64,000 bases of DNA from IMG/VR virus record IMGVR_UViG_3300049728_000159, positions 62,001-126,000 of that record; one strand, given 5' to 3'. The notes below the pieces were generated by a model, which had not been told where the DNA came from, ran no database searches, and was given only the letters and a program-made list of their open reading frames with translations. The position numbers were made by a program, and so were the translations under genes. Below are positions 1 through 64,000 of this stretch, in pieces (position 1 is the stretch's first letter; every line of letters starts with the position of its first letter). Source of the DNA: a virus.

Positions 1-409
1 CCGAGACTGAGAATACCAGGAGAGACAACTTGAGTTGGTGACCTGAGTTCGTCATCAGGGTGAAGAAGAATGTCAACCCGACCATGCTCAGAAATCTCAG
101 CTTGCCTATCATCTGAATGGCAGGTCGGAAGAGGGGCACGGTGCCGAGATAAGCCATGACCAGAGAGAGGAGCGAGGCCACCAGGAGAGCCTGGAAGTTG
201 AGCGTGAGGCTCGTTATGAGTTCCAGGGCCAAACCCTGCTGCCATAGGTCACCCATGGCGCTGAGGACATCCTGAGGCTTTGGAAGGAACACGAAGGGTG
301 AAGTCACCCACACTGCTGCAAAGATCGCAATCTCGACCACTATCATAGCCGAAACAGTTCTCTTGTCGAGTTTCCCGTTAGGGGTGATCATTCTTTTGAC
401 GACGTGCAT
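1..409 (-). CDS. ABC-transporter permease-like membrane protein, 5' part only (runs off window)
   Basis: The minus-strand frame is open from an ATG at 409 to the window edge (136 codons visible). It reads as a polytopic membrane protein: a short basic N-terminus, a first hydrophobic helix (about residues 22-40), then FLPKPQDVLSAMGDLW, a typical periplasmic segment of NitT/TauT-type permeases (TauC/SsuC family), followed by two or three more hydrophobic stretches. In that family the protein forms the membrane channel of an importer with an ATPase and a substrate-binding protein. A truncated binding-protein-like gene lies upstream on the same strand (2841-3143). Transporter permeases are rare in phages. 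The family call rests on the first third only, so another polytopic membrane protein is possible. Confidence 0.55.
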   Translation of the reverse strand, partial: MHVVKRMITPNGKLDKRTVSAMIVVEIAIFAAVWVTSPFVFLPKPQDVLSAMGDLWQQGLALELITSLTLNFQALLVASLLSLVMAYLGTVPLFRPAIQMIGKLRFLSMVGLTFFFTLMTNSGHQLKLSLLVFSVS

Positions 410-427
410 TGTTTCTCCATTGACGAA

Positions 428-518
428 TCTACAACAGAAAGCACCCTCATACCCTCCGCCTCATGAGTTTTGAGCCTAAGCTCGCACGGTACTCTTTGAG
501 AATGCTTTCTGTTGTAGA
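428..518. repeat. Perfect 16-bp inverted repeat in the permease leader
   Basis: TCTACAACAGAAAGCA at 428-443 is matched exactly by its reverse complement at 503-518, with 59 nt between. It lies between the gene at 549-842 and the permease start at 409. It could be a divided operator or a long stem in the leader mRNA. No U-tract follows, so a simple terminator is unlikely. Confidence 0.6.
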
Positions 519-548
519 CTCGATCTACCGACTCAGCAATGAGATCGG

Positions 549-842
549 TTAACGACTCTTTTTGGTGGCAGCGATCCCTTTGTCCAGCATGGCATGAACC
601 GGAGCATGATAGAGTTGACGCATGGCCTTGAGAGGATCCATGTCATCAGTGTCATCTTCCAACTTCTGAAACCAGGCTTTCACTCCTGTGAGCGCAGCCA
701 GCTGGGCTTCACTTCCATTCACGAGACGGACAATCTCTTCCGCCGCGCTCTTGCTGGAATAGACCGCGATGACGCGTCCTCCAAGGAGCCCAGCCATACC
801 AGTTACAATCTCCCTGGAGGATTCATTCAAGTGAAGTTTCAT
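549..842 (-). CDS. Hypothetical protein (97 aa)
   Basis: Soluble 97-residue protein with no recognised motif. The start ATG at 842 follows an AGG-type ribosome-binding site. The stop of the 844-1800 gene lies just upstream, so the two are probably co-transcribed. The C-terminus is basic (ATKKSR). No function can be assigned from the sequence. Confidence 0.7.
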   Translation of the reverse strand: MKLHLNESSREIVTGMAGLLGGRVIAVYSSKSAAEEIVRLVNGSEAQLAALTGVKAWFQKLEDDTDDMDPLKAMRQLYHAPVHAMLDKGIAATKKSR

Positions 843-843
843 G

Positions 844-1800
844 CTACAACCTGTCCAGTGCTGCCATGGCCTGAGCCACAGCCGGTTGATAGAGCACAGT
901 CCGATTGGCAGTCTTCAGGAACCGAGCTTCGTCAGTCTTGAGCATCAGCAGCTGGGAGATCATGACGTCCTGATTAGGAGTCCATTCGGATGGATGAGCG
1001 CAATACCGGAACTTGGGCTTCCCTTCCTCGATCAATTCGACATTCCCTGACCGCCCCTTCTTGATGCGGTAGATCTTGTCATTGACTTCGGTTTCGAAGT
1101 ATCCGTGCATCTGGTACTGAAGGATCTGTGCGTCCGTAAGAAGAGCGATCAACAGATCCTCTGCACGAGTCTCTGCAGCCTTCTCTTCCTCTTCACGCAA
1201 CTGCTGGGCAGCCAGCCTTGTAGCCTTCTGTTCCTCCGACTCGTGATAGGCAGGAGAAACATTGACATACTGCCAGTTGACCTGATCCGGAGTGCAAACA
1301 TAATCGTTGGTGACGATCACGTTCCCCACATAATTCTGGTAGTTCTGGACCATCATGTTCTGGTACTGTTGCATGTAGTTCTGATAGTTGTACTTGACGT
1401 TGACGACCGATGCTTCTGCCGGAGTGTACTCATAGTTGCCCAGGTTGTAATAGTACACATAGTTGCTGGCATTGGTGGTCGTTATGGTCGGGTAATCGAT
1501 CTTGTAGTTCATGGTTACCACCGATTGACCTGATCCGACTCCATAATCCCATCCGGTATAGTAGGGATGAGAATTGTTAGTCGCAACGAGATCCAGACCA
1601 GCCCAGTTGGGGTCAGCATCAGGCCCTGCATACGGACCTCCTGGAGGAAGTTCCCAACTCGAAGCTACACACATGTCCAGAGGAACAGTGAGAGGAGCGA
1701 GGGTAGCTCGATTGGGTGCGGTGGTGGCAGTTCCATCCGTGAGCATGAGCGGAAAGGGAGTGGGATTGTATCCGTGAGTGACTGCTTCGGCGTTAGGCAT
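844..1800 (-). CDS. Conserved phage protein with Tyr/Asn/Gln-rich middle and C-terminal YRIKKGRSGNV domain
   Basis: 318 residues. The middle (about 95-165) is rich in Tyr, Asn and Gln (YNYQNYMQQYQNMM), resembling low-complexity or aggregation-prone segments. The C-terminal part has an acidic/Arg helix (EEEEKAAETRAEDLLIALL) followed by a short beta unit with YRIKKGRSGNVELIEEGK. I recall that arrangement as a recurrent domain of unknown function in phage and bacterial proteins. The ATG overlaps the stop of the upstream gene as TAATG, so translation is coupled. It is likely soluble and may be virion-associated, but this is not shown. Confidence 0.75.
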   Translation of the reverse strand: MPNAEAVTHGYNPTPFPLMLTDGTATTAPNRATLAPLTVPLDMCVASSWELPPGGPYAGPDADPNWAGLDLVATNNSHPYYTGWDYGVGSGQSVVTMNYKIDYPTITTTNASNYVYYYNLGNYEYTPAEASVVNVKYNYQNYMQQYQNMMVQNYQNYVGNVIVTNDYVCTPDQVNWQYVNVSPAYHESEEQKATRLAAQQLREEEEKAAETRAEDLLIALLTDAQILQYQMHGYFETEVNDKIYRIKKGRSGNVELIEEGKPKFRYCAHPSEWTPNQDVMISQLLMLKTDEARFLKTANRTVLYQPAVAQAMAALDRL

Positions 1801-2309
1801 TAGGCATTCCCCGGAGTGATTCCTCTGAAGCGTTCCATGATGCTCTTCCTGGGCGTCCTCTTCTTCGCTGAAGGATCGCTGGGAGTGATAGGAGTGATGG
1901 GATCGTCGTCATCCCTGGATTTCTTTGGAGGCCATCCGTTCTGGTCAGATGGAACATACATCTCCAGAGCGATAACCGTCTTCAGACTGGACTGCCGGCC
2001 AAGACAAGAGACCTTGCGGAGGAACACGCGGCGATATGAATTTGAATTAGACCTGCCCATGCCCTTGAATTCGGTCTCATCAAAGTAGGTGTGAAACCCT
2101 GGCTCATACTTCTTGCCGTCGTTGGCTTTGATTTGCGCTGAATGCTCGTTGGAAGCCGGAATCCAGGTGTCGAGAGGGACAACATTGGATCCTTTGTATG
2201 TGTAGTTTTGGAAGGTTGGCTGCTTGGTTGACCCTCCGAATTCCTTCCAGCCATCTACAATCAGCGTGGAAGGATGGTCATAGGTTTCGGTGACCGCATC
2301 AAGACACAT
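1800..2309 (-). CDS. Conserved phage hypothetical protein (MCL...GFH family)
   Basis: 169 residues beginning MCLDAVTE, with WKEFGG, VVPLDTWIP and YEPGFHTYFDE. This pattern is familiar from a widespread phage protein family of unknown role (Met-Cys-Leu start, 'lGtW' and 'GFH' boxes). The C-terminal 40 residues are charged and probably disordered. A strong GGAGGAG site precedes the ATG at 2309. It is coupled to the next gene by TAATG. Confidence 0.75.
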   Translation of the reverse strand: MCLDAVTETYDHPSTLIVDGWKEFGGSTKQPTFQNYTYKGSNVVPLDTWIPASNEHSAQIKANDGKKYEPGFHTYFDETEFKGMGRSNSNSYRRVFLRKVSCLGRQSSLKTVIALEMYVPSDQNGWPPKKSRDDDDPITPITPSDPSAKKRTPRKSIMERFRGITPGNA

Positions 2310-2323
2310 GTTCGATCTCCTCC

Positions 2324-2548
2324 TTACACATCCTGCAAACGAATAACTGAATCCGCCTGGGGACCTTTCTGTCCTTCGACAATGCCGAACTCGACATCAT
2401 CACCTTCTTTGAGAGTTTTGTATCCGTTCAACTGGATTGCCGAGTAGTGAACGAATACATCTGGCCCATCTTCACGCCCAATGAATCCATATCCTTTGGC
2501 GTTATTGAACCACTTGACCTTACCTTTGTATTTAGGTGCTTCCGACAT
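2324..2548 (-). CDS. cspA: Cold-shock-domain protein
   Basis: 74 residues covering a complete cold-shock domain: [16 protein letters not shown] (RNP1), VFVHYSAI (RNP2) and a C-terminal [14 protein letters not shown] strand. Family members bind single-stranded RNA/DNA and melt RNA structure. Phage copies may aid late or stress translation or antitermination. A strong AAGGAGG site lies 5-9 nt before the ATG at 2548. It sits in the left-end minus-strand operon between two conserved small genes. Confidence 0.93.
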
Positions 2549-2550
2549 GA

Positions 2551-2808
2551 CTAGCCTCCTTGCATCGGAGAGTGCATGATGATGCGCTCAAGACTGGGAT
2601 CAAATTTGTTGATGACCTCGCCTTCACGGTCACCCTTCTTGCCCACGCTGTAAGCCAGATAACCCTTGCCCTTCAACTCCTTGAATCGAGCTTCGGCCTT
2701 GGTGACTTCTTCAGGGTTATCGCGATCCCACTGCATCCTCGAATCGCCAGTTTTGTCGAGCATGATCAGTAGGCCATTGCCTTCGATTTCCAATACTCCA
2801 GTTGTCAT
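2551..2808 (-). CDS. Conserved small phage protein ([10 protein letters not shown] / FDP..ERII family)
   Basis: 85 residues from the ATG at 2808, chosen because AGGTG lies 7 nt upstream. A longer frame to 2844 has no such site. Motifs [31 protein letters not shown] and [17 protein letters not shown] match a small alpha/beta protein I have seen repeatedly in tailed phages, function unknown. It lies directly upstream of cspA. Confidence 0.75.
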
Positions 2809-2840
2809 GATTTTCACCTTTCTCAATGATACTCTTTTGT

Positions 2841-3143
2841 TCAATCTATAAGGTCTTTTGACTTCAAGACCCTAAGTATGAACAACCTCTGAGCATTCCA
2901 CTCCCAGATGCCGCCGCGAAATAAAGTCGCAGAGGTTTCGGCTGCAGAAGTGCTGGGGAACGCAACCGGAGTGACGTTCTTGATTGTTGCATCCTTGATG
3001 TCAGGCATGACAACTTTGCTGACACCGATGCTCTTGAGGAAGTTGGAGGGAAGGTGGGCCAGTAAGAACGGACGACCGAAGTACAGTCCAAGACCCACCA
3101 CCAGGATGCCCAATATGATTCCGGGACCCTTCTTGATTTTCAT
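2841..3143 (-). CDS. Membrane-anchored fragment resembling the N-terminus of a substrate-binding protein
   Basis: 100 residues: KKGPG then a hydrophobic helix (about residues 8-30), a Ser/Thr/Pro-containing linker, and RGGIWEWNAQ at about 76-85. That box is where the periplasmic binding domain begins in a set of bacterial and phage substrate-binding-like proteins. Here the frame stops 15 residues later, so the binding domain of several hundred residues is missing. It may be a relict or a small protein with a new role. Genes around it are intact, and the permease-like gene at 1-409 would be its natural partner. Confidence 0.6.
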   Translation of the reverse strand: MKIKKGPGIILGILVVGLGLYFGRPFLLAHLPSNFLKSIGVSKVVMPDIKDATIKNVTPVAFPSTSAAETSATLFRGGIWEWNAQRLFILRVLKSKDLID

Positions 3144-3187
3144 GTGTTCTCTCTTCTTTCTGTTGCTGAATTCCGCCTGAGCGGTGG

Positions 3188-4240
3188 TTACTTGAGGAGA
3201 CTGGAATAGTCGTCGCCGCCTGAGTTGCTGAACGAAGGCATCGTTGTCACTGACCCACGAGCCACTGGTACTTTCTGCGGGGTTGATCCCGGTAGCATCA
3301 CTGCGAGTTCAGTGTCGCCGGAAGTGAGCAGCTTGTGCTCATAATCGTTGAGAGCCTGGAGAGCCTGGGTGTCAACAGCACCTTCCTGAACGTCAAGACC
3401 ATCCATGAAGTTCTGGCTGACCCGTTGTAGATCATCCATGATTCCCAGTTTGCGGCTGACATCGGACTCGATGTAATCCATCGCTTGGCCGTAGATGTCT
3501 TCTTCAGTCGCGTTGCCCTTCATCACCTTCATAGCCATGGTCATGGCGCCAAAGGCAGTGTTGGTCGTCTTGTACTCGATCTTCTTCTGCTCAACTTCGT
3601 CTGTGGTGTCATCGATGAAGAAGTCGATGTGGGCAGCGTACTTGGACAGGAAGCTGTAGATGCCCTGCAGTTTCTGGAGCAGTGTGGCATAGCCGACATT
3701 GGCGTTCTCACGTCTCTGGGCCTTGCGCGCATTGGCTTGTATCTGTAGCTGCTTGCGGAGTCTCTCAGCATCGTCACTGGCTCGAGCGGCCTGATCTTGG
3801 GCAGCATGTGCCATGTTGAAACCCTGCACAGCATCCTGATGATTCTTGGTCATGACCCGTTGTAGAGTGACAATCTGACCGGAGACCTCCGAGATCTGTG
3901 CGTTCATCTTGTCGCGCCGTTTCTTCATCTCCGTGAGTTTGTCTTCGATGATCTCAATCGGATAGACGCTGACAAACAAGCCAGTGAAGACGCGCATGAG
4001 AACCCGGAACATCATGTGCGAAGTCTTGCTGAACAGCAGCCAACCCATGGCTACCAAAACGCATCCGAGAAACACCATGTGAACGGTATCCTCGAGCATC
4101 GTGACAAACCAGGGCAGGATTAGTGAGTATTCATAGATGCCCAGACCCGCGATCAACAAAAGGATAAGGGCACCGACTTTTCCTTCCGGTCGAGACCAGA
4201 AGGATTTTGCAGTATCAACGGTGGGCAGTTCCATAGCCAT
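3188..4240 (-). CDS. Membrane protein with two TM helices and long coiled coil
   Basis: 350 residues. Two hydrophobic segments near the N-terminus (about 24-48 and 53-72) and possibly a third (about 82-95) are followed by a long Gln/Ala/Arg-rich coiled coil (about 100-190) and an alpha-helical region, ending in a Ser/Gly tail (SNSGGDDYSSLL). The shape suggests a PspA-like or scaffold-type protein that anchors a complex at the inner membrane, but I cannot name the family. RBS GGAGAAACACC precedes the ATG. It is co-directional with the coiled-coil gene at 4275 and the binding-protein fragment at 2841. Confidence 0.7.
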   Translation of the reverse strand: MAMELPTVDTAKSFWSRPEGKVGALILLLIAGLGIYEYSLILPWFVTMLEDTVHMVFLGCVLVAMGWLLFSKTSHMMFRVLMRVFTGLFVSVYPIEIIEDKLTEMKKRRDKMNAQISEVSGQIVTLQRVMTKNHQDAVQGFNMAHAAQDQAARASDDAERLRKQLQIQANARKAQRRENANVGYATLLQKLQGIYSFLSKYAAHIDFFIDDTTDEVEQKKIEYKTTNTAFGAMTMAMKVMKGNATEEDIYGQAMDYIESDVSRKLGIMDDLQRVSQNFMDGLDVQEGAVDTQALQALNDYEHKLLTSGDTELAVMLPGSTPQKVPVARGSVTTMPSFSNSGGDDYSSLLK

Positions 4241-4274
4241 GGTGTTTCTCCGTTTCGCCTTCCCAGCGAACTTG

Positions 4275-4955
4275 TTAATTGAGTAGATTTGCCTTGGTTG
4301 CTTTTTCGTTGTCCAATTCAGCCGAACGAGCAGTGAACGCGGTGTCGAACGTGTGCTGTGCGCCTTGAATCTTCTGTTGAGCAGCGAACGAATCTTCGTT
4401 CAGTTGATTGATTTGAGCCTGAATCTGCTGAGCCTGAGCAGTAAGCTGCTGGATCTGGTTCTGCCGGCCTGTGACCTCTTTGTCCAGCTGACTCTGAATG
4501 AACTTGGCGAACTTCTCGCCTTCATCCTGCAGTGCCTGCTTGAGTTGGTCAAAGGTGGACAGAATAACGTCCGCTGTGATGCCCTGTGCTCCGGCCTGAG
4601 CGACCGCCGCCTTGAACTTGAGACGATCATCCATTGGTACATTGGCAAGAAGAGCGAGACATCCCTCGATGACCACCGAAGCCTTGGAGGTCTTGAAGTC
4701 AGTCTTGGCAAGCAGACGCTGGTAGGCATCGTTGTTAGGATCGACAGTGGAAACTCCCACTACACCAACAGCTGGAGTGTAGGCATTGGGTTGATAGGAG
4801 GCCGGTTGAGGCTGCTGAGGCTGATATCCCTGAGAGGCAGCTGGTGGAGCAGCAGCGCGATCGGGGTGATGACTGGGTTCTGGTTTATCATCGTCAAAGT
4901 CCACGACGAGGTTTGCACCAGGAATATGATGCAATGCTTCGGTGAGTTTACTCAT
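4275..4955 (-). CDS. Pro/Gln-rich N-terminus plus coiled-coil protein
   Basis: 226 residues: an acidic start (VVDFDDDKPEPSHH), a Pro/Gln/Tyr-rich disordered linker (about 35-70), a globular helical stretch (about 78-140) and a Gln-rich coiled coil (about 145-226, QNQIQQLTAQAQQIQ). No membrane segment. Being immediately upstream of the membrane coiled-coil gene suggests the two proteins pair through their coiled coils (inference). RBS CAGGAG precedes the ATG at 4955. Confidence 0.7.
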   Translation of the reverse strand: MSKLTEALHHIPGANLVVDFDDDKPEPSHHPDRAAAPPAASQGYQPQQPQPASYQPNAYTPAVGVVGVSTVDPNNDAYQRLLAKTDFKTSKASVVIEGCLALLANVPMDDRLKFKAAVAQAGAQGITADVILSTFDQLKQALQDEGEKFAKFIQSQLDKEVTGRQNQIQQLTAQAQQIQAQINQLNEDSFAAQQKIQGAQHTFDTAFTARSAELDNEKATKANLLN

Positions 4956-4975
4956 GTGCGGGTTCTCCTGAATAG

Positions 4976-5185
4976 TTACACATCTTCTACTGAGTCGGTT
5001 GAAGGATCGGGTAGGATGACTGGAGCAGCGAGCTTTCTCTTCTCTCTGAGTTGGCGAATAGCCTCAACTGCTTCATGTATTCTTCCCCCAGTTGCAGACT
5101 CCTCTATGGCCTTGTTCTCAAAAGTTGGAGCAGGCTCACCTTTCTGGGCTGCAACACGACGCTGAACTGAACGAGACAAATTCAC
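4976..5185 (-). CDS. Hypothetical protein (69 aa), GTG start
   Basis: Small basic protein with RSVQRRVAAQKG and RQLREKRKL. It starts with GTG at 5185, overlapping the stop of the upstream gene as GTGA, which indicates coupled translation. No recognised domain. Confidence 0.6.
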   Translation of the reverse strand: MNLSRSVQRRVAAQKGEPAPTFENKAIEESATGGRIHEAVEAIRQLREKRKLAAPVILPDPSTDSVEDV

Positions 5186-5406
5186 TGAACTCTTCTCCAG
5201 TACCTAACCCAGACCATCCTACCCTTTGACCTGGGATCCGGGATTGGCCAGTGTTCTCCTAACTTCGGAGTCTTGTTCACTTTCGTGATTCCACATATGC
5301 TTCCCGAGTTTCCATGAGGTTCGTCGGACATTCTAAGTTCAACGTGATCCCCTGGCTGTGGCATTCTTTCGTAGATATCGACCCAGCCTAAGCACGGATA
5401 CATCAT
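5182..5406 (-). CDS. Hypothetical protein (74 aa)
   Basis: 74 residues with CLGWVDIYERMPQPGDHVELRMSDE and a C-terminal GRMVWVRYWRRV. The pattern resembles small DUF551-like phage proteins (W..v.erlP..gd.V), but the match is weak. Its stop overlaps the GTG of the next gene. Confidence 0.6.
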   Translation of the reverse strand: MMYPCLGWVDIYERMPQPGDHVELRMSDEPHGNSGSICGITKVNKTPKLGEHWPIPDPRSKGRMVWVRYWRRVQ

Positions 5407-5435
5407 TGTCCCACTTCCCCATCTTGAATCCCTAT

Positions 5436-5735
5436 ATGAGTGCGTTGTCGTTGTCGACCTTGACCTTGGCCGCCTCAGTTACCGGCTTTGCAGTACGAAT
5501 CGCCTTGTCCATTGAGGCCGAAGAGGTTCTCGTCATAAGTACAAAGGGCGAGAAGCTGGCGGTCATGGTGAATTACAATACATACCTGCAGATACAAGAA
5601 GATCTCAAGAAACTCCAGAATCTCGCTACGAGACTGCATGACGTTCGCATGTTTGCGGTAGACCCAGGAGCAAGTCGTAGTTTGGTTCTAAGGACCTTGG
5701 CACTGAGCTTCCTCAGACCAGAAACCTTAATCTGA
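5436..5735 (+). CDS. Possible small protein, antisense to the local operon
   Basis: A 99-codon plus-strand frame in an otherwise minus-strand block. Residues about 32-60 (VLVISTKGEKLAVMVNYNTYLQIQEDL) vaguely recall the Phd/YefM antitoxin core (rGkpvAvlv...Y). No good ribosome-binding site is visible and a short minus-strand frame overlaps it, so this may not be a gene. Confidence 0.25.
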   Translation: MSALSLSTLTLAASVTGFAVRIALSIEAEEVLVISTKGEKLAVMVNYNTYLQIQEDLKKLQNLATRLHDVRMFAVDPGASRSLVLRTLALSFLRPETLI

Positions 5736-5755
5736 TGTTCTTTTAATTCAATCAT
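5573..5755 (-). CDS. Possible short protein (60 aa) coupled to upstream gene
   Basis: The ATG at 5755 overlaps the stop of the 5752-6006 gene (ATGA) and has GAGG 7 nt upstream, which favours real initiation. The first 35 residues (MIELKEHQIKVSGLRKLSAKV) look protein-like. The rest is Ser/Cys-rich and less convincing, and a frameshift is possible. The same minus frame reopens after the stop as a 44-codon ORF ending near 5427. The whole 5407-5751 stretch is unresolved. Confidence 0.35.
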   Translation of the reverse strand: MIELKEHQIKVSGLRKLSAKVLRTKLRLAPGSTANMRTSCSLVARFWSFLRSSCICRYVL

Positions 5756-6006
5756 CCGTTGACCTCTTCCTCGAGAGCAACCAGGATAGGCGCAACCTGT
5801 TCTTCAGTGACCCAGATCTTGCTGTAGCGAGGGTCACCACCGACTGACTCAGGGGTGACCGTCACAATCCAGGTACGATCAGGTCCTCCGTCTCGATCAG
5901 GAGACGGAGTCTTCAACTGCCGAACAGACTTGATCTCAGACCGGGCAAAGTAGTCAGTGCCGATCTTGAAGAACCAGCGAATTTTCTTCCACTTCGTTGG
6001 CGCCAT
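5752..6006 (-). CDS. Hypothetical protein (84 aa)
   Basis: 84 residues, with MAPTKWKKIRWFFKIGTDYF and WIVTVTPESVGG followed by a Glu-rich C-terminus. A compact beta-rich fold is likely. It lies 4 nt after the macrodomain gene, so it is in the same transcription unit. No function recognised. Confidence 0.65.
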   Translation of the reverse strand: MAPTKWKKIRWFFKIGTDYFARSEIKSVRQLKTPSPDRDGGPDRTWIVTVTPESVGGDPRYSKIWVTEEQVAPILVALEEEVNG

Positions 6007-6010
6007 AGTG

Positions 6011-6718
6011 TCAGACTACTGCTGGGTCATCCATCGTGAAGACCTTGCGCGTGCTCGCGTCCACAGGATCAGATACTGGTGTAACTGGCTGCAGTGAACT
6101 TTTGAAAGGATGGTCAATTCCCATTCCAAGAAGGCCGATATGGTCGATGTGGTCAGCCGGCAAATCGCATACAGCGCACTTATCGACGATCACAGGAACT
6201 GCTGGAGTGAGGATCGAAGCGAAGGCTTTCTCGAAGACGGCCAGATTGTCCTGCCAGACGTAGAAGGTGATGTCGCCCTTGTAAGGGGTGCGCATGGCCT
6301 CGTCAGCCGCGATGTTCGCAACGTCTTCAACCGGATACCCGTAGATACCAGACGAGATCGCCACGACGCCGACATTCTTGACTCCCAGCGAGTAGCAGAG
6401 TTCAAAGATCGAGTGATAGGCTTTGCGGAGGAGGCGAGCCGCCTCTAGGGGAGTGTATTCGGAGTAGATCGGACCAACAGCGTGGAGGACATACTTGGAT
6501 CCGCTGATGCCAAACGCTGGAGTCACCACGGCTCTGCCGGTGCGGCAGCCTTCAAAGTGATCTGCTACATAGGTTTCAAGCTCTGTCACGCCAGCGGCGG
6601 CATAGATCGCACCGCATACACCGCGACCAGTCTTGAGATGCCTGTTCGCTGCGTTGACAATAGCTTCCGCGCCAGAGGTTTCGACATTGCCCACGGTGAG
6701 ACGGATTGTCTTTTTCAT
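6011..6718 (-). CDS. Macrodomain (Appr-1''-p / O-acetyl-ADP-ribose deacetylase-like) protein
   Basis: 235 residues; residues 1-170 form a macrodomain. Visible signatures are AIVNAANRHLKTGRGVCGAIYAAAG (about 19-43, the ADP-ribose loop with catalytic-type Asn and Gly residues), KYVLHAVGPIY (75-85) and ISSGIYGYP (121-129, the diphosphate loop). YmdB-type macrodomains remove ADP-ribose from proteins or nucleic acids, or deacetylate O-acetyl-ADP-ribose. A 65-residue C-terminal extension carries CAVCDLPADHIDH, a possible single-site metal motif. It is the first gene of the leftward operon, divergent from the ArgRS-like gene. Likely role: reversing host ADP-ribosylation or processing ADP-ribose (inference). 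Confidence 0.9.
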   Translation of the reverse strand: MKKTIRLTVGNVETSGAEAIVNAANRHLKTGRGVCGAIYAAAGVTELETYVADHFEGCRTGRAVVTPAFGISGSKYVLHAVGPIYSEYTPLEAARLLRKAYHSIFELCYSLGVKNVGVVAISSGIYGYPVEDVANIAADEAMRTPYKGDITFYVWQDNLAVFEKAFASILTPAVPVIVDKCAVCDLPADHIDHIGLLGMGIDHPFKSSLQPVTPVSDPVDASTRKVFTMDDPAVV

Positions 6719-6807
6719 ACTTCACTCTACGTTGCGGTACCAGAGATCGGGTAAACTAGCCTTATTCCGGCATCTTCTGGTAGAATGTGGTTGGAGAGGA
6801 AGATCTC

Positions 6808-7881
6808 ATGCATCCTATACCTGAACAAGTGGGAGTTGGTGTCACTTCACTCACTCCACTCGATCTCAAGGGATTTCGTTATGAATCTGTGGGTATTTAC
6901 CACAACTACCATGTAACGCCAACCGTCTGGGAATGGCCTGAGAAAGCCAAACCATCCGAGATAACTCTGGATGGATTCTCACCTAACCTCAACAAAGACC
7001 TTCATGTCGGGCACATCAAGAACCTGGCAATCGCCGCCGCGCTGGCAAATATCACCAAAGCCAAGCCAGTCGCAATGCTGGGAGTCACCATTGGCGAGAA
7101 AGAGGGAGCGTACACGGCATTCAACAACTGGTGTCACATCTCCGGATATCAGCCATTCATCTTATTTGATAGGGACATGAAGCCGCCCACAGGATACACA
7201 CTGACTCCCGGCACCGGAGAGTACGAAGGCTGTAAGATGTTCAACGGTGTCGTGATATACCGCTCTGACGGTCGTCCAACCTATGCAGCACACGATCTGA
7301 GCTTCGTAGAATTCTGTGCTCCGGACTTATATCTGACAGGGTATGAGCAACACGAACATTTCAAGAGCCTGGGATTGGGAGATCAGCACAAGCCGATGGG
7401 TCTGGTTCTGGGCAAGGACTACAAGAAGATGCGCTCCCGGGAGAAGGAGGGAGCAGAAGCGAACCTTGTGGCGGCTGAGGAACTGTTCGAAGAAGTTAGC
7501 AAGGTGATCAAGCCCAGCGAGAACGCTGTAGTCTCTCCTCAGTTGGCATGGAACGTCCTGGCCTGGCAGTTCAACTCAGCTGCAGTCGGGAAGAACACCA
7601 TCCTCGACATTGAGAACTGGTGCAACGTCACCAGTCCTGGCATCTACATCAGCTACACCTATGCCAGAATCAGGAAGGCTCTTGGTCCCCGTTTGTTCGG
7701 CATCGAGGGAGGCAAAAATCTCATCCCCTTTGTGAAGTTCACACTGGAGGATGCCCAGCTGGCAGGTTACGCCAGTCAGTATCAGTTCTACTGGCAGAAG
7801 GCCATCAAAGAGAATGAGCCAGTTCATATCGCTCAGTTCACTCTTCGTCTGAACGATGGCCGATGCCCAACTGACCGATGA
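6808..7881 (+). CDS. Arginyl-tRNA synthetase-like protein (class I catalytic core, short C-terminus)
   Basis: 357 residues from the ATG at 6808, chosen because GGAGAGGA lies about 6 nt upstream. The longer GTG frame at 6787 lacks a site. Class I synthetase signatures: SPNLNKDLHVGH (HIGH box, 66-69), EGCKMFNGVVIYRSDGRPTY.AHDL (ArgRS-type R.DG..tY..rDl), LTGYEQHEHF, and KKMRSR (207-211, KMSKS-like, as in the KMSTR variant). YISYTYARIRKAL matches the entry into the anticodon-binding helices. Cellular ArgRS is about 550-580 aa; the N-terminal Add1 domain and most of the DALR domain are missing here. Three tRNA-Arg genes lie downstream. It may be a minimal ArgRS or a derived tRNA-binding protein. 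Confidence 0.82.
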   Translation: MHPIPEQVGVGVTSLTPLDLKGFRYESVGIYHNYHVTPTVWEWPEKAKPSEITLDGFSPNLNKDLHVGHIKNLAIAAALANITKAKPVAMLGVTIGEKEGAYTAFNNWCHISGYQPFILFDRDMKPPTGYTLTPGTGEYEGCKMFNGVVIYRSDGRPTYAAHDLSFVEFCAPDLYLTGYEQHEHFKSLGLGDQHKPMGLVLGKDYKKMRSREKEGAEANLVAAEELFEEVSKVIKPSENAVVSPQLAWNVLAWQFNSAAVGKNTILDIENWCNVTSPGIYISYTYARIRKALGPRLFGIEGGKNLIPFVKFTLEDAQLAGYASQYQFYWQKAIKENEPVHIAQFTLRLNDGRCPTDR

Positions 7882-8173
7882 GCCAGTGACCGCCTAACCG
7901 TTCCTCCACAGACCACCGTAGAGGAATCCATTGAGTTGACAAGTGAGTGAGGGGCAGGTCTTCATCACCCATTGCGCGGTGGAGCCAACAGAGCCTTGCT
8001 TCCTAAAGTACACAGGATAGACTCGAGCAGTGACAGGGAGCGAAAGCGTCAGGCCAATCTTCTAATTGTCTGGTGGCCACCGGGCTGGGAGATAAAAGAC
8101 GCGAGTACCTCCCTGAATCTGTCTAAAGGCATCATTAACCGTTTTGAGAAGTTGTTCGGTAGAGTGTAATGTA
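7882..8173. other. Gap between ArgRS-like gene and tRNA region
   Basis: No convincing gene. A 65-codon plus frame (7972-8169, TTG start) lacks a ribosome-binding site and has odd composition. I see no continuation of the ArgRS anticodon-binding domain in any plus frame here, so the short C-terminus does not look like a simple frameshift. Confidence 0.5.
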
Positions 8174-8297
8174 CAGTGATTACGGAATCCTTTGTAGACC
8201 CCTGGTGCTGAACAGTGTCATGATTGGGTGCATTCATAGCGAAGGTTCGAATCCTTCATGGTTGAGTGTTTTGTTACAAAGGATTCCGTAATCACTG
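8174..8297. repeat. Perfect 23-bp inverted repeat enclosing a tRNA-sized segment
   Basis: 8174-8196 and 8275-8297 are exact reverse complements (23 of 23), separated by 78 nt. The loop carries GAAGG-TTCGAAT-CCTTC (8241-8257), a textbook T-stem/T-loop, but no pairing acceptor or anticodon arm could be fitted around it. The transcript would form a long RNase III-type hairpin with a T-arm-bearing loop. It may be a decayed tRNA captured between repeats. Confidence 0.7.
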
Positions 8298-8482
8298 GCA
8301 AAAATAGTTTCCCCGATCAGAGGAAACCGTAGTATTATGAAATTTGTCAAGGGAGTACTGTGAAACAGATACAGACCAATTCGATGAGACAGCATAAGCA
8401 GTGGCAGCGAAATCAGCATGCCATCGGCGGTCTGGATTCTGGAGGTAGTGCGTAATCCTACCTGGTATTTTCAGAGTTTCCA

Positions 8483-8518
8483 CCCGCCAAGCCCACAAGC
8501 TGGCGGGATTTGGTTTTT
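8483..8518 (+). terminator. Hairpin followed by T-rich run
   Basis: CCCGCCA at 8483-8489 pairs with TGGCGGG at 8501-8507 and is followed by ATTTGGTTTTT. The form fits an intrinsic terminator located just before the first clear tRNA gene. Confidence 0.5.
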
Positions 8519-8537
8519 AGGGATGGATTTTGAGAGT

Positions 8538-8614
8538 GGTCCCGTGGCGCAACTGGATAGCGCGTATGGCTACGAACCATAAGGTTGGGGGTTCAACTCC
8601 CTCCGGGATCACCA
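8538..8614 (+). tRNA. tRNA-Arg(ACG)
   Basis: Complete cloverleaf: acceptor GGTCCCG/CGGGATC, D-arm GCGC/GCGC, anticodon loop CTACGAA (anticodon ACG), T-arm with loop TTCAACT, and encoded CCA. The A34 anticodon needs deamination to inosine by host TadA to read CGU/CGC/CGA. Confidence 0.95.
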
Positions 8615-8642
8615 AAGTTTTTGCACGAGCCGAGTTCGAGTT

Positions 8643-8719
8643 CGGGCCATAGCTCAGTTGGTTAGAGCAAGGGACTCATAATCCCAAGGTCCTAGGTTCG
8701 AACCCTAGTGGCCCGACCA
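8643..8719 (+). tRNA. tRNA-Met or tRNA-Ile2 (CAT)
   Basis: Acceptor CGGGCCA/TGGCCCG (7 bp), D-arm GCTC/GAGC, anticodon loop CTCATAA, T-loop TTCGAAC, encoded CCA. C1-G72 pairs, so it is not an initiator. CAT could be elongator Met, or Ile2 if modified by TilS. A second CAT tRNA occurs at 12188. Confidence 0.92.
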
Positions 8720-8736
8720 AGTTTGAATTGATTCGC

Positions 8737-9267
8737 TCAGGCGAACAACGGCGTGATCTTTGACAATTTGTTGTAGTAGTTCAAAGCCATGAAATTGAGA
8801 GTGAGTGAATGACAGCTTGGACACAACAGTTTCACATTATCTGGTGAATTGTTATCTCCATCACCGTCAATATGATGAAGTTGCACTGGGATAAGTCCAG
8901 TTTTCGGATGAACCTCTTTCCAACCGCATTGTTCACACTTATCTCCTCTTAAAATGGCTAATGCTTTGTGCACTACTCTATAGTTGGCTCTTGTGGGATG
9001 TATCTTTCCGGAAAGCCAGTCATCTATCCACTTTTGGAATTTGATTTGAAATCCTTGATTGATGCTTCTGCGTATCTTTTCCTTCACTTCTTTACTATGA
9101 GGACTACGATTACGAACAGGTTTACCCTTCAGTTTAGCACTCACTTCTTGGTTGATTTTTAACCTAGATGCTTTGGTGGCAAAGCCTCTAGCACAGCCAA
9201 TTGAACAGAAACGACCAGAACCATAAGTACCATCGTGAAGAGTAGTGCAATTTTCGCAAGATTTCAA
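8737..9267 (-). CDS. HNH homing endonuclease
   Basis: 176 residues from a TTG at 9267, chosen because GGAGG lies 6 nt upstream and because the start then aligns with the sister gene at 12307 (MxCxxCxxxHDGxYGxGxFCS). It has an N-terminal zinc-ribbon-like pair of Cys-x2-Cys motifs, a basic middle (DNA binding), then CEQCGW...VQLHHIDGDGDNNSPDNVKLLCPSCHS, the HNH/beta-beta-alpha metal site. Such enzymes nick DNA and spread their own gene. It sits antisense between tRNA-Met and tRNA-Trp, consistent with mobility into the tRNA cluster. Confidence 0.9.
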   Translation of the reverse strand: MKSCENCTTLHDGTYGSGRFCSIGCARGFATKASRLKINQEVSAKLKGKPVRNRSPHSKEVKEKIRRSINQGFQIKFQKWIDDWLSGKIHPTRANYRVVHKALAILRGDKCEQCGWKEVHPKTGLIPVQLHHIDGDGDNNSPDNVKLLCPSCHSLTLNFMALNYYNKLSKITPLFA

Positions 9268-9307
9268 TTGGAACCTCCAGTAATGGTTCCGAAAGTCTGG
9301 ATTCAAC

Positions 9308-9382
9308 GGGAAATTAAGCTAGTTGGTAAACTGTCTGCCTCCAAATCAGAACTCAGGGGTTCGATTCCTCTATTTCCCGCCA
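9308..9382 (+). tRNA. tRNA-Trp(CCA)
   Basis: Acceptor GGGAAAT/ATTTCCC, anticodon loop CTCCAAA (CCA), T-arm AGGGG-TTCGATT-CCTCT, discriminator G and encoded CCA. The D-stem has one mismatch and the last anticodon-stem pair is C-T, so folding is slightly weak. Confidence 0.85.
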
Positions 9383-9396
9383 AAAGATTAACCGAT

Positions 9397-9570
9397 ATGC
9401 TGGGTTTTCCAGTAGAGATTCGTATGGAAGACACAATATATCGCGGGTATACGATTCATCCTTTACGAGATGGCGGCTTTCGCATCATAGCCGAGACCTA
9501 CGTGGTCCGGAACTATGTCAGAACGGAAGACAAAGCCAAGAGCGTGATTGACGGATTGTTCATCAAGTAG
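9397..9570 (+). CDS. Hypothetical protein (57 aa) within tRNA cluster
   Basis: Short protein with YRGYTIHPLRDGGFRII and EDKAKSVIDGLF. The ATG at 9424, with GAGA upstream, is an alternative start (48 aa). Its pattern of alternating strands plus a C-terminal helix is protein-like. No function recognised. Confidence 0.55.
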   Translation: MLGFPVEIRMEDTIYRGYTIHPLRDGGFRIIAETYVVRNYVRTEDKAKSVIDGLFIK

Positions 9571-9885
9571 TTTGCACCGCCTCTTAGTCTACTTTTCGTT
9601 CGTGCAATAAAGTTTCCGGGCAATGGACCTTCCAGGGGCCAGTGCGACTAGACCAGGACAGACCCATGAGGCTGGAACCTCCGTGGCGAGTCCGAACAAA
9701 GCACCGCCTTCAACGGCGGGGATCTGGTGAGAAGGTTGACCAGCATTCGCTTCGGCGAATGTAGCTTAGAAGTCATTGCCCGGTCGGGCAGTTCAGCGGA
9801 AGAATGGGTTTCCACGCCTTCTGGCTCCAACCAGGAGGTCAATGGATTCCCACCGTTCCTGCCCAACAAGTTCGGTTTCACATGT
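9571..9885 (+). other. Gap with a decayed tRNA-like segment (9786-9864)
   Basis: No ORF is supported. At 9786-9864, GGGCAG and CTGCCC could pair 79 nt apart. The stretch AGTTCAGCGGAAGAA resembles the D-arm of the tRNA-His at 9971 (AGTTCAGCGGTAGAA), but no T-loop is present. It is most simply a tRNA remnant. Confidence 0.35.
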
Positions 9886-9959
9886 TGCCTTTTCGTTCAA
9901 TGGCAGGACACTTGGCTCTGGACCAGGATATGTAGGTTCGAATCCTACAGAGGCAGCCA
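9886..9959 (+). tRNA. tRNA-Gln(CTG)
   Basis: Acceptor TGCCTTT/AGAGGCA (one G-U), D-arm GTTC/GGAC, anticodon arm CTTGG-CTCTGGA-CCAGG (CTG), T-arm GTAGG-TTCGAAT-CCTAC, discriminator G, encoded CCA. Confidence 0.93.
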
Positions 9960-9970
9960 AACAATTTCAT

Positions 9971-10046
9971 GGAGTCTGTAGTTCAGCGGTAGAACGCTGG
10001 TCTGTGGCACCAGTAGTCGAGGGTTCGAATCCCTCTAGACTCCCCA
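9971..10046 (+). tRNA. tRNA-His(GTG)
   Basis: Encoded G(-1) opposite C73, acceptor GAGTCTG/TAGACTC, D-arm GTTC/GAAC, anticodon arm CTGGT-CTGTGGC-ACCAG (GTG), T-arm GAGGG-TTCGAAT-CCCTC, encoded CCA. The extra 5' G is the identity element for HisRS. Confidence 0.95.
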
Positions 10047-10092
10047 AATTCAGCAGTACCCGATCTCATAAATCGGAGTAGAGGGTAAGGTC

Positions 10093-10287
10093 ATGCAGCA
10101 CATCTTGAGAGTACCGAATACATCGAACTATGTCATCTCAGACGATGCTGCGATCACCCGCACTTTGAGGTTTGGATATCGCTACGAGGCAACCAGATTT
10201 GAGGATTATGAGGTTGCCTTCGGTGTTGCTGACGAAGTGATGAGCAGCAAGAAGGTTCAGATCGAGATTGAGGAAGTTGCAGTATAA
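10093..10287 (+). CDS. Hypothetical protein (64 aa) within tRNA cluster
   Basis: 64 residues (MQHILRVPNTSNYVISDD...), soluble, with an acidic beta-rich C-terminus (VQIEIEEVAV). GGTAAGG lies upstream of the ATG. It lies between tRNA-His and tRNA-Asn. No recognised family. Confidence 0.6.
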   Translation: MQHILRVPNTSNYVISDDAAITRTLRFGYRYEATRFEDYEVAFGVADEVMSSKKVQIEIEEVAV

Positions 10288-10294
10288 CAAGTGT

Positions 10295-10369
10295 TCCTGG
10301 GTAGCTCAACGGCAGAGCGTTCGGCTGTTAACCGAATGGTTGTGGGTTCGAATCCCTCCTCAGGAGCCA
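10295..10369 (+). tRNA. tRNA-Asn(GTT)
   Basis: Acceptor TCCTGGG/CTCAGGA, D-arm GCTC/GAGC, anticodon arm TTCGG-CTGTTAA-CCGAA (GTT), T-loop TTCGAAT with one T-T mismatch in the stem, discriminator G, encoded CCA. Confidence 0.92.
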
Positions 10370-10375
10370 AAGATT

Positions 10376-10437
10376 CGGGTGTGATCATTCCGCCCAACAA
10401 GCAGCCGGTGGTCGTTGGTCCGAATCCAACCCACCCG
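10376..10437 (+). pseudogene. Degenerate tRNA-like sequence, D-arm region shortened
   Basis: CGGGTG and CACCCG pair at the ends and GTTGG-TCCGAAT-CCAAC forms a T-arm at the correct distance from the 3' strand. Only 31 nt separate acceptor and T-stem (about 41 expected), the T-loop has TCC for TTC, and no CCA is encoded. A decayed or D-arm-lacking tRNA. Confidence 0.4.
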
Positions 10438-10522
10438 TTTAGACAGAGCAAGTGACCATGCCCTAAGAGTCCCAGGATTCCTTTTCTAGAGGGGAATCAA
10501 GGTCGGCGGAACGGTCCATTCG

Positions 10523-10580
10523 CTTGGTGGTAGCTCAGCCTGGATAGAGCACCGGCGTTGAATTTGTAAGTTTCCGGTCG
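10523..10580 (+). pseudogene. 5' half of a tRNA, interrupted in the anticodon arm
   Basis: GGTGGTAGCTCAGCCTGGAT followed by AGAGCACCGG is a typical tRNA 5' half with D-arm. The anticodon stem ACCGG closes with CCGGT only after an 18-nt loop, and no T-arm follows. It lies about 180 nt before a tRNA-targeting-type homing nuclease gene. Confidence 0.45.
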
Positions 10581-10664
10581 TTTCATAGTGGCAAGACACA
10601 CTCTCTTTCGCGAGGAGTGTATGGAGGGATGGCCCACCTCCCCGGAGAGCCTTTTTGTAGATGT

Positions 10665-10740
10665 GCGAGCGTAACTCAGTTGGTAGAGTAACCGGCTCTT
10701 AACCGGGACGTCGGGGGTTCGATCCCCTCCGCTCGCACCA
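10665..10740 (+). tRNA. tRNA-Lys(CTT)
   Basis: Acceptor GCGAGCG/CGCTCGC, D-arm ACTC/GAGT, anticodon loop CTCTTAA (CTT), T-arm GGGGG-TTCGATC-CCCTC, encoded CCA. Confidence 0.93.
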
Positions 10741-10762
10741 AAGTTTTGAGTATTGATGAGAT

Positions 10763-11170
10763 ATGCTAGCAAGCACTCATCAAAAGGGTGAGATCGGAAA
10801 GCTGAAAGTCATGCTCCGAGCCACCGAGTTGGGATGGATTGTGAGCGTTCCTTCTGTAGACGCCAGGTACGACTTGGTGGTCGACAACGGAAAGGAACTT
10901 CTCAGGGTTCAAGTGAAGTATTGCAGCTGTAGCTTGACGAAGGATTCTGTTGAAGTGGGTCTATCGGCTGAATGCCGAAATAGCGGATACAAGAAGAAGT
11001 ACACGTCTGAAGAGATTGATGTGGTAGTTGCTTACTTGCCCGCTACAGAAAAGTGCTACTGGTTACCGATCCAACAATTTCAAGGAGGCGGAACTGTGAC
11101 ACTTAGATTTACTCCGACGAAGAATATGCAGGTGAAGAATGTTCATCTTGCAAAGGACTTCGAGTGGTGA
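10763..11170 (+). CDS. PD-(D/E)XK homing endonuclease, I-Ssp6803I-like
   Basis: 135 residues. KGEIGKLKVMLRATELGW is followed by SVDARYDLVVDNGKELLRVQVKY, the active-site pattern D...(x)..Q-x-K of the I-Ssp6803I family (PF11645-type). The founding member lives in a group I intron of a cyanobacterial tRNA-fMet gene and cleaves tRNA genes. The C-terminal part (EEIDVVVAYLP...CYWLPI) also fits. Here it is free-standing between tRNA-Lys and small ORFs. No group I intron core was recognised around it. Its target is probably a tRNA gene of this cluster (inference). Confidence 0.82.
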   Translation: MLASTHQKGEIGKLKVMLRATELGWIVSVPSVDARYDLVVDNGKELLRVQVKYCSCSLTKDSVEVGLSAECRNSGYKKKYTSEEIDVVVAYLPATEKCYWLPIQQFQGGGTVTLRFTPTKNMQVKNVHLAKDFEW

Positions 11171-11387
11171 AAGTTTAGTCTAGGGTAGTCTCCGGTGGTC
11201 GGAACAGTCCTGATCGGAGAGGCGCGTCTATCCTGGGAAGAGGCACGTGGTGGATTGTCAACCGGCACCTGGCCTCGATCAAATGTCGCTCTTTTGAGCG
11301 TGGGTTGAAACGTATCGACAACCGTCCGTCTCTCTCTCGCAGCAGGTAAAAGTTCGCTGGAGAAGCGAAACGCAGTATCAGAATGGC

Positions 11388-11561
11388 ATGAACCCTGATG
11401 AGATTTCCGCTCTGGTGCATCTTGCCTTTCTGTTCGGATGTTTAGTGGGGATGTTTGTCAGTCTGGCTGTAGTTGGTGTCGTGGCGTTGATTCAACTCGA
11501 AGGGTGCTTCTCCAGGATGGAAAAGACACTGAAAGGTCCTCATGAAGTCCCGCATGCGTAG
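11388..11561 (+). CDS. Small single-span membrane protein (57 aa)
   Basis: A 57-residue ORF with one strong hydrophobic helix (LVHLAFLFGCLVGMF...VVGVVALIQL, about residues 9-36) and a basic/acidic cytoplasmic tail. Its 3' end overlaps the start of the next gene. Possibly a holin/spanin accessory or a membrane regulator; nothing decisive. The 11171-11387 stretch before it shows no gene. Confidence 0.5.
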   Translation: MNPDEISALVHLAFLFGCLVGMFVSLAVVGVVALIQLEGCFSRMEKTLKGPHEVPHA

Positions 11562-11817
11562 GATCGTAGTTCGAGGAGTGACGTTCCTCTTCAAGATTGG
11601 CAAGGCCGACTTGTTCGTGAGATTTCCGGATGGTCGGATGCATCACAAGGATTTGAGTGAGTTGATGGGTTTGTCACAAGACAACATCGACCGGGGTCGC
11701 TGGAAGAAGACGAGCGACGGAGAAGTCCATCCGGAAGATGTTGCAAGGTTCATCTGTCAAGAACTGCAGGTAAGTCTCCCAGGTGGGGAGGTCCCTCGTT
11801 CGTGGTATGACGGATAG
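11542..11817 (+). CDS. Hypothetical basic protein (91 aa)
   Basis: 91 residues (87 if started at the ATG at 11554), with VRFPDGRMHHKDLSELMGLSQDNIDRGRW and a C-terminal SLPGGEVPRSWYDG. It may contain a small helix-turn-helix-like segment (DLSELMGLSQDNIDRGRW), which would suggest DNA binding, but this is weak. Confidence 0.6.
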   Translation: MKSRMRRIVVRGVTFLFKIGKADLFVRFPDGRMHHKDLSELMGLSQDNIDRGRWKKTSDGEVHPEDVARFICQELQVSLPGGEVPRSWYDG

Positions 11818-11820
11818 TAT

Positions 11821-12033
11821 TTGAACTTCAACGGTCTTTGGTTCCGCTGCTACGAGGAGAAGTCGAGTTACTCGTCTTCTTACACTTGGACTCAGTTTGT
11901 CATCGAGCAGCGCAAGAAGGATTGGAAGGTCGGGCGGAAGCTCGAGAGTTGCAACAGCAAGGAAGTTGAGTACATCAAGGCCGAATATGCAGGACGACAG
12001 GAAGTTTCAGGAACTGCTCGCATGGCTGGATAA
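11821..12033 (+). CDS. Hypothetical protein (70 aa), TTG start
   Basis: Aromatic and charged protein (FNGLWFRCYEEKSSYSSSYTW...IEQRKKDWKVGRKLE). The TTG start at 11821 is inferred from the position just after the upstream stop. It overlaps the 5' end of the next ORF in another frame. Confidence 0.45.
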   Translation: MNFNGLWFRCYEEKSSYSSSYTWTQFVIEQRKKDWKVGRKLESCNSKEVEYIKAEYAGRQEVSGTARMAG

Positions 12034-12151
12034 GGCCTCGATTCACTGTCCTTCATGCAACTCAACAGAGGTCACGACGTGTAACAACGAGTGGCCTCTC
12101 AAGCAGAAGTGTTTGGAATGCCACCAGGAGAAACTTGATGAACGGAAATGA
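11987..12151 (+). CDS. Small zinc-ribbon protein (54 aa)
   Basis: 54 residues with HCPSC (about 19-23) and KCLEC (about 42-46), a two-knuckle Cys4 zinc ribbon, preceded by a helix (FQELLAWLDKA). Such ribbons bind nucleic acid or partner proteins. It ends just upstream of the duplicated tRNA-Met 5' end. Confidence 0.6.
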   Translation: MQDDRKFQELLAWLDKASIHCPSCNSTEVTTCNNEWPLKQKCLECHQEKLDERK

Positions 12152-12152
12152 C

Positions 12153-12200
12153 GAAGAATAAATCGCAGTGTAGTTCGAAGAATAAATCGCAGTGTAGTTC
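12153..12200. repeat. Tandem 24-bp duplication of a tRNA 5' end
   Basis: Two perfect 24-nt copies (12153-12176 and 12177-12200). The unit includes the first 13 nt of the following tRNA (CGCAGTGTAGTTC) plus 11 nt of upstream sequence. The first copy is an abortive tRNA start. Likely slippage or repair of a cut at this tRNA. Confidence 0.9.
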
Positions 12201-12265
12201 AGCCTGGTGAGAACGCTTTCCTCATAAGAAAGATGTCGGGGGTTCAAATCCCTTCACTGCGACCA
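12188..12265 (+). tRNA. tRNA-Met or tRNA-Ile2 (CAT), second copy
   Basis: Acceptor CGCAGTG/CACTGCG, D-arm GTTC/GAAC, anticodon arm CTTTC-CTCATAA-GAAAG (CAT), T-arm GGGGG-TTCAAAT-CCCTT, encoded CCA. Its body differs from the CAT tRNA at 8643, so one may be Met and the other Ile2. Confidence 0.93.
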
Positions 12266-12306
12266 ATTTGAACTAGGGGATTCTTTAGTATAAGGAGTCC
12301 CTTAGA

Positions 12307-12933
12307 ATGATCTGCAAGAAGTGTGGTAAGGAACATGATGGCTCATACGGAGAAGGAAATTTCTGCTCTTCCAAATGTAGTCATTCAAGGACCTGGACTC
12401 CGGAGGTAAATCGGAGCAGGAGTGAGAAGAGCAGGAAGGCGTACTCCGAACATCATGAAAAGTACGTCACCTTTCGAGAAAATTCTCAGTCAGCAGAGGC
12501 GATAAAGAAACGGGCTGCCAAGATACTCGCCAGATCAGCTGCTACTCCCTTTGAAGATCTAGGGTATGGCAGTAAGAAGGAAAGGGTTGTAAGGGAACAA
12601 GGAGGAAAGTGCTTAATCTGTGGGATTGACGAGTGGAATGGAAAACCCATATCTCTTCGGCTAGATCACATAGATGGTGTGCGATCCAACAATTCTCGCA
12701 GTAACTTCAGAGGTATTTGTCCCAATTGTGACAGTCAGTTGCCCACCTATTGCGGAAACAAAGTGGGTAGAAGTAGCGAAGGAAGAATTTCAGATGAACA
12801 GTTGCTTGAAGCTCTAAGAACGTCTGAAACTGTTTCTCAAGCATTAAGAAAAGTCGGATTGAGTGATTCTTCAGGAAGCAGGTACTTGACCAGATGTGTG
12901 AGAATTTTAGACTCTATCAAGTCGGCAGCCTGA
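12307..12933 (+). CDS. HNH homing endonuclease
   Basis: 208 residues. The N-terminal CKKCGKEHDGSYGEGNFCSSKC zinc module matches the HNH gene at 8737. A basic helical linker is followed by GGKCLICGIDEW...LRLDHIDGVRSNNSRSNFRGICPNCDSQ, the HNH metal site with a treble-clef Cys pair. The C-terminal helices (SDEQLLEALRTSETVSQALRKVGLS) look like a helix-turn-helix that sets DNA specificity. RBS AAGGAG. It follows tRNA-Met(CAT). Confidence 0.9.
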   Translation: MICKKCGKEHDGSYGEGNFCSSKCSHSRTWTPEVNRSRSEKSRKAYSEHHEKYVTFRENSQSAEAIKKRAAKILARSAATPFEDLGYGSKKERVVREQGGKCLICGIDEWNGKPISLRLDHIDGVRSNNSRSNFRGICPNCDSQLPTYCGNKVGRSSEGRISDEQLLEALRTSETVSQALRKVGLSDSSGSRYLTRCVRILDSIKSAA

Positions 12934-12993
12934 ACTTGGGGGTGAAGTCATTCCGGACCGATCCTCCACCATTTTTCAAGAAAGGAAACCACC

Positions 12994-13524
12994 ATGTTGT
13001 CCGCAACCAACACTCTCATCAAGTCGACTCCGGTTCTCGTACTGAATGCCAGTTACGAGCCGCTGCGCTATGCGAGTGCTCAGCGGGCACTGTGCATGGT
13101 AATCAAGGGAGTTGCCAAGTCTGAGGAAGAGTATGACCTCTTGGTTCGTCCAGGATTCTTTCTTCCTTGCGTAGTCAGGCTGGTGAAGTACCGGAAGGTG
13201 CCACACCGTCAGCAGGAGTTGAGCAGACGGAACATCTACCTTCGCGACGGTTACACCTGCCAGTACTGCGGTGTTCAGTTCTCAGCAAAGAATCTCACCT
13301 GGGACCACGTTGTACCGAAGTCCAAGGGTGGAAGGAACTGCTGGGAGAACCTGGTCACGGCTTGTCAGGCTTGCAACCAGAAGAAGGGCGACAGGGATCT
13401 GAGCGATATCAAGGACATGAAACTGATTCGCTACCCTCGTCCATTGACCATTCACACCAACCGGAACCTGATTCGTTCTATGGGTGCCGGCATGGAAAAG
13501 TGGAAGAAGTACCTGTTCTATTGA
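12994..13524 (+). CDS. HNH endonuclease family protein
   Basis: 176 residues. The opening VLVLNASYEPLRYASAQRALCMVI, then RRNIYLRDGYTCQYCG, LTWDHVVPKSKGGRNCWENLVTACQACNQKKGDR. This is the widespread HNH_5-type family of phages and bacteria, different from the NUMOD/HNH mobile genes nearby. The metal site (DH...N...H/CxxC) is intact. Role unknown; such proteins may nick host DNA or be mobile. RBS AAAGGAAACCACC before the ATG. Confidence 0.88.
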   Translation: MLSATNTLIKSTPVLVLNASYEPLRYASAQRALCMVIKGVAKSEEEYDLLVRPGFFLPCVVRLVKYRKVPHRQQELSRRNIYLRDGYTCQYCGVQFSAKNLTWDHVVPKSKGGRNCWENLVTACQACNQKKGDRDLSDIKDMKLIRYPRPLTIHTNRNLIRSMGAGMEKWKKYLFY

Positions 13525-13836
13525 GATGACCGATGTTGGCCGAGTCGGAGGTAGATATCGTCTGTGCACGAGGCGATTCGGCCCCAAGTTTAGAGGTTCA
13601 GGAGAGTTGTTCAGGTAGAGGTTCAGACAGAGGATGAGGCTATTCGCGCATCGAGCACTCCGTGCTCATGTAATCCGGATCGTCTAGTTCGGTAAACCTA
13701 GTTCAACGCTCCTGATCAATCGAGGAACCGGATCAGCTAACAACCTGCCGGAATCCCTGATCCGGTTCTAAGATCAGTTTTGAGAGAGGAGTGTCACAAT
13801 GCGAAAACCTTCAGACGAGCCTGGCAAACGCACTGT
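13525..13836 (+). other. Gap before tRNA-Lys with hairpin (13727-13766)
   Basis: No ORF longer than about 20 codons is supported here except the tiny frame at 13799. ACCGGATCAG (13727-13736) and CTGATCCGGT (13757-13766) form a perfect 10-bp stem with a 20-nt loop. It is without a clear U-run, so a processing or stability element is as likely as a terminator. Confidence 0.5.
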
Positions 13837-13846
13837 GCGCTCGTAG
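13799..13846 (+). CDS. Possible 15-aa leader peptide ending inside tRNA-Lys
   Basis: The ATG at 13799 has GAGAGGAG about 8 nt upstream. The 15-codon frame ends at TAG formed by nucleotides 8-10 of the tRNA-Lys(TTT) gene. Two longer ORFs end in the same way at the next two tRNA genes. Supported only by the ribosome-binding site and that pattern. Confidence 0.35.
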   Translation: MRKPSDEPGKRTVRS

Positions 13847-13912
13847 CTCAATGGTCAGAGCATCTGGCTTTTAACCAGTTGGTTGGGGGTTCGAGTCCCT
13901 TCGGGCGCACCA
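13837..13912 (+). tRNA. tRNA-Lys(TTT)
   Basis: Acceptor GCGCTCG/CGGGCGC, D-arm GCTC/GAGC, anticodon arm TCTGG-CTTTTAA-CCAGT (TTT), T-loop TTCGAGT, encoded CCA. Together with the CTT tRNA at 10665 both Lys codons are covered. Confidence 0.94.
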
Positions 13913-13920
13913 TAACATCC

Positions 13921-14091
13921 ATGGAACTGAAACAATCCAATGCGGGAGATATCACGTTGGAGATGCTCCAAAGAGCATTTGCTGAGAGCCTTATACCCGC
14001 ACCAACGGGTCCGGTGTACATCTGGTGCAAGCCGAACGAAGTGTATCAGATGAGAGAGTACCTGAAAGAGAAGTTAGGCATGACCGTGTAG
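13921..14091 (+). CDS. Hypothetical protein (56 aa) whose stop codon lies in tRNA-Arg
   Basis: 56 residues (MELKQSNAGDITLEMLQRAF...IPAPTGPVYIWCKPNEVYQMREYLKEKLG), helical, soluble. The frame looks genuine by composition. It starts 9 nt after tRNA-Lys and its TAG stop is nucleotides 8-10 of tRNA-Arg(CCT), so 10 nt are shared. Confidence 0.6.
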   Translation: MELKQSNAGDITLEMLQRAFAESLIPAPTGPVYIWCKPNEVYQMREYLKEKLGMTV

Positions 14092-14158
14092 CTCAGTTGG
14101 ATAGAGCGGTGGTTTCCTAAACCGCAGGTCGGGGGTTCAATCCCCTCCACGGTCACCA
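14082..14158 (+). tRNA. tRNA-Arg(CCT)
   Basis: Acceptor GACCGTG/CACGGTC, D-arm GCTC/GAGC, anticodon arm GTGGT-TTCCTAA-ACCGC (CCT), T-arm GGGGG-TTCAATC-CCCTC, encoded CCA. Reads the rare AGG codon. Its first 10 nt overlap the upstream ORF. Confidence 0.94.
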
Positions 14159-14171
14159 AGTTTGGTGAGAC

Positions 14172-14411
14172 ATGCTATTTCCTTGTCCTTGTTGCGGTAA
14201 TCACACTCTCGAAGACGTGCGTCATGTGTATGAAATCTGTCCAGTGTGCTACTGGGAAGATGAATGTCTCGAGAATGAGGACACTCCCAGTGATTGCAAT
14301 CACATGACACTGCGAGAGGGTAGGATAAATTACAAGAGCATCGGGTCTTGTGATCGGAATCTAAGGCAGTATTGCCGCGATCCATTACCTGAAGAAGTCG
14401 TGGCCTCGTAG
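14172..14411 (+). CDS. CPCC cysteine-rich zinc protein
   Basis: 79 residues with FPCPCCGNHTLED, YEICPVCYWEDE and NHMTLREGRINYK, the Cys_rich_CPCC pattern (PF14206-type): two Cys pairs and an acidic WED box, expected to bind one zinc. The function of the family is unknown. RBS GGTGAGAC. The stop TAG is nucleotides 8-10 of tRNA-Arg(TCT), so the last codons are shared with the tRNA. Confidence 0.85.
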   Translation: MLFPCPCCGNHTLEDVRHVYEICPVCYWEDECLENEDTPSDCNHMTLREGRINYKSIGSCDRNLRQYCRDPLPEEVVAS

Positions 14412-14477
14412 CTCAGTGGATAGAGCATCTGCCTTCTAAGCAGAGGGTCGCAGGTTCGAAACCTGCCGGGGTCACCA
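14402..14477 (+). tRNA. tRNA-Arg(TCT)
   Basis: Acceptor GGCCTCG/CGGGGTC (with G-T pairs), D-arm GCTC/GAGC, anticodon arm TCTGC-CTTCTAA-GCAGA (TCT), T-arm GCAGG-TTCGAAA-CCTGC, encoded CCA. Reads AGA/AGG. It is overlapped by the CPCC gene on the same strand and by the C-terminus of the GH28-like gene on the other. Confidence 0.94.
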
Positions 14478-16464
14478 ATTCACCAATCACAATGGGTGCA
14501 TACGACTTTGCAGCAGGTGGCGCTGTTACTGCAGTGACCGTGACTGATCCAAATGTGTATGCTGGATAATTCGAATCTCCTGGATAATAAGCTATGTAGT
14601 TGTGAGTTCCCAGTGAAGTTCCGCTGGATAGAGTATAGGCAGCATATGTCCCATCTCCTGAAAGCGCAACAGTTCCGATTGGTGAACAACTTGTCGGAGT
14701 TGTGAAACAATTGTCATAGAAATTCACTGAGGCTGTGAGAGCCGGAGATTCCTTTGTGCTGATTGCTGTCGATGGCTGTAGGACGGCCTGTAGGGTGAAC
14801 GGAGCCAAGGCTATCACAGTCGCTGTTTGATTGTTGTTGGAAACCGAAGTCTTGATGTTCAATTCGCCAATCAGTGGCTGCCAGGTTGTGCTGGTGCAAG
14901 CGTACTGCGTAGTGGAAGTGGTGGATCCAGAGGTAGTGACTCCTGTACCACCAGAAAACTGGGTTAGAAGCGTGGAATCGACCGTCCCAGGACCAAGGTA
15001 TATGGCCGAGTACTGATCAGTCGTTACTCCTGACTGAGCAGCGACACCTTGATTTGTACCCAGGATGTGCAAGTTGTCGATTTGGGCAATTATTGGATGT
15101 CCACTTAATCCCTGGAAGGTATATCTGCCTGAGTTGCCTGTGGTGTAGGGAGCAGTACTGGGCAACACAGTGATGTTACGCAGCAGGATGTTTTGATAGA
15201 CAGGAATATTTGACCCAGTGTTACCGCCATAGTTGGTGTATAAACGAATCGAGTTGTACTCGTTCACCATGCAGACGTTCCGATAGGTCACTTTGTTGAC
15301 AAGGCCACCGTCTGCGGTGCTCGATCCAATCATTATTCCTGCGCTCTGAGTGCTGTAGAGATTTCCATTTTGCACCAAAGTATCTACCAGGACGTTGGAT
15401 ATCCCGTTTGTAGCATTCGTGCCAATTGCCACTCCAATTCCAGCGCCGGTTTGCGAATTTGAGAACGTGATGTTGGAGGAAGCTCCTGATGTTGCTTTCA
15501 CAGCCATATGGTTATCACCAACACTTATGAAGCTGTGAGTGAACGTACCATTAGTCGAGTTGAGAGGATCCCAACCATCCGTATTCGAAACTTCGAACGG
15601 AGCGATCAGCTTCACATCCCAGGCAGTGAACCCATTGCCACTCTGCCAGTTAATAAGGAAGTTTCCACTGTTCCACAATGAGATCTTGTACATGGTGAAA
15701 TTGGTTGTGCCAATCAGATTGATCCCGTTTGGCCCGTAAGAGTTCACACCAGAAGTTGTGTTCGGGCAACCGGGAGATCCAGCTATGGCTCCACCATGAG
15801 CATCACAGTAGGCTAGAATGCGATTGGCATAGAATCCATGAGTTGTTTGCCCGATGTAAGCAGACCATCCACGTCCATCAAGCACTCCATAGCCATAGAT
15901 GCCAGCGCCAGTCGTGCTGGGCGAAGTGATCCAGTGATTGCAATCACTGGTAGAGTTAGTTGTCAGTCCACAGTTGGTGCCACCGTAGTCAGACAGATTG
16001 CGCGAGGCAAACACGTGAATGCCTGCATCAACAATGAGATTTACTCCTGCTCCAGAACTGTTTACGATGCTGAACGGCGCGAGGACGAAAGCATTTTGAC
16101 CACTTGTGCCCGGGATCAATTCAACTCCCTGACCACTGGGACAAGAGTTCAGTGCATTCTGTACAGCCGTGTTGTCCAGAGTTTCCGCCGAGACATAGCT
16201 GCTCGACGAAGACGAGGGCTGATAATCCGTGCCTCCAGTGCACCAGAGAATCCCAAAGGTTCCTCCAGTAGATCCACATGTTGAATTCCAGGGATCAATG
16301 TTCACAGCAGTCGTCTGCTTGATGTACTTTGTTGCATTCACTCTTGCACAGATTGACGGAAAGATGGGCTCAGTGACTGTTCTAGAGTCTCCGGTTGCAA
16401 CCGTGCTCTGAGCCCACATCGGAAGAGAGAAAGCTAGAACTGCAAGTGTGAGGTACTGTTTCAT
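14413..16464 (-). CDS. Secreted GH28 polygalacturonase-like protein with C-terminal Ig-like domain
   Basis: 683 residues from the ATG at 16464, chosen for GGGAGATT upstream and a clean Sec signal peptide (KQYLTLAVLAFSLPMWAQS). A Cys- and Asn-rich right-handed beta-helix follows, with NTDGWDPLNS, GDNHMAVK and NSIRLYT corresponding to the GH28 NTD, GDD and RIK boxes. The second GDD aspartate is Asn here and the HG box reads AGIGVAIG, so catalysis is uncertain. Residues about 580-660 form an Ig-like beta-sandwich (LGTHNYIAYYPGDSNYPAYTFGSVTV), common in Acidobacteriota secreted proteins. The last ~20 residues are the antisense of tRNA-Arg. A depolymerase or host-derived exoenzyme. Confidence 0.8.
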   Translation of the reverse strand: MKQYLTLAVLAFSLPMWAQSTVATGDSRTVTEPIFPSICARVNATKYIKQTTAVNIDPWNSTCGSTGGTFGILWCTGGTDYQPSSSSSSYVSAETLDNTAVQNALNSCPSGQGVELIPGTSGQNAFVLAPFSIVNSSGAGVNLIVDAGIHVFASRNLSDYGGTNCGLTTNSTSDCNHWITSPSTTGAGIYGYGVLDGRGWSAYIGQTTHGFYANRILAYCDAHGGAIAGSPGCPNTTSGVNSYGPNGINLIGTTNFTMYKISLWNSGNFLINWQSGNGFTAWDVKLIAPFEVSNTDGWDPLNSTNGTFTHSFISVGDNHMAVKATSGASSNITFSNSQTGAGIGVAIGTNATNGISNVLVDTLVQNGNLYSTQSAGIMIGSSTADGGLVNKVTYRNVCMVNEYNSIRLYTNYGGNTGSNIPVYQNILLRNITVLPSTAPYTTGNSGRYTFQGLSGHPIIAQIDNLHILGTNQGVAAQSGVTTDQYSAIYLGPGTVDSTLLTQFSGGTGVTTSGSTTSTTQYACTSTTWQPLIGELNIKTSVSNNNQTATVIALAPFTLQAVLQPSTAISTKESPALTASVNFYDNCFTTPTSCSPIGTVALSGDGTYAAYTLSSGTSLGTHNYIAYYPGDSNYPAYTFGSVTVTAVTAPPAAKSYAPIVIGELVTPAGFEPATLCLEGRCSIH

Positions 16465-16477
16465 TTCAGCAATCTCC

Positions 16478-19153
16478 CTAGCGATAGACACGGTAATTGA
16501 CCGTCACCGCTCCTGGCGTGATACTCGATGCCGTGTTGTTCACCTGATACACGTTAATGGTTCCGGCTGTGGGGAATTTGTAGAGAGAAAGAATCGCTCC
16601 AGAACCAGGAATGAATCCCACAGTCGAGGTTGGATCAAGGTTGAAATCAAGAGTGATGGTATCTGTGGACAGCAATCCTGTGCAGGCTTGAGTGTTGAGA
16701 TAGTCACCACCCGCCGCGATAAGGGCTGTGCTCAGAGCGAATGACCCGCTGCAGATGGTGCTTGTAGTGCCGCCTCCAGTGGCGCTGGCGGTCCAGGTAC
16801 CAGCCGAAGTACACATGTACAACGTCGTGGTCGGGCTGCTACCGTCTGTGTTGGAGTAGATTGATCCGATGTTGCTAACCGTGCAGAGAGCAGAGGATGG
16901 AAGTCCCGAAGAGCTATACCAGCAAGCACGACCACCTGCCCAGCACATCGCGGTCACAGCAGAGTTGCCGATCATGATTGTGTTGCTTGTGGTGGCCTGT
17001 GCGTTGTAACCAATGACGGTGACATTTGACAGAGCATCGACGCTGGTGTTGGCATTTTCACCAATGAAAGTTGAGGCGTTGTTGTTCGTCAACGGTGTAG
17101 ACAGGTTAAATCCAGCCTGGTAACCGATAGCAGTATTGCCACCGCCCAGGGTGTTCTGGGTGAGAGAATTCTTGCCGATGCCAGTGTTGGCTCCTCCAGT
17201 GGTGTTAGCAACCAGGACTCCCTGTCCCACAGCAGTGTTTCCGCCACCAGTGGTGTTGGAATTCAAGGAGTTAAGACCAACTGCCACGTTGTTTGTTCCA
17301 GACGTGTTGACATACAGAGCACCCTGGCCAACACCCACGTTGTTGCTGCCGGTGGTGTTTGAATTGAGAACTCCAGGTCCGACTGCCAAGTTGCCAGTGC
17401 CAGATGAGAAGGCGGTCAGAGAACCACCAAGGTTCACAGATCCGGCTCCGATACCAATGTTGGTCACGCTCAGGCCATTGATGGTCGGAACAAGGAACGG
17501 TCCAGACATCGTGCAGCCAGCGATCTGACAGTAGCCTGCAGTGGGAGATTCCTGAAAGAGGATTTGATCAAGATTCTCAGAAACAGTGATTGCAGTTCCT
17601 GTTGATGCTGGGATATCGATCTGGAACTGCAATCCAGATCCTGATGCCCAGTTGGTGTAAAGATTTGTTGCTGTGTAGGTTGCATTGATGTGGTTCACAA
17701 CTCCATCAACCGTAATGTCATCCCAATACTCGCAGGGCATTCCTCCGCAACTTGTGTCTCCTGGAACGCGGTGGAAGGTTTCAATAATGTGATGCCATGT
17801 TCCAGAGGTCAGGTTGCAAGCAGCGGTCGTGGACTGCCAGGGACTGCTGTTGTTGGCATATTGCCAAACTCCGAGCGTCTGGTTACACTGTGTGCCCCAC
17901 ATGAAGTCAAGCAGATCCGTATGGTCAAAGATGAACGAATCAAACTCCATGTTGTCAGCAGCCGCTCCATTGTTGATGTAGATCTCAAAATCTGAGGTTA
18001 CATTGGTGCAAGAGTCGCAAGCTCCAGCTTCGTATACCCACAGAGCGTTGGTCTGGGTGGATACAGGAAGTGTGGTCAACGAGACCAGCATGGAGGCACC
18101 ATCTATAGACGGTGTCGGGTTACCAACAGTCTGAGCAGTAGCTCCTGGAACATTGTCACCACCAGGATTGCAGCCAAAATACAACTGAATTCCTCCAGGC
18201 TGCGAAGAGAGGGTGTTGGTGGTCAGAACAACAGTGCTACCGACGATGCTGACTACTGCAGCACTGACAGCACTGTGTCCGCCATCCCATACCGCCTGAG
18301 ACCCACCTCCTACGATGGTTCCAGCCACGCTGCTGACAGTGATCGTGTTCGTGATTCCGGTCCAAGTACCGATGGCAGTCGCTGTGTAAGCGCAAACTCC
18401 CTTCCATCCTGAAAGAGAGTCATCAATACCATTGATCACGATCGGTGGTGTTGTCAGTTGACTTGTCAGTGCATAAGTTCCTGAACTGGTTGGCTGATTG
18501 ATGACCTTGCCGGCCACTGTAACAGTTGGTGGTAGGGTCAACAAGGTTGAATTGGCGAGATTGAATTGATAGGTGCCGAAGGTTTCATTCTGATTCGTCT
18601 GCATCACGGTAGCAGGTAACGGAGTGCCTGGAGGTGTTGTATAGAAACCTGCACCATTGAGGAAGGTCGTTGCCAGGTTTGTATTCACTGGTAGGACGTG
18701 GGTAGAATCCAAACTCAAGGTCAGTATTGGAGTTGGTCCTCCACTTGACGATCCCTGAAAACCGTTGGATGTGGCGACTGAGATCGAATTTACTGTGCCT
18801 CCACCTCCTGGTGGCGTTGTGTAAGTGCCTGCCCCATTAAGATAGGTCGTTGCTAGACCTGTATTCACTGGCAACACGTGAGTTGAATCAACACTCAGGG
18901 TCAGAGTTGGATTCAGTCCACCGCTCGATGAACCCTGAAAGCCATTGGATGTGGCAATTGAGATAGAGGTGATACCAGAAGGAGGAATTGTGCAAAGTCC
19001 TGTGACGATGTTGTAGTAGATCGCAGTACCAGTGCATGATGCTGGCCAACGAATATCTGTCTTTGGATTGACAGTCTGCGCCGAGGCATTGACCCCAAGC
19101 AAAGCCAGGAAGCACGCAAAGATGAAGAAAATCCTAGGTGTAGTAGATTTCAT
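16478..19153 (-). CDS. Fibre/adhesin-like protein with signal peptide, LamG-like domain and YadA-head-like repeats
   Basis: 891 residues from the ATG at 19153 (GGGAGACTCAC upstream; an upstream 25-codon extension lacks a site). It starts with a signal-peptide-like segment (IFFIFACFLALLGVNASAQT), then two near-identical ~57-residue repeats (SNGFQGSSSGG...LNGAG.YTTPPG). A jelly-roll/LamG-like domain with ISETFHRVPGD-type strands and paired Cys follows. About four ~24-residue repeats of the trimeric adhesin head type come next (NTTGGGNTAVGQGVL.ANTTGGANTGIG). The C-terminus is beta-rich. It probably binds carbohydrate or the host surface. The signal peptide is unusual for a tail fibre. Confidence 0.75.
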   Translation of the reverse strand: MKSTTPRIFFIFACFLALLGVNASAQTVNPKTDIRWPASCTGTAIYYNIVTGLCTIPPSGITSISIATSNGFQGSSSGGLNPTLTLSVDSTHVLPVNTGLATTYLNGAGTYTTPPGGGGTVNSISVATSNGFQGSSSGGPTPILTLSLDSTHVLPVNTNLATTFLNGAGFYTTPPGTPLPATVMQTNQNETFGTYQFNLANSTLLTLPPTVTVAGKVINQPTSSGTYALTSQLTTPPIVINGIDDSLSGWKGVCAYTATAIGTWTGITNTITVSSVAGTIVGGGSQAVWDGGHSAVSAAVVSIVGSTVVLTTNTLSSQPGGIQLYFGCNPGGDNVPGATAQTVGNPTPSIDGASMLVSLTTLPVSTQTNALWVYEAGACDSCTNVTSDFEIYINNGAAADNMEFDSFIFDHTDLLDFMWGTQCNQTLGVWQYANNSSPWQSTTAACNLTSGTWHHIIETFHRVPGDTSCGGMPCEYWDDITVDGVVNHINATYTATNLYTNWASGSGLQFQIDIPASTGTAITVSENLDQILFQESPTAGYCQIAGCTMSGPFLVPTINGLSVTNIGIGAGSVNLGGSLTAFSSGTGNLAVGPGVLNSNTTGSNNVGVGQGALYVNTSGTNNVAVGLNSLNSNTTGGGNTAVGQGVLVANTTGGANTGIGKNSLTQNTLGGGNTAIGYQAGFNLSTPLTNNNASTFIGENANTSVDALSNVTVIGYNAQATTSNTIMIGNSAVTAMCWAGGRACWYSSSGLPSSALCTVSNIGSIYSNTDGSSPTTTLYMCTSAGTWTASATGGGTTSTICSGSFALSTALIAAGGDYLNTQACTGLLSTDTITLDFNLDPTSTVGFIPGSGAILSLYKFPTAGTINVYQVNNTASSITPGAVTVNYRVYR
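17110..17400 (-). repeat. YadA-head-like coding repeats
   Basis: About four tandem ~72-nt units in the fibre gene encode NT(T/S)GxxNxxVGxxxLxxN, the left-handed beta-roll repeat of trimeric autotransporter adhesin heads. The copies are diverged at the DNA level. Confidence 0.65.
18629..18976 (-). repeat. Two ~170-nt direct coding repeats
   Basis: Units at about 18629-18798 and 18807-18976 encode almost the same peptide (SNGFQGSSSGG, DSTHVLPVNT.LATT.LNGAG). Recent internal duplication in the fibre gene; such units often extend or vary fibre shafts. Confidence 0.75.
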
Positions 19154-19646
19154 GTGAGTCTCCCGCTTCTGGTGGGTATGGGGCCAATATCGTGAGCAAA
19201 CCCTCAGTGATGGTGTAGTAAACACCATATTGCCTCTTGATGCCGTTGACGAAGTAGAACGAAGCAGCAGGATAGCCTGGAATGGTGGGTAGCAGGTAGG
19301 AAGTTCCCCCGTCTGGAACTGCGATTACTGCTGGAAGTTGAGTGAATGGAAGAACGGAGGTTGTTAGTAATCCTCCACCAAGGAAACAAGCAGCGATCGC
19401 TGTTAGACCAGCAACCGCAGCGTCCAGATAGAGATAAGTGGCATCGAATGGAGTATCTTGAAACCAAATATCTCCGCTAGAAGTCATCTGAAGCACAACT
19501 GCTGACGGGGTTTGAATGAGACCATGAGCCACTGTGAAATTTCCAACAGAGGAAGTTACATCCACATTGGCCAGAGTGAGACCACTCGACGCAATATCGA
19601 CCGGCTGAATGAGGTTGTTCGTGGTGTTGAAAACACAGACCTTCAT
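19134..19646 (-). CDS. Probable virion-associated protein (170 aa)
   Basis: Beta-rich, Thr/Ser/Gly-rich protein with VAHGLIQTPSAVVLQMTSSGDIWFQ and a C-terminal FYFVNGIKRQYGVYYTITEGLLTI. Both boxes are typical of tail-fibre or baseplate accessory proteins (H-type strands, 'NGikr...y'). RBS GGGGAAGCC. It overlaps the fibre gene start by 20 nt. Specific role unknown. Confidence 0.65.
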   Translation of the reverse strand: MKVCVFNTTNNLIQPVDIASSGLTLANVDVTSSVGNFTVAHGLIQTPSAVVLQMTSSGDIWFQDTPFDATYLYLDAAVAGLTAIAACFLGGGLLTTSVLPFTQLPAVIAVPDGGTSYLLPTIPGYPAASFYFVNGIKRQYGVYYTITEGLLTILAPYPPEAGDSHEIYYT

Positions 19647-19658
19647 AGGTGGCTTCCC

Positions 19659-19907
19659 CTACAGTGGGAACGCAAAGTTCTGAGTCAAGCGAAAGTATCT
19701 CATCCAGTAGGGTGTACCAGGATCACAGGCCTGTTGTTCAAGCACTCCCAAAGCGACCAGGCTGTCCAGAACTCTTTCACAGTCCCAAGTTGGAATGTTT
19801 CTGTAACCGCTGGCGATTTGCCGAGCCAACCCATCCGGGACGAAGTCAACAGCTTGCTGCCACTGGAATGTGTTTGCCGTGATGAGAGCAAGCTGGTCTT
19901 GGGTCAT
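19659..19907 (-). CDS. Hypothetical protein (82 aa)
   Basis: Small helical protein (MTQDQLALITANTFQWQQAVDFVPDGLARQIASGY). The start overlaps the stop of the upstream virion-type gene as TAATG. It probably belongs to the same structural cluster. Function not recognised. Confidence 0.65.
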   Translation of the reverse strand: MTQDQLALITANTFQWQQAVDFVPDGLARQIASGYRNIPTWDCERVLDSLVALGVLEQQACDPGTPYWMRYFRLTQNFAFPL

Positions 19908-20419
19908 TATGAGTTCTGTGAAACTTCAGCCTCGTACAGTACATGAAGGGCAGACGGTGCAGCAACACTGAAATATATAGTCATTCCAGTGATTGTTACA
20001 TTCCCGTACGAAAAGGAAGGTTGCCAAGTTGCATTAGGATTGGAGATATTTATGTTATTTGGTACTGCTGCCATTGTGCGCGGAAACACTACCGCCAACG
20101 AAGTAGCTCCTCGTGGAATAGAGACTGTAGCGGTAACATCAAGCACTCCTGCTGAGTCTACAGCACAGCCATCATAGTTACTGTTTACAAATACGCAATT
20201 CCAAGGATTGCCTCCTGATACAATTGTTGGAACATTGTTGACACGATTCCTCAAGCCAAAGTAAACCTTAGTGGTATTGGCCACCGTAGTTCCCTGGAGA
20301 AAATAGTTGCTATTGCTTACGGTGGTGGCTTTGTACCAGTTATTGCCATAGAATGCATTCTTATCCTCGAACAAACTGGGTGAGATGAAGGTTGAGGTGT
20401 TGACGTGAACCAGATTCAT
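19907..20419 (-). CDS. Probable virion-associated protein (170 aa)
   Basis: Start ATG at 20419 follows GGAG. Beta-rich and Asn/Thr/Ser-rich (NNWYKATTVSNSNYFLQGTTVANTTKVYFGLRNRV), like small tail or fibre proteins. First gene of the leftward fibre operon. The 74-nt region to the divergent gene at 20494 should carry promoters for both. Confidence 0.6.
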   Translation of the reverse strand: MNLVHVNTSTFISPSLFEDKNAFYGNNWYKATTVSNSNYFLQGTTVANTTKVYFGLRNRVNNVPTIVSGGNPWNCVFVNSNYDGCAVDSAGVLDVTATVSIPRGATSLAVVFPRTMAAVPNNINISNPNATWQPSFSYGNVTITGMTIYFSVAAPSALHVLYEAEVSQNS

Positions 20420-20493
20420 AGGCAATCTCCTTTTGGAAAGCGGATTTTGCGAGTATCATGAAATAGAACCGAAGGCAGGTTCTGCCTAGGATC

Positions 20494-21963
20494 TTGAAGT
20501 CAAACAAAGTTAGGACGGTATCTTTTGTGGACAGATTAGTTCGGAACTTGCTGGGTCTCTTGGATGATGGAAAACGTGTATATCTTTTCCATGAGGATGA
20601 GGTAGTCGCCAAGGAAGAGTTCGAATATGCCAAGATCATTCACGGCATCGTCTTCGGGGAGAAGGGATATTGTGAGACCCTGGGACCGTCTTGGAATATG
20701 GTTCATGATCCCAGATTCCTACAAGTCGAACTTGCTTTTGTCTCCCATCGCAGGGCTTTGTTCGGCGGAGACACTCGTCTGGGCAAGCAGTACATCAGCG
20801 ACACCGGGGTGGCTGAGTCAACCATTGCGGATCTTGAGCAGTACAGCGAGATGATCGCAGAGGGACGTCACTTCGGAGAGGTTCTTCAGAAGGCCACCAG
20901 CAACACCCAGGACAAGTTTGTTCATCCCCGGGATCTGTACAAGCAGTCGGACGAGTATATCTGGGACCTCATCAGGCAGGAGTGTCCCAACTACTGGATT
21001 CCGGAGAACATGAATAAGCCCAAGGAGGGTCCGTTCTCTCCCAATCTCCTGGCAAACATTCTGTTCAAGGCAATGAAAGCCGATCTTGTGGGCCTGGTCT
21101 ATGACTACTCAACTGTGGCCAATGTTCAGGAGTGGGTGCTGCTGGATACCGGGGATGTGGTGGAAGATGCCCAGCGTCAGGACCCTGAGACCAAGCAGGT
21201 CTGGTTGGAAATTGATCTACTCGAGAAGGCTCTCAGTCAGAGAGCCACGCTGCGCTGCACGGCGGCCAAGATTCTTGACACTCCTGCAATTCGCGAATCT
21301 CTCAGATTCGCCAACATCAATCTGGGCAAGAACGTCAAGCTGACTGATCTTGAGATGGACGGTCTCTTACAACTCATCTACTCCAGCAGCTGGCCAGATG
21401 ACGTGATGGATCTCTGTCTGAAGATCAACGGATACCTGATCAACTGTGCCTCTGAGAATTTTGAAATAAGACAGGGTCAACAACTGCGTAAGTTGGAGTT
21501 GGAATCATCGAATCACTGCAAGGATCTTAAGGCCGGCAGGGTTCAACCCATCACGAGATACACTGACCCAGAGGTAGAGATCGAGCTGACAGCGGAGCAG
21601 GTGCTCATCAATGAGATCCTCCACAACCCTCTCAAGCAATCGCTCTACTTGCTCTACACCGATGCTGAGCGGGAAGGGTGGCAGCCGATTGTGGATAGGT
21701 TGAAGCCTATCTTTGCCGAGCCGGACTATCCCATGGACATGGATGACTTCACGAAGATTCTGCAGGAGTGTGAGCAGTATATCCCCGAAGACCATCTGTC
21801 TTCGATTGAAGAGACGGTCGAGGAAAAGAATCAGGCTGTGATCACTGACCCAGAGTTCAAAGCACTACTTCCCACAATTCAGAGAGGAGCCAATCAGCTC
21901 GACGCTGATATCTCCAAAGAGATGTTTGAACATGAGTTCAAGCAGGAGAAGAAGCCGAACTGA
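20494..21963 (+). CDS. Large hypothetical protein (489 aa), TTG start
   Basis: Acidic, helical, soluble protein with no membrane segment and no recognised catalytic motif. Segments such as FGEKGYCETLGPSWNMVHDPRFL and LVGLVYDYSTVANVQEWVLLDTG look globular. The C-terminal 100 residues are Glu-rich. The TTG start at 20494 is the first in frame, and the first internal ATG would remove conserved-looking sequence. It is the only rightward gene between the leftward fibre operon and the next leftward block. Confidence 0.7.
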   Translation: MKSNKVRTVSFVDRLVRNLLGLLDDGKRVYLFHEDEVVAKEEFEYAKIIHGIVFGEKGYCETLGPSWNMVHDPRFLQVELAFVSHRRALFGGDTRLGKQYISDTGVAESTIADLEQYSEMIAEGRHFGEVLQKATSNTQDKFVHPRDLYKQSDEYIWDLIRQECPNYWIPENMNKPKEGPFSPNLLANILFKAMKADLVGLVYDYSTVANVQEWVLLDTGDVVEDAQRQDPETKQVWLEIDLLEKALSQRATLRCTAAKILDTPAIRESLRFANINLGKNVKLTDLEMDGLLQLIYSSSWPDDVMDLCLKINGYLINCASENFEIRQGQQLRKLELESSNHCKDLKAGRVQPITRYTDPEVEIELTAEQVLINEILHNPLKQSLYLLYTDAEREGWQPIVDRLKPIFAEPDYPMDMDDFTKILQECEQYIPEDHLSSIEETVEEKNQAVITDPEFKALLPTIQRGANQLDADISKEMFEHEFKQEKKPN

Positions 21964-22221
21964 TTACTCTAAGGATCTTCCTTCACAGTTGTCGCCCATG
22001 GCGCCAATCGTATGGAGTCTACGACGTTCATTTATGGAAAAGGCGAGTTCTGTCTTCTTCATGCATGCCCAGTGACCATTGTTGCCAAGAAAACTGCAAC
22101 AGCTGGATCCTCGACCCATAAGACAGACTTCCTGAGCCCATTGTTCATCGGGTGGAGTTGAACTTTGACTTGGAGTTACTGTAATCACAGGATCCTTTCT
22201 GGTGTCGACGGCTGAGCACAC
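21964..22221 (-). CDS. Hypothetical Cys-containing protein (85 aa), GTG start
   Basis: 85 residues with five Cys, including CSFLGNNGHWACMKKT, which may form a disulphide or metal site. It abuts the stop of the convergent gene at 21963. No ribosome-binding site is obvious at the GTG. Confidence 0.45.
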   Translation of the reverse strand: MCSAVDTRKDPVITVTPSQSSTPPDEQWAQEVCLMGRGSSCCSFLGNNGHWACMKKTELAFSINERRRLHTIGAMGDNCEGRSLE

Positions 22222-22251
22222 TTCGCACTCAGCCTATCGAACGAACAGGAA

Positions 22252-22737
22252 CTAGGCTGCTGCCTTGACCGCCGCTGCCTTCTTGGCCACCGAGACCTTC
22301 TTGCGGCGAGCCACTTCGCGCTTGCGCTGCAAGGGAGACAACTTGGCCCAGTAGTCCTTGTTGCCAGCGCTGGAGCTTGCCTTGGTCTTGGCGACGAGAT
22401 GAGGCTTCTTGGCTGCCTTCTCTTCCTTCTTGGCCGCCTTCTTGGCTACCTTCTTCGCAGCATGCTGCGACTGGAAGAATTCCTGGAAAGCCTCTGCCGC
22501 CTTCTGTTGAAGTTCCTCTTCCAGATCCACCCGATGGAGGGCAACCGTGTGCTCTGCCAAGAAATCACCGGCCAGCAACAGTCCCACTCTGGAAACGAGT
22601 TCATCAGAGGGAAGATCGTACTGTGAAGCAAAGCTCTCGATCTGCTGTTCCAACCGACCGTGCAGATAGTGAGCCGCAGCGACAGTTGCACAACACCGCC
22701 GAGTATTTGAATCCTTGTTTTCCTTGTCTTTTGCCAT
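22252..22737 (-). CDS. Protein with Lys/Ala-rich, histone-H1-like C-terminal tail
   Basis: 161 residues: a helical N-terminal domain (about 1-90) with AAHYLHGRLEQQIESFA, then a strongly basic tail (AAKKVAKKAAKKEEKAAKK and ARRKKVSVAKKAAAVKAA). Such tails resemble H1-like bacterial proteins and suggest non-specific DNA or RNA binding. It could compact DNA or accompany DNA into the capsid (inference). RBS AAGGAG precedes the ATG. Confidence 0.7.
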   Translation of the reverse strand: MAKDKENKDSNTRRCCATVAAAHYLHGRLEQQIESFASQYDLPSDELVSRVGLLLAGDFLAEHTVALHRVDLEEELQQKAAEAFQEFFQSQHAAKKVAKKAAKKEEKAAKKPHLVAKTKASSSAGNKDYWAKLSPLQRKREVARRKKVSVAKKAAAVKAAA

Positions 22738-22749
22738 TTGGTTCTCCTT

Positions 22750-22980
22750 CTACCTAACTTCGATTTCTCCGTTTTTCAACCGGAGGAAACTCCCGGTCTG
22801 CATGGGCGGAGGACCCCAGTCCAACATGTCATCGATCTCAGCACCAGTGGCGAGATCAAATTCCCAGGAACCGCAGATCACTTTGCCATCACGAACAACG
22901 TGGACAACCAGGGGCAGTTCAATCTCCCCGGCGAGCATGCGGAACACAACGTCTCCCGTTCTCGGGATCTTGAGAGTCAT
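22750..22980 (-). CDS. Hypothetical protein (76 aa)
   Basis: Small beta-rich protein (GDVVFRMLAGEIELPLVVHVV...GSWEFDLATGAEIDDMLDWG). The ATG overlaps the stop of the upstream gene (ATGA), so translation is coupled. No family recognised. Confidence 0.65.
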   Translation of the reverse strand: MTLKIPRTGDVVFRMLAGEIELPLVVHVVRDGKVICGSWEFDLATGAEIDDMLDWGPPPMQTGSFLRLKNGEIEVR

Positions 22981-23534
22981 TTCTTCCTCGTTCTCCTGAT
23001 CTTACTGGGTGTGACTAGCTTTGTTACAGTTGCCGCATAAGGGTCAATTCTTGGAAGGCTGTGCATGTCACGGAACCACTGTGGGATGCAATCCCAGTCA
23101 TCTGGTTCCTTTTCGCCACCAAAGACATCTCCATAGCGACGTTTGGGCTCCCAGTAACGTGGCACGATGTTGTGCACCTCGAGCATTTTCCGCGCTTCCA
23201 GTTCGGAGGCCATCACGTTGGTCCATGTGAACGAACTGACAACGACTACGAGAGCACTGGGATTATCTGCAGCATAGGTGACCAGATGCCACGAGTTCTT
23301 TTCTGCCATTGAGTTCCCGAGCATCATCCCGCCGTAGTCGAAAAGCACCAGGTCCGTTCCCGGCTGCAGATCCTCTGGATAACACGACCAAGGAGAATAG
23401 ACCTTCAACTTGGCTGGAGAAAGCAGTTCGGAGAAATCCTTGATGTGTTGCTTGATCTCATCCTCTGGAGTTCTATCTCCAAGTGAACTGCCAATCGGGT
23501 CAACAATGATTGCTGTCTTAAGTTCAATCGGCAT
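22977..23534 (-). CDS. Hypothetical alpha/beta protein (185 aa)
   Basis: Start at ATG 23534 (GGAG six nt upstream). The pattern TAIIVDPIGSS..., TDLVLFDYGGMMLGNS, ALVVVVSSFTWTNVM of alternating strands and helices suggests a Rossmann-like or glutamine-amidotransferase-like fold, with no clear catalytic set. It overlaps the hydrolase-like gene upstream by 11 nt and ends in a basic tail (KIRRTRKK). Probably functions with its operon partner. Confidence 0.65.
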   Translation of the reverse strand: MPIELKTAIIVDPIGSSLGDRTPEDEIKQHIKDFSELLSPAKLKVYSPWSCYPEDLQPGTDLVLFDYGGMMLGNSMAEKNSWHLVTYAADNPSALVVVVSSFTWTNVMASELEARKMLEVHNIVPRYWEPKRRYGDVFGGEKEPDDWDCIPQWFRDMHSLPRIDPYAATVTKLVTPSKIRRTRKK

Positions 23535-24084
23535 CGTCATCTCCAAACACGTTCTTCACTGCTATGGCGATGTACTCATCGATCATGAAAGCTGAGACGA
23601 CAGTGGCAACGCTGTACTTCTGATGTGTTGCTGACATCATCCAAGACACGTCGTAGGCTTGGTTTGTGAGATCAGGCCAGCCGGCAGTCGCACTCTCTGT
23701 TGCTTTGTCCAAGTGAGAGTATAATGCGACACGGCAATCCTCGATCCTCTTGTTGAGGGTCAGAGTTGGCATGTTGGTGGGAGATGAAATTGCGAAGACG
23801 GATAGTTCGTGAAGAGGAAATCTTTCCTGGAGCGCGGCGGCGATCAAGCCACCCATACCAAATCCGATGATCAAAGATTTGGGCTCAATCATGAAAGTCT
23901 TGCGGGATGCTGCCCTAAATGAATCCTTGGCGGTGACCGATGGATTTCGATGACGCAACAGTGGTCGAATGTAGTTCACACCTGGGAATCTCGCCCGGAG
24001 CATTTCTTCCAATGTCAGGGGATTTCCCTCAGGAGTCTCTCCCTGACCATGGAATATGTACACGTTTTGAAATCTAGAACTCAT
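23524..24084 (-). CDS. Alpha/beta-hydrolase-like protein lacking the usual Ser nucleophile
   Basis: 186 residues. VYIFHGQGETPEGNP resembles the oxyanion-hole HG segment, and KSLIIGFGMGGLIAAALQE occupies the nucleophile-elbow position, but the canonical GxSxG reads G-F-G-M-G. HELSVFAISSP and a C-terminal strand follow as in small esterases. The protein is short (typically 200+). It may be a catalytically dead binding protein or a different alpha/beta fold. Confidence 0.6.
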   Translation of the reverse strand: MSSRFQNVYIFHGQGETPEGNPLTLEEMLRARFPGVNYIRPLLRHRNPSVTAKDSFRAASRKTFMIEPKSLIIGFGMGGLIAAALQERFPLHELSVFAISSPTNMPTLTLNKRIEDCRVALYSHLDKATESATAGWPDLTNQAYDVSWMMSATHQKYSVATVVSAFMIDEYIAIAVKNVFGDDDAD

Positions 24085-24097
24085 ATCTAAGATCCCT

Positions 24098-24643
24098 CTA
24101 CGTCGAACTAGAGGGGATCGGGTATTTTGTGTTCAATAATCCAGATAGATAGCGATCACGAAGAGCCGTAAGGACCTCTCCCAACCAGTTCTTGCCGCGC
24201 CAATTCGCCGGGTCAAGGATCCGATCATCGTAGTAATTCATGCCCACTCCCCAAAGAGTGTCCGTGGGTGAGGCTTCTACCAAGATGGTCCCTTTGGTGG
24301 ACAGTAGCTGCTTGAGGAGTTCCGGATTCTGACTGAACTTGAAATAGCAAGCCAGGTCCATCCACTCCCGGGAAGCAGCATCCCAAACTTCTTTGTTGAA
24401 GTTGGTCACCACACGACCCAGGGCCTTGGCGATGGCTGGAGTCTCAGCAGTGATGATTCGCTTGGCAGTCCGAAGATCATGAAAGTAGAGAGCCTTGCAG
24501 AGCATGAAGTAATGCTCGGAATCGGGGAATGACTGCTTGATCAGACCAAGCTCGATCACATCGGTAACAAAGGGAGCCGGGTGGAAGTTGGAGTAGATGT
24601 CGTTGGTGCCATAGAAGAAAGTGTACTTCTCAGTGATTCTCAT
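24098..24643 (-). CDS. NADAR (YbiA/RibX-like) domain protein
   Basis: 181 residues covering a full NADAR domain: FFYGTNDIYSNFHPAPF, DSEHYFMLCKALYF, IITAETPAIAKALGRVV, W..A.REWMDLACYFKFSQNPELLKQLLST and ILVEASPTDTLWGVGM...WRGKNWLGEVLTALR. The acidic residues of EASPTD and the WG(V/I)G box form the active site. Family members cleave N-glycosidic bonds of ribosylated metabolites; some remove ADP-ribose from nucleic acids. It is the last gene of a coupled four-gene operon with a SLOG protein. Consistent with ADP-ribose/NAD metabolism. Confidence 0.92.
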   Translation of the reverse strand: MRITEKYTFFYGTNDIYSNFHPAPFVTDVIELGLIKQSFPDSEHYFMLCKALYFHDLRTAKRIITAETPAIAKALGRVVTNFNKEVWDAASREWMDLACYFKFSQNPELLKQLLSTKGTILVEASPTDTLWGVGMNYYDDRILDPANWRGKNWLGEVLTALRDRYLSGLLNTKYPIPSSST

Positions 24644-24806
24644 TCAGTTTCCCATTTCCTGTTCCATGGCACACTTTACACACAGAGGTCTTCTCTTCTC
24701 TGATCTCGCCAGACATGGAGAATTCCCCGTTGGCGTCAGCGGCATATCGACTGCTCCAAGGAACTTCTCCCTTTCCCTTGCAGGCCGCGCAGACTGGGTA
24801 CTTCAT
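24630..24806 (-). CDS. Small DnaJ-type zinc-finger protein (58 aa)
   Basis: 58 residues with VCAACKGKGE at the N-terminus and VCKVCHGTGN near the C-terminus: two CxxCxGxG motifs as in the DnaJ cysteine-rich domain, enough for one zinc site. The ATG overlaps the upstream stop as ATGA, and the end overlaps the NADAR start by 14 nt. Such modules bind unfolded protein or act as adaptors. A role in the NADAR/SLOG operon is suggested by the tight coupling. Confidence 0.75.
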   Translation of the reverse strand: MKYPVCAACKGKGEVPWSSRYAADANGEFSMSGEIREEKTSVCKVCHGTGNGKLNENH

Positions 24807-24988
24807 ACGTCAACATGACCTCGTTCTCTCATCAACTGTTCCAGGTTCTTACGACGCCAGTACTCCTTCACCAGATGGAGAGCCCAGTCAAATCTCCACG
24901 CTGTCCAGTTTCTCTTTCCGATCTGAACATACCAGTATCCACTGCGAAAGTAGAGAAAGGGTTTGTTGTGCACTGCACGACGCCTCAT
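24803..24988 (-). CDS. Small basic Trp/Arg-rich protein (61 aa)
   Basis: 61 residues with YFRSGYWYVQIGKRNWTAWRFDWALHLVKEYWRR, rich in aromatic and Arg residues. Its ATG overlaps the SLOG stop (ATGA) and its stop overlaps the next ATG the same way. Nucleic-acid binding is possible from composition only. Confidence 0.65.
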   Translation of the reverse strand: MRRRAVHNKPFLYFRSGYWYVQIGKRNWTAWRFDWALHLVKEYWRRKNLEQLMRERGHVDV

Positions 24989-25434
24989 ACAGACATCTCT
25001 CCATCCGGAGCAACGATGATCACAATTTTGCCCTTCTTACGAGCATAGCGAACAGTGGCCCAAGTTCCAGATCTCAGGACTTCATGCTGTTGAGCCGGGG
25101 TGGCAATCATGGTGGTGGAAGCGTCTACGATGAGATGATCGCGTTCTAGGAAAGCACCTTCTGGCATGACCTCATCGTTGCCATCGAACCCTCCCCGATT
25201 GGACATGTTGGTCGGGTTATCGGGAGGATATCCGGGAAATGCAATTACACGGAATCCGATTTCCTTCGCCATAGCGGCTGACTGAACATCGGCACCAACG
25301 CATTGACCGTGGCGGAAATTGTGCTCGCGATCAATGACGTAGCTCGCCGCATACAGCTTCGTGAGAAGACTTTTTATTGCTGTCTTCTGTGAATCTGTCA
25401 TTCCGCGATGCGTGCCGGTGAACCCAATTTGCAA
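24985..25434 (-). CDS. SLOG-superfamily nucleotide-binding protein, TTG start
   Basis: 149 residues. It opens with IGFTGTHRGMTDSQ, then HGQCVGADVQSAAMAKEIGFRVIAFPGYPP, FLERDHLIVDASTTMIATP and SGTWATVRYARKKGKIVIIVAPDG, matching the SLOG fold (phosphate-binding GxxG at the N-terminus, GAD, RN..IVD, GTW..vR.A). SLOG proteins bind nucleotides or NAD/ADP-ribose derivatives, and some serve as sensors or hydrolases in immune systems. TTG start with GAGGAG upstream. First gene of the coupled operon leading to NADAR. Confidence 0.85.
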   Translation of the reverse strand: MQIGFTGTHRGMTDSQKTAIKSLLTKLYAASYVIDREHNFRHGQCVGADVQSAAMAKEIGFRVIAFPGYPPDNPTNMSNRGGFDGNDEVMPEGAFLERDHLIVDASTTMIATPAQQHEVLRSGTWATVRYARKKGKIVIIVAPDGEMSV

Positions 25435-25464
25435 GATATTCTCCTCACAACAGTATTACCTATT

Positions 25465-26160
25465 GTGATAATACTTGATTATCTACGAAAGTCTTTGTCT
25501 AATCGGTTATCAGAGAGTGATTTTTCATCGTATTTCACTTTTTTAGAATCCCTCTGTACAGCCGACACTGGAGAGTTTCATCACATTCTGCCTAAGAATG
25601 AATTTCCTCAGTACAGAAATGACCCAAACAACAGGATATGCCTGGCACCGGCCAATCATTTCAAGGCTCATTACTTTCTATCAAGCTGTGCTCCAAAATA
25701 TGTTCCTTTTCAAAGAGTTCTATTTATGATGAGTAATTTTAGTCGCAAAGTTTGGGTTTCCCACCTAACTGAGCAAGAACTGGAAAACTACTCTCTAATG
25801 TATGAGCATGGAAGAAAACGTCAGATCGAACATGCTAGATTGCTGGGGAAGGCCGCTGTGGAATCTGGACTCCTGGCAAGGCTAAGAACTCACGAGCATC
25901 AGGTTAAGGCAGGAATAGCCGCTGGAAAAGATCACGTTCGTAGTGGTAGAGCTCGTAAAAACGGAAAGAAATCCGGTCAAAAAGCAGTGCAAAATGGACA
26001 ACTCTCCTCACTAAGAACGACGGAACATCAGCGATATGCCGCTTCCAAATCTGGAAAACTAGCGTCAGCAACAGGTCAGATACAGAAGTTGGCACATCTT
26101 CGATGGCACGTTAATCGCAACCTTACAAGTCCCATCTGTCCTTTTTGTACTGGTGGTTAG
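25465..26160 (+). CDS. HNH-type homing endonuclease (EFHHILPK family)
   Basis: About 231 residues from the GTG at 25465; a TTG at 25495 is an alternative and the true start is unclear. EFHHILPKNEFPQY...NRICLAPANHFKAHYFL is the His-rich nuclease core shared with genes at 48581 and 55301. The C-terminal half is a basic repeat region (LGKAAVESGLLARLRTHEHQ, GKKSGQKAVQNGQLSSLRTTEHQ) for DNA contact. The codon use is more A/T-rich than its neighbours, consistent with a mobile gene. It ends with CPFC. Confidence 0.78.
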   Translation: MIILDYLRKSLSNRLSESDFSSYFTFLESLCTADTGEFHHILPKNEFPQYRNDPNNRICLAPANHFKAHYFLSSCAPKYVPFQRVLFMMSNFSRKVWVSHLTEQELENYSLMYEHGRKRQIEHARLLGKAAVESGLLARLRTHEHQVKAGIAAGKDHVRSGRARKNGKKSGQKAVQNGQLSSLRTTEHQRYAASKSGKLASATGQIQKLAHLRWHVNRNLTSPICPFCTGG

Positions 26161-26192
26161 CTGTTTGGCAACTCACATCAGTAGAGAAAAGC

Positions 26193-26414
26193 ATGAGTGA
26201 TAAGAGTAACGATACTTCCACGCCTTATCCTGCAAGCCTTTGTTCTTTCCCTTTACCGAATCGCGATCCTCGCATGGTTGCTGCCGAGTCGATCCCCAAG
26301 CAGCCGCAAGCGCAATACTCCACCAAGGAGCAGCTTGTGATCCTCAAGGTCGCCGCCAATCGGCTGGGACTCTATGATGCGTCAGACTTTCTGGACAGAT
26401 TCCTCGGACACTAG
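26193..26414 (+). CDS. Hypothetical protein (73 aa)
   Basis: Start ATG at 26193 (AGAGAAAAGC upstream). The N-terminal half is Ser/Pro-rich and probably disordered; the C-terminal half (STKEQLVILKVAANRLGLYDASDFLDRFLG) is helical. Its last 33 nt overlap the convergent gene at 26382. Confidence 0.6.
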   Translation: MSDKSNDTSTPYPASLCSFPLPNRDPRMVAAESIPKQPQAQYSTKEQLVILKVAANRLGLYDASDFLDRFLGH

Positions 26415-26756
26415 ACCGGGTGATTTGGGTACTTCACGATGAATCTTCACGAGCTCATATCCCACAATCGAACCAAGAATACTTTGCCAATTGGCACGAG
26501 TGAACAGACCATCGGGAAGATCGTTGCCACGAGTGTGGTCTTCTCCAGCCCTGGGCTTCCGAGTAGAAGCCTCACATCCGAGATAGCCAGTTCCGTCTTC
26601 ACGAACCATGGCTCCGATGCGATAGCTGTGTGTATCCGTGTAAACTCTAATGGAGCACTCAGTTTCAGTGTCCTTTAGAATCTCCACGTCGCGGTCCCAG
26701 TTTGCATAACGCAAATCCTTCCGGAACCAGTTCTTTAGAGTGATGATAGGGGCCAT
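26382..26756 (-). CDS. Hypothetical protein (124 aa)
   Basis: Soluble beta-rich protein (ECSIRVYTDTHSYRIGAMVREDGTGYLGCEAS) with a helical end. A strong AAGGAGG site precedes the ATG. No family recognised. Confidence 0.7.
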   Translation of the reverse strand: MAPIITLKNWFRKDLRYANWDRDVEILKDTETECSIRVYTDTHSYRIGAMVREDGTGYLGCEASTRKPRAGEDHTRGNDLPDGLFTRANWQSILGSIVGYELVKIHREVPKSPGLVSEESVQKV

Positions 26757-26812
26757 AACAGCCTCCTTCCGATGTTCATCAATCGTTAAATCGCTTTACT
26801 AGATCACTGATG

Positions 26813-27535
26813 TCAATAATAAGTTCCGCGAATCCTCTGTCTGATACCGATGATCCTGCCACCAGGCTCGTAATCCTGTCTCATGGCTGCAGCAGCGATC
26901 TCTTCAGCGTGAAGTTCGCTCTTTGCCAGGACGTCAATCTCTTCATCAGCCATCTTGTCATCTCCATCATCGCTCCACTTCACGAATGCTGTGTAGACCT
27001 CAAGGTTGCTGTTAGGAACCGAAGGATCGATGTAGCGACCATCCTGAGAGATGACTTTCAGATCTTTGAGCTTGGGTCTGTTCTCGGCAATTTTCTTCCA
27101 GAGATTGACTTTCAGACCTGCAGTTGCTGGAATCAGAGGAGATTCCGGGGCCGGAGGCACTATCTCATCAGGCATCTCTGACGTCTGCTCAGGCTCATCT
27201 TCAGGAAGCACAGGAGCGTATGGATCCTCACCCTCAAGGATCTTCTTGCCTTTTCCACTGATGGTGAAGAAGTCTGTGGCTTGATTATCTCCCATTTCAG
27301 TGTTGCCAATCTCGATCAGGCCGCGCTCCAGCATGTCATAAAAGACTGCTGAAGTGAGAACTCTAGTATCTCCATCAGAAAGTACACAGCGAAGTTGCTG
27401 GCTCCCATTGGACTTCCTGGTCTCACGCGTGAAGTGAGCACCGTCGTTCAAGAGGCGCATGTAATTCCGATCTGTGCTACGAAGCACTGACCGGGGCCTC
27501 ACTGCAGATGACTTGTTCAGGAGTTTTGTGAGCAT
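26813..27535 (-). CDS. Hypothetical protein (240 aa), winged-helix-like N-terminus
   Basis: The N-terminal third (VFYDMLERGLIEIGNTEMGDNQATDFFTISGKGKKIL) is compatible with a winged-helix 'phenotype' segment. A Pro/Glu-rich linker (VLPEDEPEQTSEMPDEIVPP) and a second small domain follow (LKVISQDGRYIDPSVPNSNLEVYTAFVKW). RBS AGAAGGAATTT. DNA-binding regulator is possible but unproven. Confidence 0.65.
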   Translation of the reverse strand: MLTKLLNKSSAVRPRSVLRSTDRNYMRLLNDGAHFTRETRKSNGSQQLRCVLSDGDTRVLTSAVFYDMLERGLIEIGNTEMGDNQATDFFTISGKGKKILEGEDPYAPVLPEDEPEQTSEMPDEIVPPAPESPLIPATAGLKVNLWKKIAENRPKLKDLKVISQDGRYIDPSVPNSNLEVYTAFVKWSDDGDDKMADEEIDVLAKSELHAEEIAAAAMRQDYEPGGRIIGIRQRIRGTYY

Positions 27536-27609
27536 AAATTCCTTCTATCTGGGTTGTGATAGTCATTTCACACTAACGGTTTACATCATCTGATGCGTAG
27601 AGTGATCGT

Positions 27610-28008
27610 ATGGTTGAGCCCATCAAGCTGGATCGTTCGCTCCGAACTCTGTTGGAGAAGTTCCTTGCCTCTCCTCATGCGAAGAATGAGTGGCTGACGA
27701 CTGGACAGCTTTCTGTCTATGTTCGCAAGGGTCATCACATGGTGAATCGCCACCTGTACCTCTTCATCGACCTTGCCAATATCACAGTGATCAAGGAAAT
27801 GCGTGGGCGCGGCCTCTTCAAACAGACTTTCGAACTCTTCAAGAAGAGCTGTGGCAAGACATATCAAGGGGTCTATGTGGAGAGCGTGAACAATCCTCAC
27901 TTGGCCAATCACCTCAGAGAGTTAGCTGAAACGGATTCCAGTTGTCACTGGAACGAAGAAACCCAAGGCTTCTCATGGTTGAAGAAAGAAGGATCAAATG
28001 AGGTTTAG
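27610..28008 (+). CDS. GNAT-fold-like phage protein (132 aa)
   Basis: 132 residues with LTTGQLSVYVRKGHHMVNRHLYLFIDLANITVI, RGRGLFKQTFELFKKSCGKTYQGVYVESVNNPHLANHLRELAE and FSWLKK. The order of strands, the RGxGLF loop and the VESVNNPHL segment recall acetyltransferase folds in many tailed phages. The acetyl-CoA loop is not textbook, so the activity is uncertain. Confidence 0.65.
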   Translation: MVEPIKLDRSLRTLLEKFLASPHAKNEWLTTGQLSVYVRKGHHMVNRHLYLFIDLANITVIKEMRGRGLFKQTFELFKKSCGKTYQGVYVESVNNPHLANHLRELAETDSSCHWNEETQGFSWLKKEGSNEV

Positions 28009-28072
28009 CAAAATTCACAGACTTCGCCAACGAATGGCTATCATCTTCTGGCGGTTTTGGGATAGCATCTGA
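27998..28072 (+). CDS. Possible 24-aa basic peptide
   Basis: MRFSKIHRLRQRMAIIFWRF-type amphipathic peptide; ATG preceded by GAAGGATCAA and overlapping the upstream stop region. Supported only by the ribosome-binding site. Confidence 0.3.
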   Translation: MRFSKIHRLRQRMAIIFWRFWDSI

Positions 28073-28137
28073 TTACCCGATTTTGATCAGACCTCGCGTA
28101 GATGAGGAATGGAGGGGAGACATGGAGAGGTCTATTT

Positions 28138-28434
28138 ATGCAAAGGTTTATGAACGAACTCAGGGTGCCAGACCACGTCTTTCGATCAAGACTTGACCGG
28201 CTTCAGAGATTGTACGAGCTCAAAGCACCCCTCAATGTAGTCGGTGATGCAGCGTTGCTGCTCACTCGAGGCATCAAGCCTGCACCACTTCACATCAAGA
28301 CCTGGACCTGGCTGGTTCAGAATTCGCCAGATTGGATCCATTGCATCTTCTCTCCCAGCTTTCGCAAGATGAAGCAGGAAGTTGACCAGATGGAAACCCT
28401 GATCGACGATTCCGGAATTTTGGATAACAAATGA
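28138..28434 (+). CDS. Hypothetical protein (98 aa)
   Basis: Start ATG at 28138 with GGAGAGG upstream. Helical, basic N-terminus (FMNELRVPDHVFRSRLDRLQRLYEL), acidic C-terminus. Its stop overlaps the next start (ATGA). Function unknown. Confidence 0.65.
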   Translation: MQRFMNELRVPDHVFRSRLDRLQRLYELKAPLNVVGDAALLLTRGIKPAPLHIKTWTWLVQNSPDWIHCIFSPSFRKMKQEVDQMETLIDDSGILDNK

Positions 28435-28592
28435 GCAAGAAGAAACCCACGAAGAAGCCGCGCGAAACTGACACAACGCCAGACTGGACCAGAAAGTGCG
28501 AAGTCTGTGGCGAGACTCCAGTTGTTCCTGCCACCGGAATGTGCGGTCCCTGCACGTTTGGAGAAGCTGATACTGCCGGAGGAAATTGGTAG
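28431..28592 (+). CDS. Small zinc-ribbon protein (53 aa)
   Basis: 53 residues: a Lys-rich start (SKKKPTKKPRE), then CEVCGETP and MCGPCTFGEA, a Cys4 zinc ribbon. Coupled by ATGA to the upstream gene, and its GGAGG near the end serves the next gene. Confidence 0.65.
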   Translation: MSKKKPTKKPRETDTTPDWTRKCEVCGETPVVPATGMCGPCTFGEADTAGGNW

Positions 28593-28777
28593 TGCGAGAT
28601 TCTAGCGACTGCCGCTACATCGCCGCTGCGGTGATAACCAACGAGCAGACCACTTTGGCTCTGTTGTTTGGCTTGCTGGCAGGTGCCTACCTGAATCACC
28701 CCGATGCTCTATTTTGGGACGTCTGTGTCAAGTTCCTTGAGAAGAGACCAACTGGAGAAATTGTGAGAGTAAGATGA
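28592..28777 (+). CDS. Small membrane-type protein (61 aa), GTG start
   Basis: GTG at 28592 overlaps the stop TAG upstream and has GGAGG 9 nt before. One hydrophobic stretch (TTLALLFGLLAGAYL) could span the membrane. The C-terminus is basic. Its stop overlaps the next ATG (ATGA). Confidence 0.55.
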   Translation: MRDSSDCRYIAAAVITNEQTTLALLFGLLAGAYLNHPDALFWDVCVKFLEKRPTGEIVRVR

Positions 28778-29728
28778 AGAGCGAGTACATCAATGCGATC
28801 GAAGTCCGCTTCCGTTGGCTCAAATGGGCCAGAATAGAGGGAGGACCGGCCTGGAATCACATCACCAGGATTGCCAATCGGGATGGCCAAAAGCTGCATC
28901 CTCATATCTAGAGGCTCTTCCCGCATACCAACACGCATTGGAAACCGGCGACACCTTCTTCATGAACAAGAACTTCTGCTCTCTGGTAGAGAACGCACGA
29001 TCCACCATCCCAGACGACATCGAGTTCGAGATGTCCTGGGTCCATTCTCCCCAAGGATGGATGTGGATTGAAGTTCCCTTCGAAGTTCCCAATCCGGAGT
29101 TGCAAAATCCTGGACTGGAGGATCCCGTTATAAGAGCGAAATTGGAGGGACTGGTCTCAGGGTCTCTGCCTTGGGATGGTTCAAAGTCTCTGAGACCAAG
29201 ATGTACTTCCTCTGCTACCAAGATTTCGAGAGCTATATGCCCGGAAAGACCGGGTTCGGCTGCTGGTCACACTTCACTCTCTCCCAAGGCGACAAACTGA
29301 TCGACAGGATCCACGACTTCGAGTCCAAATCCTTTGGAATGGGAGCATACTTGAAGGGTCGCGAATCTGACATGAAGCATGAGATGCGCTGGGTGTATGC
29401 TGCTCAGTATCTCATGGCCCAGCGACTCTCTCATCACACTTCCGTTCCCGTCGACCGTCCCACCCGCCGCCGTCACGAGCGTGCCAACGAGAAGATCTCT
29501 CCTGATGTCAGAGTGATCAGCCTTCGCCGATTGGAAGAGGATCGTCCCAAGAGTGACGAACTGCACCCGGTAGACTGGCAATGGCAATGGGAAGTCAGTG
29601 GACACTGGCGGAATCAGCCGTACAAGGATGGATCTTTCAAGAAGATCTTCATCGAAGCATACATCAAGGGGCCGGAAAACAAGCCGCTGAAACCTGCGGG
29701 TCACAAGATTTTCATCGCGAGACGATAG
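28774..29728 (+). pseudogene. Conserved-looking gene split over three frames by two -1 shifts
   Basis: Three overlapping ORFs look like one protein: 28774-28911 (MKSEYINAIEVRFRWLKWAR...), then the frame of 28815-29300 (SSYLEALPAYQHALETGDTFFMNKNFCSLVENA..., protein-like until about residue 110), then the frame reaching 29728 (GLRVSALGWFKVSETKMYFLCYQDFES...FIARR). Going 5' to 3' the frame moves -1 twice, near 28890 and near 29130-29165, as expected from two single-base deletions. It may be true decay, assembly error, or (less likely) programmed shifting. The intact product would be about 310 residues; function unknown. Confidence 0.5.
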
Positions 29729-29772
29729 TAGAAAGGAAGCTGAATCTGAGTATCCAGTTCTGAGGGATAAAT

Positions 29773-30090
29773 ATGGCTACTTGTTCTCCAATTCAAGACG
29801 AAATCTCCATCATTCCCATTAAAATCAGGCATAACAGGTTAGGAGAAGATCCCACTTGGATGGATGTAGCTCGCCTCCTCTTTCAAGATCTAAAGCATGG
29901 TGGTCTACCTGTGAAAGATCCTCCCAGGGGAACCCTCGTGATGGTGTCTCACACAACAAAGGGAATGGAGTTCGCCTGGTGTGACGATGCTCCTCAACCG
30001 ACTTCGAAAAGTCAGATTCTAGATACCGAATCCGCTTGGAGAACCTGGATTTGGAATTCTCTAAGACGAGAAGCTGCTAAGAAGAAGTAG
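29773..30090 (+). CDS. Hypothetical protein (105 aa)
   Basis: Soluble protein (DPTWMDVARLLFQDLKHGGLPVKDPPRGTLVMVSH...) with GAGGGATAAAT before the ATG. Its end overlaps the convergent gene at 30077 by 14 nt. No family recognised. Confidence 0.65.
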   Translation: MATCSPIQDEISIIPIKIRHNRLGEDPTWMDVARLLFQDLKHGGLPVKDPPRGTLVMVSHTTKGMEFAWCDDAPQPTSKSQILDTESAWRTWIWNSLRREAAKKK

Positions 30091-30682
30091 AGCGATCGGG
30101 ATCATCTTCAAGTGAACCCAAGCCACCATTGTCCAGAAGAGCCGTAAGACCTTCGTGCTCTTCTACCTCATCCATCTGAGCATCCGATCCTGCGCCGGCA
30201 AAGAGTGCAGCGTCCTCATCATGCATATCGAGAGCAGCCGGAGCCGCTGTCTTGGAGGATTTTCTGGATGTGGTTACAACTGTGCGGCTAACTGTCCGAG
30301 GATTGAGAATGTCTTCAGGATTCCTCTTGGGCATGTTTGGCATATGCATGGTCGTTGCTTTTCCGCCGCCCGTAGCGACCACAGTGCTCGAGCCTTCTGT
30401 GACCACGACATTCCCCAATAACGGAAACCGAGCATCCGGTCCGGAGACATGCTGAACAGGAGGAGCCGGGGTGCTACTAGCCTCTCTATCCAGAGCCTGA
30501 TTGGTCATCATTTCCAGGATTTCCTGGACGTCCTGAGATTTGGCCTTGTGGACATCACAAGCTGTGAACTTGCTGCCACCCATAGGCTCCTTGCACATCT
30601 GATCCTTGTACTCTCGTATGGACTGGCAACCGCAGTCATTGACAAACGTGAGCCTGTGGACAATTTCTCTCTTGACTTCCAT
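30077..30682 (-). CDS. Hypothetical acidic protein (201 aa)
   Basis: Start ATG at 30682 (GGAG upstream; TGATG overlap with the NusG-like gene). The N-terminal 55 residues hold four Cys and a His (CGCQSIREYKDQMC...ACDVHKAK) that could bind zinc. The remainder is Ala/Thr/Pro-rich and then strongly acidic, probably disordered. Its coupling to the NusG/KOW gene suggests a transcription-related partner. Confidence 0.65.
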   Translation of the reverse strand: MEVKREIVHRLTFVNDCGCQSIREYKDQMCKEPMGGSKFTACDVHKAKSQDVQEILEMMTNQALDREASSTPAPPVQHVSGPDARFPLLGNVVVTEGSSTVVATGGGKATTMHMPNMPKRNPEDILNPRTVSRTVVTTSRKSSKTAAPAALDMHDEDAALFAGAGSDAQMDEVEEHEGLTALLDNGGLGSLEDDPDRSTSS

Positions 30683-31866
30683 CAATTCACTCCGGCAGTC
30701 AGCAACCGCATTTCGTGAGGCTCATTCTCGATACTACGAATGATCGTTTTCTCTGGTTCCACTATGCAAAGGACTGTCTCAGGTTCACTACTTGAAGCCA
30801 TCATCAGCTTCTTGAGACGAGCCTCACGAGATCGTCCGTCATTGCAAACACCAATGGTTGTGATCGGAATGCCAAGCTCTGGATCGATCTCCGCGATGTC
30901 GTTGGCAGAAAACTTGTATGACTTGCCAAACTTGTGTATGACATCGCGATAGTTCTTGATCGTGGGATCGATCTTGGTGAAGTGATTGTCCATCAGAGAG
31001 GATTTCAGCACGCAGTAAACGATGAAGAGATTCTTCGGGGCCTTGACCTCGTGAGCCTTGATGGCAGTGATCACTCTGGCAGCCAAGGGCACCGGCTCAG
31101 TGATTCCTTCAAAGACCAAACGCTTGGCGAGCGCCGTGATGGTCTTCTGTCTGGAATGGTGATTGATGTCATCTGTGATGAGAGGAATGTCCACCTCGAC
31201 CGGGATCTCATCTTCGTACTCAAGATCTTCCTCGACCAGAAGTCGACCGTTGTCCTGCTGCTCGTCCATCATCTCCTTCACCAGAGGTCCATAGTAGAAG
31301 ACCTGCTGTTCCGGAGGGACATGAGGAAGATTGATGAGATTTCGAAGGGGTGTTTCTATGATAACCAGCTTCGTCTTGAGCTCGACCTGGACCGCCGCCT
31401 TGCCGTCGTGAATCACAGTCACCTTGCCACAATAGTCGCGGGTCTCCCCATCGAGAATCCTCACGAAACTGCCGACCTTGATCCCCAAGATCCTGTCATC
31501 GAATGCCTTCTTGGCATCGCACATGACTTGCTGAACATAGTCGTCTTCAACCAAGATGGCTTTTGAAGGTCGATTACACTCGCCCTCAGTTACAATTCCC
31601 ACTATTCCAGTTATGGTCTTGAGTCTAAGTAACTGTGTAAGTCCAGTGGATCTGGCAAAGATATAGTTGCCAGTTCGCATGTCGAACTCATCGAGATCGC
31701 GCTCAAATACTGGGAGGAAAATTTCTATAGATTGGTCCCGAAATATGCTCGGTATGGCCTTTCCGACCCGTTTCATGATAGACTGAACAGTCTTATCACT
31801 AGACAGCTCGAGAAGGTACCACACCCGGCCTTCTAGAACCTTTCTGTCCCCATAAAAAAGGATCAA
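30682..31866 (-). CDS. NusG/KOW-domain transcription factor-like protein, TTG start
   Basis: About 394 residues from TTG 31866, which has GGAGGTGGAGG 2-12 nt upstream; an in-frame extension to 31929 runs into the homing gene. The N-terminal RVWYLLELSSDKTVQSIMKRVGKAIP...EIFLPVFERDLDEFDMRTGNYIFARS matches an NGN-like domain. VGSFVRILDGETRDYCGKVTVIHDGKAAVQVELKTKLVIIETPLRNL is a KOW-type domain. NusG-like phage factors bind RNA polymerase to control pausing or termination. The C-terminal 200 residues are a phage-specific helical region. Confidence 0.75.
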   Translation of the reverse strand: MILFYGDRKVLEGRVWYLLELSSDKTVQSIMKRVGKAIPSIFRDQSIEIFLPVFERDLDEFDMRTGNYIFARSTGLTQLLRLKTITGIVGIVTEGECNRPSKAILVEDDYVQQVMCDAKKAFDDRILGIKVGSFVRILDGETRDYCGKVTVIHDGKAAVQVELKTKLVIIETPLRNLINLPHVPPEQQVFYYGPLVKEMMDEQQDNGRLLVEEDLEYEDEIPVEVDIPLITDDINHHSRQKTITALAKRLVFEGITEPVPLAARVITAIKAHEVKAPKNLFIVYCVLKSSLMDNHFTKIDPTIKNYRDVIHKFGKSYKFSANDIAEIDPELGIPITTIGVCNDGRSREARLKKLMMASSSEPETVLCIVEPEKTIIRSIENEPHEMRLLTAGVN

Positions 31867-32438
31867 GCCTCCACCTCCGTCTTCTTTCTGTTCCATTTTA
31901 GAAGACCAAGAGAAATGTGAGCTCTCCACTCTGGTGACAAAGTTCTTCCTAGGTTTTTATGGTTTCTATCCCCAAGATGAGCCAATCTCTTCTTAATGTG
32001 CTCAGGAGACTGCTTTCTTCCTAGTAGTTTAGCTCGCTGTCTTTCTACTTGCTCTCTAGGAACCACATAACCCAGTCTGGATTTTGATATCTTGTCACGA
32101 GTTGCTTGACTTTTTGGTCCAAGTGCAATCTCTGCACCACCATCTCCTCCTGGGCTGGAATTGTATCCAAATCCAAGATTTGGAGGGTAGGATTGGTAAT
32201 CAGAGATGAACTGTTTTTCTAAATTATTCAGATCTTCTCTAGAGTAATCTCCAAGCACCAAAGTTGACAACTGAAAATTCTCTACTCCGTACTTACGCAA
32301 TGCACAGTGAAATGGAAGAATACTTCCGTTATTCGCATCGTGTACGTGTTCCCTCCAACGGAAGAGAGGATCTCCTTTTGTCTTGCCAACATAGACTTTT
32401 TTGTTCACTACGTTAGTCAGCAAGTAGATGCAGGACAT
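31863..32438 (-). CDS. GIY-YIG homing endonuclease
   Basis: 191 residues from the ATG at 32438 (TGAGGTTACT upstream). Catalytic CIYLLTNVVNKKVYVGKT with downstream R (FRWREH) and an E in NLEKQF. NUMOD-type helices follow (SQATRDKISKSRLGY, SPEHIKKRLAHLG, SPEWRAHISLGLLKW). It sits between clamp loader and NusG-like genes, and its last codons encode the Shine-Dalgarno of the NusG-like gene (TTGA overlap). Confidence 0.93.
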   Translation of the reverse strand: MSCIYLLTNVVNKKVYVGKTKGDPLFRWREHVHDANNGSILPFHCALRKYGVENFQLSTLVLGDYSREDLNNLEKQFISDYQSYPPNLGFGYNSSPGGDGGAEIALGPKSQATRDKISKSRLGYVVPREQVERQRAKLLGRKQSPEHIKKRLAHLGDRNHKNLGRTLSPEWRAHISLGLLKWNRKKTEVEA

Positions 32439-32549
32439 AGTAACCTCAGTTGTCGGTGAAGGCAAGGTTAACAGAGAACAACCGACACCGATGGCTACTA
32501 ATCTATACTGTGAATTTCACATAACGAGCAATTTGAAGAAAATATTCGA

Positions 32550-33689
32550 TTAATCGACATGACCACCAGTTTGCTGCAGTAGCTCCCGAATATTGAGTAC
32601 TTCCTCTGCCATATCTGATTTAGAAGGACCGGAGATAACATACGTTTGCCTGTTTGTCTGTCTATTTTCAGGTTCAAGCATGTTCATCATGTCGATGATG
32701 AACAAAGGCATCGCATCCAATGATAGGCTCGAAAGCAGGCTCCACTTTATGAAAACTGAAGTAACCAATGATACGTTACCCAATCCGGCTCGAATGGCTT
32801 CATGAGCCGGTCCCTCTGGCTTGAAGATCGCCCTGCCATAAACTTCAAACATCGTCTGGATGACCTTGACCGGAGAGTTGGCACCACAGGCTTCGTCGCA
32901 GATCTTGCAAGCCTCGATTTGCTCTTTGCGAAGGATATGGAGAAAGATCTTCACGCATGAATCGTCTAGGCTTGTATCTACGACAGCCTGTACGAGTTCC
33001 TTGGTGACCAATCCCATCGAAGCAACCGAGTCCAAAGTGGTGTAGGCATCGCGCACGATTCCCTTGGACACCCTGGCAATCAGTTTCATCGCATCCATGT
33101 CGTACTTGATGTTGTGTGCATTGGCTGTGTTACAGAGCAAACCAAGCAGAAGATCCTCAGGAATGATGTTGAAACGAGCCTTGGCGCAACGTGATCGGAT
33201 GGTCTTGGGAATGGAATCACCCTCGCTCGAAGCGAAGATAAACACGCTGTTGTTGTCCTTCACTTCCAAAGGCTTCAGAAAGACATCCCAGGCCAGCGTT
33301 GTCAGGTCATGAGCCTCGTCAATCAACACCACCCGCCGCTTCCCTATAACTGACAAGGACTCCGCTTGGAGTAGGATGTTGCGAGCGTTCTCCACCCCTC
33401 GATTGCTCGCCGCGTCCACTTCTAGGAAGTCTGGGTGCTGCTCAATTCCTTGTTCGGCTATGAGAATGCAGGAAGGGCAACTGTTGCAGCCCAGAGGATC
33501 GTTGTGACACATCAGGGCCTTCGCAAGAAGGTAGCCAACAGAGGTTTTGCCGGTTCCTACTTGCCCTTCGAGTAGGAAACCTCTTGGAATAAAGATAGCT
33601 TTGGTCATAATTGCTGTGAGCACACGAATTGCTCGAGTCTGACCCACAACATCGTTGAAATTCTTGGGTCTGTGAGTTATCAGAGACAA
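32550..33689 (-). CDS. dnaX: Clamp loader subunit, DnaX (gamma/tau)-like ATPase
   Basis: 379 residues. HRPKNFNDVVGQTRAI, Walker A EGQVGTGKTS (41-50), zinc-type Cys set C61/C68/C71/C74 (CNSCPSC), Walker B RRVVLIDEAHDL (119-129), sensor I FIFASSE and the SRC arginine-finger motif (RSRCAKA). The zinc module is a hallmark of bacterial DnaX, unlike T4 gp44. It loads the sliding clamp with ATP hydrolysis. Length is shorter than bacterial tau, with no pol/helicase-binding tail. TTG start preceded by AGGA. Confidence 0.92.
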   Translation of the reverse strand: MSLITHRPKNFNDVVGQTRAIRVLTAIMTKAIFIPRGFLLEGQVGTGKTSVGYLLAKALMCHNDPLGCNSCPSCILIAEQGIEQHPDFLEVDAASNRGVENARNILLQAESLSVIGKRRVVLIDEAHDLTTLAWDVFLKPLEVKDNNSVFIFASSEGDSIPKTIRSRCAKARFNIIPEDLLLGLLCNTANAHNIKYDMDAMKLIARVSKGIVRDAYTTLDSVASMGLVTKELVQAVVDTSLDDSCVKIFLHILRKEQIEACKICDEACGANSPVKVIQTMFEVYGRAIFKPEGPAHEAIRAGLGNVSLVTSVFIKWSLLSSLSLDAMPLFIIDMMNMLEPENRQTNRQTYVISGPSKSDMAEEVLNIRELLQQTGGHVD

Positions 33690-33745
33690 GGGATAAGTCC
33701 TATCCCGATAGTTGCCTCAAGGAAGAGACTACCGAATTCTCTAGT

Positions 33746-34675
33746 ATGTATCCAAGAATTTGTCCTCAATGTGGTCGTGAAGTCATTCACAAAAATCAGC
33801 GAGAACAACAAATGGCGATGAATGAATCCAGAATATGTCGCAAATGTGCCTCTAGTCGTCGATGGACTACGGAGGCTCGAAAGATCGTAAGCGACAAAAG
33901 AAAAGGTCATCGTCTTTCCAATACTGCTTTAGAAAAAGCTGCTCAATTTCATCGTTCGTGTACTGGGAATAAGAACCTCATGTTTGGTAAATCAGTGGAT
34001 TCTCTTTGGAGAGAGAAGTACGGAGAAGATGAAGCTGGTCGTCTCAGAGTAGACGTCAACTCAAAGATAGGACGTCCTTGGAATCCAACTCGCAAGAAGG
34101 CTCACAGTGATCTCATGACCAGTGATAACCCAATGAGTGGTCGTTCGTTTTACTCTGTGTGGCTCTCCAAATTTGGTAAAGAAGAAGCTGATCTTCGTTT
34201 GTCAAAATTCAAAGAAAAGCAAAGTTTGGATTCTTCCGGTTCCAACAACCCTATGTTCGGAAAGCCTTCTCCTATTGGCTCTGGTTGTGGGTGGAGTGGT
34301 TGGTATAAGGGTCACTACTTTCGAAGTCTCCTTGAGCTTTCCTACATGTTGAAATTTGATAAGGAAGGAGTGGTCTGGGAGACTGCTGAGAAGAAATGCT
34401 ACGGAATCTCATATCAGACCTCAACTGGTACAAAGACCTTCTTTGCCGATTTCTTCCTTCCAATCACAGGAGAGTTCATTGAGATAAAACCCGAAGCCTT
34501 GACCTATACTGCCGGAAACAAAGCCAAATTTGCAGCCGCCCAAGCTGTTTTAGGAGACAAATTCAAGGTTCTAACAGAAGAGGATAACCCACAAAAAGTC
34601 AGCAATGACAGATTGAAAGAATTGGTCAGAACAGAAGAGGTGAAACTACTCCCAAAATGGCAGCTAAGACTCTAG
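33746..34675 (+). CDS. Homing endonuclease with PD-(D/E)XK (Vsr/I-Bth0305I-like) domain
   Basis: 309 residues. N-terminal zinc ribbon (CPQCG...CRKCASS), repeated NUMOD-like NPMFGK/NPMSGRS helices, then the nuclease: FRSLLELSYMLKFDKEGVVWE, TKTFFADFFLPITGEFIEIKPE. The Glu, Asp and E-x-K residues form a PD-(D/E)XK site as in Vsr-like and TnsA-like enzymes. Inserted divergently upstream of the clamp loader, A/T-rich compared with neighbours. Confidence 0.82.
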   Translation: MYPRICPQCGREVIHKNQREQQMAMNESRICRKCASSRRWTTEARKIVSDKRKGHRLSNTALEKAAQFHRSCTGNKNLMFGKSVDSLWREKYGEDEAGRLRVDVNSKIGRPWNPTRKKAHSDLMTSDNPMSGRSFYSVWLSKFGKEEADLRLSKFKEKQSLDSSGSNNPMFGKPSPIGSGCGWSGWYKGHYFRSLLELSYMLKFDKEGVVWETAEKKCYGISYQTSTGTKTFFADFFLPITGEFIEIKPEALTYTAGNKAKFAAAQAVLGDKFKVLTEEDNPQKVSNDRLKELVRTEEVKLLPKWQLRL

Positions 34676-34865
34676 GAGGATCAAATTCGCCACAATTTGT
34701 GAATTCGTGTGGGTATTCTACTGAACATCGTTGTGAAATAGAATGAACCACCATTGATGATCCTCCATGTTCAGCAAAGCACACCGTAGCATGATCAGGA
34801 TATGCCGGTTCATATCGGCAATTCATTTGCTTTGGTCTCTTAGATCCCATGCTCATGTCAGGCAT
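34626..34865 (-). CDS. Hypothetical protein (79 aa) overlapping the convergent homing gene
   Basis: Residues such as MNCRYEPAYPDHATVCFAEHGGSSMVVHSISQRCSVEYPHEF look protein-like. ATG choices are 34865 or 34856, both beside the upstream stop at 34858. The last 50 nt overlap the convergent homing gene, which may have replaced the original C-terminus. Confidence 0.45.
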   Translation of the reverse strand: MPDMSMGSKRPKQMNCRYEPAYPDHATVCFAEHGGSSMVVHSISQRCSVEYPHEFTNCGEFDPPRVLAAILGVVSPLLF

Positions 34866-35313
34866 CATCGTGTTCCAAAGCGAGCGGAGCAAAGCCTGCA
34901 ATGTCGTCAGCTTGTAGTGCCATTTGAAGCTGTGCACGACCAATCACAGTATCTGGCACGCAGTATCCATCTATAGCTGGTCTACCGGCATCGTCAAGTG
35001 TTACGTGTCTGTGCGTTTTGTCAATCTCAACACAAGTCAGGTTGCCATCCCAGTGCAAGTTATTCATCGTGGTAGATATCTCTGGCCAGGGTTCGGTCAT
35101 GTCGTTCAGGACCTCTTGCATATCGGCAACCAACTTCTGAAGCTCTTCCTTCTTGCCTTCGAAGGATACTGAGTTTGCATCCTGACCAACGGTCAGACGA
35201 ACCCAGCCGGTGTGATCGTTACTGCGAGCAGAGAACCCAATGGGGTTGCTGCCATCTTCAGGTTCGACGATGTGTCCAGTGACACAATCGCCTGTGATCA
35301 CTTCGATTTCCAT
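34858..35313 (-). CDS. Hypothetical protein (151 aa)
   Basis: Beta-rich N-terminal half (IEVITGDCVTGHIVEPEDGSNPIGFSARSNDHTGWVRLTVG) with helical middle (KKEELQKLVADMQEVLNDM). GAGGGTCAG upstream of the ATG. No family recognised; lies next to the exonuclease gene. Confidence 0.65.
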   Translation of the reverse strand: MEIEVITGDCVTGHIVEPEDGSNPIGFSARSNDHTGWVRLTVGQDANSVSFEGKKEELQKLVADMQEVLNDMTEPWPEISTTMNNLHWDGNLTCVEIDKTHRHVTLDDAGRPAIDGYCVPDTVIGRAQLQMALQADDIAGFAPLALEHDDA

Positions 35314-35348
35314 CTGACCCTCTACTCGTTCCAGTCTTCAATGGGTTA

Positions 35349-36311
35349 CTAGAACGTCTCTTCGTTATCAAAGAGTTCTTGTTCTTCTGACACTGGATTG
35401 TACTCGAAGGCGCGCATGAACTGAGTGTACGAAGCCAAGATGGACATGAACTCCATTTTGATCAAGCTCTTGCGAAACGCCTCGGGATTCAAGACTCCCT
35501 CCTTCACTTCTACCGACTTCATGTCCGGTCGGAAGTGAAAGGGAAGTGAAAGCGACATCAATTCCCGATTCATCTTGATGCGATCTACGCCAGCCTTGAT
35601 GTTCCTTCCGACCTTCAACTTCTCGAGCGCCGGGGTCTGGTAACTCACGAGACGGTCTAGGGTCCCATACTCTTCCAGCAACTTGATGGCGGTCTTCTCT
35701 CCGACTCCACCCACTCCCTTGACGTTGTCCGAACCATCACCCATGAGGATCTTGGCCATCAAGTGGACTTCTGGGCTGGGAAATCCCTTGCTGTACTCGG
35801 CAAAGTTTGCCAGCGTGCAGTACTTCTCGGTGGAAGGACTGTAGATGCTGACTTCCTTGGTGACCAGCTGGAGCATGTCTTTGTCGTTGGAGACGATCAG
35901 GGCCTTCTCGCCGCGCTTGCTGCAGGCATGAGAGAACATCGCGATGAGATCGTCAGCTTCGTATTTGTTCGAGACGATCCAAGTGAGCGGCAGATATTGA
36001 CCAAAGAGCTCCCAGAACCATTCCACCTGACGGTGCATGAGACTGTCCATGCTCTTCTCAAAGTCGTTCTTGTCGCCTCGATTGGCCTTGTATTCAGGAT
36101 CGATGTCTGTTCGAATCTTCCGGGATCCATCACCGTCCCAGCAGACGTAGATCTCCTGGGCAGTATTGTTGCGAACTGTGGAGGAGATCATGCGGAGAAG
36201 TCCCAGCATGATCTCTACCCGCTCTCCATGAGGGCCATTCAGTGGAGGCAACACAGCCTTGAAGCGATGGGCCGCGTTGCTTCCGTCAATGATGAGGACG
36301 TTTGTGTTCAA
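35349..36311 (-). CDS. 5'-3' exonuclease / flap endonuclease (PIN-like FEN family)
   Basis: 320 residues from TTG 36311 (AAGG six nt upstream, one nt after the previous stop). VLIIDGSNAAHRF, VCWDGDGSRKIRTDIDPEYKANR, NKYEADDLIAMFSHACS, ALIVSNDKDMLQLV and LMGDGSDNVKGVGGVGEKTAIKLL supply the acidic metal ligands and the helix-hairpin-helix of Pol I 5'-nuclease/T5 D15/T4 RNase H enzymes. Removes RNA primers and flaps during replication. The acidic C-terminus (EEQELFDNEE) may carry a clamp-binding motif. Confidence 0.95.
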   Translation of the reverse strand: MNTNVLIIDGSNAAHRFKAVLPPLNGPHGERVEIMLGLLRMISSTVRNNTAQEIYVCWDGDGSRKIRTDIDPEYKANRGDKNDFEKSMDSLMHRQVEWFWELFGQYLPLTWIVSNKYEADDLIAMFSHACSKRGEKALIVSNDKDMLQLVTKEVSIYSPSTEKYCTLANFAEYSKGFPSPEVHLMAKILMGDGSDNVKGVGGVGEKTAIKLLEEYGTLDRLVSYQTPALEKLKVGRNIKAGVDRIKMNRELMSLSLPFHFRPDMKSVEVKEGVLNPEAFRKSLIKMEFMSILASYTQFMRAFEYNPVSEEQELFDNEETF

Positions 36312-36312
36312 A

Positions 36313-36657
36313 CTATCCCTTGCTTCCCAGTCTGCCCAGCAGAACCTCAAGACGTCTCTTGGTGAAATGGAGACTTGAGCCGGTCTGGTTCAAGAAGGTC
36401 TCGACCGTCCTGGGAGATTCAACCGTCTTACCCTCGCTGGCATCCTTGCGGGGTTCGAACAGGAGGTCTTCAACATTGCAGATCAGGGTGGCAATGTCAC
36501 AGGAAAGTTCGTGATTCCTGGCTGCTGTTCTCAGCAAACTGTCGTCCGTAGAAGGACTGGGTGCCTCGTTGCAACACTCGTCCATATCGCGTTCTCGTAT
36601 ACGATTTGGGGCTGGTTCCTTCAAAACACGTGATTCATATCCTCTGGATGAAGCCAT
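36313..36657 (-). CDS. Hypothetical protein (114 aa)
   Basis: Charged helical protein (DDSLLRTAARNHELSCDIATLICNVEDLLFEP). Strong AAGGAGAG upstream. Ends one nt before the exonuclease start, so co-translated. Function unknown. Confidence 0.65.
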   Translation of the reverse strand: MASSRGYESRVLKEPAPNRIRERDMDECCNEAPSPSTDDSLLRTAARNHELSCDIATLICNVEDLLFEPRKDASEGKTVESPRTVETFLNQTGSSLHFTKRRLEVLLGRLGSKG

Positions 36658-37354
36658 TTGTTCTCTCCTTGATCTCCACAGAAATAGGATCGTTCACTGG
36701 ATGATACCGCTCGTCTACGAAAGACGGATTTACAAAAATTCGACCACTTGAATCTCGAGGATCCTGGTGAATCCCGTACCCTCCGTGGATGTGCCCTCCA
36801 ACATGAAGTTTCATGTCATGAAAGACTCTGTCGATGAGATTTCTGAGTGAAGGACTGCCCAGATGTTCACCGCTCCCGGGGATGATCTGGTCTAGAATGC
36901 CCCACACCGGGCCATGAGTCACGAGGATGTCAACCTCCTGAGGAATTCCCCACCAGTTCAACTGGAGCTTGTCCTCAGTCTGACTGAAAGCCCAGATGTG
37001 TCCCAGAAACCAGGGTGTGTAAGGGCTTCCCCACACTGTGATGCCATTGGGTAGGATCACATGAGAGTTTTCGAGGTATTTGAAGTGTTTGCCCTGTCGA
37101 ACCAGATGACTGATGAGAACAAAGTTTTCCTTTGAGCAACGATTTGGATCGAGTGTGAGGTCGTGGTTACCCGCAATCAGAATACCGCCATAGGTAAACT
37201 TCGAACACACCTCTTCAAACCAGGCTAGGAAATTGAGGACCTGGATGGGATTTCCATTCATAGAAAAATCGCCAGCATGAATGAGTAGATCTCCATCTGG
37301 CAACCTCATGTGGCCTTGGAATCCATGAGTGTCGGATATGCAGGTAACTCTCAC
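36635..37354 (-). CDS. Calcineurin-like metallophosphoesterase
   Basis: 239 residues, GTG start overlapping the upstream stop (GTGA). The metal-site set is complete: CISDTHG (5-11), LIHAGDFS, LIAGNHD, ILVTHGP and HVGGHIHGGYG. Single-domain phosphoesterases of this type act on phosphodiesters or nucleotides; phage relatives include lambda phosphatase-like enzymes. Substrate not predictable. Confidence 0.92.
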   Translation of the reverse strand: MRVTCISDTHGFQGHMRLPDGDLLIHAGDFSMNGNPIQVLNFLAWFEEVCSKFTYGGILIAGNHDLTLDPNRCSKENFVLISHLVRQGKHFKYLENSHVILPNGITVWGSPYTPWFLGHIWAFSQTEDKLQLNWWGIPQEVDILVTHGPVWGILDQIIPGSGEHLGSPSLRNLIDRVFHDMKLHVGGHIHGGYGIHQDPRDSSGRIFVNPSFVDERYHPVNDPISVEIKERTNGFIQRI

Positions 37355-37656
37355 GGCTTCATTCCCATTTCAATCCAGTGCTGCCTGAACGGATTGTTCT
37401 TTAGATCCTCTTCTTTCCCAAGACCAATTCCAATCTTGATGACAGCAAGGTCTGCCAGGTCGAGACAGGACTTGGTGGTGTCGCCTCTATACGGATGGCC
37501 CAGGGCCTCACTGATGCGACGGAGAGCCTCGAGATGAGCGTTCATTGAGATGAGATTTTCTGCTTCCAAAGCATCAGCAATGGTCTCGGGAGTAAAGTCC
37601 TCACTGTTGAATCTCATCCTGTTGAGGATTTCAATCACTTCTTCTTTGGCGGTCAT
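37351..37656 (-). CDS. Hypothetical protein (101 aa)
   Basis: Helical protein (EEVIEILNRMRFNSEDFTPETIADALEAENLISMNAHLEALRRI). GAGGACTT precedes the ATG. Ends with the GTGA overlap to the phosphoesterase. Unknown role. Confidence 0.65.
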   Translation of the reverse strand: MTAKEEVIEILNRMRFNSEDFTPETIADALEAENLISMNAHLEALRRISEALGHPYRGDTTKSCLDLADLAVIKIGIGLGKEEDLKNNPFRQHWIEMGMKP

Positions 37657-37662
37657 AAGTCC

Positions 37663-39057
37663 TCATGCCGTTTTCTTGTCGATGAACACCACAGCTGGCG
37701 AATCGCTGACGGAACTCACGTCCGTGCCCATCACAAAGGTTCCGCTCTTGTCATCGTCGAGATCCATGGGGAGGATACCAGCCTTGGCGCTGCCGGAAAG
37801 TTCGAGGGTGTCGCGAACACAACTGATGAAGGTGAGGACGGCCTCTTCCATTTCCTGGAGCCAGCGCATCCAGTACTGAGAGATTGCCAGGTTGGTCTTG
37901 GTCTTCTTCACTTCACGGTTGATCTCCGTCTTGATCTTGGGAAGATCGAATCCCTTGAGGAAGGCCACGCCCAAGTCCAAGTTGTTGATGGATGGGTCGA
38001 TGGTGAGGGTGAAGAGATCCTTGCGGATGATCTTCTCGCTCTGGTCAGCCTTGTTGATCCTGGTGTAAAGTTCCTGGATGACCACGCCCGAAGCGAACAC
38101 TTGAGCATCATCCGTGAAATTGAGCACGGTCCACGCATTGCTCGGTGTCGTGGCGCCAATAGGGGTGTCGCTCGCTGGATGCAGACGGAACTGAGCCGGT
38201 GCCTTCAAGCCAGCCCACAGAGAGTTGGGAAGTTCGGCCAAGGAATAGTAGTTCGAGACAATTGCCTCCATGGCCTTGTTCTCGAGCTTCGCAATGTTGC
38301 CCTTGGAGAACATGGTCAGTTCTTCGGCACGCTTGGCGAATTCTTCCTTGTACTTGGTGTTCTCTGCCGCGAAGTTCAGGAACTTGAACATCCAGAGAGG
38401 ATCGTTGTCAAACTCCCAGTGACGACCTTCGATTTCCAACCCAATGGTCTTGAAGGTGTCGAGTAGGATCTCAATCTCGGGGCCTGCAGTGGTCTCGGCG
38501 AAGATCAGTCCCGCCCGGAAATCAATGAAGACCGGAAACTGCCGGCGGAGGATGGCCGTCTGTGAGGAGGCTTCTGCATCGATGCGCTTCTTGTCGTCTC
38601 CACTGATGAACGCATATGGACGTTCGAACCTCTCGTAGCAGAGCTTCTCCTTGAAGCTCGCCGCGTCGTTCGAGTCCTTCCACTGATTGATGACATACCA
38701 GAAGGCAAACTTCTCGTCGCCCAGACTGTAGTCGGATTCACTGAGTCCGACGAATGGGAGGTAGGGATCGATGTCCGCGATCGCCCGGTCAGCCGGGGTG
38801 TCCTTGGCATAGTGGTACAAGTTTTCCAGGAAGTCTGAAGGCTCGTCCGTGGAATCACTGGTCACTGCATAGATGGTTTCATCCAGACGAGGCTGAGCAA
38901 ATGGATTGATGCCTGACGTCGTGATTTCCTTCATCTTGCAACTCACCAGGGCAACCAGAGCCGATAGTTCCAGCATCATCCTTGGCTGACCGATGGCTTC
39001 CAGCAGCTTGTCGTTTTTCTTCACTCCCAGCACAGACCAATTTCCACGCTTATACAT
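37663..39057 (-). CDS. Large conserved hypothetical protein (464 aa)
   Basis: Start ATG 39057 preceded by AAGGAGAG. Soluble mixed alpha/beta protein with RRQFPVFIDFRAGLIFAETTAGPEIEILLDTFKTIGLEI. This segment slightly recalls RdgC-like recombination proteins, but the rest does not confirm it. Located amid replication genes (Toprim, exonuclease, clamp loader), so a replication or recombination role is plausible by context only. Confidence 0.65.
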   Translation of the reverse strand: MYKRGNWSVLGVKKNDKLLEAIGQPRMMLELSALVALVSCKMKEITTSGINPFAQPRLDETIYAVTSDSTDEPSDFLENLYHYAKDTPADRAIADIDPYLPFVGLSESDYSLGDEKFAFWYVINQWKDSNDAASFKEKLCYERFERPYAFISGDDKKRIDAEASSQTAILRRQFPVFIDFRAGLIFAETTAGPEIEILLDTFKTIGLEIEGRHWEFDNDPLWMFKFLNFAAENTKYKEEFAKRAEELTMFSKGNIAKLENKAMEAIVSNYYSLAELPNSLWAGLKAPAQFRLHPASDTPIGATTPSNAWTVLNFTDDAQVFASGVVIQELYTRINKADQSEKIIRKDLFTLTIDPSINNLDLGVAFLKGFDLPKIKTEINREVKKTKTNLAISQYWMRWLQEMEEAVLTFISCVRDTLELSGSAKAGILPMDLDDDKSGTFVMGTDVSSVSDSPAVVFIDKKTA

Positions 39058-39319
39058 TCGATTCTCTCCTTGCTCTTCGATACTCAACCATCTGATGTCT
39101 GGTATGTTCCACGGCTCCAAACATTATTGCTTTCACTCGTCTGCTCTCGACCAAATCGTAGTGGGGCAGGTCGCCATTCTCTTTGTTCTGAAACCACTCA
39201 CGTCTCATCCCGATCTTCTTCGCCATGGCGTGAAGTTCTTCAAGGGTGTCGGCATACATGTGACAACTGTGCTTCGCATTGCCTCCGTACTCGAAGAGCG
39301 GATCGACGTAGACACTCAC
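39050..39319 (-). CDS. DUF4031-type protein (89 aa)
   Basis: MSVYVDPLFEYGG..KHSCHMYADTLEELHAMAKKIGMRREWFQ...HYDLVESRRVKAIMFGAVE matches the DUF4031 pattern (VD, H..AD..eELh.fA..iG..r.wfq, HYdl, Ai..GA). Function of the family is unknown. GTG start overlaps the previous stop. Confidence 0.8.
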   Translation of the reverse strand: MSVYVDPLFEYGGNAKHSCHMYADTLEELHAMAKKIGMRREWFQNKENGDLPHYDLVESRRVKAIMFGAVEHTRHQMVEYRRARRESNV

Positions 39320-39543
39320 TCTGGTCTGAATCTCCGGTTTATCTCTGTTGGTGGAACATTCTGGTGATCTTCACAGACCACATAGAGGAATCGAGGTTCG
39401 GCCTGGTTGTTATTGTGCCTGCCACAAACCCAGCATGGTTCCGTACTGGGATATCCGAATCGAGGACGACCCGGTATGATGCCTGGAACAGCTAACAACA
39501 TGTCTTCCCTGTCCATTTCCTCAAAGAATTGCCACTCATTCAT
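39316..39543 (-). CDS. Hypothetical zinc-ribbon-like protein (75 aa)
   Basis: Start ATG 39543. Contains CWVCGRH and CEDHQ, a plausible zinc site, after an acidic helical N-terminus (NEWQFFEEMDREDMLL). The start overlaps the end of the Toprim gene by 8 nt. Confidence 0.6.
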   Translation of the reverse strand: MNEWQFFEEMDREDMLLAVPGIIPGRPRFGYPSTEPCWVCGRHNNNQAEPRFLYVVCEDHQNVPPTEINRRFRPE

Positions 39544-40339
39544 GAGTGACTGATACCGGAACTGCTGAAAGAATTCGAGATTTGAGAAGTCTAGCCTTAA
39601 CAGGGTTCTTAAGGCAAGCCGAAGCATCTTCCGCTGGGGAGAGGATAACGTCTACCTGGCACCACTTGATGTGATTCTGAATCCTCCACATCGATAGGTT
39701 TCCGGCTCCCACATCCTTGCCTGCTTTGGGAGCTTCGTTGTCATACATCAGAAATATCTTGGTGACGCCCATCATGCGAAGGTAGTCTTCATGTCTCTCG
39801 CCGATGTTTTTGGTCATGGAACAAAGGAAAGGAGTATCTGGACACAGAAGACGACAGGCCAAGAGATCGAAGGGTCCTTCTACAATGATAACCCATCCCA
39901 ATTCCACGATCATCTGTAAAGTTCGTGGATCATTGCCCAGCCAGATTGGTCCGTTGAAGTCATCCTTCTTGCAACCGGCAACGCAGTATTTGGCTGTGCT
40001 CTCACCCTCTTCTGTGTTGTAGACCACTTTGTACAAGGGCCTTGTCTGCGCTCGGGTGAAGGCACCCGTCAGATCTCGTTGAGGAAAGATAAAACATGGC
40101 CCAGGCAACCATCCCCTGGGTACATAGAAGAAATGCAGTTCCTCAAGAGTTTGACTAAAATTCTTCTCAATCAGATGAGCGCAAGGCTCCCATCCACGCT
40201 CGGAGATGATCTTCTTCTTGGTTGCTGTAACCTTGTCTGACAGACCCTTAGCAATCTGCTTACGATAGATGACATTGGTCTCGGAGATAAGCAACGGAAC
40301 GTCCTGCCACCAAGACTGGTACCATTCGATTCCCGTCAT
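39536..40339 (-). CDS. Toprim-domain protein, DnaG primase-like
   Basis: 267 residues. WVIIVEGPFDLLACRLL (Toprim Glu), then IFLMYDNEAPKAGKDVGAGNLSM (Toprim DxD-like region with YDNxxAGKxG), as in DnaG and T7-like primases. An N-terminal YKVVYNTEEGESTAKYCVAG...PIWLGNDP strand region resembles the primase core. No N-terminal CHC2 zinc finger and no helicase domain are present. Synthesises RNA primers (family knowledge). Its 5' end overlaps a homing gene. Confidence 0.8.
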   Translation of the reverse strand: MTGIEWYQSWWQDVPLLISETNVIYRKQIAKGLSDKVTATKKKIISERGWEPCAHLIEKNFSQTLEELHFFYVPRGWLPGPCFIFPQRDLTGAFTRAQTRPLYKVVYNTEEGESTAKYCVAGCKKDDFNGPIWLGNDPRTLQMIVELGWVIIVEGPFDLLACRLLCPDTPFLCSMTKNIGERHEDYLRMMGVTKIFLMYDNEAPKAGKDVGAGNLSMWRIQNHIKWCQVDVILSPAEDASACLKNPVKARLLKSRILSAVPVSVTHE

Positions 40340-41084
40340 TCTTTTCTGCCTTTCTTTTGGCCCACATAGATTTCATTTGTTCACTTCGACGTCTACGTCT
40401 TTCTTCAGAATGCTTAACTCCTGTTAACTTTTGACTTATTTTCTCGCGTGTAAGTACACTTGGACTAACTCCTAATCCTGGAGGTATTCCTCCATTTTTA
40501 TAGTACTCTTTCATACCCACACTCATGGCTTGTTTAGTAGATTCACTCCTAGGTTTCCCCTTCATTGGATGTTCTTGAACGGACCATACCTGTTTCATAG
40601 CCTGACTTACTTTCGTCTTCTGTTCTTCAGACGTTACTGATCCAGCACGAGGATTGGTATTATGCTGGTAGTACCTGGTTAAAGTTGTACGAATCTTATC
40701 TCGTCTTTCCTTTGAAACACCATGCTTTAAGTACCACTCCTTCATGATCACACTCTTACGAGCCTTTAACGCCTCTGATTGAGGTTTCCTAAGTGACCTT
40801 CTCGCACCTTCTCCTCCATCGGTAAGGTTGTGAAGGCATCCAGTTCCAAGATCTATCCTACCATACTGATGAATGAGGAGCATCTCGAGTTGAAAAGCAT
40901 CAGCTTCGTTAAGCCCTTCAGAAACCGTCCGTCTATTTTCTGAAGATTTTGGGACTGCGATGTGCCTTCCATGAAACTCCTGAATTCTACTTCCATTCCC
41001 TTTTCCAACATAGTACGGAGTTCCAATTTCTCCGTTAGGAGAAGACTTAGATCGAAGATACATGTACACGTAGTACCCTTTCAT
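40260..41084 (-). CDS. GIY-YIG homing endonuclease with hairpin-masked ribosome-binding site
   Basis: 274 residues. GYYVYMYLRSK...GTPYYVGKGNGSR is the GIY-YIG core with catalytic R and later ELLLIHQYGR. Repeated NUMOD3-like units follow (SEEQKTKVSQAMKQ, HPMKGKPRSESTKQAMSVGM, LTREKISQKLTGVKHSEERRRR). The final ~30 codons read through the first 80 nt of the Toprim gene in another frame. Its GAGG lies in a perfect 12-bp stem ending at the AUG, and the start is ATGA-coupled to a short upstream ORF. Confidence 0.92.
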   Translation of the reverse strand: MKGYYVYMYLRSKSSPNGEIGTPYYVGKGNGSRIQEFHGRHIAVPKSSENRRTVSEGLNEADAFQLEMLLIHQYGRIDLGTGCLHNLTDGGEGARRSLRKPQSEALKARKSVIMKEWYLKHGVSKERRDKIRTTLTRYYQHNTNPRAGSVTSEEQKTKVSQAMKQVWSVQEHPMKGKPRSESTKQAMSVGMKEYYKNGGIPPGLGVSPSVLTREKISQKLTGVKHSEERRRRRSEQMKSMWAKRKAEKNDGNRMVPVLVAGRSVAYLRDQCHLS

Positions 41085-41257
41085 TTCATTACCTCTATAT
41101 GAGGTAATGAAAAAGTCAACAACTCGTACTCTAGTCTATGTTTATCATCGGTAGAAAGTGACTGTCTGGTCGTGATTGATTGCGAAAGCAAGTACACTCT
41201 AGGCTCGGCATCGTGGACAATCCATCCGATGCTCTTTGATAATAGGATCGTCTCCAT
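41081..41257 (-). CDS. Short ORF coupled to the GIY-YIG gene (58 aa)
   Basis: 58 residues (METILLSKSIGWIVHDAEPRVYLL...) with protein-like composition. Its TGA overlaps the ATG of the homing gene (ATGA). Ribosomes finishing this ORF would open the hairpin that hides the homing gene's Shine-Dalgarno. The ribosome-binding site for this ORF is weak. Confidence 0.5.
   Translation of the reverse strand: METILLSKSIGWIVHDAEPRVYLLSQSITTRQSLSTDDKHRLEYELLTFSLPHIEVMK
41084..41112 (-). promoter_or_regulatory. RBS-sequestering hairpin of homing gene
   Basis: A perfect 12-bp inverted repeat (41084-41095 and 41101-41112) with a 5-nt loop (TATAT). In the minus-strand mRNA, GAGGUAAUGAAA is the 3' arm and the AUG of the GIY-YIG gene follows at once, so the GAGG is paired. 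T4 I-TevI and related genes use the same kind of translational lock. Confidence 0.75.
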
Positions 41258-41270
41258 CACGCATAAACTC

Positions 41271-41525
41271 TTACAACGACACTTTATGCGTGTACTTCAG
41301 CTGGAGTTTGGACTGCTGATCCGCTGTAGAAAGGGTTGTCGGCAAGTGTTCCCTACTGCTTTGCGAGTGTAGAACTACGATCACAGTGAGGTTTTTCTCA
41401 GTGATGATCCGTTCGGCACATTGGATGAAGTAACCAGGATCACGACTGTACTGAAAATTCTTGCATGTATCCTTGCAAGCAAGTTCCAAAGCGAGTTTGT
41501 ATACTTCTTTCGTGGGTTGAATCAT
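41271..41525 (-). CDS. Hypothetical protein (84 aa)
   Basis: Start ATG 41525 with AGG upstream, overlapping the previous gene's end. YKLALELACKDTCKNFQYS...CAERIITEKNLTVIVVLHSQ; mixed alpha/beta, two or three Cys. No family recognised. Confidence 0.6.
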   Translation of the reverse strand: MIQPTKEVYKLALELACKDTCKNFQYSRDPGYFIQCAERIITEKNLTVIVVLHSQSSREHLPTTLSTADQQSKLQLKYTHKVSL

Positions 41526-41526
41526 C

Positions 41527-41913
41527 TTACCTGATCCCATGAAGTACTCTCCGTATCCTTTCCATCACTGTTGGCATTTCTGGGCATTCAAAATAGACCT
41601 GACGGTTAGCGGCCATCAGTATCTGAATTGCTCTGATCTGTGCACTCATACCTACTTGTGTGACTCCATCGTAGTCATGTATGAATTCGTCTGATAAGTA
41701 CTCGATGGCATGACCAAGGATAGATAGTGCCTTTCCAGCCTGTGGACTAATGCTTCGTCTACGAATAGTTGAGATCCTAGAAGGCACAGAGAAATCAGAA
41801 AACTGAGATAGGACTACTGCATCTTCATGAGAGCAGCCTGTCTCCGTTGTCTTAGATTCTGGACAATCAAGATAATCGAAAAATGCGCGGTAATCATCCC
41901 TTGTTGCTTTCAC
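41527..41913 (-). CDS. Hypothetical protein (128 aa), GTG start
   Basis: Helical protein (ISPQAGKALSILGHAIEYLSDEFIHDYDG, MSAQIRAIQILMAANRQVYF). GTG at 41913 with GAGGCAAAGAC upstream. No family recognised. Confidence 0.6.
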   Translation of the reverse strand: MKATRDDYRAFFDYLDCPESKTTETGCSHEDAVVLSQFSDFSVPSRISTIRRRSISPQAGKALSILGHAIEYLSDEFIHDYDGVTQVGMSAQIRAIQILMAANRQVYFECPEMPTVMERIRRVLHGIR

Positions 41914-42056
41914 GTCTTTGCCTCGGGATCAGTAGTCTTGGACTCTCTACTCTATGAATTTAATAATCGGGTATTCTTCAACTTTGCCCTCCTCTATAGA
42001 CTATAGATAGGGCCAGATATTCAGTTCAACGGCTCAATCAGAGAGAATCGTACACA

Positions 42057-42326
42057 ATGAGTGAACTTGGCATCGGGAACATTAACATAGCTGAGAAGTG
42101 CATGGTACCTTGCCAGTTTGTGCAAGATATCGCTGAGGATGTGAAAACTCTACGTCGGGTTGTGTACGAAGGAAATGGAGAATCTCTTGTGTCTAGGGTC
42201 ACCAAACTAGAAACACCAGTCACGGCTCTAATCTGGATTTCCGGAGCTACTCTGGTGATGGTTATTGGAGTGGTGGGAACCGTGGTTGGAGCTTTGATCC
42301 TTGGATATTTCCATCTACCTCACTAA
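42057..42326 (+). CDS. Small membrane protein with coiled coil and C-terminal TM (XhlA/holin-like)
   Basis: 89 residues. A helical segment (AEDVKTLRRVVYEGNGESLVSRVTKLETPV) precedes one C-terminal membrane helix (ALIWISGATLVMVIGVVGTVVGALIL). This layout resembles XhlA-type holin accessory proteins, but lysis genes were not found nearby, so the role is tentative. Confidence 0.6.
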   Translation: MSELGIGNINIAEKCMVPCQFVQDIAEDVKTLRRVVYEGNGESLVSRVTKLETPVTALIWISGATLVMVIGVVGTVVGALILGYFHLPH

Positions 42327-42474
42327 ACTCTGTCCAGAGCACTGTAAAGGATGTCCATTGTGGGGTTATCCATGTAGAGATAACTCTGCTTGTCCTAAAT
42401 ATTGGCCTGTGCCGCCTAAAGGTGATGATGGGCCGCTGAAGAACGCCGGTGCTCCAATCCGTCGATATCGGTAA
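42301..42474 (+). CDS. Small Cys/Pro-rich protein (57 aa), TTG start
   Basis: Reads LCPEHCKGCPLWGYPCRDN..ACPKYWPVPP with five Cys, a clear metal-site candidate. The TTG at 42301 with GGAG upstream overlaps the membrane gene by 26 nt. Composition strongly suggests a real protein; the start is less sure. Confidence 0.5.
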   Translation: MDISIYLTKLCPEHCKGCPLWGYPCRDNSACPKYWPVPPKGDDGPLKNAGAPIRRYR

Positions 42475-42489
42475 ACTGAGCAGGTTCTG

Positions 42490-42864
42490 TCATTTCTTCG
42501 TTTCCTCTATGATGTCTCCGTCAGCGCCCACGCACCAAAAAAGAATCGCCAGATCTCGGTATTCGCGAACCAAGGTCTCCGGATCTCGAAGATCACTCTT
42601 GAATTGCTCATACAGTTCGGCCTTGGTGAATATCGGCACGAACTTCTCTGGTCTGAAGCATTTCTCTGGGTCTAGGCTGTTACGACCCTCACAGCAAATA
42701 AGCCGGGGTCCGTTCCACTTGGCCAATTTGCAGTTGTAAGGGCAAGGTTTGAGATTTCTCTTGAGGTATTTCCTGCAATGGCGATGAACTAACTCATTCA
42801 GCCTCGAAATTATCTCTTCCAATGGCTTCGGCTTCAGCCTTCGGAGTAGCGTTGTATCGAGCAT
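42490..42864 (-). CDS. Hypothetical Cys-rich protein (124 aa)
   Basis: Start ATG 42864 with GGGGAAGAG upstream. Basic N-terminal half (LLRRLKPKPLEEIISRLNELVHRHCRKYLKRNLK), then CPYNCKLAKWNGPRLICCEG and KCFRPE, likely metal binding. Its first 71 nt overlap the 3' end of a GIY-YIG gene. Confidence 0.65.
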   Translation of the reverse strand: MLDTTLLRRLKPKPLEEIISRLNELVHRHCRKYLKRNLKPCPYNCKLAKWNGPRLICCEGRNSLDPEKCFRPEKFVPIFTKAELYEQFKSDLRDPETLVREYRDLAILFWCVGADGDIIEETKK

Positions 42865-43420
42865 CGCTCTTCCCCTTATTCCAAGGAATTCTTCCCTGGC
42901 ACGATCTACTGATACTTGCTTTTGTCTCTTCACTGGGAGTTCCTTTAGGCACTCCAGAGTGAGATTTTGCCATCTGATTCCTAGTAATCAGGGAATGATG
43001 TTTTCCAAACATAGGGTGTTTTGAACCTTGCTTGCATCTGGATAGATTAGCCAGAGCTTCCGGACCTCGTTTTTGTCCTCGATTGCTATCACCAATTTTC
43101 CTTCGAGTTTCTTCATCAGGAGTTCTCGAATCTCCTCCAAAAGTCATGTTATACCCAAATTCTGGATTGATGCTATTCAGAACCACAATCCACAAGGTTT
43201 CTAACTTATTGAGTTCTTCTGGAGATGAAGCAGAAGAGAGAATCTCGAGAGTGAAGGATTCTTCACCGTATTTTCTGATTGCACGAGCCAACCGTGTATC
43301 TATTTTGTACTTGAAGGCATCTCGCAGATGCATACTCCATCTGTGACGAAGATTATTCCCCCTCCATTGACCCACGTAACATTTCTTGTTGGCTAGATTC
43401 TGAAGAAGGTAAATTAGCAA
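42794..43420 (-). CDS. GIY-YIG homing endonuclease, TTG start
   Basis: 208 residues. LIYLLQNLANKKCYVGQWRGNNLRHRWSMH is the catalytic core; ELNKLETLWI supplies the Glu. NUMOD-like GSKHPMFGKHHS and GVPKGTPSEETKASISRS follow. The TTG start at 43420 has GGAGG six nt upstream, within the last codons of the SMC-like gene, and both ends overlap neighbouring genes. Its last ~23 codons read the start of the 42490 gene in another frame. Confidence 0.9.
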   Translation of the reverse strand: MLIYLLQNLANKKCYVGQWRGNNLRHRWSMHLRDAFKYKIDTRLARAIRKYGEESFTLEILSSASSPEELNKLETLWIVVLNSINPEFGYNMTFGGDSRTPDEETRRKIGDSNRGQKRGPEALANLSRCKQGSKHPMFGKHHSLITRNQMAKSHSGVPKGTPSEETKASISRSCQGRIPWNKGKSDARYNATPKAEAEAIGRDNFEAE

Positions 43421-44087
43421 AAAGATCCTCCGAAAATTCTGTCTTCACAAGTTGAGGTGAACCATTCTCGTCATCACTGGGAACTGCTTGGTAAATAGCA
43501 TCTGCCTCTTCAGCTACTCTTGCCTGATGAGTAACAAGCAGTACTGTAAATCCATGTTTTGACGTGAGAGATTTTAGCATAGCACTCACCTGTGGCAAGT
43601 AGTTTGCACTGACGTTTGAGAAACTTTCATCCAGAACTATAAATGGGGTTAAGCGGAACTTCTTGATCATCATGACTCGGAGAAGAAAGCTGATGACGTT
43701 TGCCAGGCCGCCGCCGAAGGACTTGAGGACATCTCCTTGGATCACGAGACCATCTTTGCGAGTCTTCTGTACCTTGAGCTTGTAGATGTTGCCGCGTTTG
43801 CCCTCTTTCTTCTCAACTACGAAACGCAGATTCCCTCTGTTTCCGAAGACTTGATGAAGTCCAGCAGTCACAACCTGCTCGATCTTCCCGATCCCATTTG
43901 CGCTGATTGTCGTTATGGCTCGGTCAATGAGAGTCTGAACCTTGACCAGTTCGATCTTGTCCTTCTCAAGTTGCTCAATCTTCCCATGGAGTCGAGCAAT
44001 GTTCCTGTCCTCGAAGAGAATCTGAGTTCCAAGATGACTGTGCCGACCTCTTATAGTGGCCAGACGAGTAAGCAAGACAGTGTCCAT
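43353..44087 (-). CDS. Rad50/SMC-like ATPase, C-terminal half only
   Basis: 244 residues from ATG 44087. Coiled coil (RNIARLHGKIEQLEKDKIELVKVQTLI), then LKSFGGGLANVISFLLRVMM (ABC signature, GG conserved), FIVLDESFSNV (Walker B), and VLLVTHQARVAEEAD (H-loop). There is no Walker A anywhere in the protein, so ATP hydrolysis would need a second protein carrying it. SbcC/Rad50-like proteins work with an SbcD-like nuclease in end processing. The last 68 nt overlap the GIY-YIG gene. Confidence 0.82.
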   Translation of the reverse strand: MDTVLLTRLATIRGRHSHLGTQILFEDRNIARLHGKIEQLEKDKIELVKVQTLIDRAITTISANGIGKIEQVVTAGLHQVFGNRGNLRFVVEKKEGKRGNIYKLKVQKTRKDGLVIQGDVLKSFGGGLANVISFLLRVMMIKKFRLTPFIVLDESFSNVSANYLPQVSAMLKSLTSKHGFTVLLVTHQARVAEEADAIYQAVPSDDENGSPQLVKTEFSEDLFANLPSSESSQQEMLRGSMEGE

Positions 44088-44107
44088 GTTATTGATAATA
44101 CTGTCAT

Positions 44108-45106
44108 TCAGAAGGTTCGGAAGTTCACTTGCCAATTACCTCGAACCAGTCGCATAGACTGATTGGTGGGAACATAGACCAGAGCAGTGTCTGTGTCCGA
44201 TGACTGACGCAAGGCGTCAGCAATGACCTTGGCCGTTCTTCCAGTGATCGCGAACTTGCTCCAACCCTGATGGCTACCGAAGGCAAATCTGCTTTGGTTC
44301 CCAGTGGTGTCTCGGGTTACAACACCCAGCAACGGGTCGATCTCGATCTTGTTGTCTCCACACATACCAGCCGCCGCTTCGAGTGACACAATTAGACGTT
44401 CAGCCGGCAACGTGTCCAAAGGCTTTCCAGAGACGTTGTAACTCTTGTAGAGGGTGTCTCCGGTAGTGTGTCCAGAAATAAACGAGATCAGACCTCCAGC
44501 CACCGCACCCCAGTATCCTTTGGAAGAGACCACAACCTTCTCCAAATTCTGAGAGCTCGAAATGAACTTGAGCATGGTCTCTCTTGGATACAGCGAGAGA
44601 GGAATGAGATCTTGTGGACCCTGCCATACGACAATTCCTGACTGAGTAGGCATCATGATTCTTCCGTCAATCAGAGTTGGCTGGGCAGCACAGATGAACG
44701 GTCTGGCATCAAAGTCCTGGAATACGTGAGCAGGAAGCCGATGAACGATGTCGCCAATGTTGTGAGTCTTCAGTCCAGCCTGTTCAGGACGAACTGTGTG
44801 AACTCGAATCTCGGATTCGTAGACGTTGTCTGTGCTCGAGAGTTTCAACACCCCAGATCCGTCCAAGGAAAGCTCAACAGCTTCATCCTTGAGAACCTGC
44901 AGAGAGTCTCTCAGGTGAGAAAGAAGTATGTGGGTGTGATTTCCAGATCCGTAGTTCTTGGATTGAATGAAGCCGGTGTGGCTACTGCGATAGAAACAGG
45001 GTTCATCGGATTTCAGTTCCAAGGCCGCGAAGGGCGAAGCATTCACATCGAAACCCATAATTGCGCGCAGGGTTTTGAGAAGCTCGCTCTTGTTTAGCAA
45101 TCCCAT
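44108..45106 (-). CDS. Probable DNA sliding clamp
   Basis: 332 residues. Repeated beta-alpha-beta units such as ELSLDGSGVLKLSSTDNVYESEIRVHTVR and a C-terminal RTAKVIADALRQSSDTDTALVYVPTNQSMRLVRGNWQVNF resemble the domain pattern of beta/PCNA/gp45 clamps. Lies just upstream of the SMC-like gene and in the same region as the clamp loader. Clamp identity rests on fold pattern rather than a unique motif. RBS AGAGG. Confidence 0.6.
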   Translation of the reverse strand: MGLLNKSELLKTLRAIMGFDVNASPFAALELKSDEPCFYRSSHTGFIQSKNYGSGNHTHILLSHLRDSLQVLKDEAVELSLDGSGVLKLSSTDNVYESEIRVHTVRPEQAGLKTHNIGDIVHRLPAHVFQDFDARPFICAAQPTLIDGRIMMPTQSGIVVWQGPQDLIPLSLYPRETMLKFISSSQNLEKVVVSSKGYWGAVAGGLISFISGHTTGDTLYKSYNVSGKPLDTLPAERLIVSLEAAAGMCGDNKIEIDPLLGVVTRDTTGNQSRFAFGSHQGWSKFAITGRTAKVIADALRQSSDTDTALVYVPTNQSMRLVRGNWQVNFRTF

Positions 45107-45120
45107 GGGCCTCTAATACT

Positions 45121-47979
45121 CTAGATGGACACGGACAGTACATTTGACCATCCACTCACTCCATCAGTGTTAATTGCTCGCATTCGAAGCTGGTAGGTGT
45201 AACCCTGAGTCATTGGGAGAATAGCAGACAACTGGTTGCCGTTGGTCACTGTGAGAGCTTCACTCCAAGAAGTTCCTCCATCATTCGAGGTAAAGAGGTT
45301 GTACAGTGAAATCAGGTCTGGGCGATTCTGTGTCCAGGTGATCCACACAGGAGCGATAAAATGCGAAATGGTTCCAACCAACGCAGAAACCAGAACTGGA
45401 GGAGATGGGAATCCCATGTAGCTCGACTCTGCATTGAAAAGAATTTCCCCTGAGTCTACGATCGCGTTGCTCAAATTGGCCGATTCCCATGTTCCAAGGA
45501 TAATTCTCTTGCTCAAATCGATCAGAGTTTCGTAGGTGTTGCCATTTTGGACAGTTCCAAGCAGAACCTTCCCCTGAATGGTTGACTCTACGTTGTTGGT
45601 GCGAATCCAGACTACATTCGATCCTCCAAACAGGAGCTTGGATGAAGGAGAAATTGCCATGCCAATGGTCGTGGTAAAGTAGGCATTGTCGATCTGGAGC
45701 AGGTAGCATCCTTGAGGTCCACTGAGTGCCAGAACTCGAGTGTTGTTGAAATTGTAGGTGCACAGCAACTTGTTAAAGGTCATGGAGGTCAAAGAAGGCA
45801 AGTAGATTATGGAATCATAGTTGTCAGTGTTGATGGCCGGGGCTGTGGTGTACTTGTAGAGATTCCCGTCACTTGCCAACATGATCGTGTAGTCGTCTTC
45901 AGTTTGAACACCGTCAACTACTGTCAGAAATCCAGGAGGAAAGAATCTGCGAAGAATCACCTGCTGTGGAGTGGTATCAGTGGCACCGCTGTAGTTAAAC
46001 ACCATGATGTCTGTTGGCGTGACAACCAGAGTTCTTTCAGTGCCATCAATCATGGTGTACTTCTTGTAATTGTTCAGAGAAGATGCAAGGCAACTCTCAT
46101 CAGAGAGGTAGGAACCAGCTGTGTTACGCTGGGCGATGTTGCCGCTCCAGACTCCTCTACTGATGAAAGTATCCGGCTCAGCAAAAGCATGAGCAGCGAC
46201 ATTGATGGTGAAATTTCTGAAAACTGGAAGATTGATTCCATCACTTACAGATAGAGAGAACACCAGGCTTTCACCTGTTAGCAGAGCCGCCTGAGTTAGA
46301 ACATTCAGGAATGGAAAATCTGTGTCACTCAGAGCAATCGTGGTGCCAGACACCTGAGTCCAAGCATAGCTGAGAGTCACTCCAACAGCATCGTCAGTGA
46401 TTGTTGGAGCGATCCTTACAATTGTTCCTCTAGAGACATTGAACGGTGACAGATATCCGATAACCGGGGCCAGAAGAAGAGGAATCGTGACCGTACATGT
46501 TGCCAATTCACTTGCAGGTGTGTGATGAACTGGATCCCAGGGATGGATAGGATTGCCATTCAAATCGAGATCTTCTACAACCACGCTCACATGGGCTGTT
46601 TGAAGAGGAGCAGCTGTATTCGTTGGAGTGAAGATGGCGGCTGTATTCGCTGCTCCAGTAATGTCAGGAATCGGGGTTACATGTACAACCGCGTTGTCGG
46701 TGGACCAGGTGAAACGTAGAGGGCTTCCGTTTAGATCGTAGCTTGCAGATGCGTCCAAAACTAGAGTGCTTCCTCTTGGAAGAGAAATCGTAGAAGTAGC
46801 GATGGCAGCTACTGGTGGAACGCTGTATCCTGTGTAGAATTGACCATCTCCAGAGGTGGTTTCTCCCATCAGGGCATAGAGCATTCCTGCAAGAAGTTTG
46901 TCCTTGGTTCCTCTCAGACGTGAAGTGGTGATGACATTGTAGAAAGTCGGATCAATCGTGATGGACCAAGGAGCGACACCCAGGAGCTTGACACGGAGCG
47001 TTCCGTTCATCACATTGCCAGTGTTGGTGGAAGTGAAGTTCTTCTCCACATAAGAAAAACGCAATCCTTCAGGCGCGACACTGATCACAGGATCAGTGAT
47101 TGATTGCAGTCCTGTTCCAAGATAGGATTCCCATGACCAAGTGGCTCCTGAATCCGCGCTGTATCCCAGCAGGGCATTTCCAACAAGACTGTACCTGGTC
47201 TGAGTGAAGAAACACTGACTCAGATACCGCTTTGTGCCATCGCCAATGATGGTCATTCTATCATCGATGTACTGACACATTATGGTAGTCAAGGTGCTGG
47301 TTGCCCAGGTTGTGGTGCTCTGGGTGTATTTGTAAAGAGTGATGGATGCTGGGAACGGAGTGAAGGTGAAAACCTTGTTGTGAGATCCTAGATAGACTTC
47401 CACTCCAGTTGCATTTGCCAAAGTCGAGACAGTTCCGAAAGTGTTTCCAGATCTGAATGGACTTGAAGTGAGTTCATGCGAACTCAAAACTGCAGGAGAA
47501 GAAGTGCTGGCACTTAGGAAATAGGCCATCACAGTCTCTCCGTAGAAACCTCCCTGATTCAGCAAGGAGGACACGACCATCACCGTCAAGTCAGGCAGCA
47601 TCGCGACATCGTAGTCGCGGCCAATCTGAGATCCCGCTACAATTATGAATGGAGAGTTGCTGGCAAACGTGTGTGTGCTGATGTTGAAGAAGTAGATCCC
47701 TAGGGAGGTGGAACCACCTGAGCCATAGATAGTTCCAACGATGCGAAGAATCCCGCCGGAGTCAAGGCACACAGCAGGATCAAATCCCTTGGTTGTATCT
47801 CCAGCAACGGTCACAGAACCGACGTTTGTAAAGGTGTATCCGTAATCTGTTGAAAGGAATACATCCAGACTTCCAGTCGTTGTGGTGTTTCCTACCACAT
47901 ACAGATTGGATCCACTGAAAACAAACTGAGAGTTGCCAGTGAATATGGCGGAATCAAGGTTGGTGTCAACAGTTGCCAT
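45121..47979 (-). CDS. Large virion protein with PKD/Ig-like and FN3 domains
   Basis: 952 residues from ATG 47979. The N-terminal third shows BNR/sialidase-propeller-like repeats (FLSTDYGYTFTNVGSV, YSADSGATWSWESY). The middle has PKD/cadherin-type units (STISLPRGSTLVLDASASYDLNGSPLRFTW, LSYAWTQVSGTTIALSD). The C-terminus has a fibronectin-III domain (TSNDGGTSWSEALTV...YQLRMRAINTDGVSGWSNV). Likely an exposed tail or head-fibre protein for host attachment (inference). No transmembrane segment or signal peptide. Confidence 0.78.
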   Translation of the reverse strand: MATVDTNLDSAIFTGNSQFVFSGSNLYVVGNTTTTGSLDVFLSTDYGYTFTNVGSVTVAGDTTKGFDPAVCLDSGGILRIVGTIYGSGGSTSLGIYFFNISTHTFASNSPFIIVAGSQIGRDYDVAMLPDLTVMVVSSLLNQGGFYGETVMAYFLSASTSSPAVLSSHELTSSPFRSGNTFGTVSTLANATGVEVYLGSHNKVFTFTPFPASITLYKYTQSTTTWATSTLTTIMCQYIDDRMTIIGDGTKRYLSQCFFTQTRYSLVGNALLGYSADSGATWSWESYLGTGLQSITDPVISVAPEGLRFSYVEKNFTSTNTGNVMNGTLRVKLLGVAPWSITIDPTFYNVITTSRLRGTKDKLLAGMLYALMGETTSGDGQFYTGYSVPPVAAIATSTISLPRGSTLVLDASASYDLNGSPLRFTWSTDNAVVHVTPIPDITGAANTAAIFTPTNTAAPLQTAHVSVVVEDLDLNGNPIHPWDPVHHTPASELATCTVTIPLLLAPVIGYLSPFNVSRGTIVRIAPTITDDAVGVTLSYAWTQVSGTTIALSDTDFPFLNVLTQAALLTGESLVFSLSVSDGINLPVFRNFTINVAAHAFAEPDTFISRGVWSGNIAQRNTAGSYLSDESCLASSLNNYKKYTMIDGTERTLVVTPTDIMVFNYSGATDTTPQQVILRRFFPPGFLTVVDGVQTEDDYTIMLASDGNLYKYTTAPAINTDNYDSIIYLPSLTSMTFNKLLCTYNFNNTRVLALSGPQGCYLLQIDNAYFTTTIGMAISPSSKLLFGGSNVVWIRTNNVESTIQGKVLLGTVQNGNTYETLIDLSKRIILGTWESANLSNAIVDSGEILFNAESSYMGFPSPPVLVSALVGTISHFIAPVWITWTQNRPDLISLYNLFTSNDGGTSWSEALTVTNGNQLSAILPMTQGYTYQLRMRAINTDGVSGWSNVLSVSI

Positions 47980-48005
47980 CGAGCACAATGCCCTCTCTTA
48001 AGAAC

Positions 48006-48548
48006 TCAAGAGTCGGTTTGGCTCGTATCATCGGCGATAGTCGGCAGATTGTTGAGTGACTCCTTGTGCTTTTCCACACGAGCAATCAGATCAATCTTAG
48101 TGTAAGCCTCCGGATCAATTTCCAGACCAAAGGTCTTGGCATGAGCCGCAATCTTGGCCTTGGTCAGATCAGCCAGGACAATCGGCTTCTCTACAGGAAC
48201 AGGAACAACCACTGGGTCCATGGTCTGTGCCCGTTGTGTGTCCGCCAAGTACTCTGCCTCGTGGCCAATGTATCTTTCTGGCACAGCGGGATCAACCTTG
48301 GGCTCTTCCTTCACCACAACCGGAGCAACCGGAGTTGGCTTGATCTCTTCGATCAGAGGAACTTTCTGTGCTAGGAGACTCTTGATTCCGGTCGCTGTCT
48401 GACGAACTGAGCCGACCAGGACTCCACCACGGAAGATGGTCATTCTTGACACACTCTCTTCGTAGGTTAGGATGTCACCAGGGCGAACATAAGTTGCTCC
48501 AATTGAAAAGTAGATCTGTCTCTTTGCCAAGTAGGATTTCTGAGCCAT
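48006..48548 (-). CDS. Structural-type protein with C-terminal HeH/SAP-like motif
   Basis: 180 residues from ATG 48548 (a longer start at 48584 is possible). A small beta barrel (IYFSIGATYVRPGDILTYEESVSRMTIFRGG), a Pro/Val/Glu-rich linker, and a C-terminal LTKAKIAAHAKTFGLEIDPEAYTKIDLIARVEKH helix-extended loop-helix of the HeH/LEM type. Such HeH tails are frequent in phage head and tail proteins, where they may touch DNA. Confidence 0.7.
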   Translation of the reverse strand: MAQKSYLAKRQIYFSIGATYVRPGDILTYEESVSRMTIFRGGVLVGSVRQTATGIKSLLAQKVPLIEEIKPTPVAPVVVKEEPKVDPAVPERYIGHEAEYLADTQRAQTMDPVVVPVPVEKPIVLADLTKAKIAAHAKTFGLEIDPEAYTKIDLIARVEKHKESLNNLPTIADDTSQTDS

Positions 48549-48580
48549 TGATTTTGTGCTCCTCGAGATAGTAATACTGC

Positions 48581-49714
48581 TCACTTTACTGGATTTGATA
48601 GTTTCTTTCTTAGAGCGTGGGCCTCACGCATCTTACGACGAGTTTCTTCAGAAGCTATTCTACCTGTGAGTTTGAGAGCTATCTGGTCACGAGATTTCTG
48701 AGATTGAAGATGGTCTTTGTGTGGACCGACCTTACCTTTCCAGAAGGCATTATCAGTGCGAGCGGATTGAGAAGCGGACATTTTGTCACGAGTTGACTGA
48801 GGTCTGGTCTTGTCTTTCCAGTAACCAGGCTTGCCAAAGCGATTGTTGCCCTCTCCTGTCATGGATTGGGACTTGGCTGCTCTGGATTCCAAGGACCAGG
48901 TCCAGGATTTGCCAATTGTAGCAACACGAACCTTATCGGCATGCTCTGGTGCTAGAGTACGCCCCATGAGAGTTTCACGGATCTTTTGCTTGGTTTCTTC
49001 CGAAATGCCTAGGACTCTACGATGGTGCTGATCTCCTTTAGGTATGAAGGAATAACCATTAGGTTCTGCAGTTCTTTGTTTATGCTTGGCTAAACTCCAA
49101 TCGGAAAGTTTCTGTTTAGTGGAATCAGTAGCACGATAGCATCTTCCGCATTCCCAACCATCGAGGAGGAGAGGAGGAAGATCAGTTTTCAGAACACGAC
49201 GTTCTTCGTCATCTTTGTAAATCCACTGTTGTTCGGGGTAGACTAAGCTCCAACCTTCAGCTTCATAGTTAGAGAGTTGGCTAGGTTTGCAGACAGTGAC
49301 GTCGTCTTCGCGATAGATTCTGATGTAACCCTTGATGGAAAAATCGTTCATGCGACGGATGAGTTCAAATTCTGCTGCGATGTCGGAAAGAAGTTCAAGA
49401 TCGTAACCGCTGGCACGTAGCTCGCCGAATCTGAGGCCCACCATGAGGCGGAATGCTCCGTTGGTTGCTCCACAAGGAATGGCCTTGCGAAGTAGATAGT
49501 GAGCGATGAGATGATCAGCATAAGAAAGCCGCTTGATGTTCCAGGGGAATTTGGTGAGACTGCGGAAGTCAGGGAAGATGCTCTCCATCAGGATGTGGTG
49601 CTTGTCGAAGGATTCTGTGGGAGTAGGAGTGTTGGTAATGAATTCTAGGTAGGTGTCGACCCAGACAGGATCGTGAGGAATGGAAGTGAGGCTTTGTTTG
49701 ATAACGCTGTTCAT
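48581..49714 (-). CDS. HNH-type homing endonuclease with NUMOD modules
   Basis: 377 residues. FDKHHILMESIFPDF...NIKRLSYADHLIAHYLLRKAIP is the nuclease core of the same family as 25465 and 55301. The C-terminal half has NUMOD3-like units (SEETKQKIRETLMGR, GNNRFGKPGYWKDKT, DNAFWKGKVGPH, ASEETRRKMREAHALRK) for DNA recognition. Located just downstream of the capsid gene. Confidence 0.88.
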   Translation of the reverse strand: MNSVIKQSLTSIPHDPVWVDTYLEFITNTPTPTESFDKHHILMESIFPDFRSLTKFPWNIKRLSYADHLIAHYLLRKAIPCGATNGAFRLMVGLRFGELRASGYDLELLSDIAAEFELIRRMNDFSIKGYIRIYREDDVTVCKPSQLSNYEAEGWSLVYPEQQWIYKDDEERRVLKTDLPPLLLDGWECGRCYRATDSTKQKLSDWSLAKHKQRTAEPNGYSFIPKGDQHHRRVLGISEETKQKIRETLMGRTLAPEHADKVRVATIGKSWTWSLESRAAKSQSMTGEGNNRFGKPGYWKDKTRPQSTRDKMSASQSARTDNAFWKGKVGPHKDHLQSQKSRDQIALKLTGRIASEETRRKMREAHALRKKLSNPVK

Positions 49715-49770
49715 GAATTCATGATACTATAGGTTTTGCCAATTAGGGGAAATTATTGTTCTGAAGACAG

Positions 49771-49800
49771 CTAGAGCCTCCCGATTAAGAGAGGCTCTAG
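49771..49800 (-). terminator. Strong hairpin after the capsid gene
   Basis: CTAGAGCCTC and GAGGCTCTAG form a perfect 10-bp stem with a 10-nt loop, 15 nt beyond the capsid stop. No long U-run follows, so it may also stabilise the capsid mRNA 3' end. Confidence 0.65.
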
Positions 49801-49815
49801 ATGGTTAGGTGATGG

Positions 49816-50949
49816 TTAAACGTTGCCGGTGCCACGTACTACGTTGATGCGCTGGACTCCGCTCGGGTTGAAAACAAGGAAGCCCAAATTCTCGAAGATG
49901 CTGAAGCCGATCTGGCGGAGGTCCGGACGGTCGGCTGACATGACCGTGAGCGGAATACGCTCGGGGATGACGCCCAAGAACTCGGCATCGGCCAGAACGT
50001 ACACTTCACCATAGTTGATCTTACGAGACTGGAGCAGAGTGGCGCCCCAGAGGTATCCCATCACGCCCGTCTTCAACAGCTTGCGCTGCGTCTCACGGTC
50101 GATGTTCGCATCGGTCCACTTCAACAGGTCGACATAGTCGCGCGGGTTGAAGAACACATAGGCCACCGAAAGGTCATGGCGCTGAACCTGGCCAAATGCA
50201 TCAGCCATCGAGTCCACGTCAATTCCCTTGACAGCGAAGGTGTCGGTGCCGACAAACAGCCAGTAGCCAGCTGCATAACCGCCGCCGCCCACTACCGGGT
50301 TCTGTGTGGTTGCTGCCTTGATGCAAACATAGAGGTTTCCATCGGAACCCGTCGTGTAAGCACCAACAGCAAAGGGTCCGCCGCTGACCCAAGCAACGGG
50401 AGGAGTGGTGATGCCGGACGTCGCCACGAAGATGTTGAGGTCTTCGTTGAAAACGTAGTCCGTCGAGCCAGTGCCGGCAACGAGGGTCGCCGCTGTGGCT
50501 GCGGTTGCGACGGCGTCGAACAGGCCAAACACATAGCCGTCCTCAGTCGCGCCCACTTCTGCCTTGGCCAGATTGAGAGAACGGGCAACGAGGTCGAAGC
50601 GACGTTCCTTGATCTGGGTGATCGGGATCATGGGATTGGCAACGATTTCGAACGTCGGAACCGTCACACGAATGGGCTTGGTTACCCGGACAATGTCGCC
50701 GCCTTCTTCACCAACCACAAAGGCCTCGACGAACGACTTACCAGTCGCGTCAAATTCCTTGTCGTAGATGGGAAGTGCGCCATCCGGAAGGGTTTCCACC
50801 ATGAGTGCCTTGCGGGCAATCGACATATAGTCACGGCGGCGTCTCAGGGAGGGTCCGAGAGAAGCTGCGAGCTTCTGACGTCCGCCTGCGGTTTTCAGCA
50901 ACTGACCCAACTGCGCTGTCTGCTGCTGAGTTCTCGAAAGAGTAGCCAT
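49816..50949 (-). CDS. Major capsid protein, HK97 fold
   Basis: 377 residues. ARKALMVETLPDGALPIYDKEFDATG, VVGEEGGDIVRVTKPIRVTVPTFEIVANPMIPITQIKERRFDLVARSLNLAKAEVGATED and the C-terminal GVIPERIPLTVMSADRPDLRQIGFSIFENLGFLVFNPSGVQRI match a known family of HK97-fold capsid proteins of large phages. Residues about 160-245 (Gly/Thr/Ala-rich, GSDGNLYVCIKAATTQNPV) look like a small beta domain inserted in the fold. GGAGAAATTCAA precedes the ATG. Followed by a strong hairpin. Confidence 0.88.
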   Translation of the reverse strand: MATLSRTQQQTAQLGQLLKTAGGRQKLAASLGPSLRRRRDYMSIARKALMVETLPDGALPIYDKEFDATGKSFVEAFVVGEEGGDIVRVTKPIRVTVPTFEIVANPMIPITQIKERRFDLVARSLNLAKAEVGATEDGYVFGLFDAVATAATAATLVAGTGSTDYVFNEDLNIFVATSGITTPPVAWVSGGPFAVGAYTTGSDGNLYVCIKAATTQNPVVGGGGYAAGYWLFVGTDTFAVKGIDVDSMADAFGQVQRHDLSVAYVFFNPRDYVDLLKWTDANIDRETQRKLLKTGVMGYLWGATLLQSRKINYGEVYVLADAEFLGVIPERIPLTVMSADRPDLRQIGFSIFENLGFLVFNPSGVQRINVVRGTGNV

Positions 50950-50989
50950 TTGAATTTCTCCGATTTCTCTCTTTAAGAGCAGCGTTGGG

Positions 50990-51472
50990 TTAGATCAGTG
51001 ATCCGACGCCCAGCAGGAAAGAGTTCTGCTGAGTTGGGACTGCTGTGACAAGTCCAACGATCTTGGCAACTCCACCAGGTGTTGCATTGGTGTAGAGTCC
51101 AGCCGCGCCGCCAGTACCCGCGTACAGCGGAGTGCCGACCACGTACTGCTTGGTTGTGTCATAAGCCTGATTGTCGACCGAACCCTTCCACATGGAGCGG
51201 ACGACAGGGGCCTTCTTGGAGCCAGAGGGACCGATAGCGCCGGCAAATTCACCGGGGCCATTGATGAGTGTCCCATAGGGCGACATGGTGTTGCCATCGC
51301 AGGGAGCGATAAGAGCAGAGCCGTCGGAGTAAGTGCCTACGACCGCCATGATCTTTCCGCCCAAGTAACCTGCATTGGTCAACGTGAGCTGGTCAGTACC
51401 GGGGTCACCTGTGAGGGTGACGTTTGGAACCGTGGTTCCATCGTTCTGACCGTAATAGTCAAGTTTCAACAT
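50990..51472 (-). CDS. Probable head decoration protein
   Basis: 160 residues, Gly/Thr/Ala-rich beta protein (VPNVTLTGDPGTDQLTLTNAGYLGGKIMAVVG, VVGTPLYAGTGGAAGLYTNATPGGVAKIVGLV). Directly upstream of the capsid gene; its composition and length fit capsid decoration or cement proteins. The exact role is inferred from position. Confidence 0.65.
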   Translation of the reverse strand: MLKLDYYGQNDGTTVPNVTLTGDPGTDQLTLTNAGYLGGKIMAVVGTYSDGSALIAPCDGNTMSPYGTLINGPGEFAGAIGPSGSKKAPVVRSMWKGSVDNQAYDTTKQYVVGTPLYAGTGGAAGLYTNATPGGVAKIVGLVTAVPTQQNSFLLGVGSLI

Positions 51473-51648
51473 GGTTGAATCTCAGCTACATAGTCTGGTT
51501 TTGATTTGTCAGCCATCCAGATCAGTCAAGCTAAGACAAGATCTATAGATGACCAGCAGCCATCCTACACTTATGGGGGTTGTAATCCAGTTTTTTAGGC
51601 AATTAGCGATAATGCCCGTATCAATCGACTACTTAGGCCATAGTAATC

Positions 51649-52275
51649 ATGTGCGTCTACTTAATCACCAATCTCGTTAACGGAAAATTCTATGTTGGCC
51701 AAACTGTTCTTTCACTGAGAGAACGATGGAATCAGCATGTCAAAAATGCTAAATATGGAGATAATTCCTATTTGTACAAAGCAATGAGAAAATATGGAGA
51801 GTCAAGTTTCACTATGGAACTTCTTTGTGAAACCTCCAGTATAGACAAGTTGAACGAATTTGAAACTCTCTGGATCATTCTTCTTCGTTCATCTGATCCC
51901 AAGATCGGGTACAATCTCACTCTCGGTGGTCACGGATGTCGAGCCAACGAAGAGACCAAAAGAAAGCTGAGTCAATTCAAGAAACAGCAGTGGATTGACG
52001 ATCCTGAAGGAACTAAAGAAATTCATCGAAAAGCAGCCAAGGCATTATCTGATAAACTTACTGGAGTACCAAAAACCAAGGATCACAAGGACAAAATATC
52101 TAACAGTTGGAATATCCCCAGAAAACAGTCTCAATCTTCCGTTGCTACAAGAGTGAATTTAACTGAGAATACTAAATTGCATGATTACACCTGTCCTAAA
52201 TGTGGAGCGAAGTTCATTCAAGTCACCAAGGGAGTTTATGGAGGACATAGAAGATACTGTCTTCACTTCAAATAG
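51649..52275 (+). CDS. GIY-YIG homing endonuclease
   Basis: 208 residues. VYLITNLVNGKFYVGQTVLSLRERWNQHVK (GIY-YIG core), NEFETLWIILL, NUMOD-like ANEETKRKLSQFKKQQW, and a C-terminal zinc finger CPKCGAKF...HRRYCLHF. It sits opposite in direction to the head genes, between decoration and scaffold genes. Confidence 0.93.
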   Translation: MCVYLITNLVNGKFYVGQTVLSLRERWNQHVKNAKYGDNSYLYKAMRKYGESSFTMELLCETSSIDKLNEFETLWIILLRSSDPKIGYNLTLGGHGCRANEETKRKLSQFKKQQWIDDPEGTKEIHRKAAKALSDKLTGVPKTKDHKDKISNSWNIPRKQSQSSVATRVNLTENTKLHDYTCPKCGAKFIQVTKGVYGGHRRYCLHFK

Positions 52276-52277
52276 AA

Positions 52278-52303
52278 TCGGCTCAGAGGTTAATCTGAGC
52301 CGA
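52278..52303. terminator. Bidirectional terminator-type hairpin
   Basis: TCGGCTCAGA and TCTGAGCCGA form a perfect 10-bp stem with a 6-nt loop, placed between the convergent ends of the GIY-YIG gene and the scaffold-like gene. Confidence 0.7.
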
Positions 52304-52331
52304 CCCTGTGATGTAACTGGTTTTACTGGGT

Positions 52332-54365
52332 TTACATGTCGTCGTCGCTGAACAGCAGAGACGCCAGATTGGATTCCGCAGCAGGAGCCGCCGCAACCAC
52401 AGTCTTCAGTTTGGTGATGGACTTCTTGGTGCCGACCTTGGTGTTGGCCTCGGTGGGCTCTTCCTGGTGCGAAGTCTGGTCACGAGTGGTGTCGTAGTCG
52501 TCCTGGTCGAGACTCTTGAGGATGTCAGTCAGCAGAGAATCTTCGTGATCGGTTTCGTTATCACGAGGATCCTTGCCAACGGCATCAGTCTTGAAGGTCT
52601 GAGCGATATCCCCAGGCTTCACGACCTTGGACAGAGACGCGTCCACTTCGGCATACTTGGTGCTGCCCAAGAGACGAGCCATCGGGTCAGCATCGGAGGC
52701 AGTCAGGTCGAACATGTCACCGATGGGAGACTCTTCCATGCTGGCTTCCATGTTCTGGGCTGAACTGGGTAGGAAGTCATTGTCGTCTTCGCCGGCAGTG
52801 ACGTTGCCATTGTTGGCGAGAGATGCTTCCTTGTCCTCGAGCTTGTCGTTGTCGAAGATGCTTTCAAGGTTGAGCTCTTCGGAATTCTCCTCGATGTCAT
52901 CCTTGATCTGTTCGATGTCCTGGATGACTTCGTCGATCTGCTCAACAACTTCGAGCTTCTCTTCGTCGCCAACCACTTCCTCGGACTCACCTTCAGGCTT
53001 CTCTTCGCCTTCACCCTCTTCCGGCAGAGGAGGTAGAGGCATGTCGCCGCCTTCTTCAACTGGAGGAGCCGTGGGGCCTGCAGCCGGGGGAGCCATGTCC
53101 TCAGGACCGGCCTTCTTGGTCTTCTTGGACGCTGTTGGCGCCATCGAGCATTCGCCTTCCAGGTGATCCTTGCCACAGGCAGAGCAGGCCTTCTTGGTCT
53201 TGGCTGCTTCCTTGGGCGTGACCTTCTGGTCGCTCATGGTCTTGTCGACGGTGTCCTTTTCACGATCGCCAGCCTTGCCGGCATCGATCTCAGCAGGTTC
53301 CTTGCGGATGGGTTCGGGATAAGCAGGAGGCACCGGGCCAGCGTCCTTGCGGTCGTCAGCCTTCTTCGTGGTGGCACTCTTGGGATCACCCTTCAATTCA
53401 GACTTCACAGCACTCTCTTCACTGGCAAGAATGCTTGGGTTCTCCATGAGGTCATTCATCGTGGTCTTGGTGACCGACGCGATCGCCTCGCAGGTCTTCT
53501 GGAAAGCAGCATTTCTCGCTGTCTGCCGGCAGATGGCCTTGAGAGCCTTGGTGGTATTCGCCAGAAGAGATTCTGCTAGCTTCTGTTGAATGGTTGCAGG
53601 GGCTGTGGGCAAAAGAGTCTTAGCAACAGTCCAAGCGGAAGCGACTCTAGTCTGTGCTTCCTTATTGATCGCTTCTGCTCTCTTTGATTTGATAGCAGCG
53701 ATTCTATCCTTAAGAGAAGAAGACTTCGTGGTTTCGGTCGCAGTCGCCATGGTTGTGTTGCCTTTCTTCTGAGCGGTAGGCACCGGAGTGCCTTTCTTAC
53801 TTGGAGTCGGGAAGTTGGATTTCTTGCTTGATGCCGTAATCGGTGCCTCTTCAGCAGGAGGTTCTTCCTCGACAGGTGGCTCTTCCGCCGGTGGCTCTTC
53901 GCCGGCAAGTTCATCACCGGAAGGAATTTCATCCATGGTGTTTTCTTCAACAGGCGGAGGTGCTACAGGCTCTTCCAGGGGAGGAGGTTCAACAGCTGGT
54001 GCAGGAGGAGGCAGAGGAGCTTCAGGTGCGAAGTCGGTCATGGGAGGAGCACCCATACCCAAATCATCCATGCCCATTCCTTCATCAGCCTCGCCGGTCG
54101 CCATTTCCACGACCAACGGATCGATTTCGCCGAGAGACTGTTTCATCTCATCTGACCAATCGCCGCCCTTGAGAGTGTCCCAAGCATTGAGAACCTCGAT
54201 GCCCTCTCGAAGCTGACGGATATCGGTTTCCATGTCCTCACGCTTCTGGGCAAGGGAGTCAAACTTGACTGAAGAAGTCGGCAGAGACATGATCTGGTCG
54301 TCAAGCATGTCAAGATCAGCTTCCTTCTTCAAGAGAGCCTGTTTCAGTTGAGAAAGTTTACGCAT
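52332..54365 (-). CDS. Large acidic scaffold-like protein
   Basis: 677 residues. N-terminal coiled coil (KQALLKKEADLDMLDDQIMSL...QKREDMETDIRQLREGI), a Pro/Glu-rich disordered stretch with repeats (EEPPAEEPPVEEEPPAEEAP), a helical basic domain (SSSLKDRIAAIKSKRAEAINKEAQ), a CSACGKDHLEGEC zinc knuckle, and a highly acidic C-terminal half ending LFSDDD. Position between capsid and protease genes and composition fit a scaffolding or prohead-core protein (inference). It is longer than usual scaffolds, and the zinc knuckle is unusual. Confidence 0.65.
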   Translation of the reverse strand: MRKLSQLKQALLKKEADLDMLDDQIMSLPTSSVKFDSLAQKREDMETDIRQLREGIEVLNAWDTLKGGDWSDEMKQSLGEIDPLVVEMATGEADEGMGMDDLGMGAPPMTDFAPEAPLPPPAPAVEPPPLEEPVAPPPVEENTMDEIPSGDELAGEEPPAEEPPVEEEPPAEEAPITASSKKSNFPTPSKKGTPVPTAQKKGNTTMATATETTKSSSLKDRIAAIKSKRAEAINKEAQTRVASAWTVAKTLLPTAPATIQQKLAESLLANTTKALKAICRQTARNAAFQKTCEAIASVTKTTMNDLMENPSILASEESAVKSELKGDPKSATTKKADDRKDAGPVPPAYPEPIRKEPAEIDAGKAGDREKDTVDKTMSDQKVTPKEAAKTKKACSACGKDHLEGECSMAPTASKKTKKAGPEDMAPPAAGPTAPPVEEGGDMPLPPLPEEGEGEEKPEGESEEVVGDEEKLEVVEQIDEVIQDIEQIKDDIEENSEELNLESIFDNDKLEDKEASLANNGNVTAGEDDNDFLPSSAQNMEASMEESPIGDMFDLTASDADPMARLLGSTKYAEVDASLSKVVKPGDIAQTFKTDAVGKDPRDNETDHEDSLLTDILKSLDQDDYDTTRDQTSHQEEPTEANTKVGTKKSITKLKTVVAAAPAAESNLASLLFSDDDM

Positions 54366-54435
54366 TGCGCAGTCTCCAGTGAACCACTCACTACTAGGGT
54401 GTTTTGAAGTCGTTTCTTATACCAACAGGTAATCT

Positions 54436-55311
54436 TCATGAACCAAACCTCCGTCTAAAATCGGCAATGGAAGCTCTGGACAACTCTTCTCTTGGACTAG
54501 AGGCAGCTTTCTTAATTCCAGCGGTGGTACTATATGTAAACTTAGTCTTAGGTCCTGTCCAGGTATCGTTCCCGTTCTCGTCAGATATAATCCCACGAAG
54601 TTCCGCTCCAGGAAAGGCAGGGGTCTCAACCCATGAAGCCTCGATAAAATGAACTCCACCACCTGGAAGCGAAGGCCGTCCGCACAATTCCACTATGATC
54701 CGAGGAACACCGTCGTCATCAGGCATGAACATGCCTTTCTGAAAATTGAGATGCTGACAATAGGTGTTGGCATCAGTGACTCTAGTTCCACAAAAGGAGC
54801 ATGTAACTTCATCTGCGACGCAACCCATCGACATATACTTAGTTTTACCCGAACGGATATCTCCTACAAGTGATTCATGTTTCATATCTGTTGCTACCAA
54901 AATATCACAAAAGTAGACCCAAATATCCGGAGAAGCAATCGATACTTTACGAAGGACAGCGTCTAGAATATGTCCCTTGGCATGCTTAGAATTTTGGAAG
55001 TGTTCAAGAAAATTGAATGCACCAATGAAAGATTTGTGACTCATTTTGAGTACTTCATTACTCCAGGCGTCCTGATTATTATTAGCCAAATGGCTCGTCT
55101 CAGGCTTAATTAGGTAGTCATAAGGTTCTGCCTCTACCATTACTGATGCCATAATTGTGCAATGAGATAGAAGGTACTGAGATGACTCCGCAACTTTCTT
55201 CAATGAGGCAGTCTTAACTCCAAAAGCGTTATTTCCATACATCTTATGCCAATCATTAAGACTGACAAGTGGGCTGGCTAGTACTGCCTGAGCCTGCTTC
55301 TTAAATGACAT
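54436..55311 (-). CDS. Probable prohead protease / capsid maturation protein
   Basis: 291 residues from ATG 55311 (AGGAGAG upstream). LLSHCTIMASVMVEAEPYDYLIKPETSHLANNNQDAWSNEVL, FIGAFNFLEHFQNSKHAKGHILDAVLRKV, DILVATDMKHESLVGDIRSGKTKYMSMGCVADEVTCSFCGTRV...CQHL and GGVHFIEASWVETPAFPGAELRGI match a conserved head gene of large phages that I associate with prohead processing. The C...C..H zinc site and HE/SWV boxes are distinctive. Placement beside scaffold and capsid genes supports the call. Confidence 0.6.
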   Translation of the reverse strand: MSFKKQAQAVLASPLVSLNDWHKMYGNNAFGVKTASLKKVAESSQYLLSHCTIMASVMVEAEPYDYLIKPETSHLANNNQDAWSNEVLKMSHKSFIGAFNFLEHFQNSKHAKGHILDAVLRKVSIASPDIWVYFCDILVATDMKHESLVGDIRSGKTKYMSMGCVADEVTCSFCGTRVTDANTYCQHLNFQKGMFMPDDDGVPRIIVELCGRPSLPGGGVHFIEASWVETPAFPGAELRGIISDENGNDTWTGPKTKFTYSTTAGIKKAASSPREELSRASIADFRRRFGS

Positions 55312-56290
55312 TTTCTCTCCTTTTCTGATGCATAAGAAAATGAGAGGCACTGATTTTGTCTCTTGTCTTCTGTGAAACAACCCGTCCTTTACGTCGCTTA
55401 CTCCACAATTTTCTCAATTCCAGAGAAGGATGTCTACCTAACTGAGCATTTCCGATTCTTTTTCTAGTATCCTCAGAGGCAGCTGACATTACACCACGTA
55501 ATTCACCTGAAAGAAAACGAGAATCATTTTTTGAGACAGAAAAAGTATTTCCTTCTGAATCAACTACAGCTACTTTTCCTGTAGAGGGATGAACCCAGTT
55601 GGGATCTTCTAGCCTGACATCTCCAGCAATCATAGAAGCAGTTTCTCCCGTTACTGTATTCATACGAACTTTTCTTCCTTTGTTGATTGGTTGTAATTCT
55701 CCGGAAATTATCCTAGAGTCGTCTTTGGGAACACGAAAACAGTTCCTCTGCTTGTCTCTCACTGAAGTAGTTCCTGTTGTGTGATGTCTAAACTGTCCTG
55801 AAACCACTACAGGATCTGTTTTAGACATGAGTACAACCATTTTAGTATCTGGGTTATAAACTGGAGTGAACCCCTTTGTCGAAGGTATGTGAAGTTTAGA
55901 GGCTTCGTATACATCTGCCATCTTATAAACTTCTTGCAATTTTAGATACATAGCCCTTTTCATGTTGGCCATGAGATAAAAAGTGATTTGAATACTGGAA
56001 GATGATGGAACCGCCTTTGCTAACAAGTAGTGAGCTACAAAGTGATTGCGTGCTGTCAGCTTAACGATGTTAACAGGTGTGTCTATATACTGAGGAAAAT
56101 CAGCTCTCATCAAGGTATGATGACCTTCTAATTTTCCATTTACTTGTTTTCCATCCGCTACAAATTTCAGATAGTTTTCCACTGCTTTCTGGTCGCAGTC
56201 CGGGTACTTCTCCAGAATCATCTCAAGGCACACTTCATCCCATGTTGGATTAGCCTGCGAGATTTTGTGTCCAAAAGGCAGTTTCGTCAT
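55301..56290 (-). CDS. HNH-type homing endonuclease
   Basis: 329 residues. LEGHHTLMRADFPQYIDTPVNIVKLTARNHFVAHYLLAKAVP is the nuclease core shared with 25465 and 48581. The middle repeats FRV(P)KDDSRIISGEL / FSVSKNDSRFLSGEL units, then ASEDTRKRIGNAQLGRHPSLELRKLW for DNA binding. Its last codons (HQKRREN) contain the Shine-Dalgarno of the protease gene, whose ATG overlaps. Confidence 0.88.
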   Translation of the reverse strand: MTKLPFGHKISQANPTWDEVCLEMILEKYPDCDQKAVENYLKFVADGKQVNGKLEGHHTLMRADFPQYIDTPVNIVKLTARNHFVAHYLLAKAVPSSSSIQITFYLMANMKRAMYLKLQEVYKMADVYEASKLHIPSTKGFTPVYNPDTKMVVLMSKTDPVVVSGQFRHHTTGTTSVRDKQRNCFRVPKDDSRIISGELQPINKGRKVRMNTVTGETASMIAGDVRLEDPNWVHPSTGKVAVVDSEGNTFSVSKNDSRFLSGELRGVMSAASEDTRKRIGNAQLGRHPSLELRKLWSKRRKGRVVSQKTRDKISASHFLMHQKRRENVI

Positions 56291-56316
56291 TGTGCTTCCT
56301 ATAGAGAGTCTCTTAG

Positions 56317-56733
56317 TCAGATTTCCTTCTCAGCAACTACTAAACATGAGATCAGATGCCTCATCTCAGGCTCTTCATCTTCTTCTAGAGCGTCTTTGTC
56401 GAGGTGTCTGCGTAGATCATTGCGCGGCGGGAGCTTCGTCGGAGACTCGTGGATATCCACTCCTGCCACAATCAAACCGGGAGGAATTCCTTCCACCAAG
56501 TTGGCATCCTCATCCTTGTTCTCAGTTCCCTTCTCAGCCAGAGGGTTCTTGTACCCGCGAGACTCCTCAGCATATTCAGGAGTTTTGTTGTTTATCGGAG
56601 AGTCCGGAATACCGTCAAGATCTGCACCGCCCACCCCTCTGGGAATAGGTCCATAGAATGGATCGTCAGTTTCTCCTTCAGGGGAAGCGTAGAAGACTGC
56701 AGTCTTAGGCTGGAGAAGACGACTATACATCAT
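56317..56733 (-). CDS. Hypothetical acidic structural-region protein (138 aa)
   Basis: Start ATG 56733 with AGAGG upstream. Pro/Asp/Gly-rich, largely disordered (YASPEGETDDPFYGPIPRGVGGADLDGIPDSPINNKTPEY), with an acidic helical end. Between tail tube and protease genes; role unknown. Confidence 0.6.
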   Translation of the reverse strand: MMYSRLLQPKTAVFYASPEGETDDPFYGPIPRGVGGADLDGIPDSPINNKTPEYAEESRGYKNPLAEKGTENKDEDANLVEGIPPGLIVAGVDIHESPTKLPPRNDLRRHLDKDALEEDEEPEMRHLISCLVVAEKEI

Positions 56734-56740
56734 ATTGCCT

Positions 56741-57667
56741 CTAAGAAGAGGGGAGAAGTTTGGATTTCCTCCGAGTAGCATTCATCTTGTCCCTGATTTC
56801 CTTAGAACAGGCTGGAGCGTTGCCACCAAAGCGTTTCTTGTTGGTACGAATGCGCTTTTGATTAACGGTGGAATCACAGGTGGGGCTGGCTCCTCCATAG
56901 AGTCTAACATTAGTTGCTGTTCTTTTAGCGAGAAGTTCAGGATCCGATGACGGATTAACTACTCCGTACCTCTTCAACATAGTAATCTCTGATTTTGCTC
57001 TCATTTCCGGAAGAGATATGCTCGGTCTATTATTCCAGTGACCAGGACAATCGTAAAAGGATTTGGAACAACAAGGTTTCTCACTAACTCCTAGAAGATA
57101 GCTGGCAGACCTATCACATCCGTAGAAACAGATCAACTCTTGTTTATAGATTCGTTTCACTTTGGTGGACTTCTTTGAGGCTTTATATCCGGCACACTTA
57201 CCAGAATGATCAGAGCAGCAAGGAGTGCCTTTCTCTCCAAGAAGAAACCTGGCTCCTAGTCCACATCCGTACTTACAAACTGGTTCAGGAAATATTGTGA
57301 CAGGGACAATGAGATTCTTGGAACCGGGCTTGCGACCTGTGAGGAATTCTTTGGGTACTGGAGTCATCAGGTGATGATCTAGTATGAACTTGAAACCTCC
57401 TTTGCCACCGGGATGTAGATTGTAGCAAAGAGGATCATTTTTGGAAATAGCGCAAAGTTCGACCTCTTTGGAGAAGGCTTCTTCTGCTGTGTTGTATACG
57501 AATAAGATTTCTTTGGAGAAGTTGCTGGCACCATACTTGGCTACGGCTCTTGTGAGAACGATGCCGGAACCTAGATAGCTGTCGTTGGGATTAGAAGTTT
57601 CGTGGACTCCTTGATAATAGCGATGATTGATCAGATTGACGGTTTTATAAACGGTGAAGACGTTCAT
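56741..57667 (-). CDS. GIY-YIG-like homing endonuclease with Cys-rich modules
   Basis: 308 residues from ATG 57667 (GAGGATTCCA upstream). FTVYKTVNLINHRYYQGVHETSNPNDSYLGSGIVLTRAVAKYGASNFSKEIL is the divergent GIY-YIG type (YK.t......YyG.h...dsYlGSG). The middle has two similar zinc-type repeats (CKYGCGLGARFLLGEKGTPCC, CFYGCDRSASYLLGVSEKPCC). The C-terminus carries NUMOD-like units. Seven nt separate its stop from the next ATG. Confidence 0.85.
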   Translation of the reverse strand: MNVFTVYKTVNLINHRYYQGVHETSNPNDSYLGSGIVLTRAVAKYGASNFSKEILFVYNTAEEAFSKEVELCAISKNDPLCYNLHPGGKGGFKFILDHHLMTPVPKEFLTGRKPGSKNLIVPVTIFPEPVCKYGCGLGARFLLGEKGTPCCSDHSGKCAGYKASKKSTKVKRIYKQELICFYGCDRSASYLLGVSEKPCCSKSFYDCPGHWNNRPSISLPEMRAKSEITMLKRYGVVNPSSDPELLAKRTATNVRLYGGASPTCDSTVNQKRIRTNKKRFGGNAPACSKEIRDKMNATRRKSKLLPSS

Positions 57668-57752
57668 TGGAATCCTCGCAATAGAAAAGGTGAACGATGT
57701 TCTGCTCACCTCTCTAATACTGCGAAGTTCAGACTTGTGTCAGTAAACTGGG

Positions 57753-58436
57753 TTAGCTTCCAACTAAAGAAAACAAGAGGCTTCTGCCGGTGGGGTCATT
57801 TTTATTGAGTCCTCCGTCGATGAACTCACCGTACACGCTCCCACTGCAATCAAAGATATCCGTCACCACAATCTGGCAATCTTCAGTTACCGCTGCCTGC
57901 TCGACCTGGTAGTTGGATGTGTAGGACTCCATCCAGCATCCCTCGTAAACCGTGGCCACAGCGTAGATTCCGGTGTTGCCATAGTTGTTGAGACCGCCCT
58001 CGCTGTTGAAGTAGGACGCCACTGTTGAATCGGGGCCTGCACCACTGCCAAGCTCGGACACCAGTTCCGAGAAGGCGATCTCGGTCTTGATATCGAAGGG
58101 CCACTTGTGGTGACGCAGTGAACGGACCAGGCCGGAAACGCCAGCCTTGTATCCCATCATCTGCTGAAGATTTGCCAGGTACAGAGCGGTGCGATTCACA
58201 GAGATTGACATCGGGGCCGTCACTCCGGGCACAAGCTCAGCAACCTGATCGCCAAATCCCAAGCCACGCACCGCTTCGACATTGCGTTGTTCCTGAATGT
58301 TGAAAGAAGACGTCACTCCCAACTTCGTGAACTTGCCGTTGCCCACCGCATGTGAAAAGATGCGGAAGCGGGTGCTCAGGACTGTGCTTGTTTGAGGAGT
58401 TGCCCCCTCTTGGTAAAGATATGCGCCCGTTGCCAT
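57753..58436 (-). CDS. Tail tube protein (probable)
   Basis: 227 residues, beta-rich (FTKLGVTSSFNIQEQRNVEAVRGLGFGDQVAELVPGVTAPMSISVNRTALYLANLQQMMG). Length, lack of low complexity and position two genes after the sheath fit the inner tube protein. C-terminal CSGSVYGEFIDGGLNKNDPTGRSLLFSLVGS. CAGGAGATTGAATC precedes the ATG. Confidence 0.75.
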   Translation of the reverse strand: MATGAYLYQEGATPQTSTVLSTRFRIFSHAVGNGKFTKLGVTSSFNIQEQRNVEAVRGLGFGDQVAELVPGVTAPMSISVNRTALYLANLQQMMGYKAGVSGLVRSLRHHKWPFDIKTEIAFSELVSELGSGAGPDSTVASYFNSEGGLNNYGNTGIYAVATVYEGCWMESYTSNYQVEQAAVTEDCQIVVTDIFDCSGSVYGEFIDGGLNKNDPTGRSLLFSLVGS

Positions 58437-58495
58437 GATTCAATCTCCTGTGTGCTTCTAACTCTGGTGCCCGGTAGTAAGAAAACTTGAAGAAA

Positions 58496-59338
58496 CTACT
58501 CGCAGGTACAAGCAGACTGAGGCTTTCTGCAAGTCTTGCAAATGTCTTCTTTGATCTCGTCTTCAGCCGCCGCGACCATCAAACCGCCCAGCTTGTACTT
58601 CGAACTTGACTTCTTGGTTTCAAGAGCCTTCCTGGCCTTTTCGGATTCCTCTTCTTCCTGCTCTTGCTGTTTGGCAAGTGTCTTTGTCGCATCGGCCATC
58701 CGAAGAGAGGCAGCATAGATGGACTCGACCGCTTCGCGAACTGGACGAGTTCCATTGACAGTGCTCAGAACCTTGGATTCGAGGTATGTGTTCTTCAGAC
58801 TGGCAACGTATCCTTCAGCCTTCTTTACTGCAGAAGCCGTAGAAATTTCAGCAGCAGCGAGCTTCTCGGGGAGAACCACCCTGGTCTTCACGATGCCAGT
58901 GTGATCTTCCAGCTTTCCGTGAGCTTCAGCAATTTCCGGAACTCGATCGCCACCTTCTTCGAGATCCATGGTCTTGTCGTTGACGGAAATCCAACCGGCC
59001 TTCTTCTTGTTGGAGGCGAGACGAGGTTCGCCATCCTCGACCTGGACCGGACGAGTCTTGAGTTCAGCCGTCATGGTTTCGATCAAGAACTGAGCCGCCT
59101 TGTCGTTCGCAAATTCCTTGCCACCCACGAGAGCCTTCACCATTGAAGCCAGGACGTCAGTGCTGACAGCCTTGAGAGCTTCATCAGTGGATTGGTATTC
59201 CTGAGGAGCCGTAGGAACTGGAGGTGCACCAACACCAGGAACCGGAGGTGGAGCAGCCACAGGCTTTGGAGGAGCCGGGGCCGCAGGAGTTACCGGAGGT
59301 GCTGCTTGCTTGCGACGCGCGATCATCTTTGATTTCAT
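58496..59338 (-). CDS. Tail-region protein with Pro-rich N-terminus and C-terminal zinc motif
   Basis: 280 residues. An N-terminal Ala/Pro-rich linker (PPVTPAAPAPPKPVAAPPPVP), a helical globular middle, a charged coiled coil (LAKQQEQEEEESEKARKALETKKSSSKYKLGGLM) and CKTCRKPQSACTC at the end, a likely zinc site. Located between sheath and tube genes; possibly an assembly factor. Not otherwise recognised. Confidence 0.65.
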   Translation of the reverse strand: MKSKMIARRKQAAPPVTPAAPAPPKPVAAPPPVPGVGAPPVPTAPQEYQSTDEALKAVSTDVLASMVKALVGGKEFANDKAAQFLIETMTAELKTRPVQVEDGEPRLASNKKKAGWISVNDKTMDLEEGGDRVPEIAEAHGKLEDHTGIVKTRVVLPEKLAAAEISTASAVKKAEGYVASLKNTYLESKVLSTVNGTRPVREAVESIYAASLRMADATKTLAKQQEQEEEESEKARKALETKKSSSKYKLGGLMVAAAEDEIKEDICKTCRKPQSACTCE

Positions 59339-59363
59339 TTGTCTTCACCAGACGAGAAAATGT

Positions 59364-59383
59364 GGGGAGGATCGCTCCTCCCC
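59364..59383 (-). terminator. Terminator after the tail sheath gene
   Basis: GGGGAGGA/TCCTCCCC forms an 8-bp G+C-rich stem with a 4-nt loop, followed on the minus strand by ACATTTTCTC. Fits an intrinsic terminator just after the sheath stop. Confidence 0.75.
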
Positions 59384-59388
59384 GTGGG

Positions 59389-62300
59389 TTACAGCTGTGT
59401 AGCCACCGAGAAGGTGACCTGGATGTACTTCAGAGCGAAGATAGGCTTGATGGCCACAGTGACCAGAGCGACGGTTGGATCGGTCGGACTTGCAACCACC
59501 GACAGATTTGCGAAAGCCGATAGAATTTCGTTGCCAACCAGTGACGTCAAGATCGAGTTGGAGACGATCGTGATGTCGTTCAGGAGTTGAGCCGTGAACT
59601 TGCGAGCGATGAACTGCTTGAGGCCAAGGCGGAACTGCTGGCGAGTGTAGTCGACGATAGTGGTGGAAGTCGGCTCGCTGGTGATCGGGTTCGAAGGATC
59701 AGTGGTCAGGTAGTCGCGAACATACAGTGCTCCGTTGTTCTCTTCCAAGACCGTGATTCCGCTTCCTGCCATGAGATCCTTGGTGGGATCGTCGTAGCGT
59801 TGCAGAAGCTGAGTGAATCCTACCAGGTTCTGGTTGGTGAGCGAGGTTGCAACGTCGTTTGCCGTGTTGAGGTTCAGGCCGGCAAGAGCCGCCGCAATGA
59901 ATTCGCCCGTCACACCGATGACTTCGAAGACTCCGTTGGCATCCTGCGTGGGAAGCTGCACGGCTGCGTAGAATGGAGCCACCGCGACAACGCGGGAATT
60001 GGCGAGAGACCGAGCATACTGGCGAGCCAGAGTCGGAGTGGTGAACTGATTGAAGCCCACGAATCCGATTGCCTCTCCACGATTGCGAATCTGAGCCTGG
60101 GTGATCAGCTGGCGAGAAAGTGCCTGCTGTACCGTCAGCGAAGTGCTGAGAGGCACGATCACGTTGACCTTGGAATCGCTTCCTGGTAGAGTTGTGGTCA
60201 AAGTCTGCAAAGCCGCGATGTACTCGGAATCGGCGGCCTGGTTCGAGTTAAGCTGCTGTGGGACCTGGATGCAACCAAAGGTCTGAGCACCATTGAGAGT
60301 TGCGAGATAGATGCCCAAGGACAGACGGTTGATAGCAGAAGGCTGTCCGTATGCCGCATAGGCATCCGCCGCGCTGGTGTACAACTTCAGAGCGTAGTCG
60401 CTGGCCTGCTTTGCGACCGTGTAGGTGATGTAGTAGTACTCACCCACCGAAGGTCCATTGCCAGATCCATTGAAGGTCGTGATGATGGCCGTGTTGCCGG
60501 TGCCCACATTGAAGAACTGCTCGACTTCAGTCCAGACTCCCGGAACGTCGATGGTGGGAATCTGTGAAGCATGGCGAGTTGTTGCGTTAGACACCGTGAT
60601 GGCAATTGTGTCAGCAGGCTCCCAGATGTATCCAGATGGAGCAGAAGTGTATCCATAGCTGAGAGCAGCAGTGGATGGAAACATCGGAACCAGAGTGAAC
60701 TTCAGTCCTGTTCTGGCATCGACATAGGTCTGTCCCACGTAGCCAGTGCCAGCAGAACCACTGGATAGAGTAGAAGTCACGATGAAGCGATCCGCGTATG
60801 GATTGGTTCCAGTGGTGGCGGTGCCTCCACTGAAACTGATCGGACCAGCTGCCGTTGCCGGGGTTGCGGTGTACGTGCTGGAAAGAGTAGCAAGAACGAC
60901 ACCAGCCAGAGTAGTGGAAACTGGATAGGTGTCGAAAATGGTGAGAATGTCTCCCATGGTGCGAACACCGGAGATAGAAGTGGTGATGTTCACCGAAATC
61001 GCTTCTCCAGTTACAGTCACGGCAAGACTGTCCGCCACTGGTGCTCCTGCCACGAAAGAGACATTGGTGGTAACATTGACGCCAATTGTTGTGGCCTGCA
61101 GGACCAGGTGCTGGATAGTGGCGCCAGCCTGAGTTCCAGGAACCGTGTTCTGGTACAGGCTGTCATTCTGGAAGGTGAGAGTCACAACTTCGTTCGGTCC
61201 TTCGATCGCTGCCTTGAGATCGGAGAAGCTGTAAGGCCAGACCATCGTGGTGCTTTCAGAAGCCGGGGTTATACCGCCGCCAGTCATGATCGTAGTGATC
61301 TGGGCTGTCGGAACAACGATGCCGTTTTCGTCAGTGATGATGTATCCACTAGCAGCCGGATTCGTGGCCGTCAGTGAAAGGGTGTGATCGTTCAGCACAG
61401 AGCGATAGTAAGAAGCATACACGAAAGATCCGATTGCCGGAGGATTCTTGAGAACCACCGTCGCCGAATCTCCACGAAGGCTCGAAACCGTCACAACTCC
61501 TGAAGTGAAAGCCGCGATCGGATCCGTTCCCACGTACACCTTGATCAGAGAAGGGTCATTGGTCGGATTGCCCAGACCAGATCCATCAACCGGCACGTCA
61601 GCCAGAGTGAAGCTCAGGTTGACGCTGTTGCTGATTCCACCAGTTACCTTACGAAGATACGCATGATCGTCCTTCAAGGTCGTGATGATGTAGAGACCGT
61701 TGAAAGGAGCGGTTGTGCCGATCACTGCTCCCTGTTCTGTGGTGACCGCTGCTCCCCAGGAGATGGTGTTGCCACTGAGGACGTAGTCAATTCCCTGAAT
61801 ATAGTCAGATCTGTCGGGACCAAGGCCCACTTCAATGATCGAACTGACATTCGGAGAAGGAATGACGTCGAAGGTTCTCTGGTAGGTGTTGGTGTAGTAG
61901 GAGACTTCCAGAGTCTGGCCAGTGGTGACGCCTGTTGCCAGAGTGAACTGTCCTGCTGCTCCATTGACTGCCGTGACTGAAGCTGCTGTGCCGTTCACCA
62001 AAACCGTCACATCGGAAGGAGTAGTGGTTGCGGCTCCAGCGTTCGATCCGTCGGTGATGGGAAGGTGAGATACGGAGAAAGTCGTGTTGGTGCTCTGACC
62101 AGTTCCACCAACAAAAGGAGTGGCTGAGACAGCAGTTGCCGGTGTGGTAGAAGCAGAAGCGACCAGGATATACCCTGCCGACAGAGTCAGAACATTGTTG
62201 AGCAGAGAAGCCACTTTGCCCACGGTGCGAATGGTGTTGCCAATGTCGTTGTTCCGAAGTTCCACACTCACTGCATTGCCATTGACCGTGACCGCTGCAA

Positions 62301-62883
62301 CGTCAGCAACTCCATTCATTGAAGAAGCCAGGGTGAAGGCCAAAGTCACTTCATTGCCTGTCGCCCCAGGAACCGAAAGAGACAGGGCGAGAGTCTGGAG
62401 AGTCAGGGAAGCGAAGGTGGGAATCTGGTTGGTCAGATTCTCGTTGGTGATCAGTGTATCGGTGCGATCGAAGGAATAGTTGACCACCACATCTGAGCCG
62501 GCAGGGATCTCGTAGCAGGTGAACTGGCCAAGAGCGCCGTTCAAAGCAGCAACTGCACACTGGATTCCGTTGGCCGAGACCGTGATATCAGCAGGATTGG
62601 TGGAAACTGTGTCGGTTCCGTCGCCAGTCACAACCGGGTAGTAGGAAAGCTGGAATACAGTGGTGATTCCATTGGCTTGAGATGAAATGTCCTCGCCAAC
62701 CACCGACTCATTGCCACCCGCCACAGACCCGCGAGGAATTTCGACATCGGAGTACGTGAAGGACTGAACACCTTCTCCGATGAGCACCGGGACACGAGCC
62801 GTGCCGAAAAGCGGAGTGCCCGCATTCACAATCTTCACGTCTGTATAAACACCGGGCTTTGTGTACTGGTCGAAAAGAGCCAT
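59389..62883 (-). CDS. Tail sheath protein, very large
   Basis: 1164 residues from ATG 62883 (AGGGAGAAATCAAA upstream; upstream in-frame codons lack a site). N-terminus ALFDQYTKPGVYTDVKIVNAG is typical of contractile sheaths. The conserved C-terminal domain is present: DSKVNVIVPLSTSLTVQQALSRQL..., GSGITVLEENNGALYVRDYLTTD, SEPTSTTIVDYTRQQFRLGLKQFIARKFTAQLLND. Between them lie several Thr/Val/Ala/Gly-rich insertions (about residues 85-700) that look like added beta domains. Usual sheaths are 380-700 aa. Forms the contracting tube; its presence makes the phage a myovirus. Confidence 0.92.
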   Translation of the reverse strand: MALFDQYTKPGVYTDVKIVNAGTPLFGTARVPVLIGEGVQSFTYSDVEIPRGSVAGGNESVVGEDISSQANGITTVFQLSYYPVVTGDGTDTVSTNPADITVSANGIQCAVAALNGALGQFTCYEIPAGSDVVVNYSFDRTDTLITNENLTNQIPTFASLTLQTLALSLSVPGATGNEVTLAFTLASSMNGVADVAAVTVNGNAVSVELRNNDIGNTIRTVGKVASLLNNVLTLSAGYILVASASTTPATAVSATPFVGGTGQSTNTTFSVSHLPITDGSNAGAATTTPSDVTVLVNGTAASVTAVNGAAGQFTLATGVTTGQTLEVSYYTNTYQRTFDVIPSPNVSSIIEVGLGPDRSDYIQGIDYVLSGNTISWGAAVTTEQGAVIGTTAPFNGLYIITTLKDDHAYLRKVTGGISNSVNLSFTLADVPVDGSGLGNPTNDPSLIKVYVGTDPIAAFTSGVVTVSSLRGDSATVVLKNPPAIGSFVYASYYRSVLNDHTLSLTATNPAASGYIITDENGIVVPTAQITTIMTGGGITPASESTTMVWPYSFSDLKAAIEGPNEVVTLTFQNDSLYQNTVPGTQAGATIQHLVLQATTIGVNVTTNVSFVAGAPVADSLAVTVTGEAISVNITTSISGVRTMGDILTIFDTYPVSTTLAGVVLATLSSTYTATPATAAGPISFSGGTATTGTNPYADRFIVTSTLSSGSAGTGYVGQTYVDARTGLKFTLVPMFPSTAALSYGYTSAPSGYIWEPADTIAITVSNATTRHASQIPTIDVPGVWTEVEQFFNVGTGNTAIITTFNGSGNGPSVGEYYYITYTVAKQASDYALKLYTSAADAYAAYGQPSAINRLSLGIYLATLNGAQTFGCIQVPQQLNSNQAADSEYIAALQTLTTTLPGSDSKVNVIVPLSTSLTVQQALSRQLITQAQIRNRGEAIGFVGFNQFTTPTLARQYARSLANSRVVAVAPFYAAVQLPTQDANGVFEVIGVTGEFIAAALAGLNLNTANDVATSLTNQNLVGFTQLLQRYDDPTKDLMAGSGITVLEENNGALYVRDYLTTDPSNPITSEPTSTTIVDYTRQQFRLGLKQFIARKFTAQLLNDITIVSNSILTSLVGNEILSAFANLSVVASPTDPTVALVTVAIKPIFALKYIQVTFSVATQL

Positions 62884-62940
62884 TTTGATTTCTCCCTGAA
62901 GACTCGGGTTGCTTAGCGTCTCTATAAAGAACAAAGGAAT

Positions 62941-62984
62941 TCTCTTTTTGGTTTTGATATCCTTTCTCAACAATCAAAAAGAGA
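62941..62984. repeat. 10-bp inverted repeat in the sheath leader
   Basis: TCTCTTTTTG (62941-62950) and CAAAAAGAGA (62975-62984) match perfectly across 24 nt, between the FmdB-like gene and the sheath start. On the minus strand it could act as a weak terminator or as a leader stem controlling sheath expression. Confidence 0.5.
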
Positions 62985-62990
62985 AGTTCA

Positions 62991-63395
62991 CTATCGCTTT
63001 ATGAGACGAGCATCCCCTTCAGAGAGGCTCTCGTATCCTTTAGTCTGTAGTTGCTTGTTGGTATCAGTACGGATCGTCTTTTTTAAGTCAGACAGGGGTT
63101 GGAACTCGTTTCGTCCAGTAAGAGAGACACCCTGGGTCTTGGATTCCGTACGGACCTTCTCTCGAAGTTCTTGTCTTCTATGAATATCGTCCCACCTGGC
63201 ATTGGCATCTCTACCAACTGCGACATCAATAGTCTGATGTGTCATATTGGCAGTCAGCACAGCTGGTGCTCCAAGTTTGTGTTTGGCAACCCCTCCGCAT
63301 TTCGGACACACGCGATCGTCAAAGTTGGCCTTGGACATCGGACAGACAACTTCTTGAATCGTGCTGCATTCAACACATTGGAATTCGTATCTCAT
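62991..63395 (-). CDS. FmdB-type zinc-ribbon protein
   Basis: 134 residues. MRYEFQCVECSTIQEVVCP and VCPKCGGVAKHKLG form the FmdB/CxxC_CxxC zinc ribbon. The C-terminal half is basic and helical (RRQELREKVRTESKTQG). Found in many phages near tail or head genes with unknown role; regulatory or assembly functions have been proposed. ATAGGAAGAT upstream. Confidence 0.82.
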   Translation of the reverse strand: MRYEFQCVECSTIQEVVCPMSKANFDDRVCPKCGGVAKHKLGAPAVLTANMTHQTIDVAVGRDANARWDDIHRRQELREKVRTESKTQGVSLTGRNEFQPLSDLKKTIRTDTNKQLQTKGYESLSEGDARLIKR

Positions 63396-63401
63396 ATCTT
63401 C

Positions 63402-64000
63402 CTATTCCGATACTGGATTTGAATATGTTCCAGCATCCCACCGTGAATAGGGTAGATGTGGCTGAAACAGCAAAGTGTCTGAAGTGAGAGCTTTCCCAAG
63501 TACAACAGTCCAATCACAGTTAGTTAAAACTTCTCCTGCATAGTCTTGAGTCATAGATCCATCGTGAGCCACATAGATGATTCCCCCCACAGTAAAGGAT
63601 GCTCCAGAAACTGTAAATGTAGTACCATACGCATTCGCAACTGTAGCTGTGGAACCTGCTGTGGCTGACTCTAGAGCAATACCGTCTACATAAGGAATAC
63701 AAAATTCTCCGGCAACTTGAGGTAATGCCACAAGAGTGGGAAGTACTGGTGTAACTTTACCACTTGAGTCTACCGAAACCGCTTGTCCTGCCACAAGGTT
63801 GACTTCGGCTGTGAGCATCATGGTACCCGTGGGAGGAACCGAAACTGGCAAGGAGTTAGTTGTATCTGGACTGGTATTGACCGTAATCGTTAAGTCTGTT
63901 CCTGATTGAAGTTCTACATCTTCACTTGAAAATGCAAGCAGTTGAATAGTATCTCCAGTGTTGAAGTTGTAGGTCAAGGAAAAGACTTCAGTTTGAGGAT
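63402..64000 (-). CDS. Virion protein with beta-rich repeats, 5' end beyond window
   Basis: The frame is open to the window edge (PQTEVFSLTYNFNTGD...), so the N-terminus is probably outside. A TTG at 63977 has no good site. Thr/Val/Ser/Gly-rich strands such as VNLVAGQAVSVDSSGKVTPVLPTLVALPQVAG...SATVANAYGTTFTVSGASF resemble DUF2190-like head or decoration proteins. Part of the structural operon upstream of the sheath. Confidence 0.65.
   Translation of the reverse strand, partial: PQTEVFSLTYNFNTGDTIQLLAFSSEDVELQSGTDLTITVNTSPDTTNSLPVSVPPTGTMMLTAEVNLVAGQAVSVDSSGKVTPVLPTLVALPQVAGEFCIPYVDGIALESATAGSTATVANAYGTTFTVSGASFTVGGIIYVAHDGSMTQDYAGEVLTNCDWTVVLGKALTSDTLLFQPHLPYSRWDAGTYSNPVSE

Follow-up and report, generated by a model that had tools for sequence, protein, structure and literature searches.

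Macro, NADAR and SLOG domains are proposed to be enriched in large phages, where they co-occur within single genomes together with Nudix proteins and where SLOG is combined with Macro and NADAR through gene neighbourhoods and fusions; a counter-immunity role has been proposed for these sets (PMC9503650, Viruses 2022; PMC7824862, jumbo phages). In vitro, NADARs of the YbiA and T4 types act on DNA and RNA carrying G-ADPr (PMC11125620, PMC11833690), but neither YbiA nor the T4 phage NADAR protects cells from DarT1 (PMC11125620). The window analysed here, a 64,000-nucleotide stretch of DNA, comes from a giant, contractile-tailed phage of a large, little-described family, apparently from soil and peat, whose records reach about 460 kb. 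A sequence-only reading had named a macrodomain, a NADAR and a SLOG protein in this window, at coordinates that are all correct (Table 1). The ADP-ribose gene theme in giant phages is one already described, and support was found both for the families named and for the theme of counter-defence. In contrast to the published sets, however, the window SLOG is a stand-alone, sub-threshold protein of a DprA/YAcAr-like branch that leads a gene run with two orphan small proteins, and the macrodomain lies at a separate site. Searches of the record for Nudix, NAMPT and DarT genes found none (PF14487, for DarT, had no match), so that the earlier label of an ADP-ribose/NAD "toolkit" is generous.

Table 1. 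Coordinates and basis of assignment of the features discussed in the text
Feature	Position in window	Strand	Basis or remark
Macrodomain (residues 5-168), C-terminal extension with CxxC...H motif	6011..6718	(-)	PF01661
SLOG-superfamily protein, 149 aa, opening the run	24985..25434	(-)	TTG start, strong GAGGAG ribosome site
61-aa Trp/Arg-rich orphan	24803..24988	(-)	ATGA overlap at both ends
58-aa DnaJ-type zinc protein	24630..24806	(-)	Two CxxCxGxG motifs: CAACKGKG, CKVCHGTG
NADAR protein, 181 aa	24098..24643	(-)	PF08719; YbiA-type active site
Alpha/beta-hydrolase-like protein, 186 aa	23524..24084	(-)	Weak Pfam; 4 strong relatives in phage family
Alpha/beta (Rossmann-like) protein, 189 aa	22977..23546	(-)	Seen only in this phage family
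76-aa protein	22750..22980	(-)	ATGA overlap with preceding gene
Lys/Ala-rich protein, 161 aa, closing the run	22252..22737	(-)	12 nt after preceding gene

The tight SLOG-61aa-58aa-NADAR order, described earlier as a four-gene operon, was confirmed: one ATGA (24985-24988) is common to the SLOG stop and the 61-aa start, another (24803-24806) to the 61-aa stop and the 58-aa start, and a stretch of 14 nt (24630-24643) belongs to both the 58-aa gene and the NADAR gene. The operon does not end at NADAR, however. Four more genes come after it on the same strand, for the 186-aa (13-nt gap), 189-aa (overlap), 76-aa (ATGA) and 161-aa (12-nt gap) proteins, which makes a run of eight. In an alignment, the nucleophile elbow of the 186-aa protein, GFGMGG, has no Ser, and neither does that of its G013 relative (GFGLCG). 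The 189-aa protein has relatives in G013 (E 1e-40) and G027 (E 5e-36), and a fold search with its model (pLDDT 70) gave no confident match. A scan for promoters and terminators around the operon found nothing above chance, and a distant search with the operon DNA against 50,697 public phage records gave no match. The closest IMG/VR contig, at 100% identity, is the same virus and therefore supplies no independent evidence.

The NADAR assignment was confirmed by PF08719 (E 3.5e-44; 151 bits, cut-off 35.1; positions 1-161 of 163). The protein also passes the NCBIfam equivalog-domain model TIGR02464, named for a riboflavin-intermediate N-glycosidase (145.8 vs. 73.7 bits), while PADLOC placed it in a candidate class only. 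Alignments equate its residues E43, K50, E123, D128 and W131 with E43, K50, E125, D130 and W133 of the P. nicotianae NADAR, which bind or hydrolyse guanine-ADPr (PMC11543638). These catalytic residues, with Glu at the E125 position, identify a YbiA-type rather than a DarT1-antitoxin-type protein. The window NADAR shares its fold and predicted de-ADP-ribosylase chemistry with the DarT1-associated NADAR/DarG antitoxins, and the genome has a macrodomain; the BC4488 type, however, is defined by Asp at this position and an accompanying darT. The phage gp30.3 type, with His at this site, was likewise rejected. Resemblance to E. coli YbiA (COG3236/TIGR02464) extends to the last-strand catalytic Glu, the ligand residues checked and the TIGR02464 score, but overall similarity is only distant, and the protein falls in a cluster of NADARs from phages, to which it is about 37-45% identical. 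Within this cluster, the NADAR gene of Synechococcus phage B23 is flanked by two NAD-salvage genes. As the catalytic residues are kept, it is plausible that the window NADAR reverses ADP-ribosylation.

The macrodomain was similarly confirmed (PF01661, E 7.1e-29, 100.6 bits vs. a cut-off of 22, positions 1-118 of 118). Its gene lies 17 kb from the run, and hence outside the operon, beside an argS-like gene and a tRNA cluster, with 11 tRNAs nearby. PDB alignments show that N25 is kept, that D35 is replaced by Cys (Cys35) and that the Asp of GD(I/V) has become Asn11. We take N25 and D35 (YmdB numbering) to be the catalytic Asn and Asp of MacroD-type ADP-ribosyl hydrolases; only the first of the pair is present here. 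With this Asp replaced by Cys, a predicted reversal of ADP-ribosylation is less well supported for the macrodomain than for NADAR. The macrodomain of Pseudomonas phage Y1 retains both Asp residues. In contrast to DarG, the window macrodomain is closest to MacroD/YmdB-type models, and the PADLOC DarG model was unmatched. No macrodomain was found in any of the 27 other records of our comparison set, nearly all from the same phage family, nor in a scan of viral contigs with strict peptide patterns, which detect only close relatives.

The SLOG call stood at the level of the fold, but none of the curated family cut-offs was reached: the best Pfam match was PF02481 (16.4 bits vs. 29.6, E 0.005), and the match to PHROG 289 (E 1e-7) was also below cut-off. 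An AlphaFold model from an alignment of 67 viral sequences (pLDDT 96.4) had 17 Foldseek matches in the PDB at E<0.001, all of them entries of the SLOG superfamily (query TM 0.57-0.67); LOG, YpsA, MoCo carrier, DprA and PpnN proteins were among the matches. LOG phosphoribohydrolases carry the motif PGGxGTxxE with a catalytic Glu. This motif is missing from the window protein, whose family (471 viral relatives) has SGTWxTxR with an invariant Thr127 in place of the Glu (alignment A6), and a LOG-type enzyme was rejected. The SLOG domain of ThsA (Thoeris) and the phage sponges Tad1/Tad2 offer a parallel in superfamily and in possible capture of an ADPr-type ligand, but no ThsA chain was among the best 50 Foldseek rows and no SIR2 partner was seen; a sponge role for the window SLOG would be an analogy. 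Its sister in the tree (SH-aLRT 94) is encoded by another phage, G014. The next gene there, which overlaps it in an ATGA, codes for 186 aa that include a J domain (E 1.8e-12) and four zinc motifs of the CxxC type.

For the 61-aa protein, Pfam, PHROG, NCBIfam and PADLOC all gave no match, and relatives were absent from viral contigs, from phage records and from the same phage family; its sole other match, in L036, is antisense to a primase-like gene and was dismissed as chance. Its raw codon score looked non-coding because of its amino-acid make-up, but synonymous codon use is normal (0.106 vs. a phage mean of 0.124) and the non-coding reading was dropped. A random frame of this length would be open 9% of the time, before the two ATGA junctions are required. 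Together, these data suggest that the ORF is probably a real gene. The 58-aa protein matches PF00684 below cut-off (18.3 vs. 32.7 bits, E 0.0028). A full DnaJ-type zinc domain carries four CxxCxGxG motifs, and this protein has two. It had no relatives in the other records of the phage family searched, and no homology to the G014 J-domain protein was detectable.

Among the 27 other records, 10 encode a NADAR and 6 a SLOG protein. All SLOG-positive records of at least 90 kb also carry NADAR (Fisher p 0.03, or 0.05 without a duplicate virus, in a statistic that ignores kinship), and in records with both genes a distance of about 38-107 kb separates them. The window NADAR is split from the family NADARs by a branch with 99% support, in well-separated groups; it was therefore acquired separately, and the trait has been gained more than once. 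The SLOG-61aa-58aa-NADAR row was found in no examined record outside the 100%-identical contigs of the same virus. A row unique to one virus, with a 61-aa protein lacking relatives, is an outcome that the sequence-only reading had itself named as telling against its proposal. The relatives show that genes acquired separately were brought together locally in this phage, and that they do not make up a conserved multi-protein machine.

From the families, folds, conserved residues, gene order and separate NADAR ancestry observed, we infer substrates and a counter-defence role, the most likely one for these genes. On balance, we lean towards an explanation in which separately acquired ADP-ribose-type genes, acting as independent proteins, blunt host defences based on ADP-ribosylation or NAD signals. 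The NADAR would be a working YbiA-type de-ADP-ribosylating N-glycosidase that either strips ADP-ribose off the guanines of phage DNA or RNA or cleaves small metabolites of the ADP-ribose or ribosyl type. The SLOG protein would bind nucleotides, capturing or sensing an adenine-nucleotide ligand rather than acting as a LOG-type hydrolase. The macrodomain may bind ADP-ribose, its MacroD-type hydrolase activity being probably weak or absent. SLOG and NADAR would be made from linked mRNA and the macrodomain from its separate site, with no conserved complex. The families and fold, the match of the NADAR to guanine-ADPr residues, the in vitro activity of YbiA- and T4-type NADARs, the repeated gain of the trait and the tendency of SLOG to co-occur with NADAR in the family are consistent with this explanation. 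So are YpsA-SLOG/macro fusions near NADAR in two unrelated large phages (the macro being DarG-like in one), the reliance of the window phage on NAD+ through its NAD-dependent DNA ligase, its RNA ligase, and the published counter-immunity proposals. Against it stand the lack of protection from DarT1 by YbiA and T4 NADARs, the TIGR02464 name, the missing Nudix, NAMPT and DarT genes, and the bacterial relatives of SLOG, which have no NADAR within 4 kb.

The gene overlaps could instead reflect one dedicated complex, as the sequence-only reading had suggested in proposing a "defined complex"; SLOG would then be the sensor, the two small proteins adaptors and NADAR the effector. The zinc protein coupled to the SLOG sister in G014 and the fusions near NADAR would fit such a complex, but it is improbable given that, among the records examined, the arrangement is confined to one virus, that the small proteins have no relatives in the family and that SLOG and NADAR lie far apart there, with NADARs of another group. 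This phage also has short overlaps at other places, and unrelated genes continue the run. Still more remote is a signal-gated counter-defence unit built on a recurring phage pair of SLOG and DnaJ-type zinc protein, in which SLOG would bind an immune signal derived from NAD, while the zinc protein would couple this binding to another activity, that of NADAR here and of a J domain in G014.

Two further explanations concern single components. NADAR, perhaps with the macrodomain, might clear ADP-ribosyl or ribosyl by-products of tRNA/RNA repair or nucleotide metabolism, with no role in immunity. The TIGR02464 score, the phage's RNA ligase, the tRNAs near the macrodomain and, in our own reading of L006, an RtcB-like gene ahead of its SLOG-macro/NADAR pair point this way; beside the window NADAR and SLOG, however, neither an RNA ligase gene nor a repair gene was recognised, and we consider this unlikely. 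It is also unlikely that SLOG is a DprA-like DNA handler (ssDNA binding, recombination) sharing an mRNA with NADAR by chance. DprA provides the top sequence-profile matches (PF02481 in 12 of the 67 aligned sequences, DprA chains at E 0.05), curators have labelled mycobacteriophage relatives DprA-like, and DprA has been proposed as a phage ssDNA-binding protein (PMC7824862). Foldseek, however, ranks LOGs (some with AMP) and YpsA above DprA, the protein, at 149 aa, is much shorter than the DprA chains in the Foldseek table (218-282 residues), and some relatives match YAcAr, a SLOG class tied to NAD use.

ADP-ribose genes are now documented in an environmental giant-phage family, within which NADAR genes appear repeatedly, differing in group and in site, and SLOG tends toward genomes that also carry NADAR. 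The case also cautions that overlapping phage genes alone are poor evidence for a protein complex. Acquisition on several separate occasions is what one would expect of counter-defence genes, and the window provides concrete proteins to assay.

The virus record holding the window comprises 187,058 bases, of which the window covers bases 62001-126000. The positions that the sequence-only reading claimed for the macrodomain, NADAR and SLOG genes are exact, and the 61-aa and 58-aa ORFs, with their gene overlaps, lie just as it placed them. Its family calls also hold: the macrodomain (Pfam Macro, E 7.1e-29) and NADAR (Pfam, E 3.5e-44) both score above curated cut-offs. Profile matches to the SLOG gene were all sub-threshold, and here the call is borne out by structure. 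An AlphaFold model from an alignment of the window protein with 66 viral relatives was confident (pLDDT 96.4, pTM 0.90), and its PDB matches at E<0.001 all belong to the SLOG superfamily (type I and II LOG, YpsA, MoCo carrier protein and similar), with DprA ranking just behind them. The proposed four-gene operon does contain those four genes, but the co-directional run extends past NADAR (see table).

Features of the window, in window coordinates
Feature	Position	Remarks
Macrodomain	6011-6718	
364-aa protein	6787-7881	divergent from macrodomain gene; partial match to PF00750, arginyl-tRNA synthetase catalytic domain (E 4e-6)
11 tRNA genes	8538-14477	near the 364-aa protein gene
76-aa, then 161-aa protein		after 189-aa gene in run
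189-aa Rossmann-like protein		after hydrolase-like gene in run
186-aa alpha/beta-hydrolase-like protein	23524-24084	13 nt after NADAR
NADAR	24098-24643	
SLOG	24985-25434	
HNH homing-endonuclease-like gene	25408-26160	directly adjoins SLOG gene start (PHROG 655, E 1e-9)
Major capsid protein	49816-50949	85% identical where aligned to the copy in relative G013 (L148:10604-11563); ~65-residue insert relative to it

Tight gene coupling had led to the proposal of a defined complex of SLOG, the small proteins and NADAR. Conservation gives this no support, the SLOG and NADAR genes lying roughly 38 to 107 kb apart in the other records that carry both. The search covered the phage's own record and 27 others, 25 of them reached through a major capsid protein scan (143 matching contigs, same virus included). 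Two more came from a SLOG scan: G016, which matches the capsid-scan record G015 at 100% identity over 7 kb, and G014, which gave no capsid match and so is only a putative family member. In these partial records, where absence is not proof, NADAR was found in 10 of 27, SLOG in six (G013-G016, G027 and G029) and the macrodomain in none; the hydrolase-like protein has strong relatives in four and weak ones in two. SLOG lies about 8-11 kb from the hydrolase-like gene in four records and ~5 kb from the 189-aa protein gene in G013 and G027; within the family, the SLOG, hydrolase-like and Rossmann-like genes therefore lie in a common genome region. Only in the window's phage, among the records searched, are NADAR and the two small ORFs placed between them. 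The HNH-like gene beside SLOG is a possible route for gene gain at this locus.

In a tree of 22 NADARs (some branches long), the window's NADAR groups with those from unrelated phages, and the seven NADARs sampled from the family all fall across a branch from it (SH-aLRT 99), so that it was probably acquired separately from theirs. Among the searched records of at least 90 kb, the window's excluded, all five SLOG-positive ones also carry NADAR, four have NADAR only and seven neither. This co-occurrence is suggestive only (one-sided p 0.03, or 0.05 without a duplicate virus, phylogeny being ignored).

By motif comparison, the SLOG family alignment has an invariant Thr where the LOG motif carries its catalytic Glu, which argues for ligand binding as opposed to LOG-type hydrolysis. 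In the macrodomain, N25 and the SSGIYGYP loop are intact, but Cys35 stands in place of the MacroD catalytic Asp and Asn11 in place of the GD-motif Asp, an adenine contact in macrodomains, whereas the Pseudomonas phage Y1 macrodomain retains both Asp residues. Since some viral macrodomains work without the catalytic Asp, enzymatic activity is doubtful yet may persist. The hydrolase-like protein has a GFGMGG elbow lacking the nucleophilic Ser, also missing in its G013 relative, and is possibly a non-catalytic hydrolase fold. NADAR residues E43, K50, E123, D128 and W131 align with E43, K50, E125, D130 and W133 of an ADPr-bound oomycete NADAR (PMC11543638). Glu123 marks the YbiA subfamily; this subfamily-defining site is Asp in DarT1 antitoxins and His in gp30.3 proteins. 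Hydrolysis of guanine-ADPr has been shown in vitro for the YbiA and T4 NADARs, but neither protected cells from DarT1 (PMC11125620). The NCBIfam name for the window's NADAR would be riboflavin-intermediate N-glycosidase.

Profile and sequence searches found no relatives of the 61-aa ORF in any collection searched; its synonymous codon use matches the phage's own, which makes a genuine orphan gene probable. Two CxxCxGxG motifs in the 58-aa ORF are of the kind seen in DnaJ zinc domains (Pfam score under cut-off). The window SLOG clusters with those of G014 (L046) and L047 (SH-aLRT 94). In G014 (L259:128-1113), the SLOG stop shares an ATGA with the next gene, whose 186-aa product combines a J domain with DnaJ-type zinc motifs. 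Because only 8 of 2083 ORFs in SLOG loci carry CxxCxGxG, the parallel with the 58-aa protein is notable, though a single case; no homology between the two proteins is detectable, and L047 has no DnaJ-zinc-type SLOG neighbour. At two other loci (L050:4023-5390 and L052:2440-4030), SLOG relatives are preceded by a 63-66 aa ORF and a ~256-aa nucleotidyltransferase-like ORF, the latter looking like a candidate RNA-repair type NTase.

Other phages show related neighbourhoods, in agreement with those in PMC9503650. Two phages of about 240 kb outside the family, L003 and L006, encode a YpsA-SLOG/macrodomain fusion, significant by Pfam in L006 and assigned in L003 by eye as a full-length homologue. 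Downstream of the fusion comes NADAR, after 15 nt in L006 and after about 1.7 kb in L003. The order in L006:3716-6492 (IMG/VR 2936514734_000001) is RtcB-like gene, fusion, NADAR, and the fusion's macrodomain matches DarG (PADLOC DarG, 4.9e-13), a predicted juxtaposition of DarG-type and NADAR-type de-ADP-ribosylases in a single phage. In Synechococcus phage B23, NADAR is flanked by NMN adenylyltransferase and nicotinamide phosphoribosyltransferase, and in family member G028 (L264:3689-4753) it lies directly downstream of a DUF4326 gene (PF14216, E 1.8e-21).

The closest IMG/VR contig is the same virus (100% identity). G013 (455,708 bases) is a true relative, with 80 protein matches and long collinear stretches flanking both sides of the loci, which place the macrodomain in the phage backbone. 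PHROG identified tail sheath, major head protein, helicase, UvsX-like recombinase and NAD-dependent DNA ligase; Pfam added RNA ligase, class II ribonucleotide reductase, an intein, thymidylate synthase, peptide deformylase and an adenylosuccinate synthetase-like protein. The last (L022:4389-5519, phage bases 44389-45519) scores under the equivalog cut-off for PurA and far under that for PurZ.

An ADP-ribose-related counter-defence role for these genes is reasonable as a general inference, and such a role has already been proposed in print for large phages in general. The SLOG/DnaJ-zinc pairing is the single lead here that merits a broader search.
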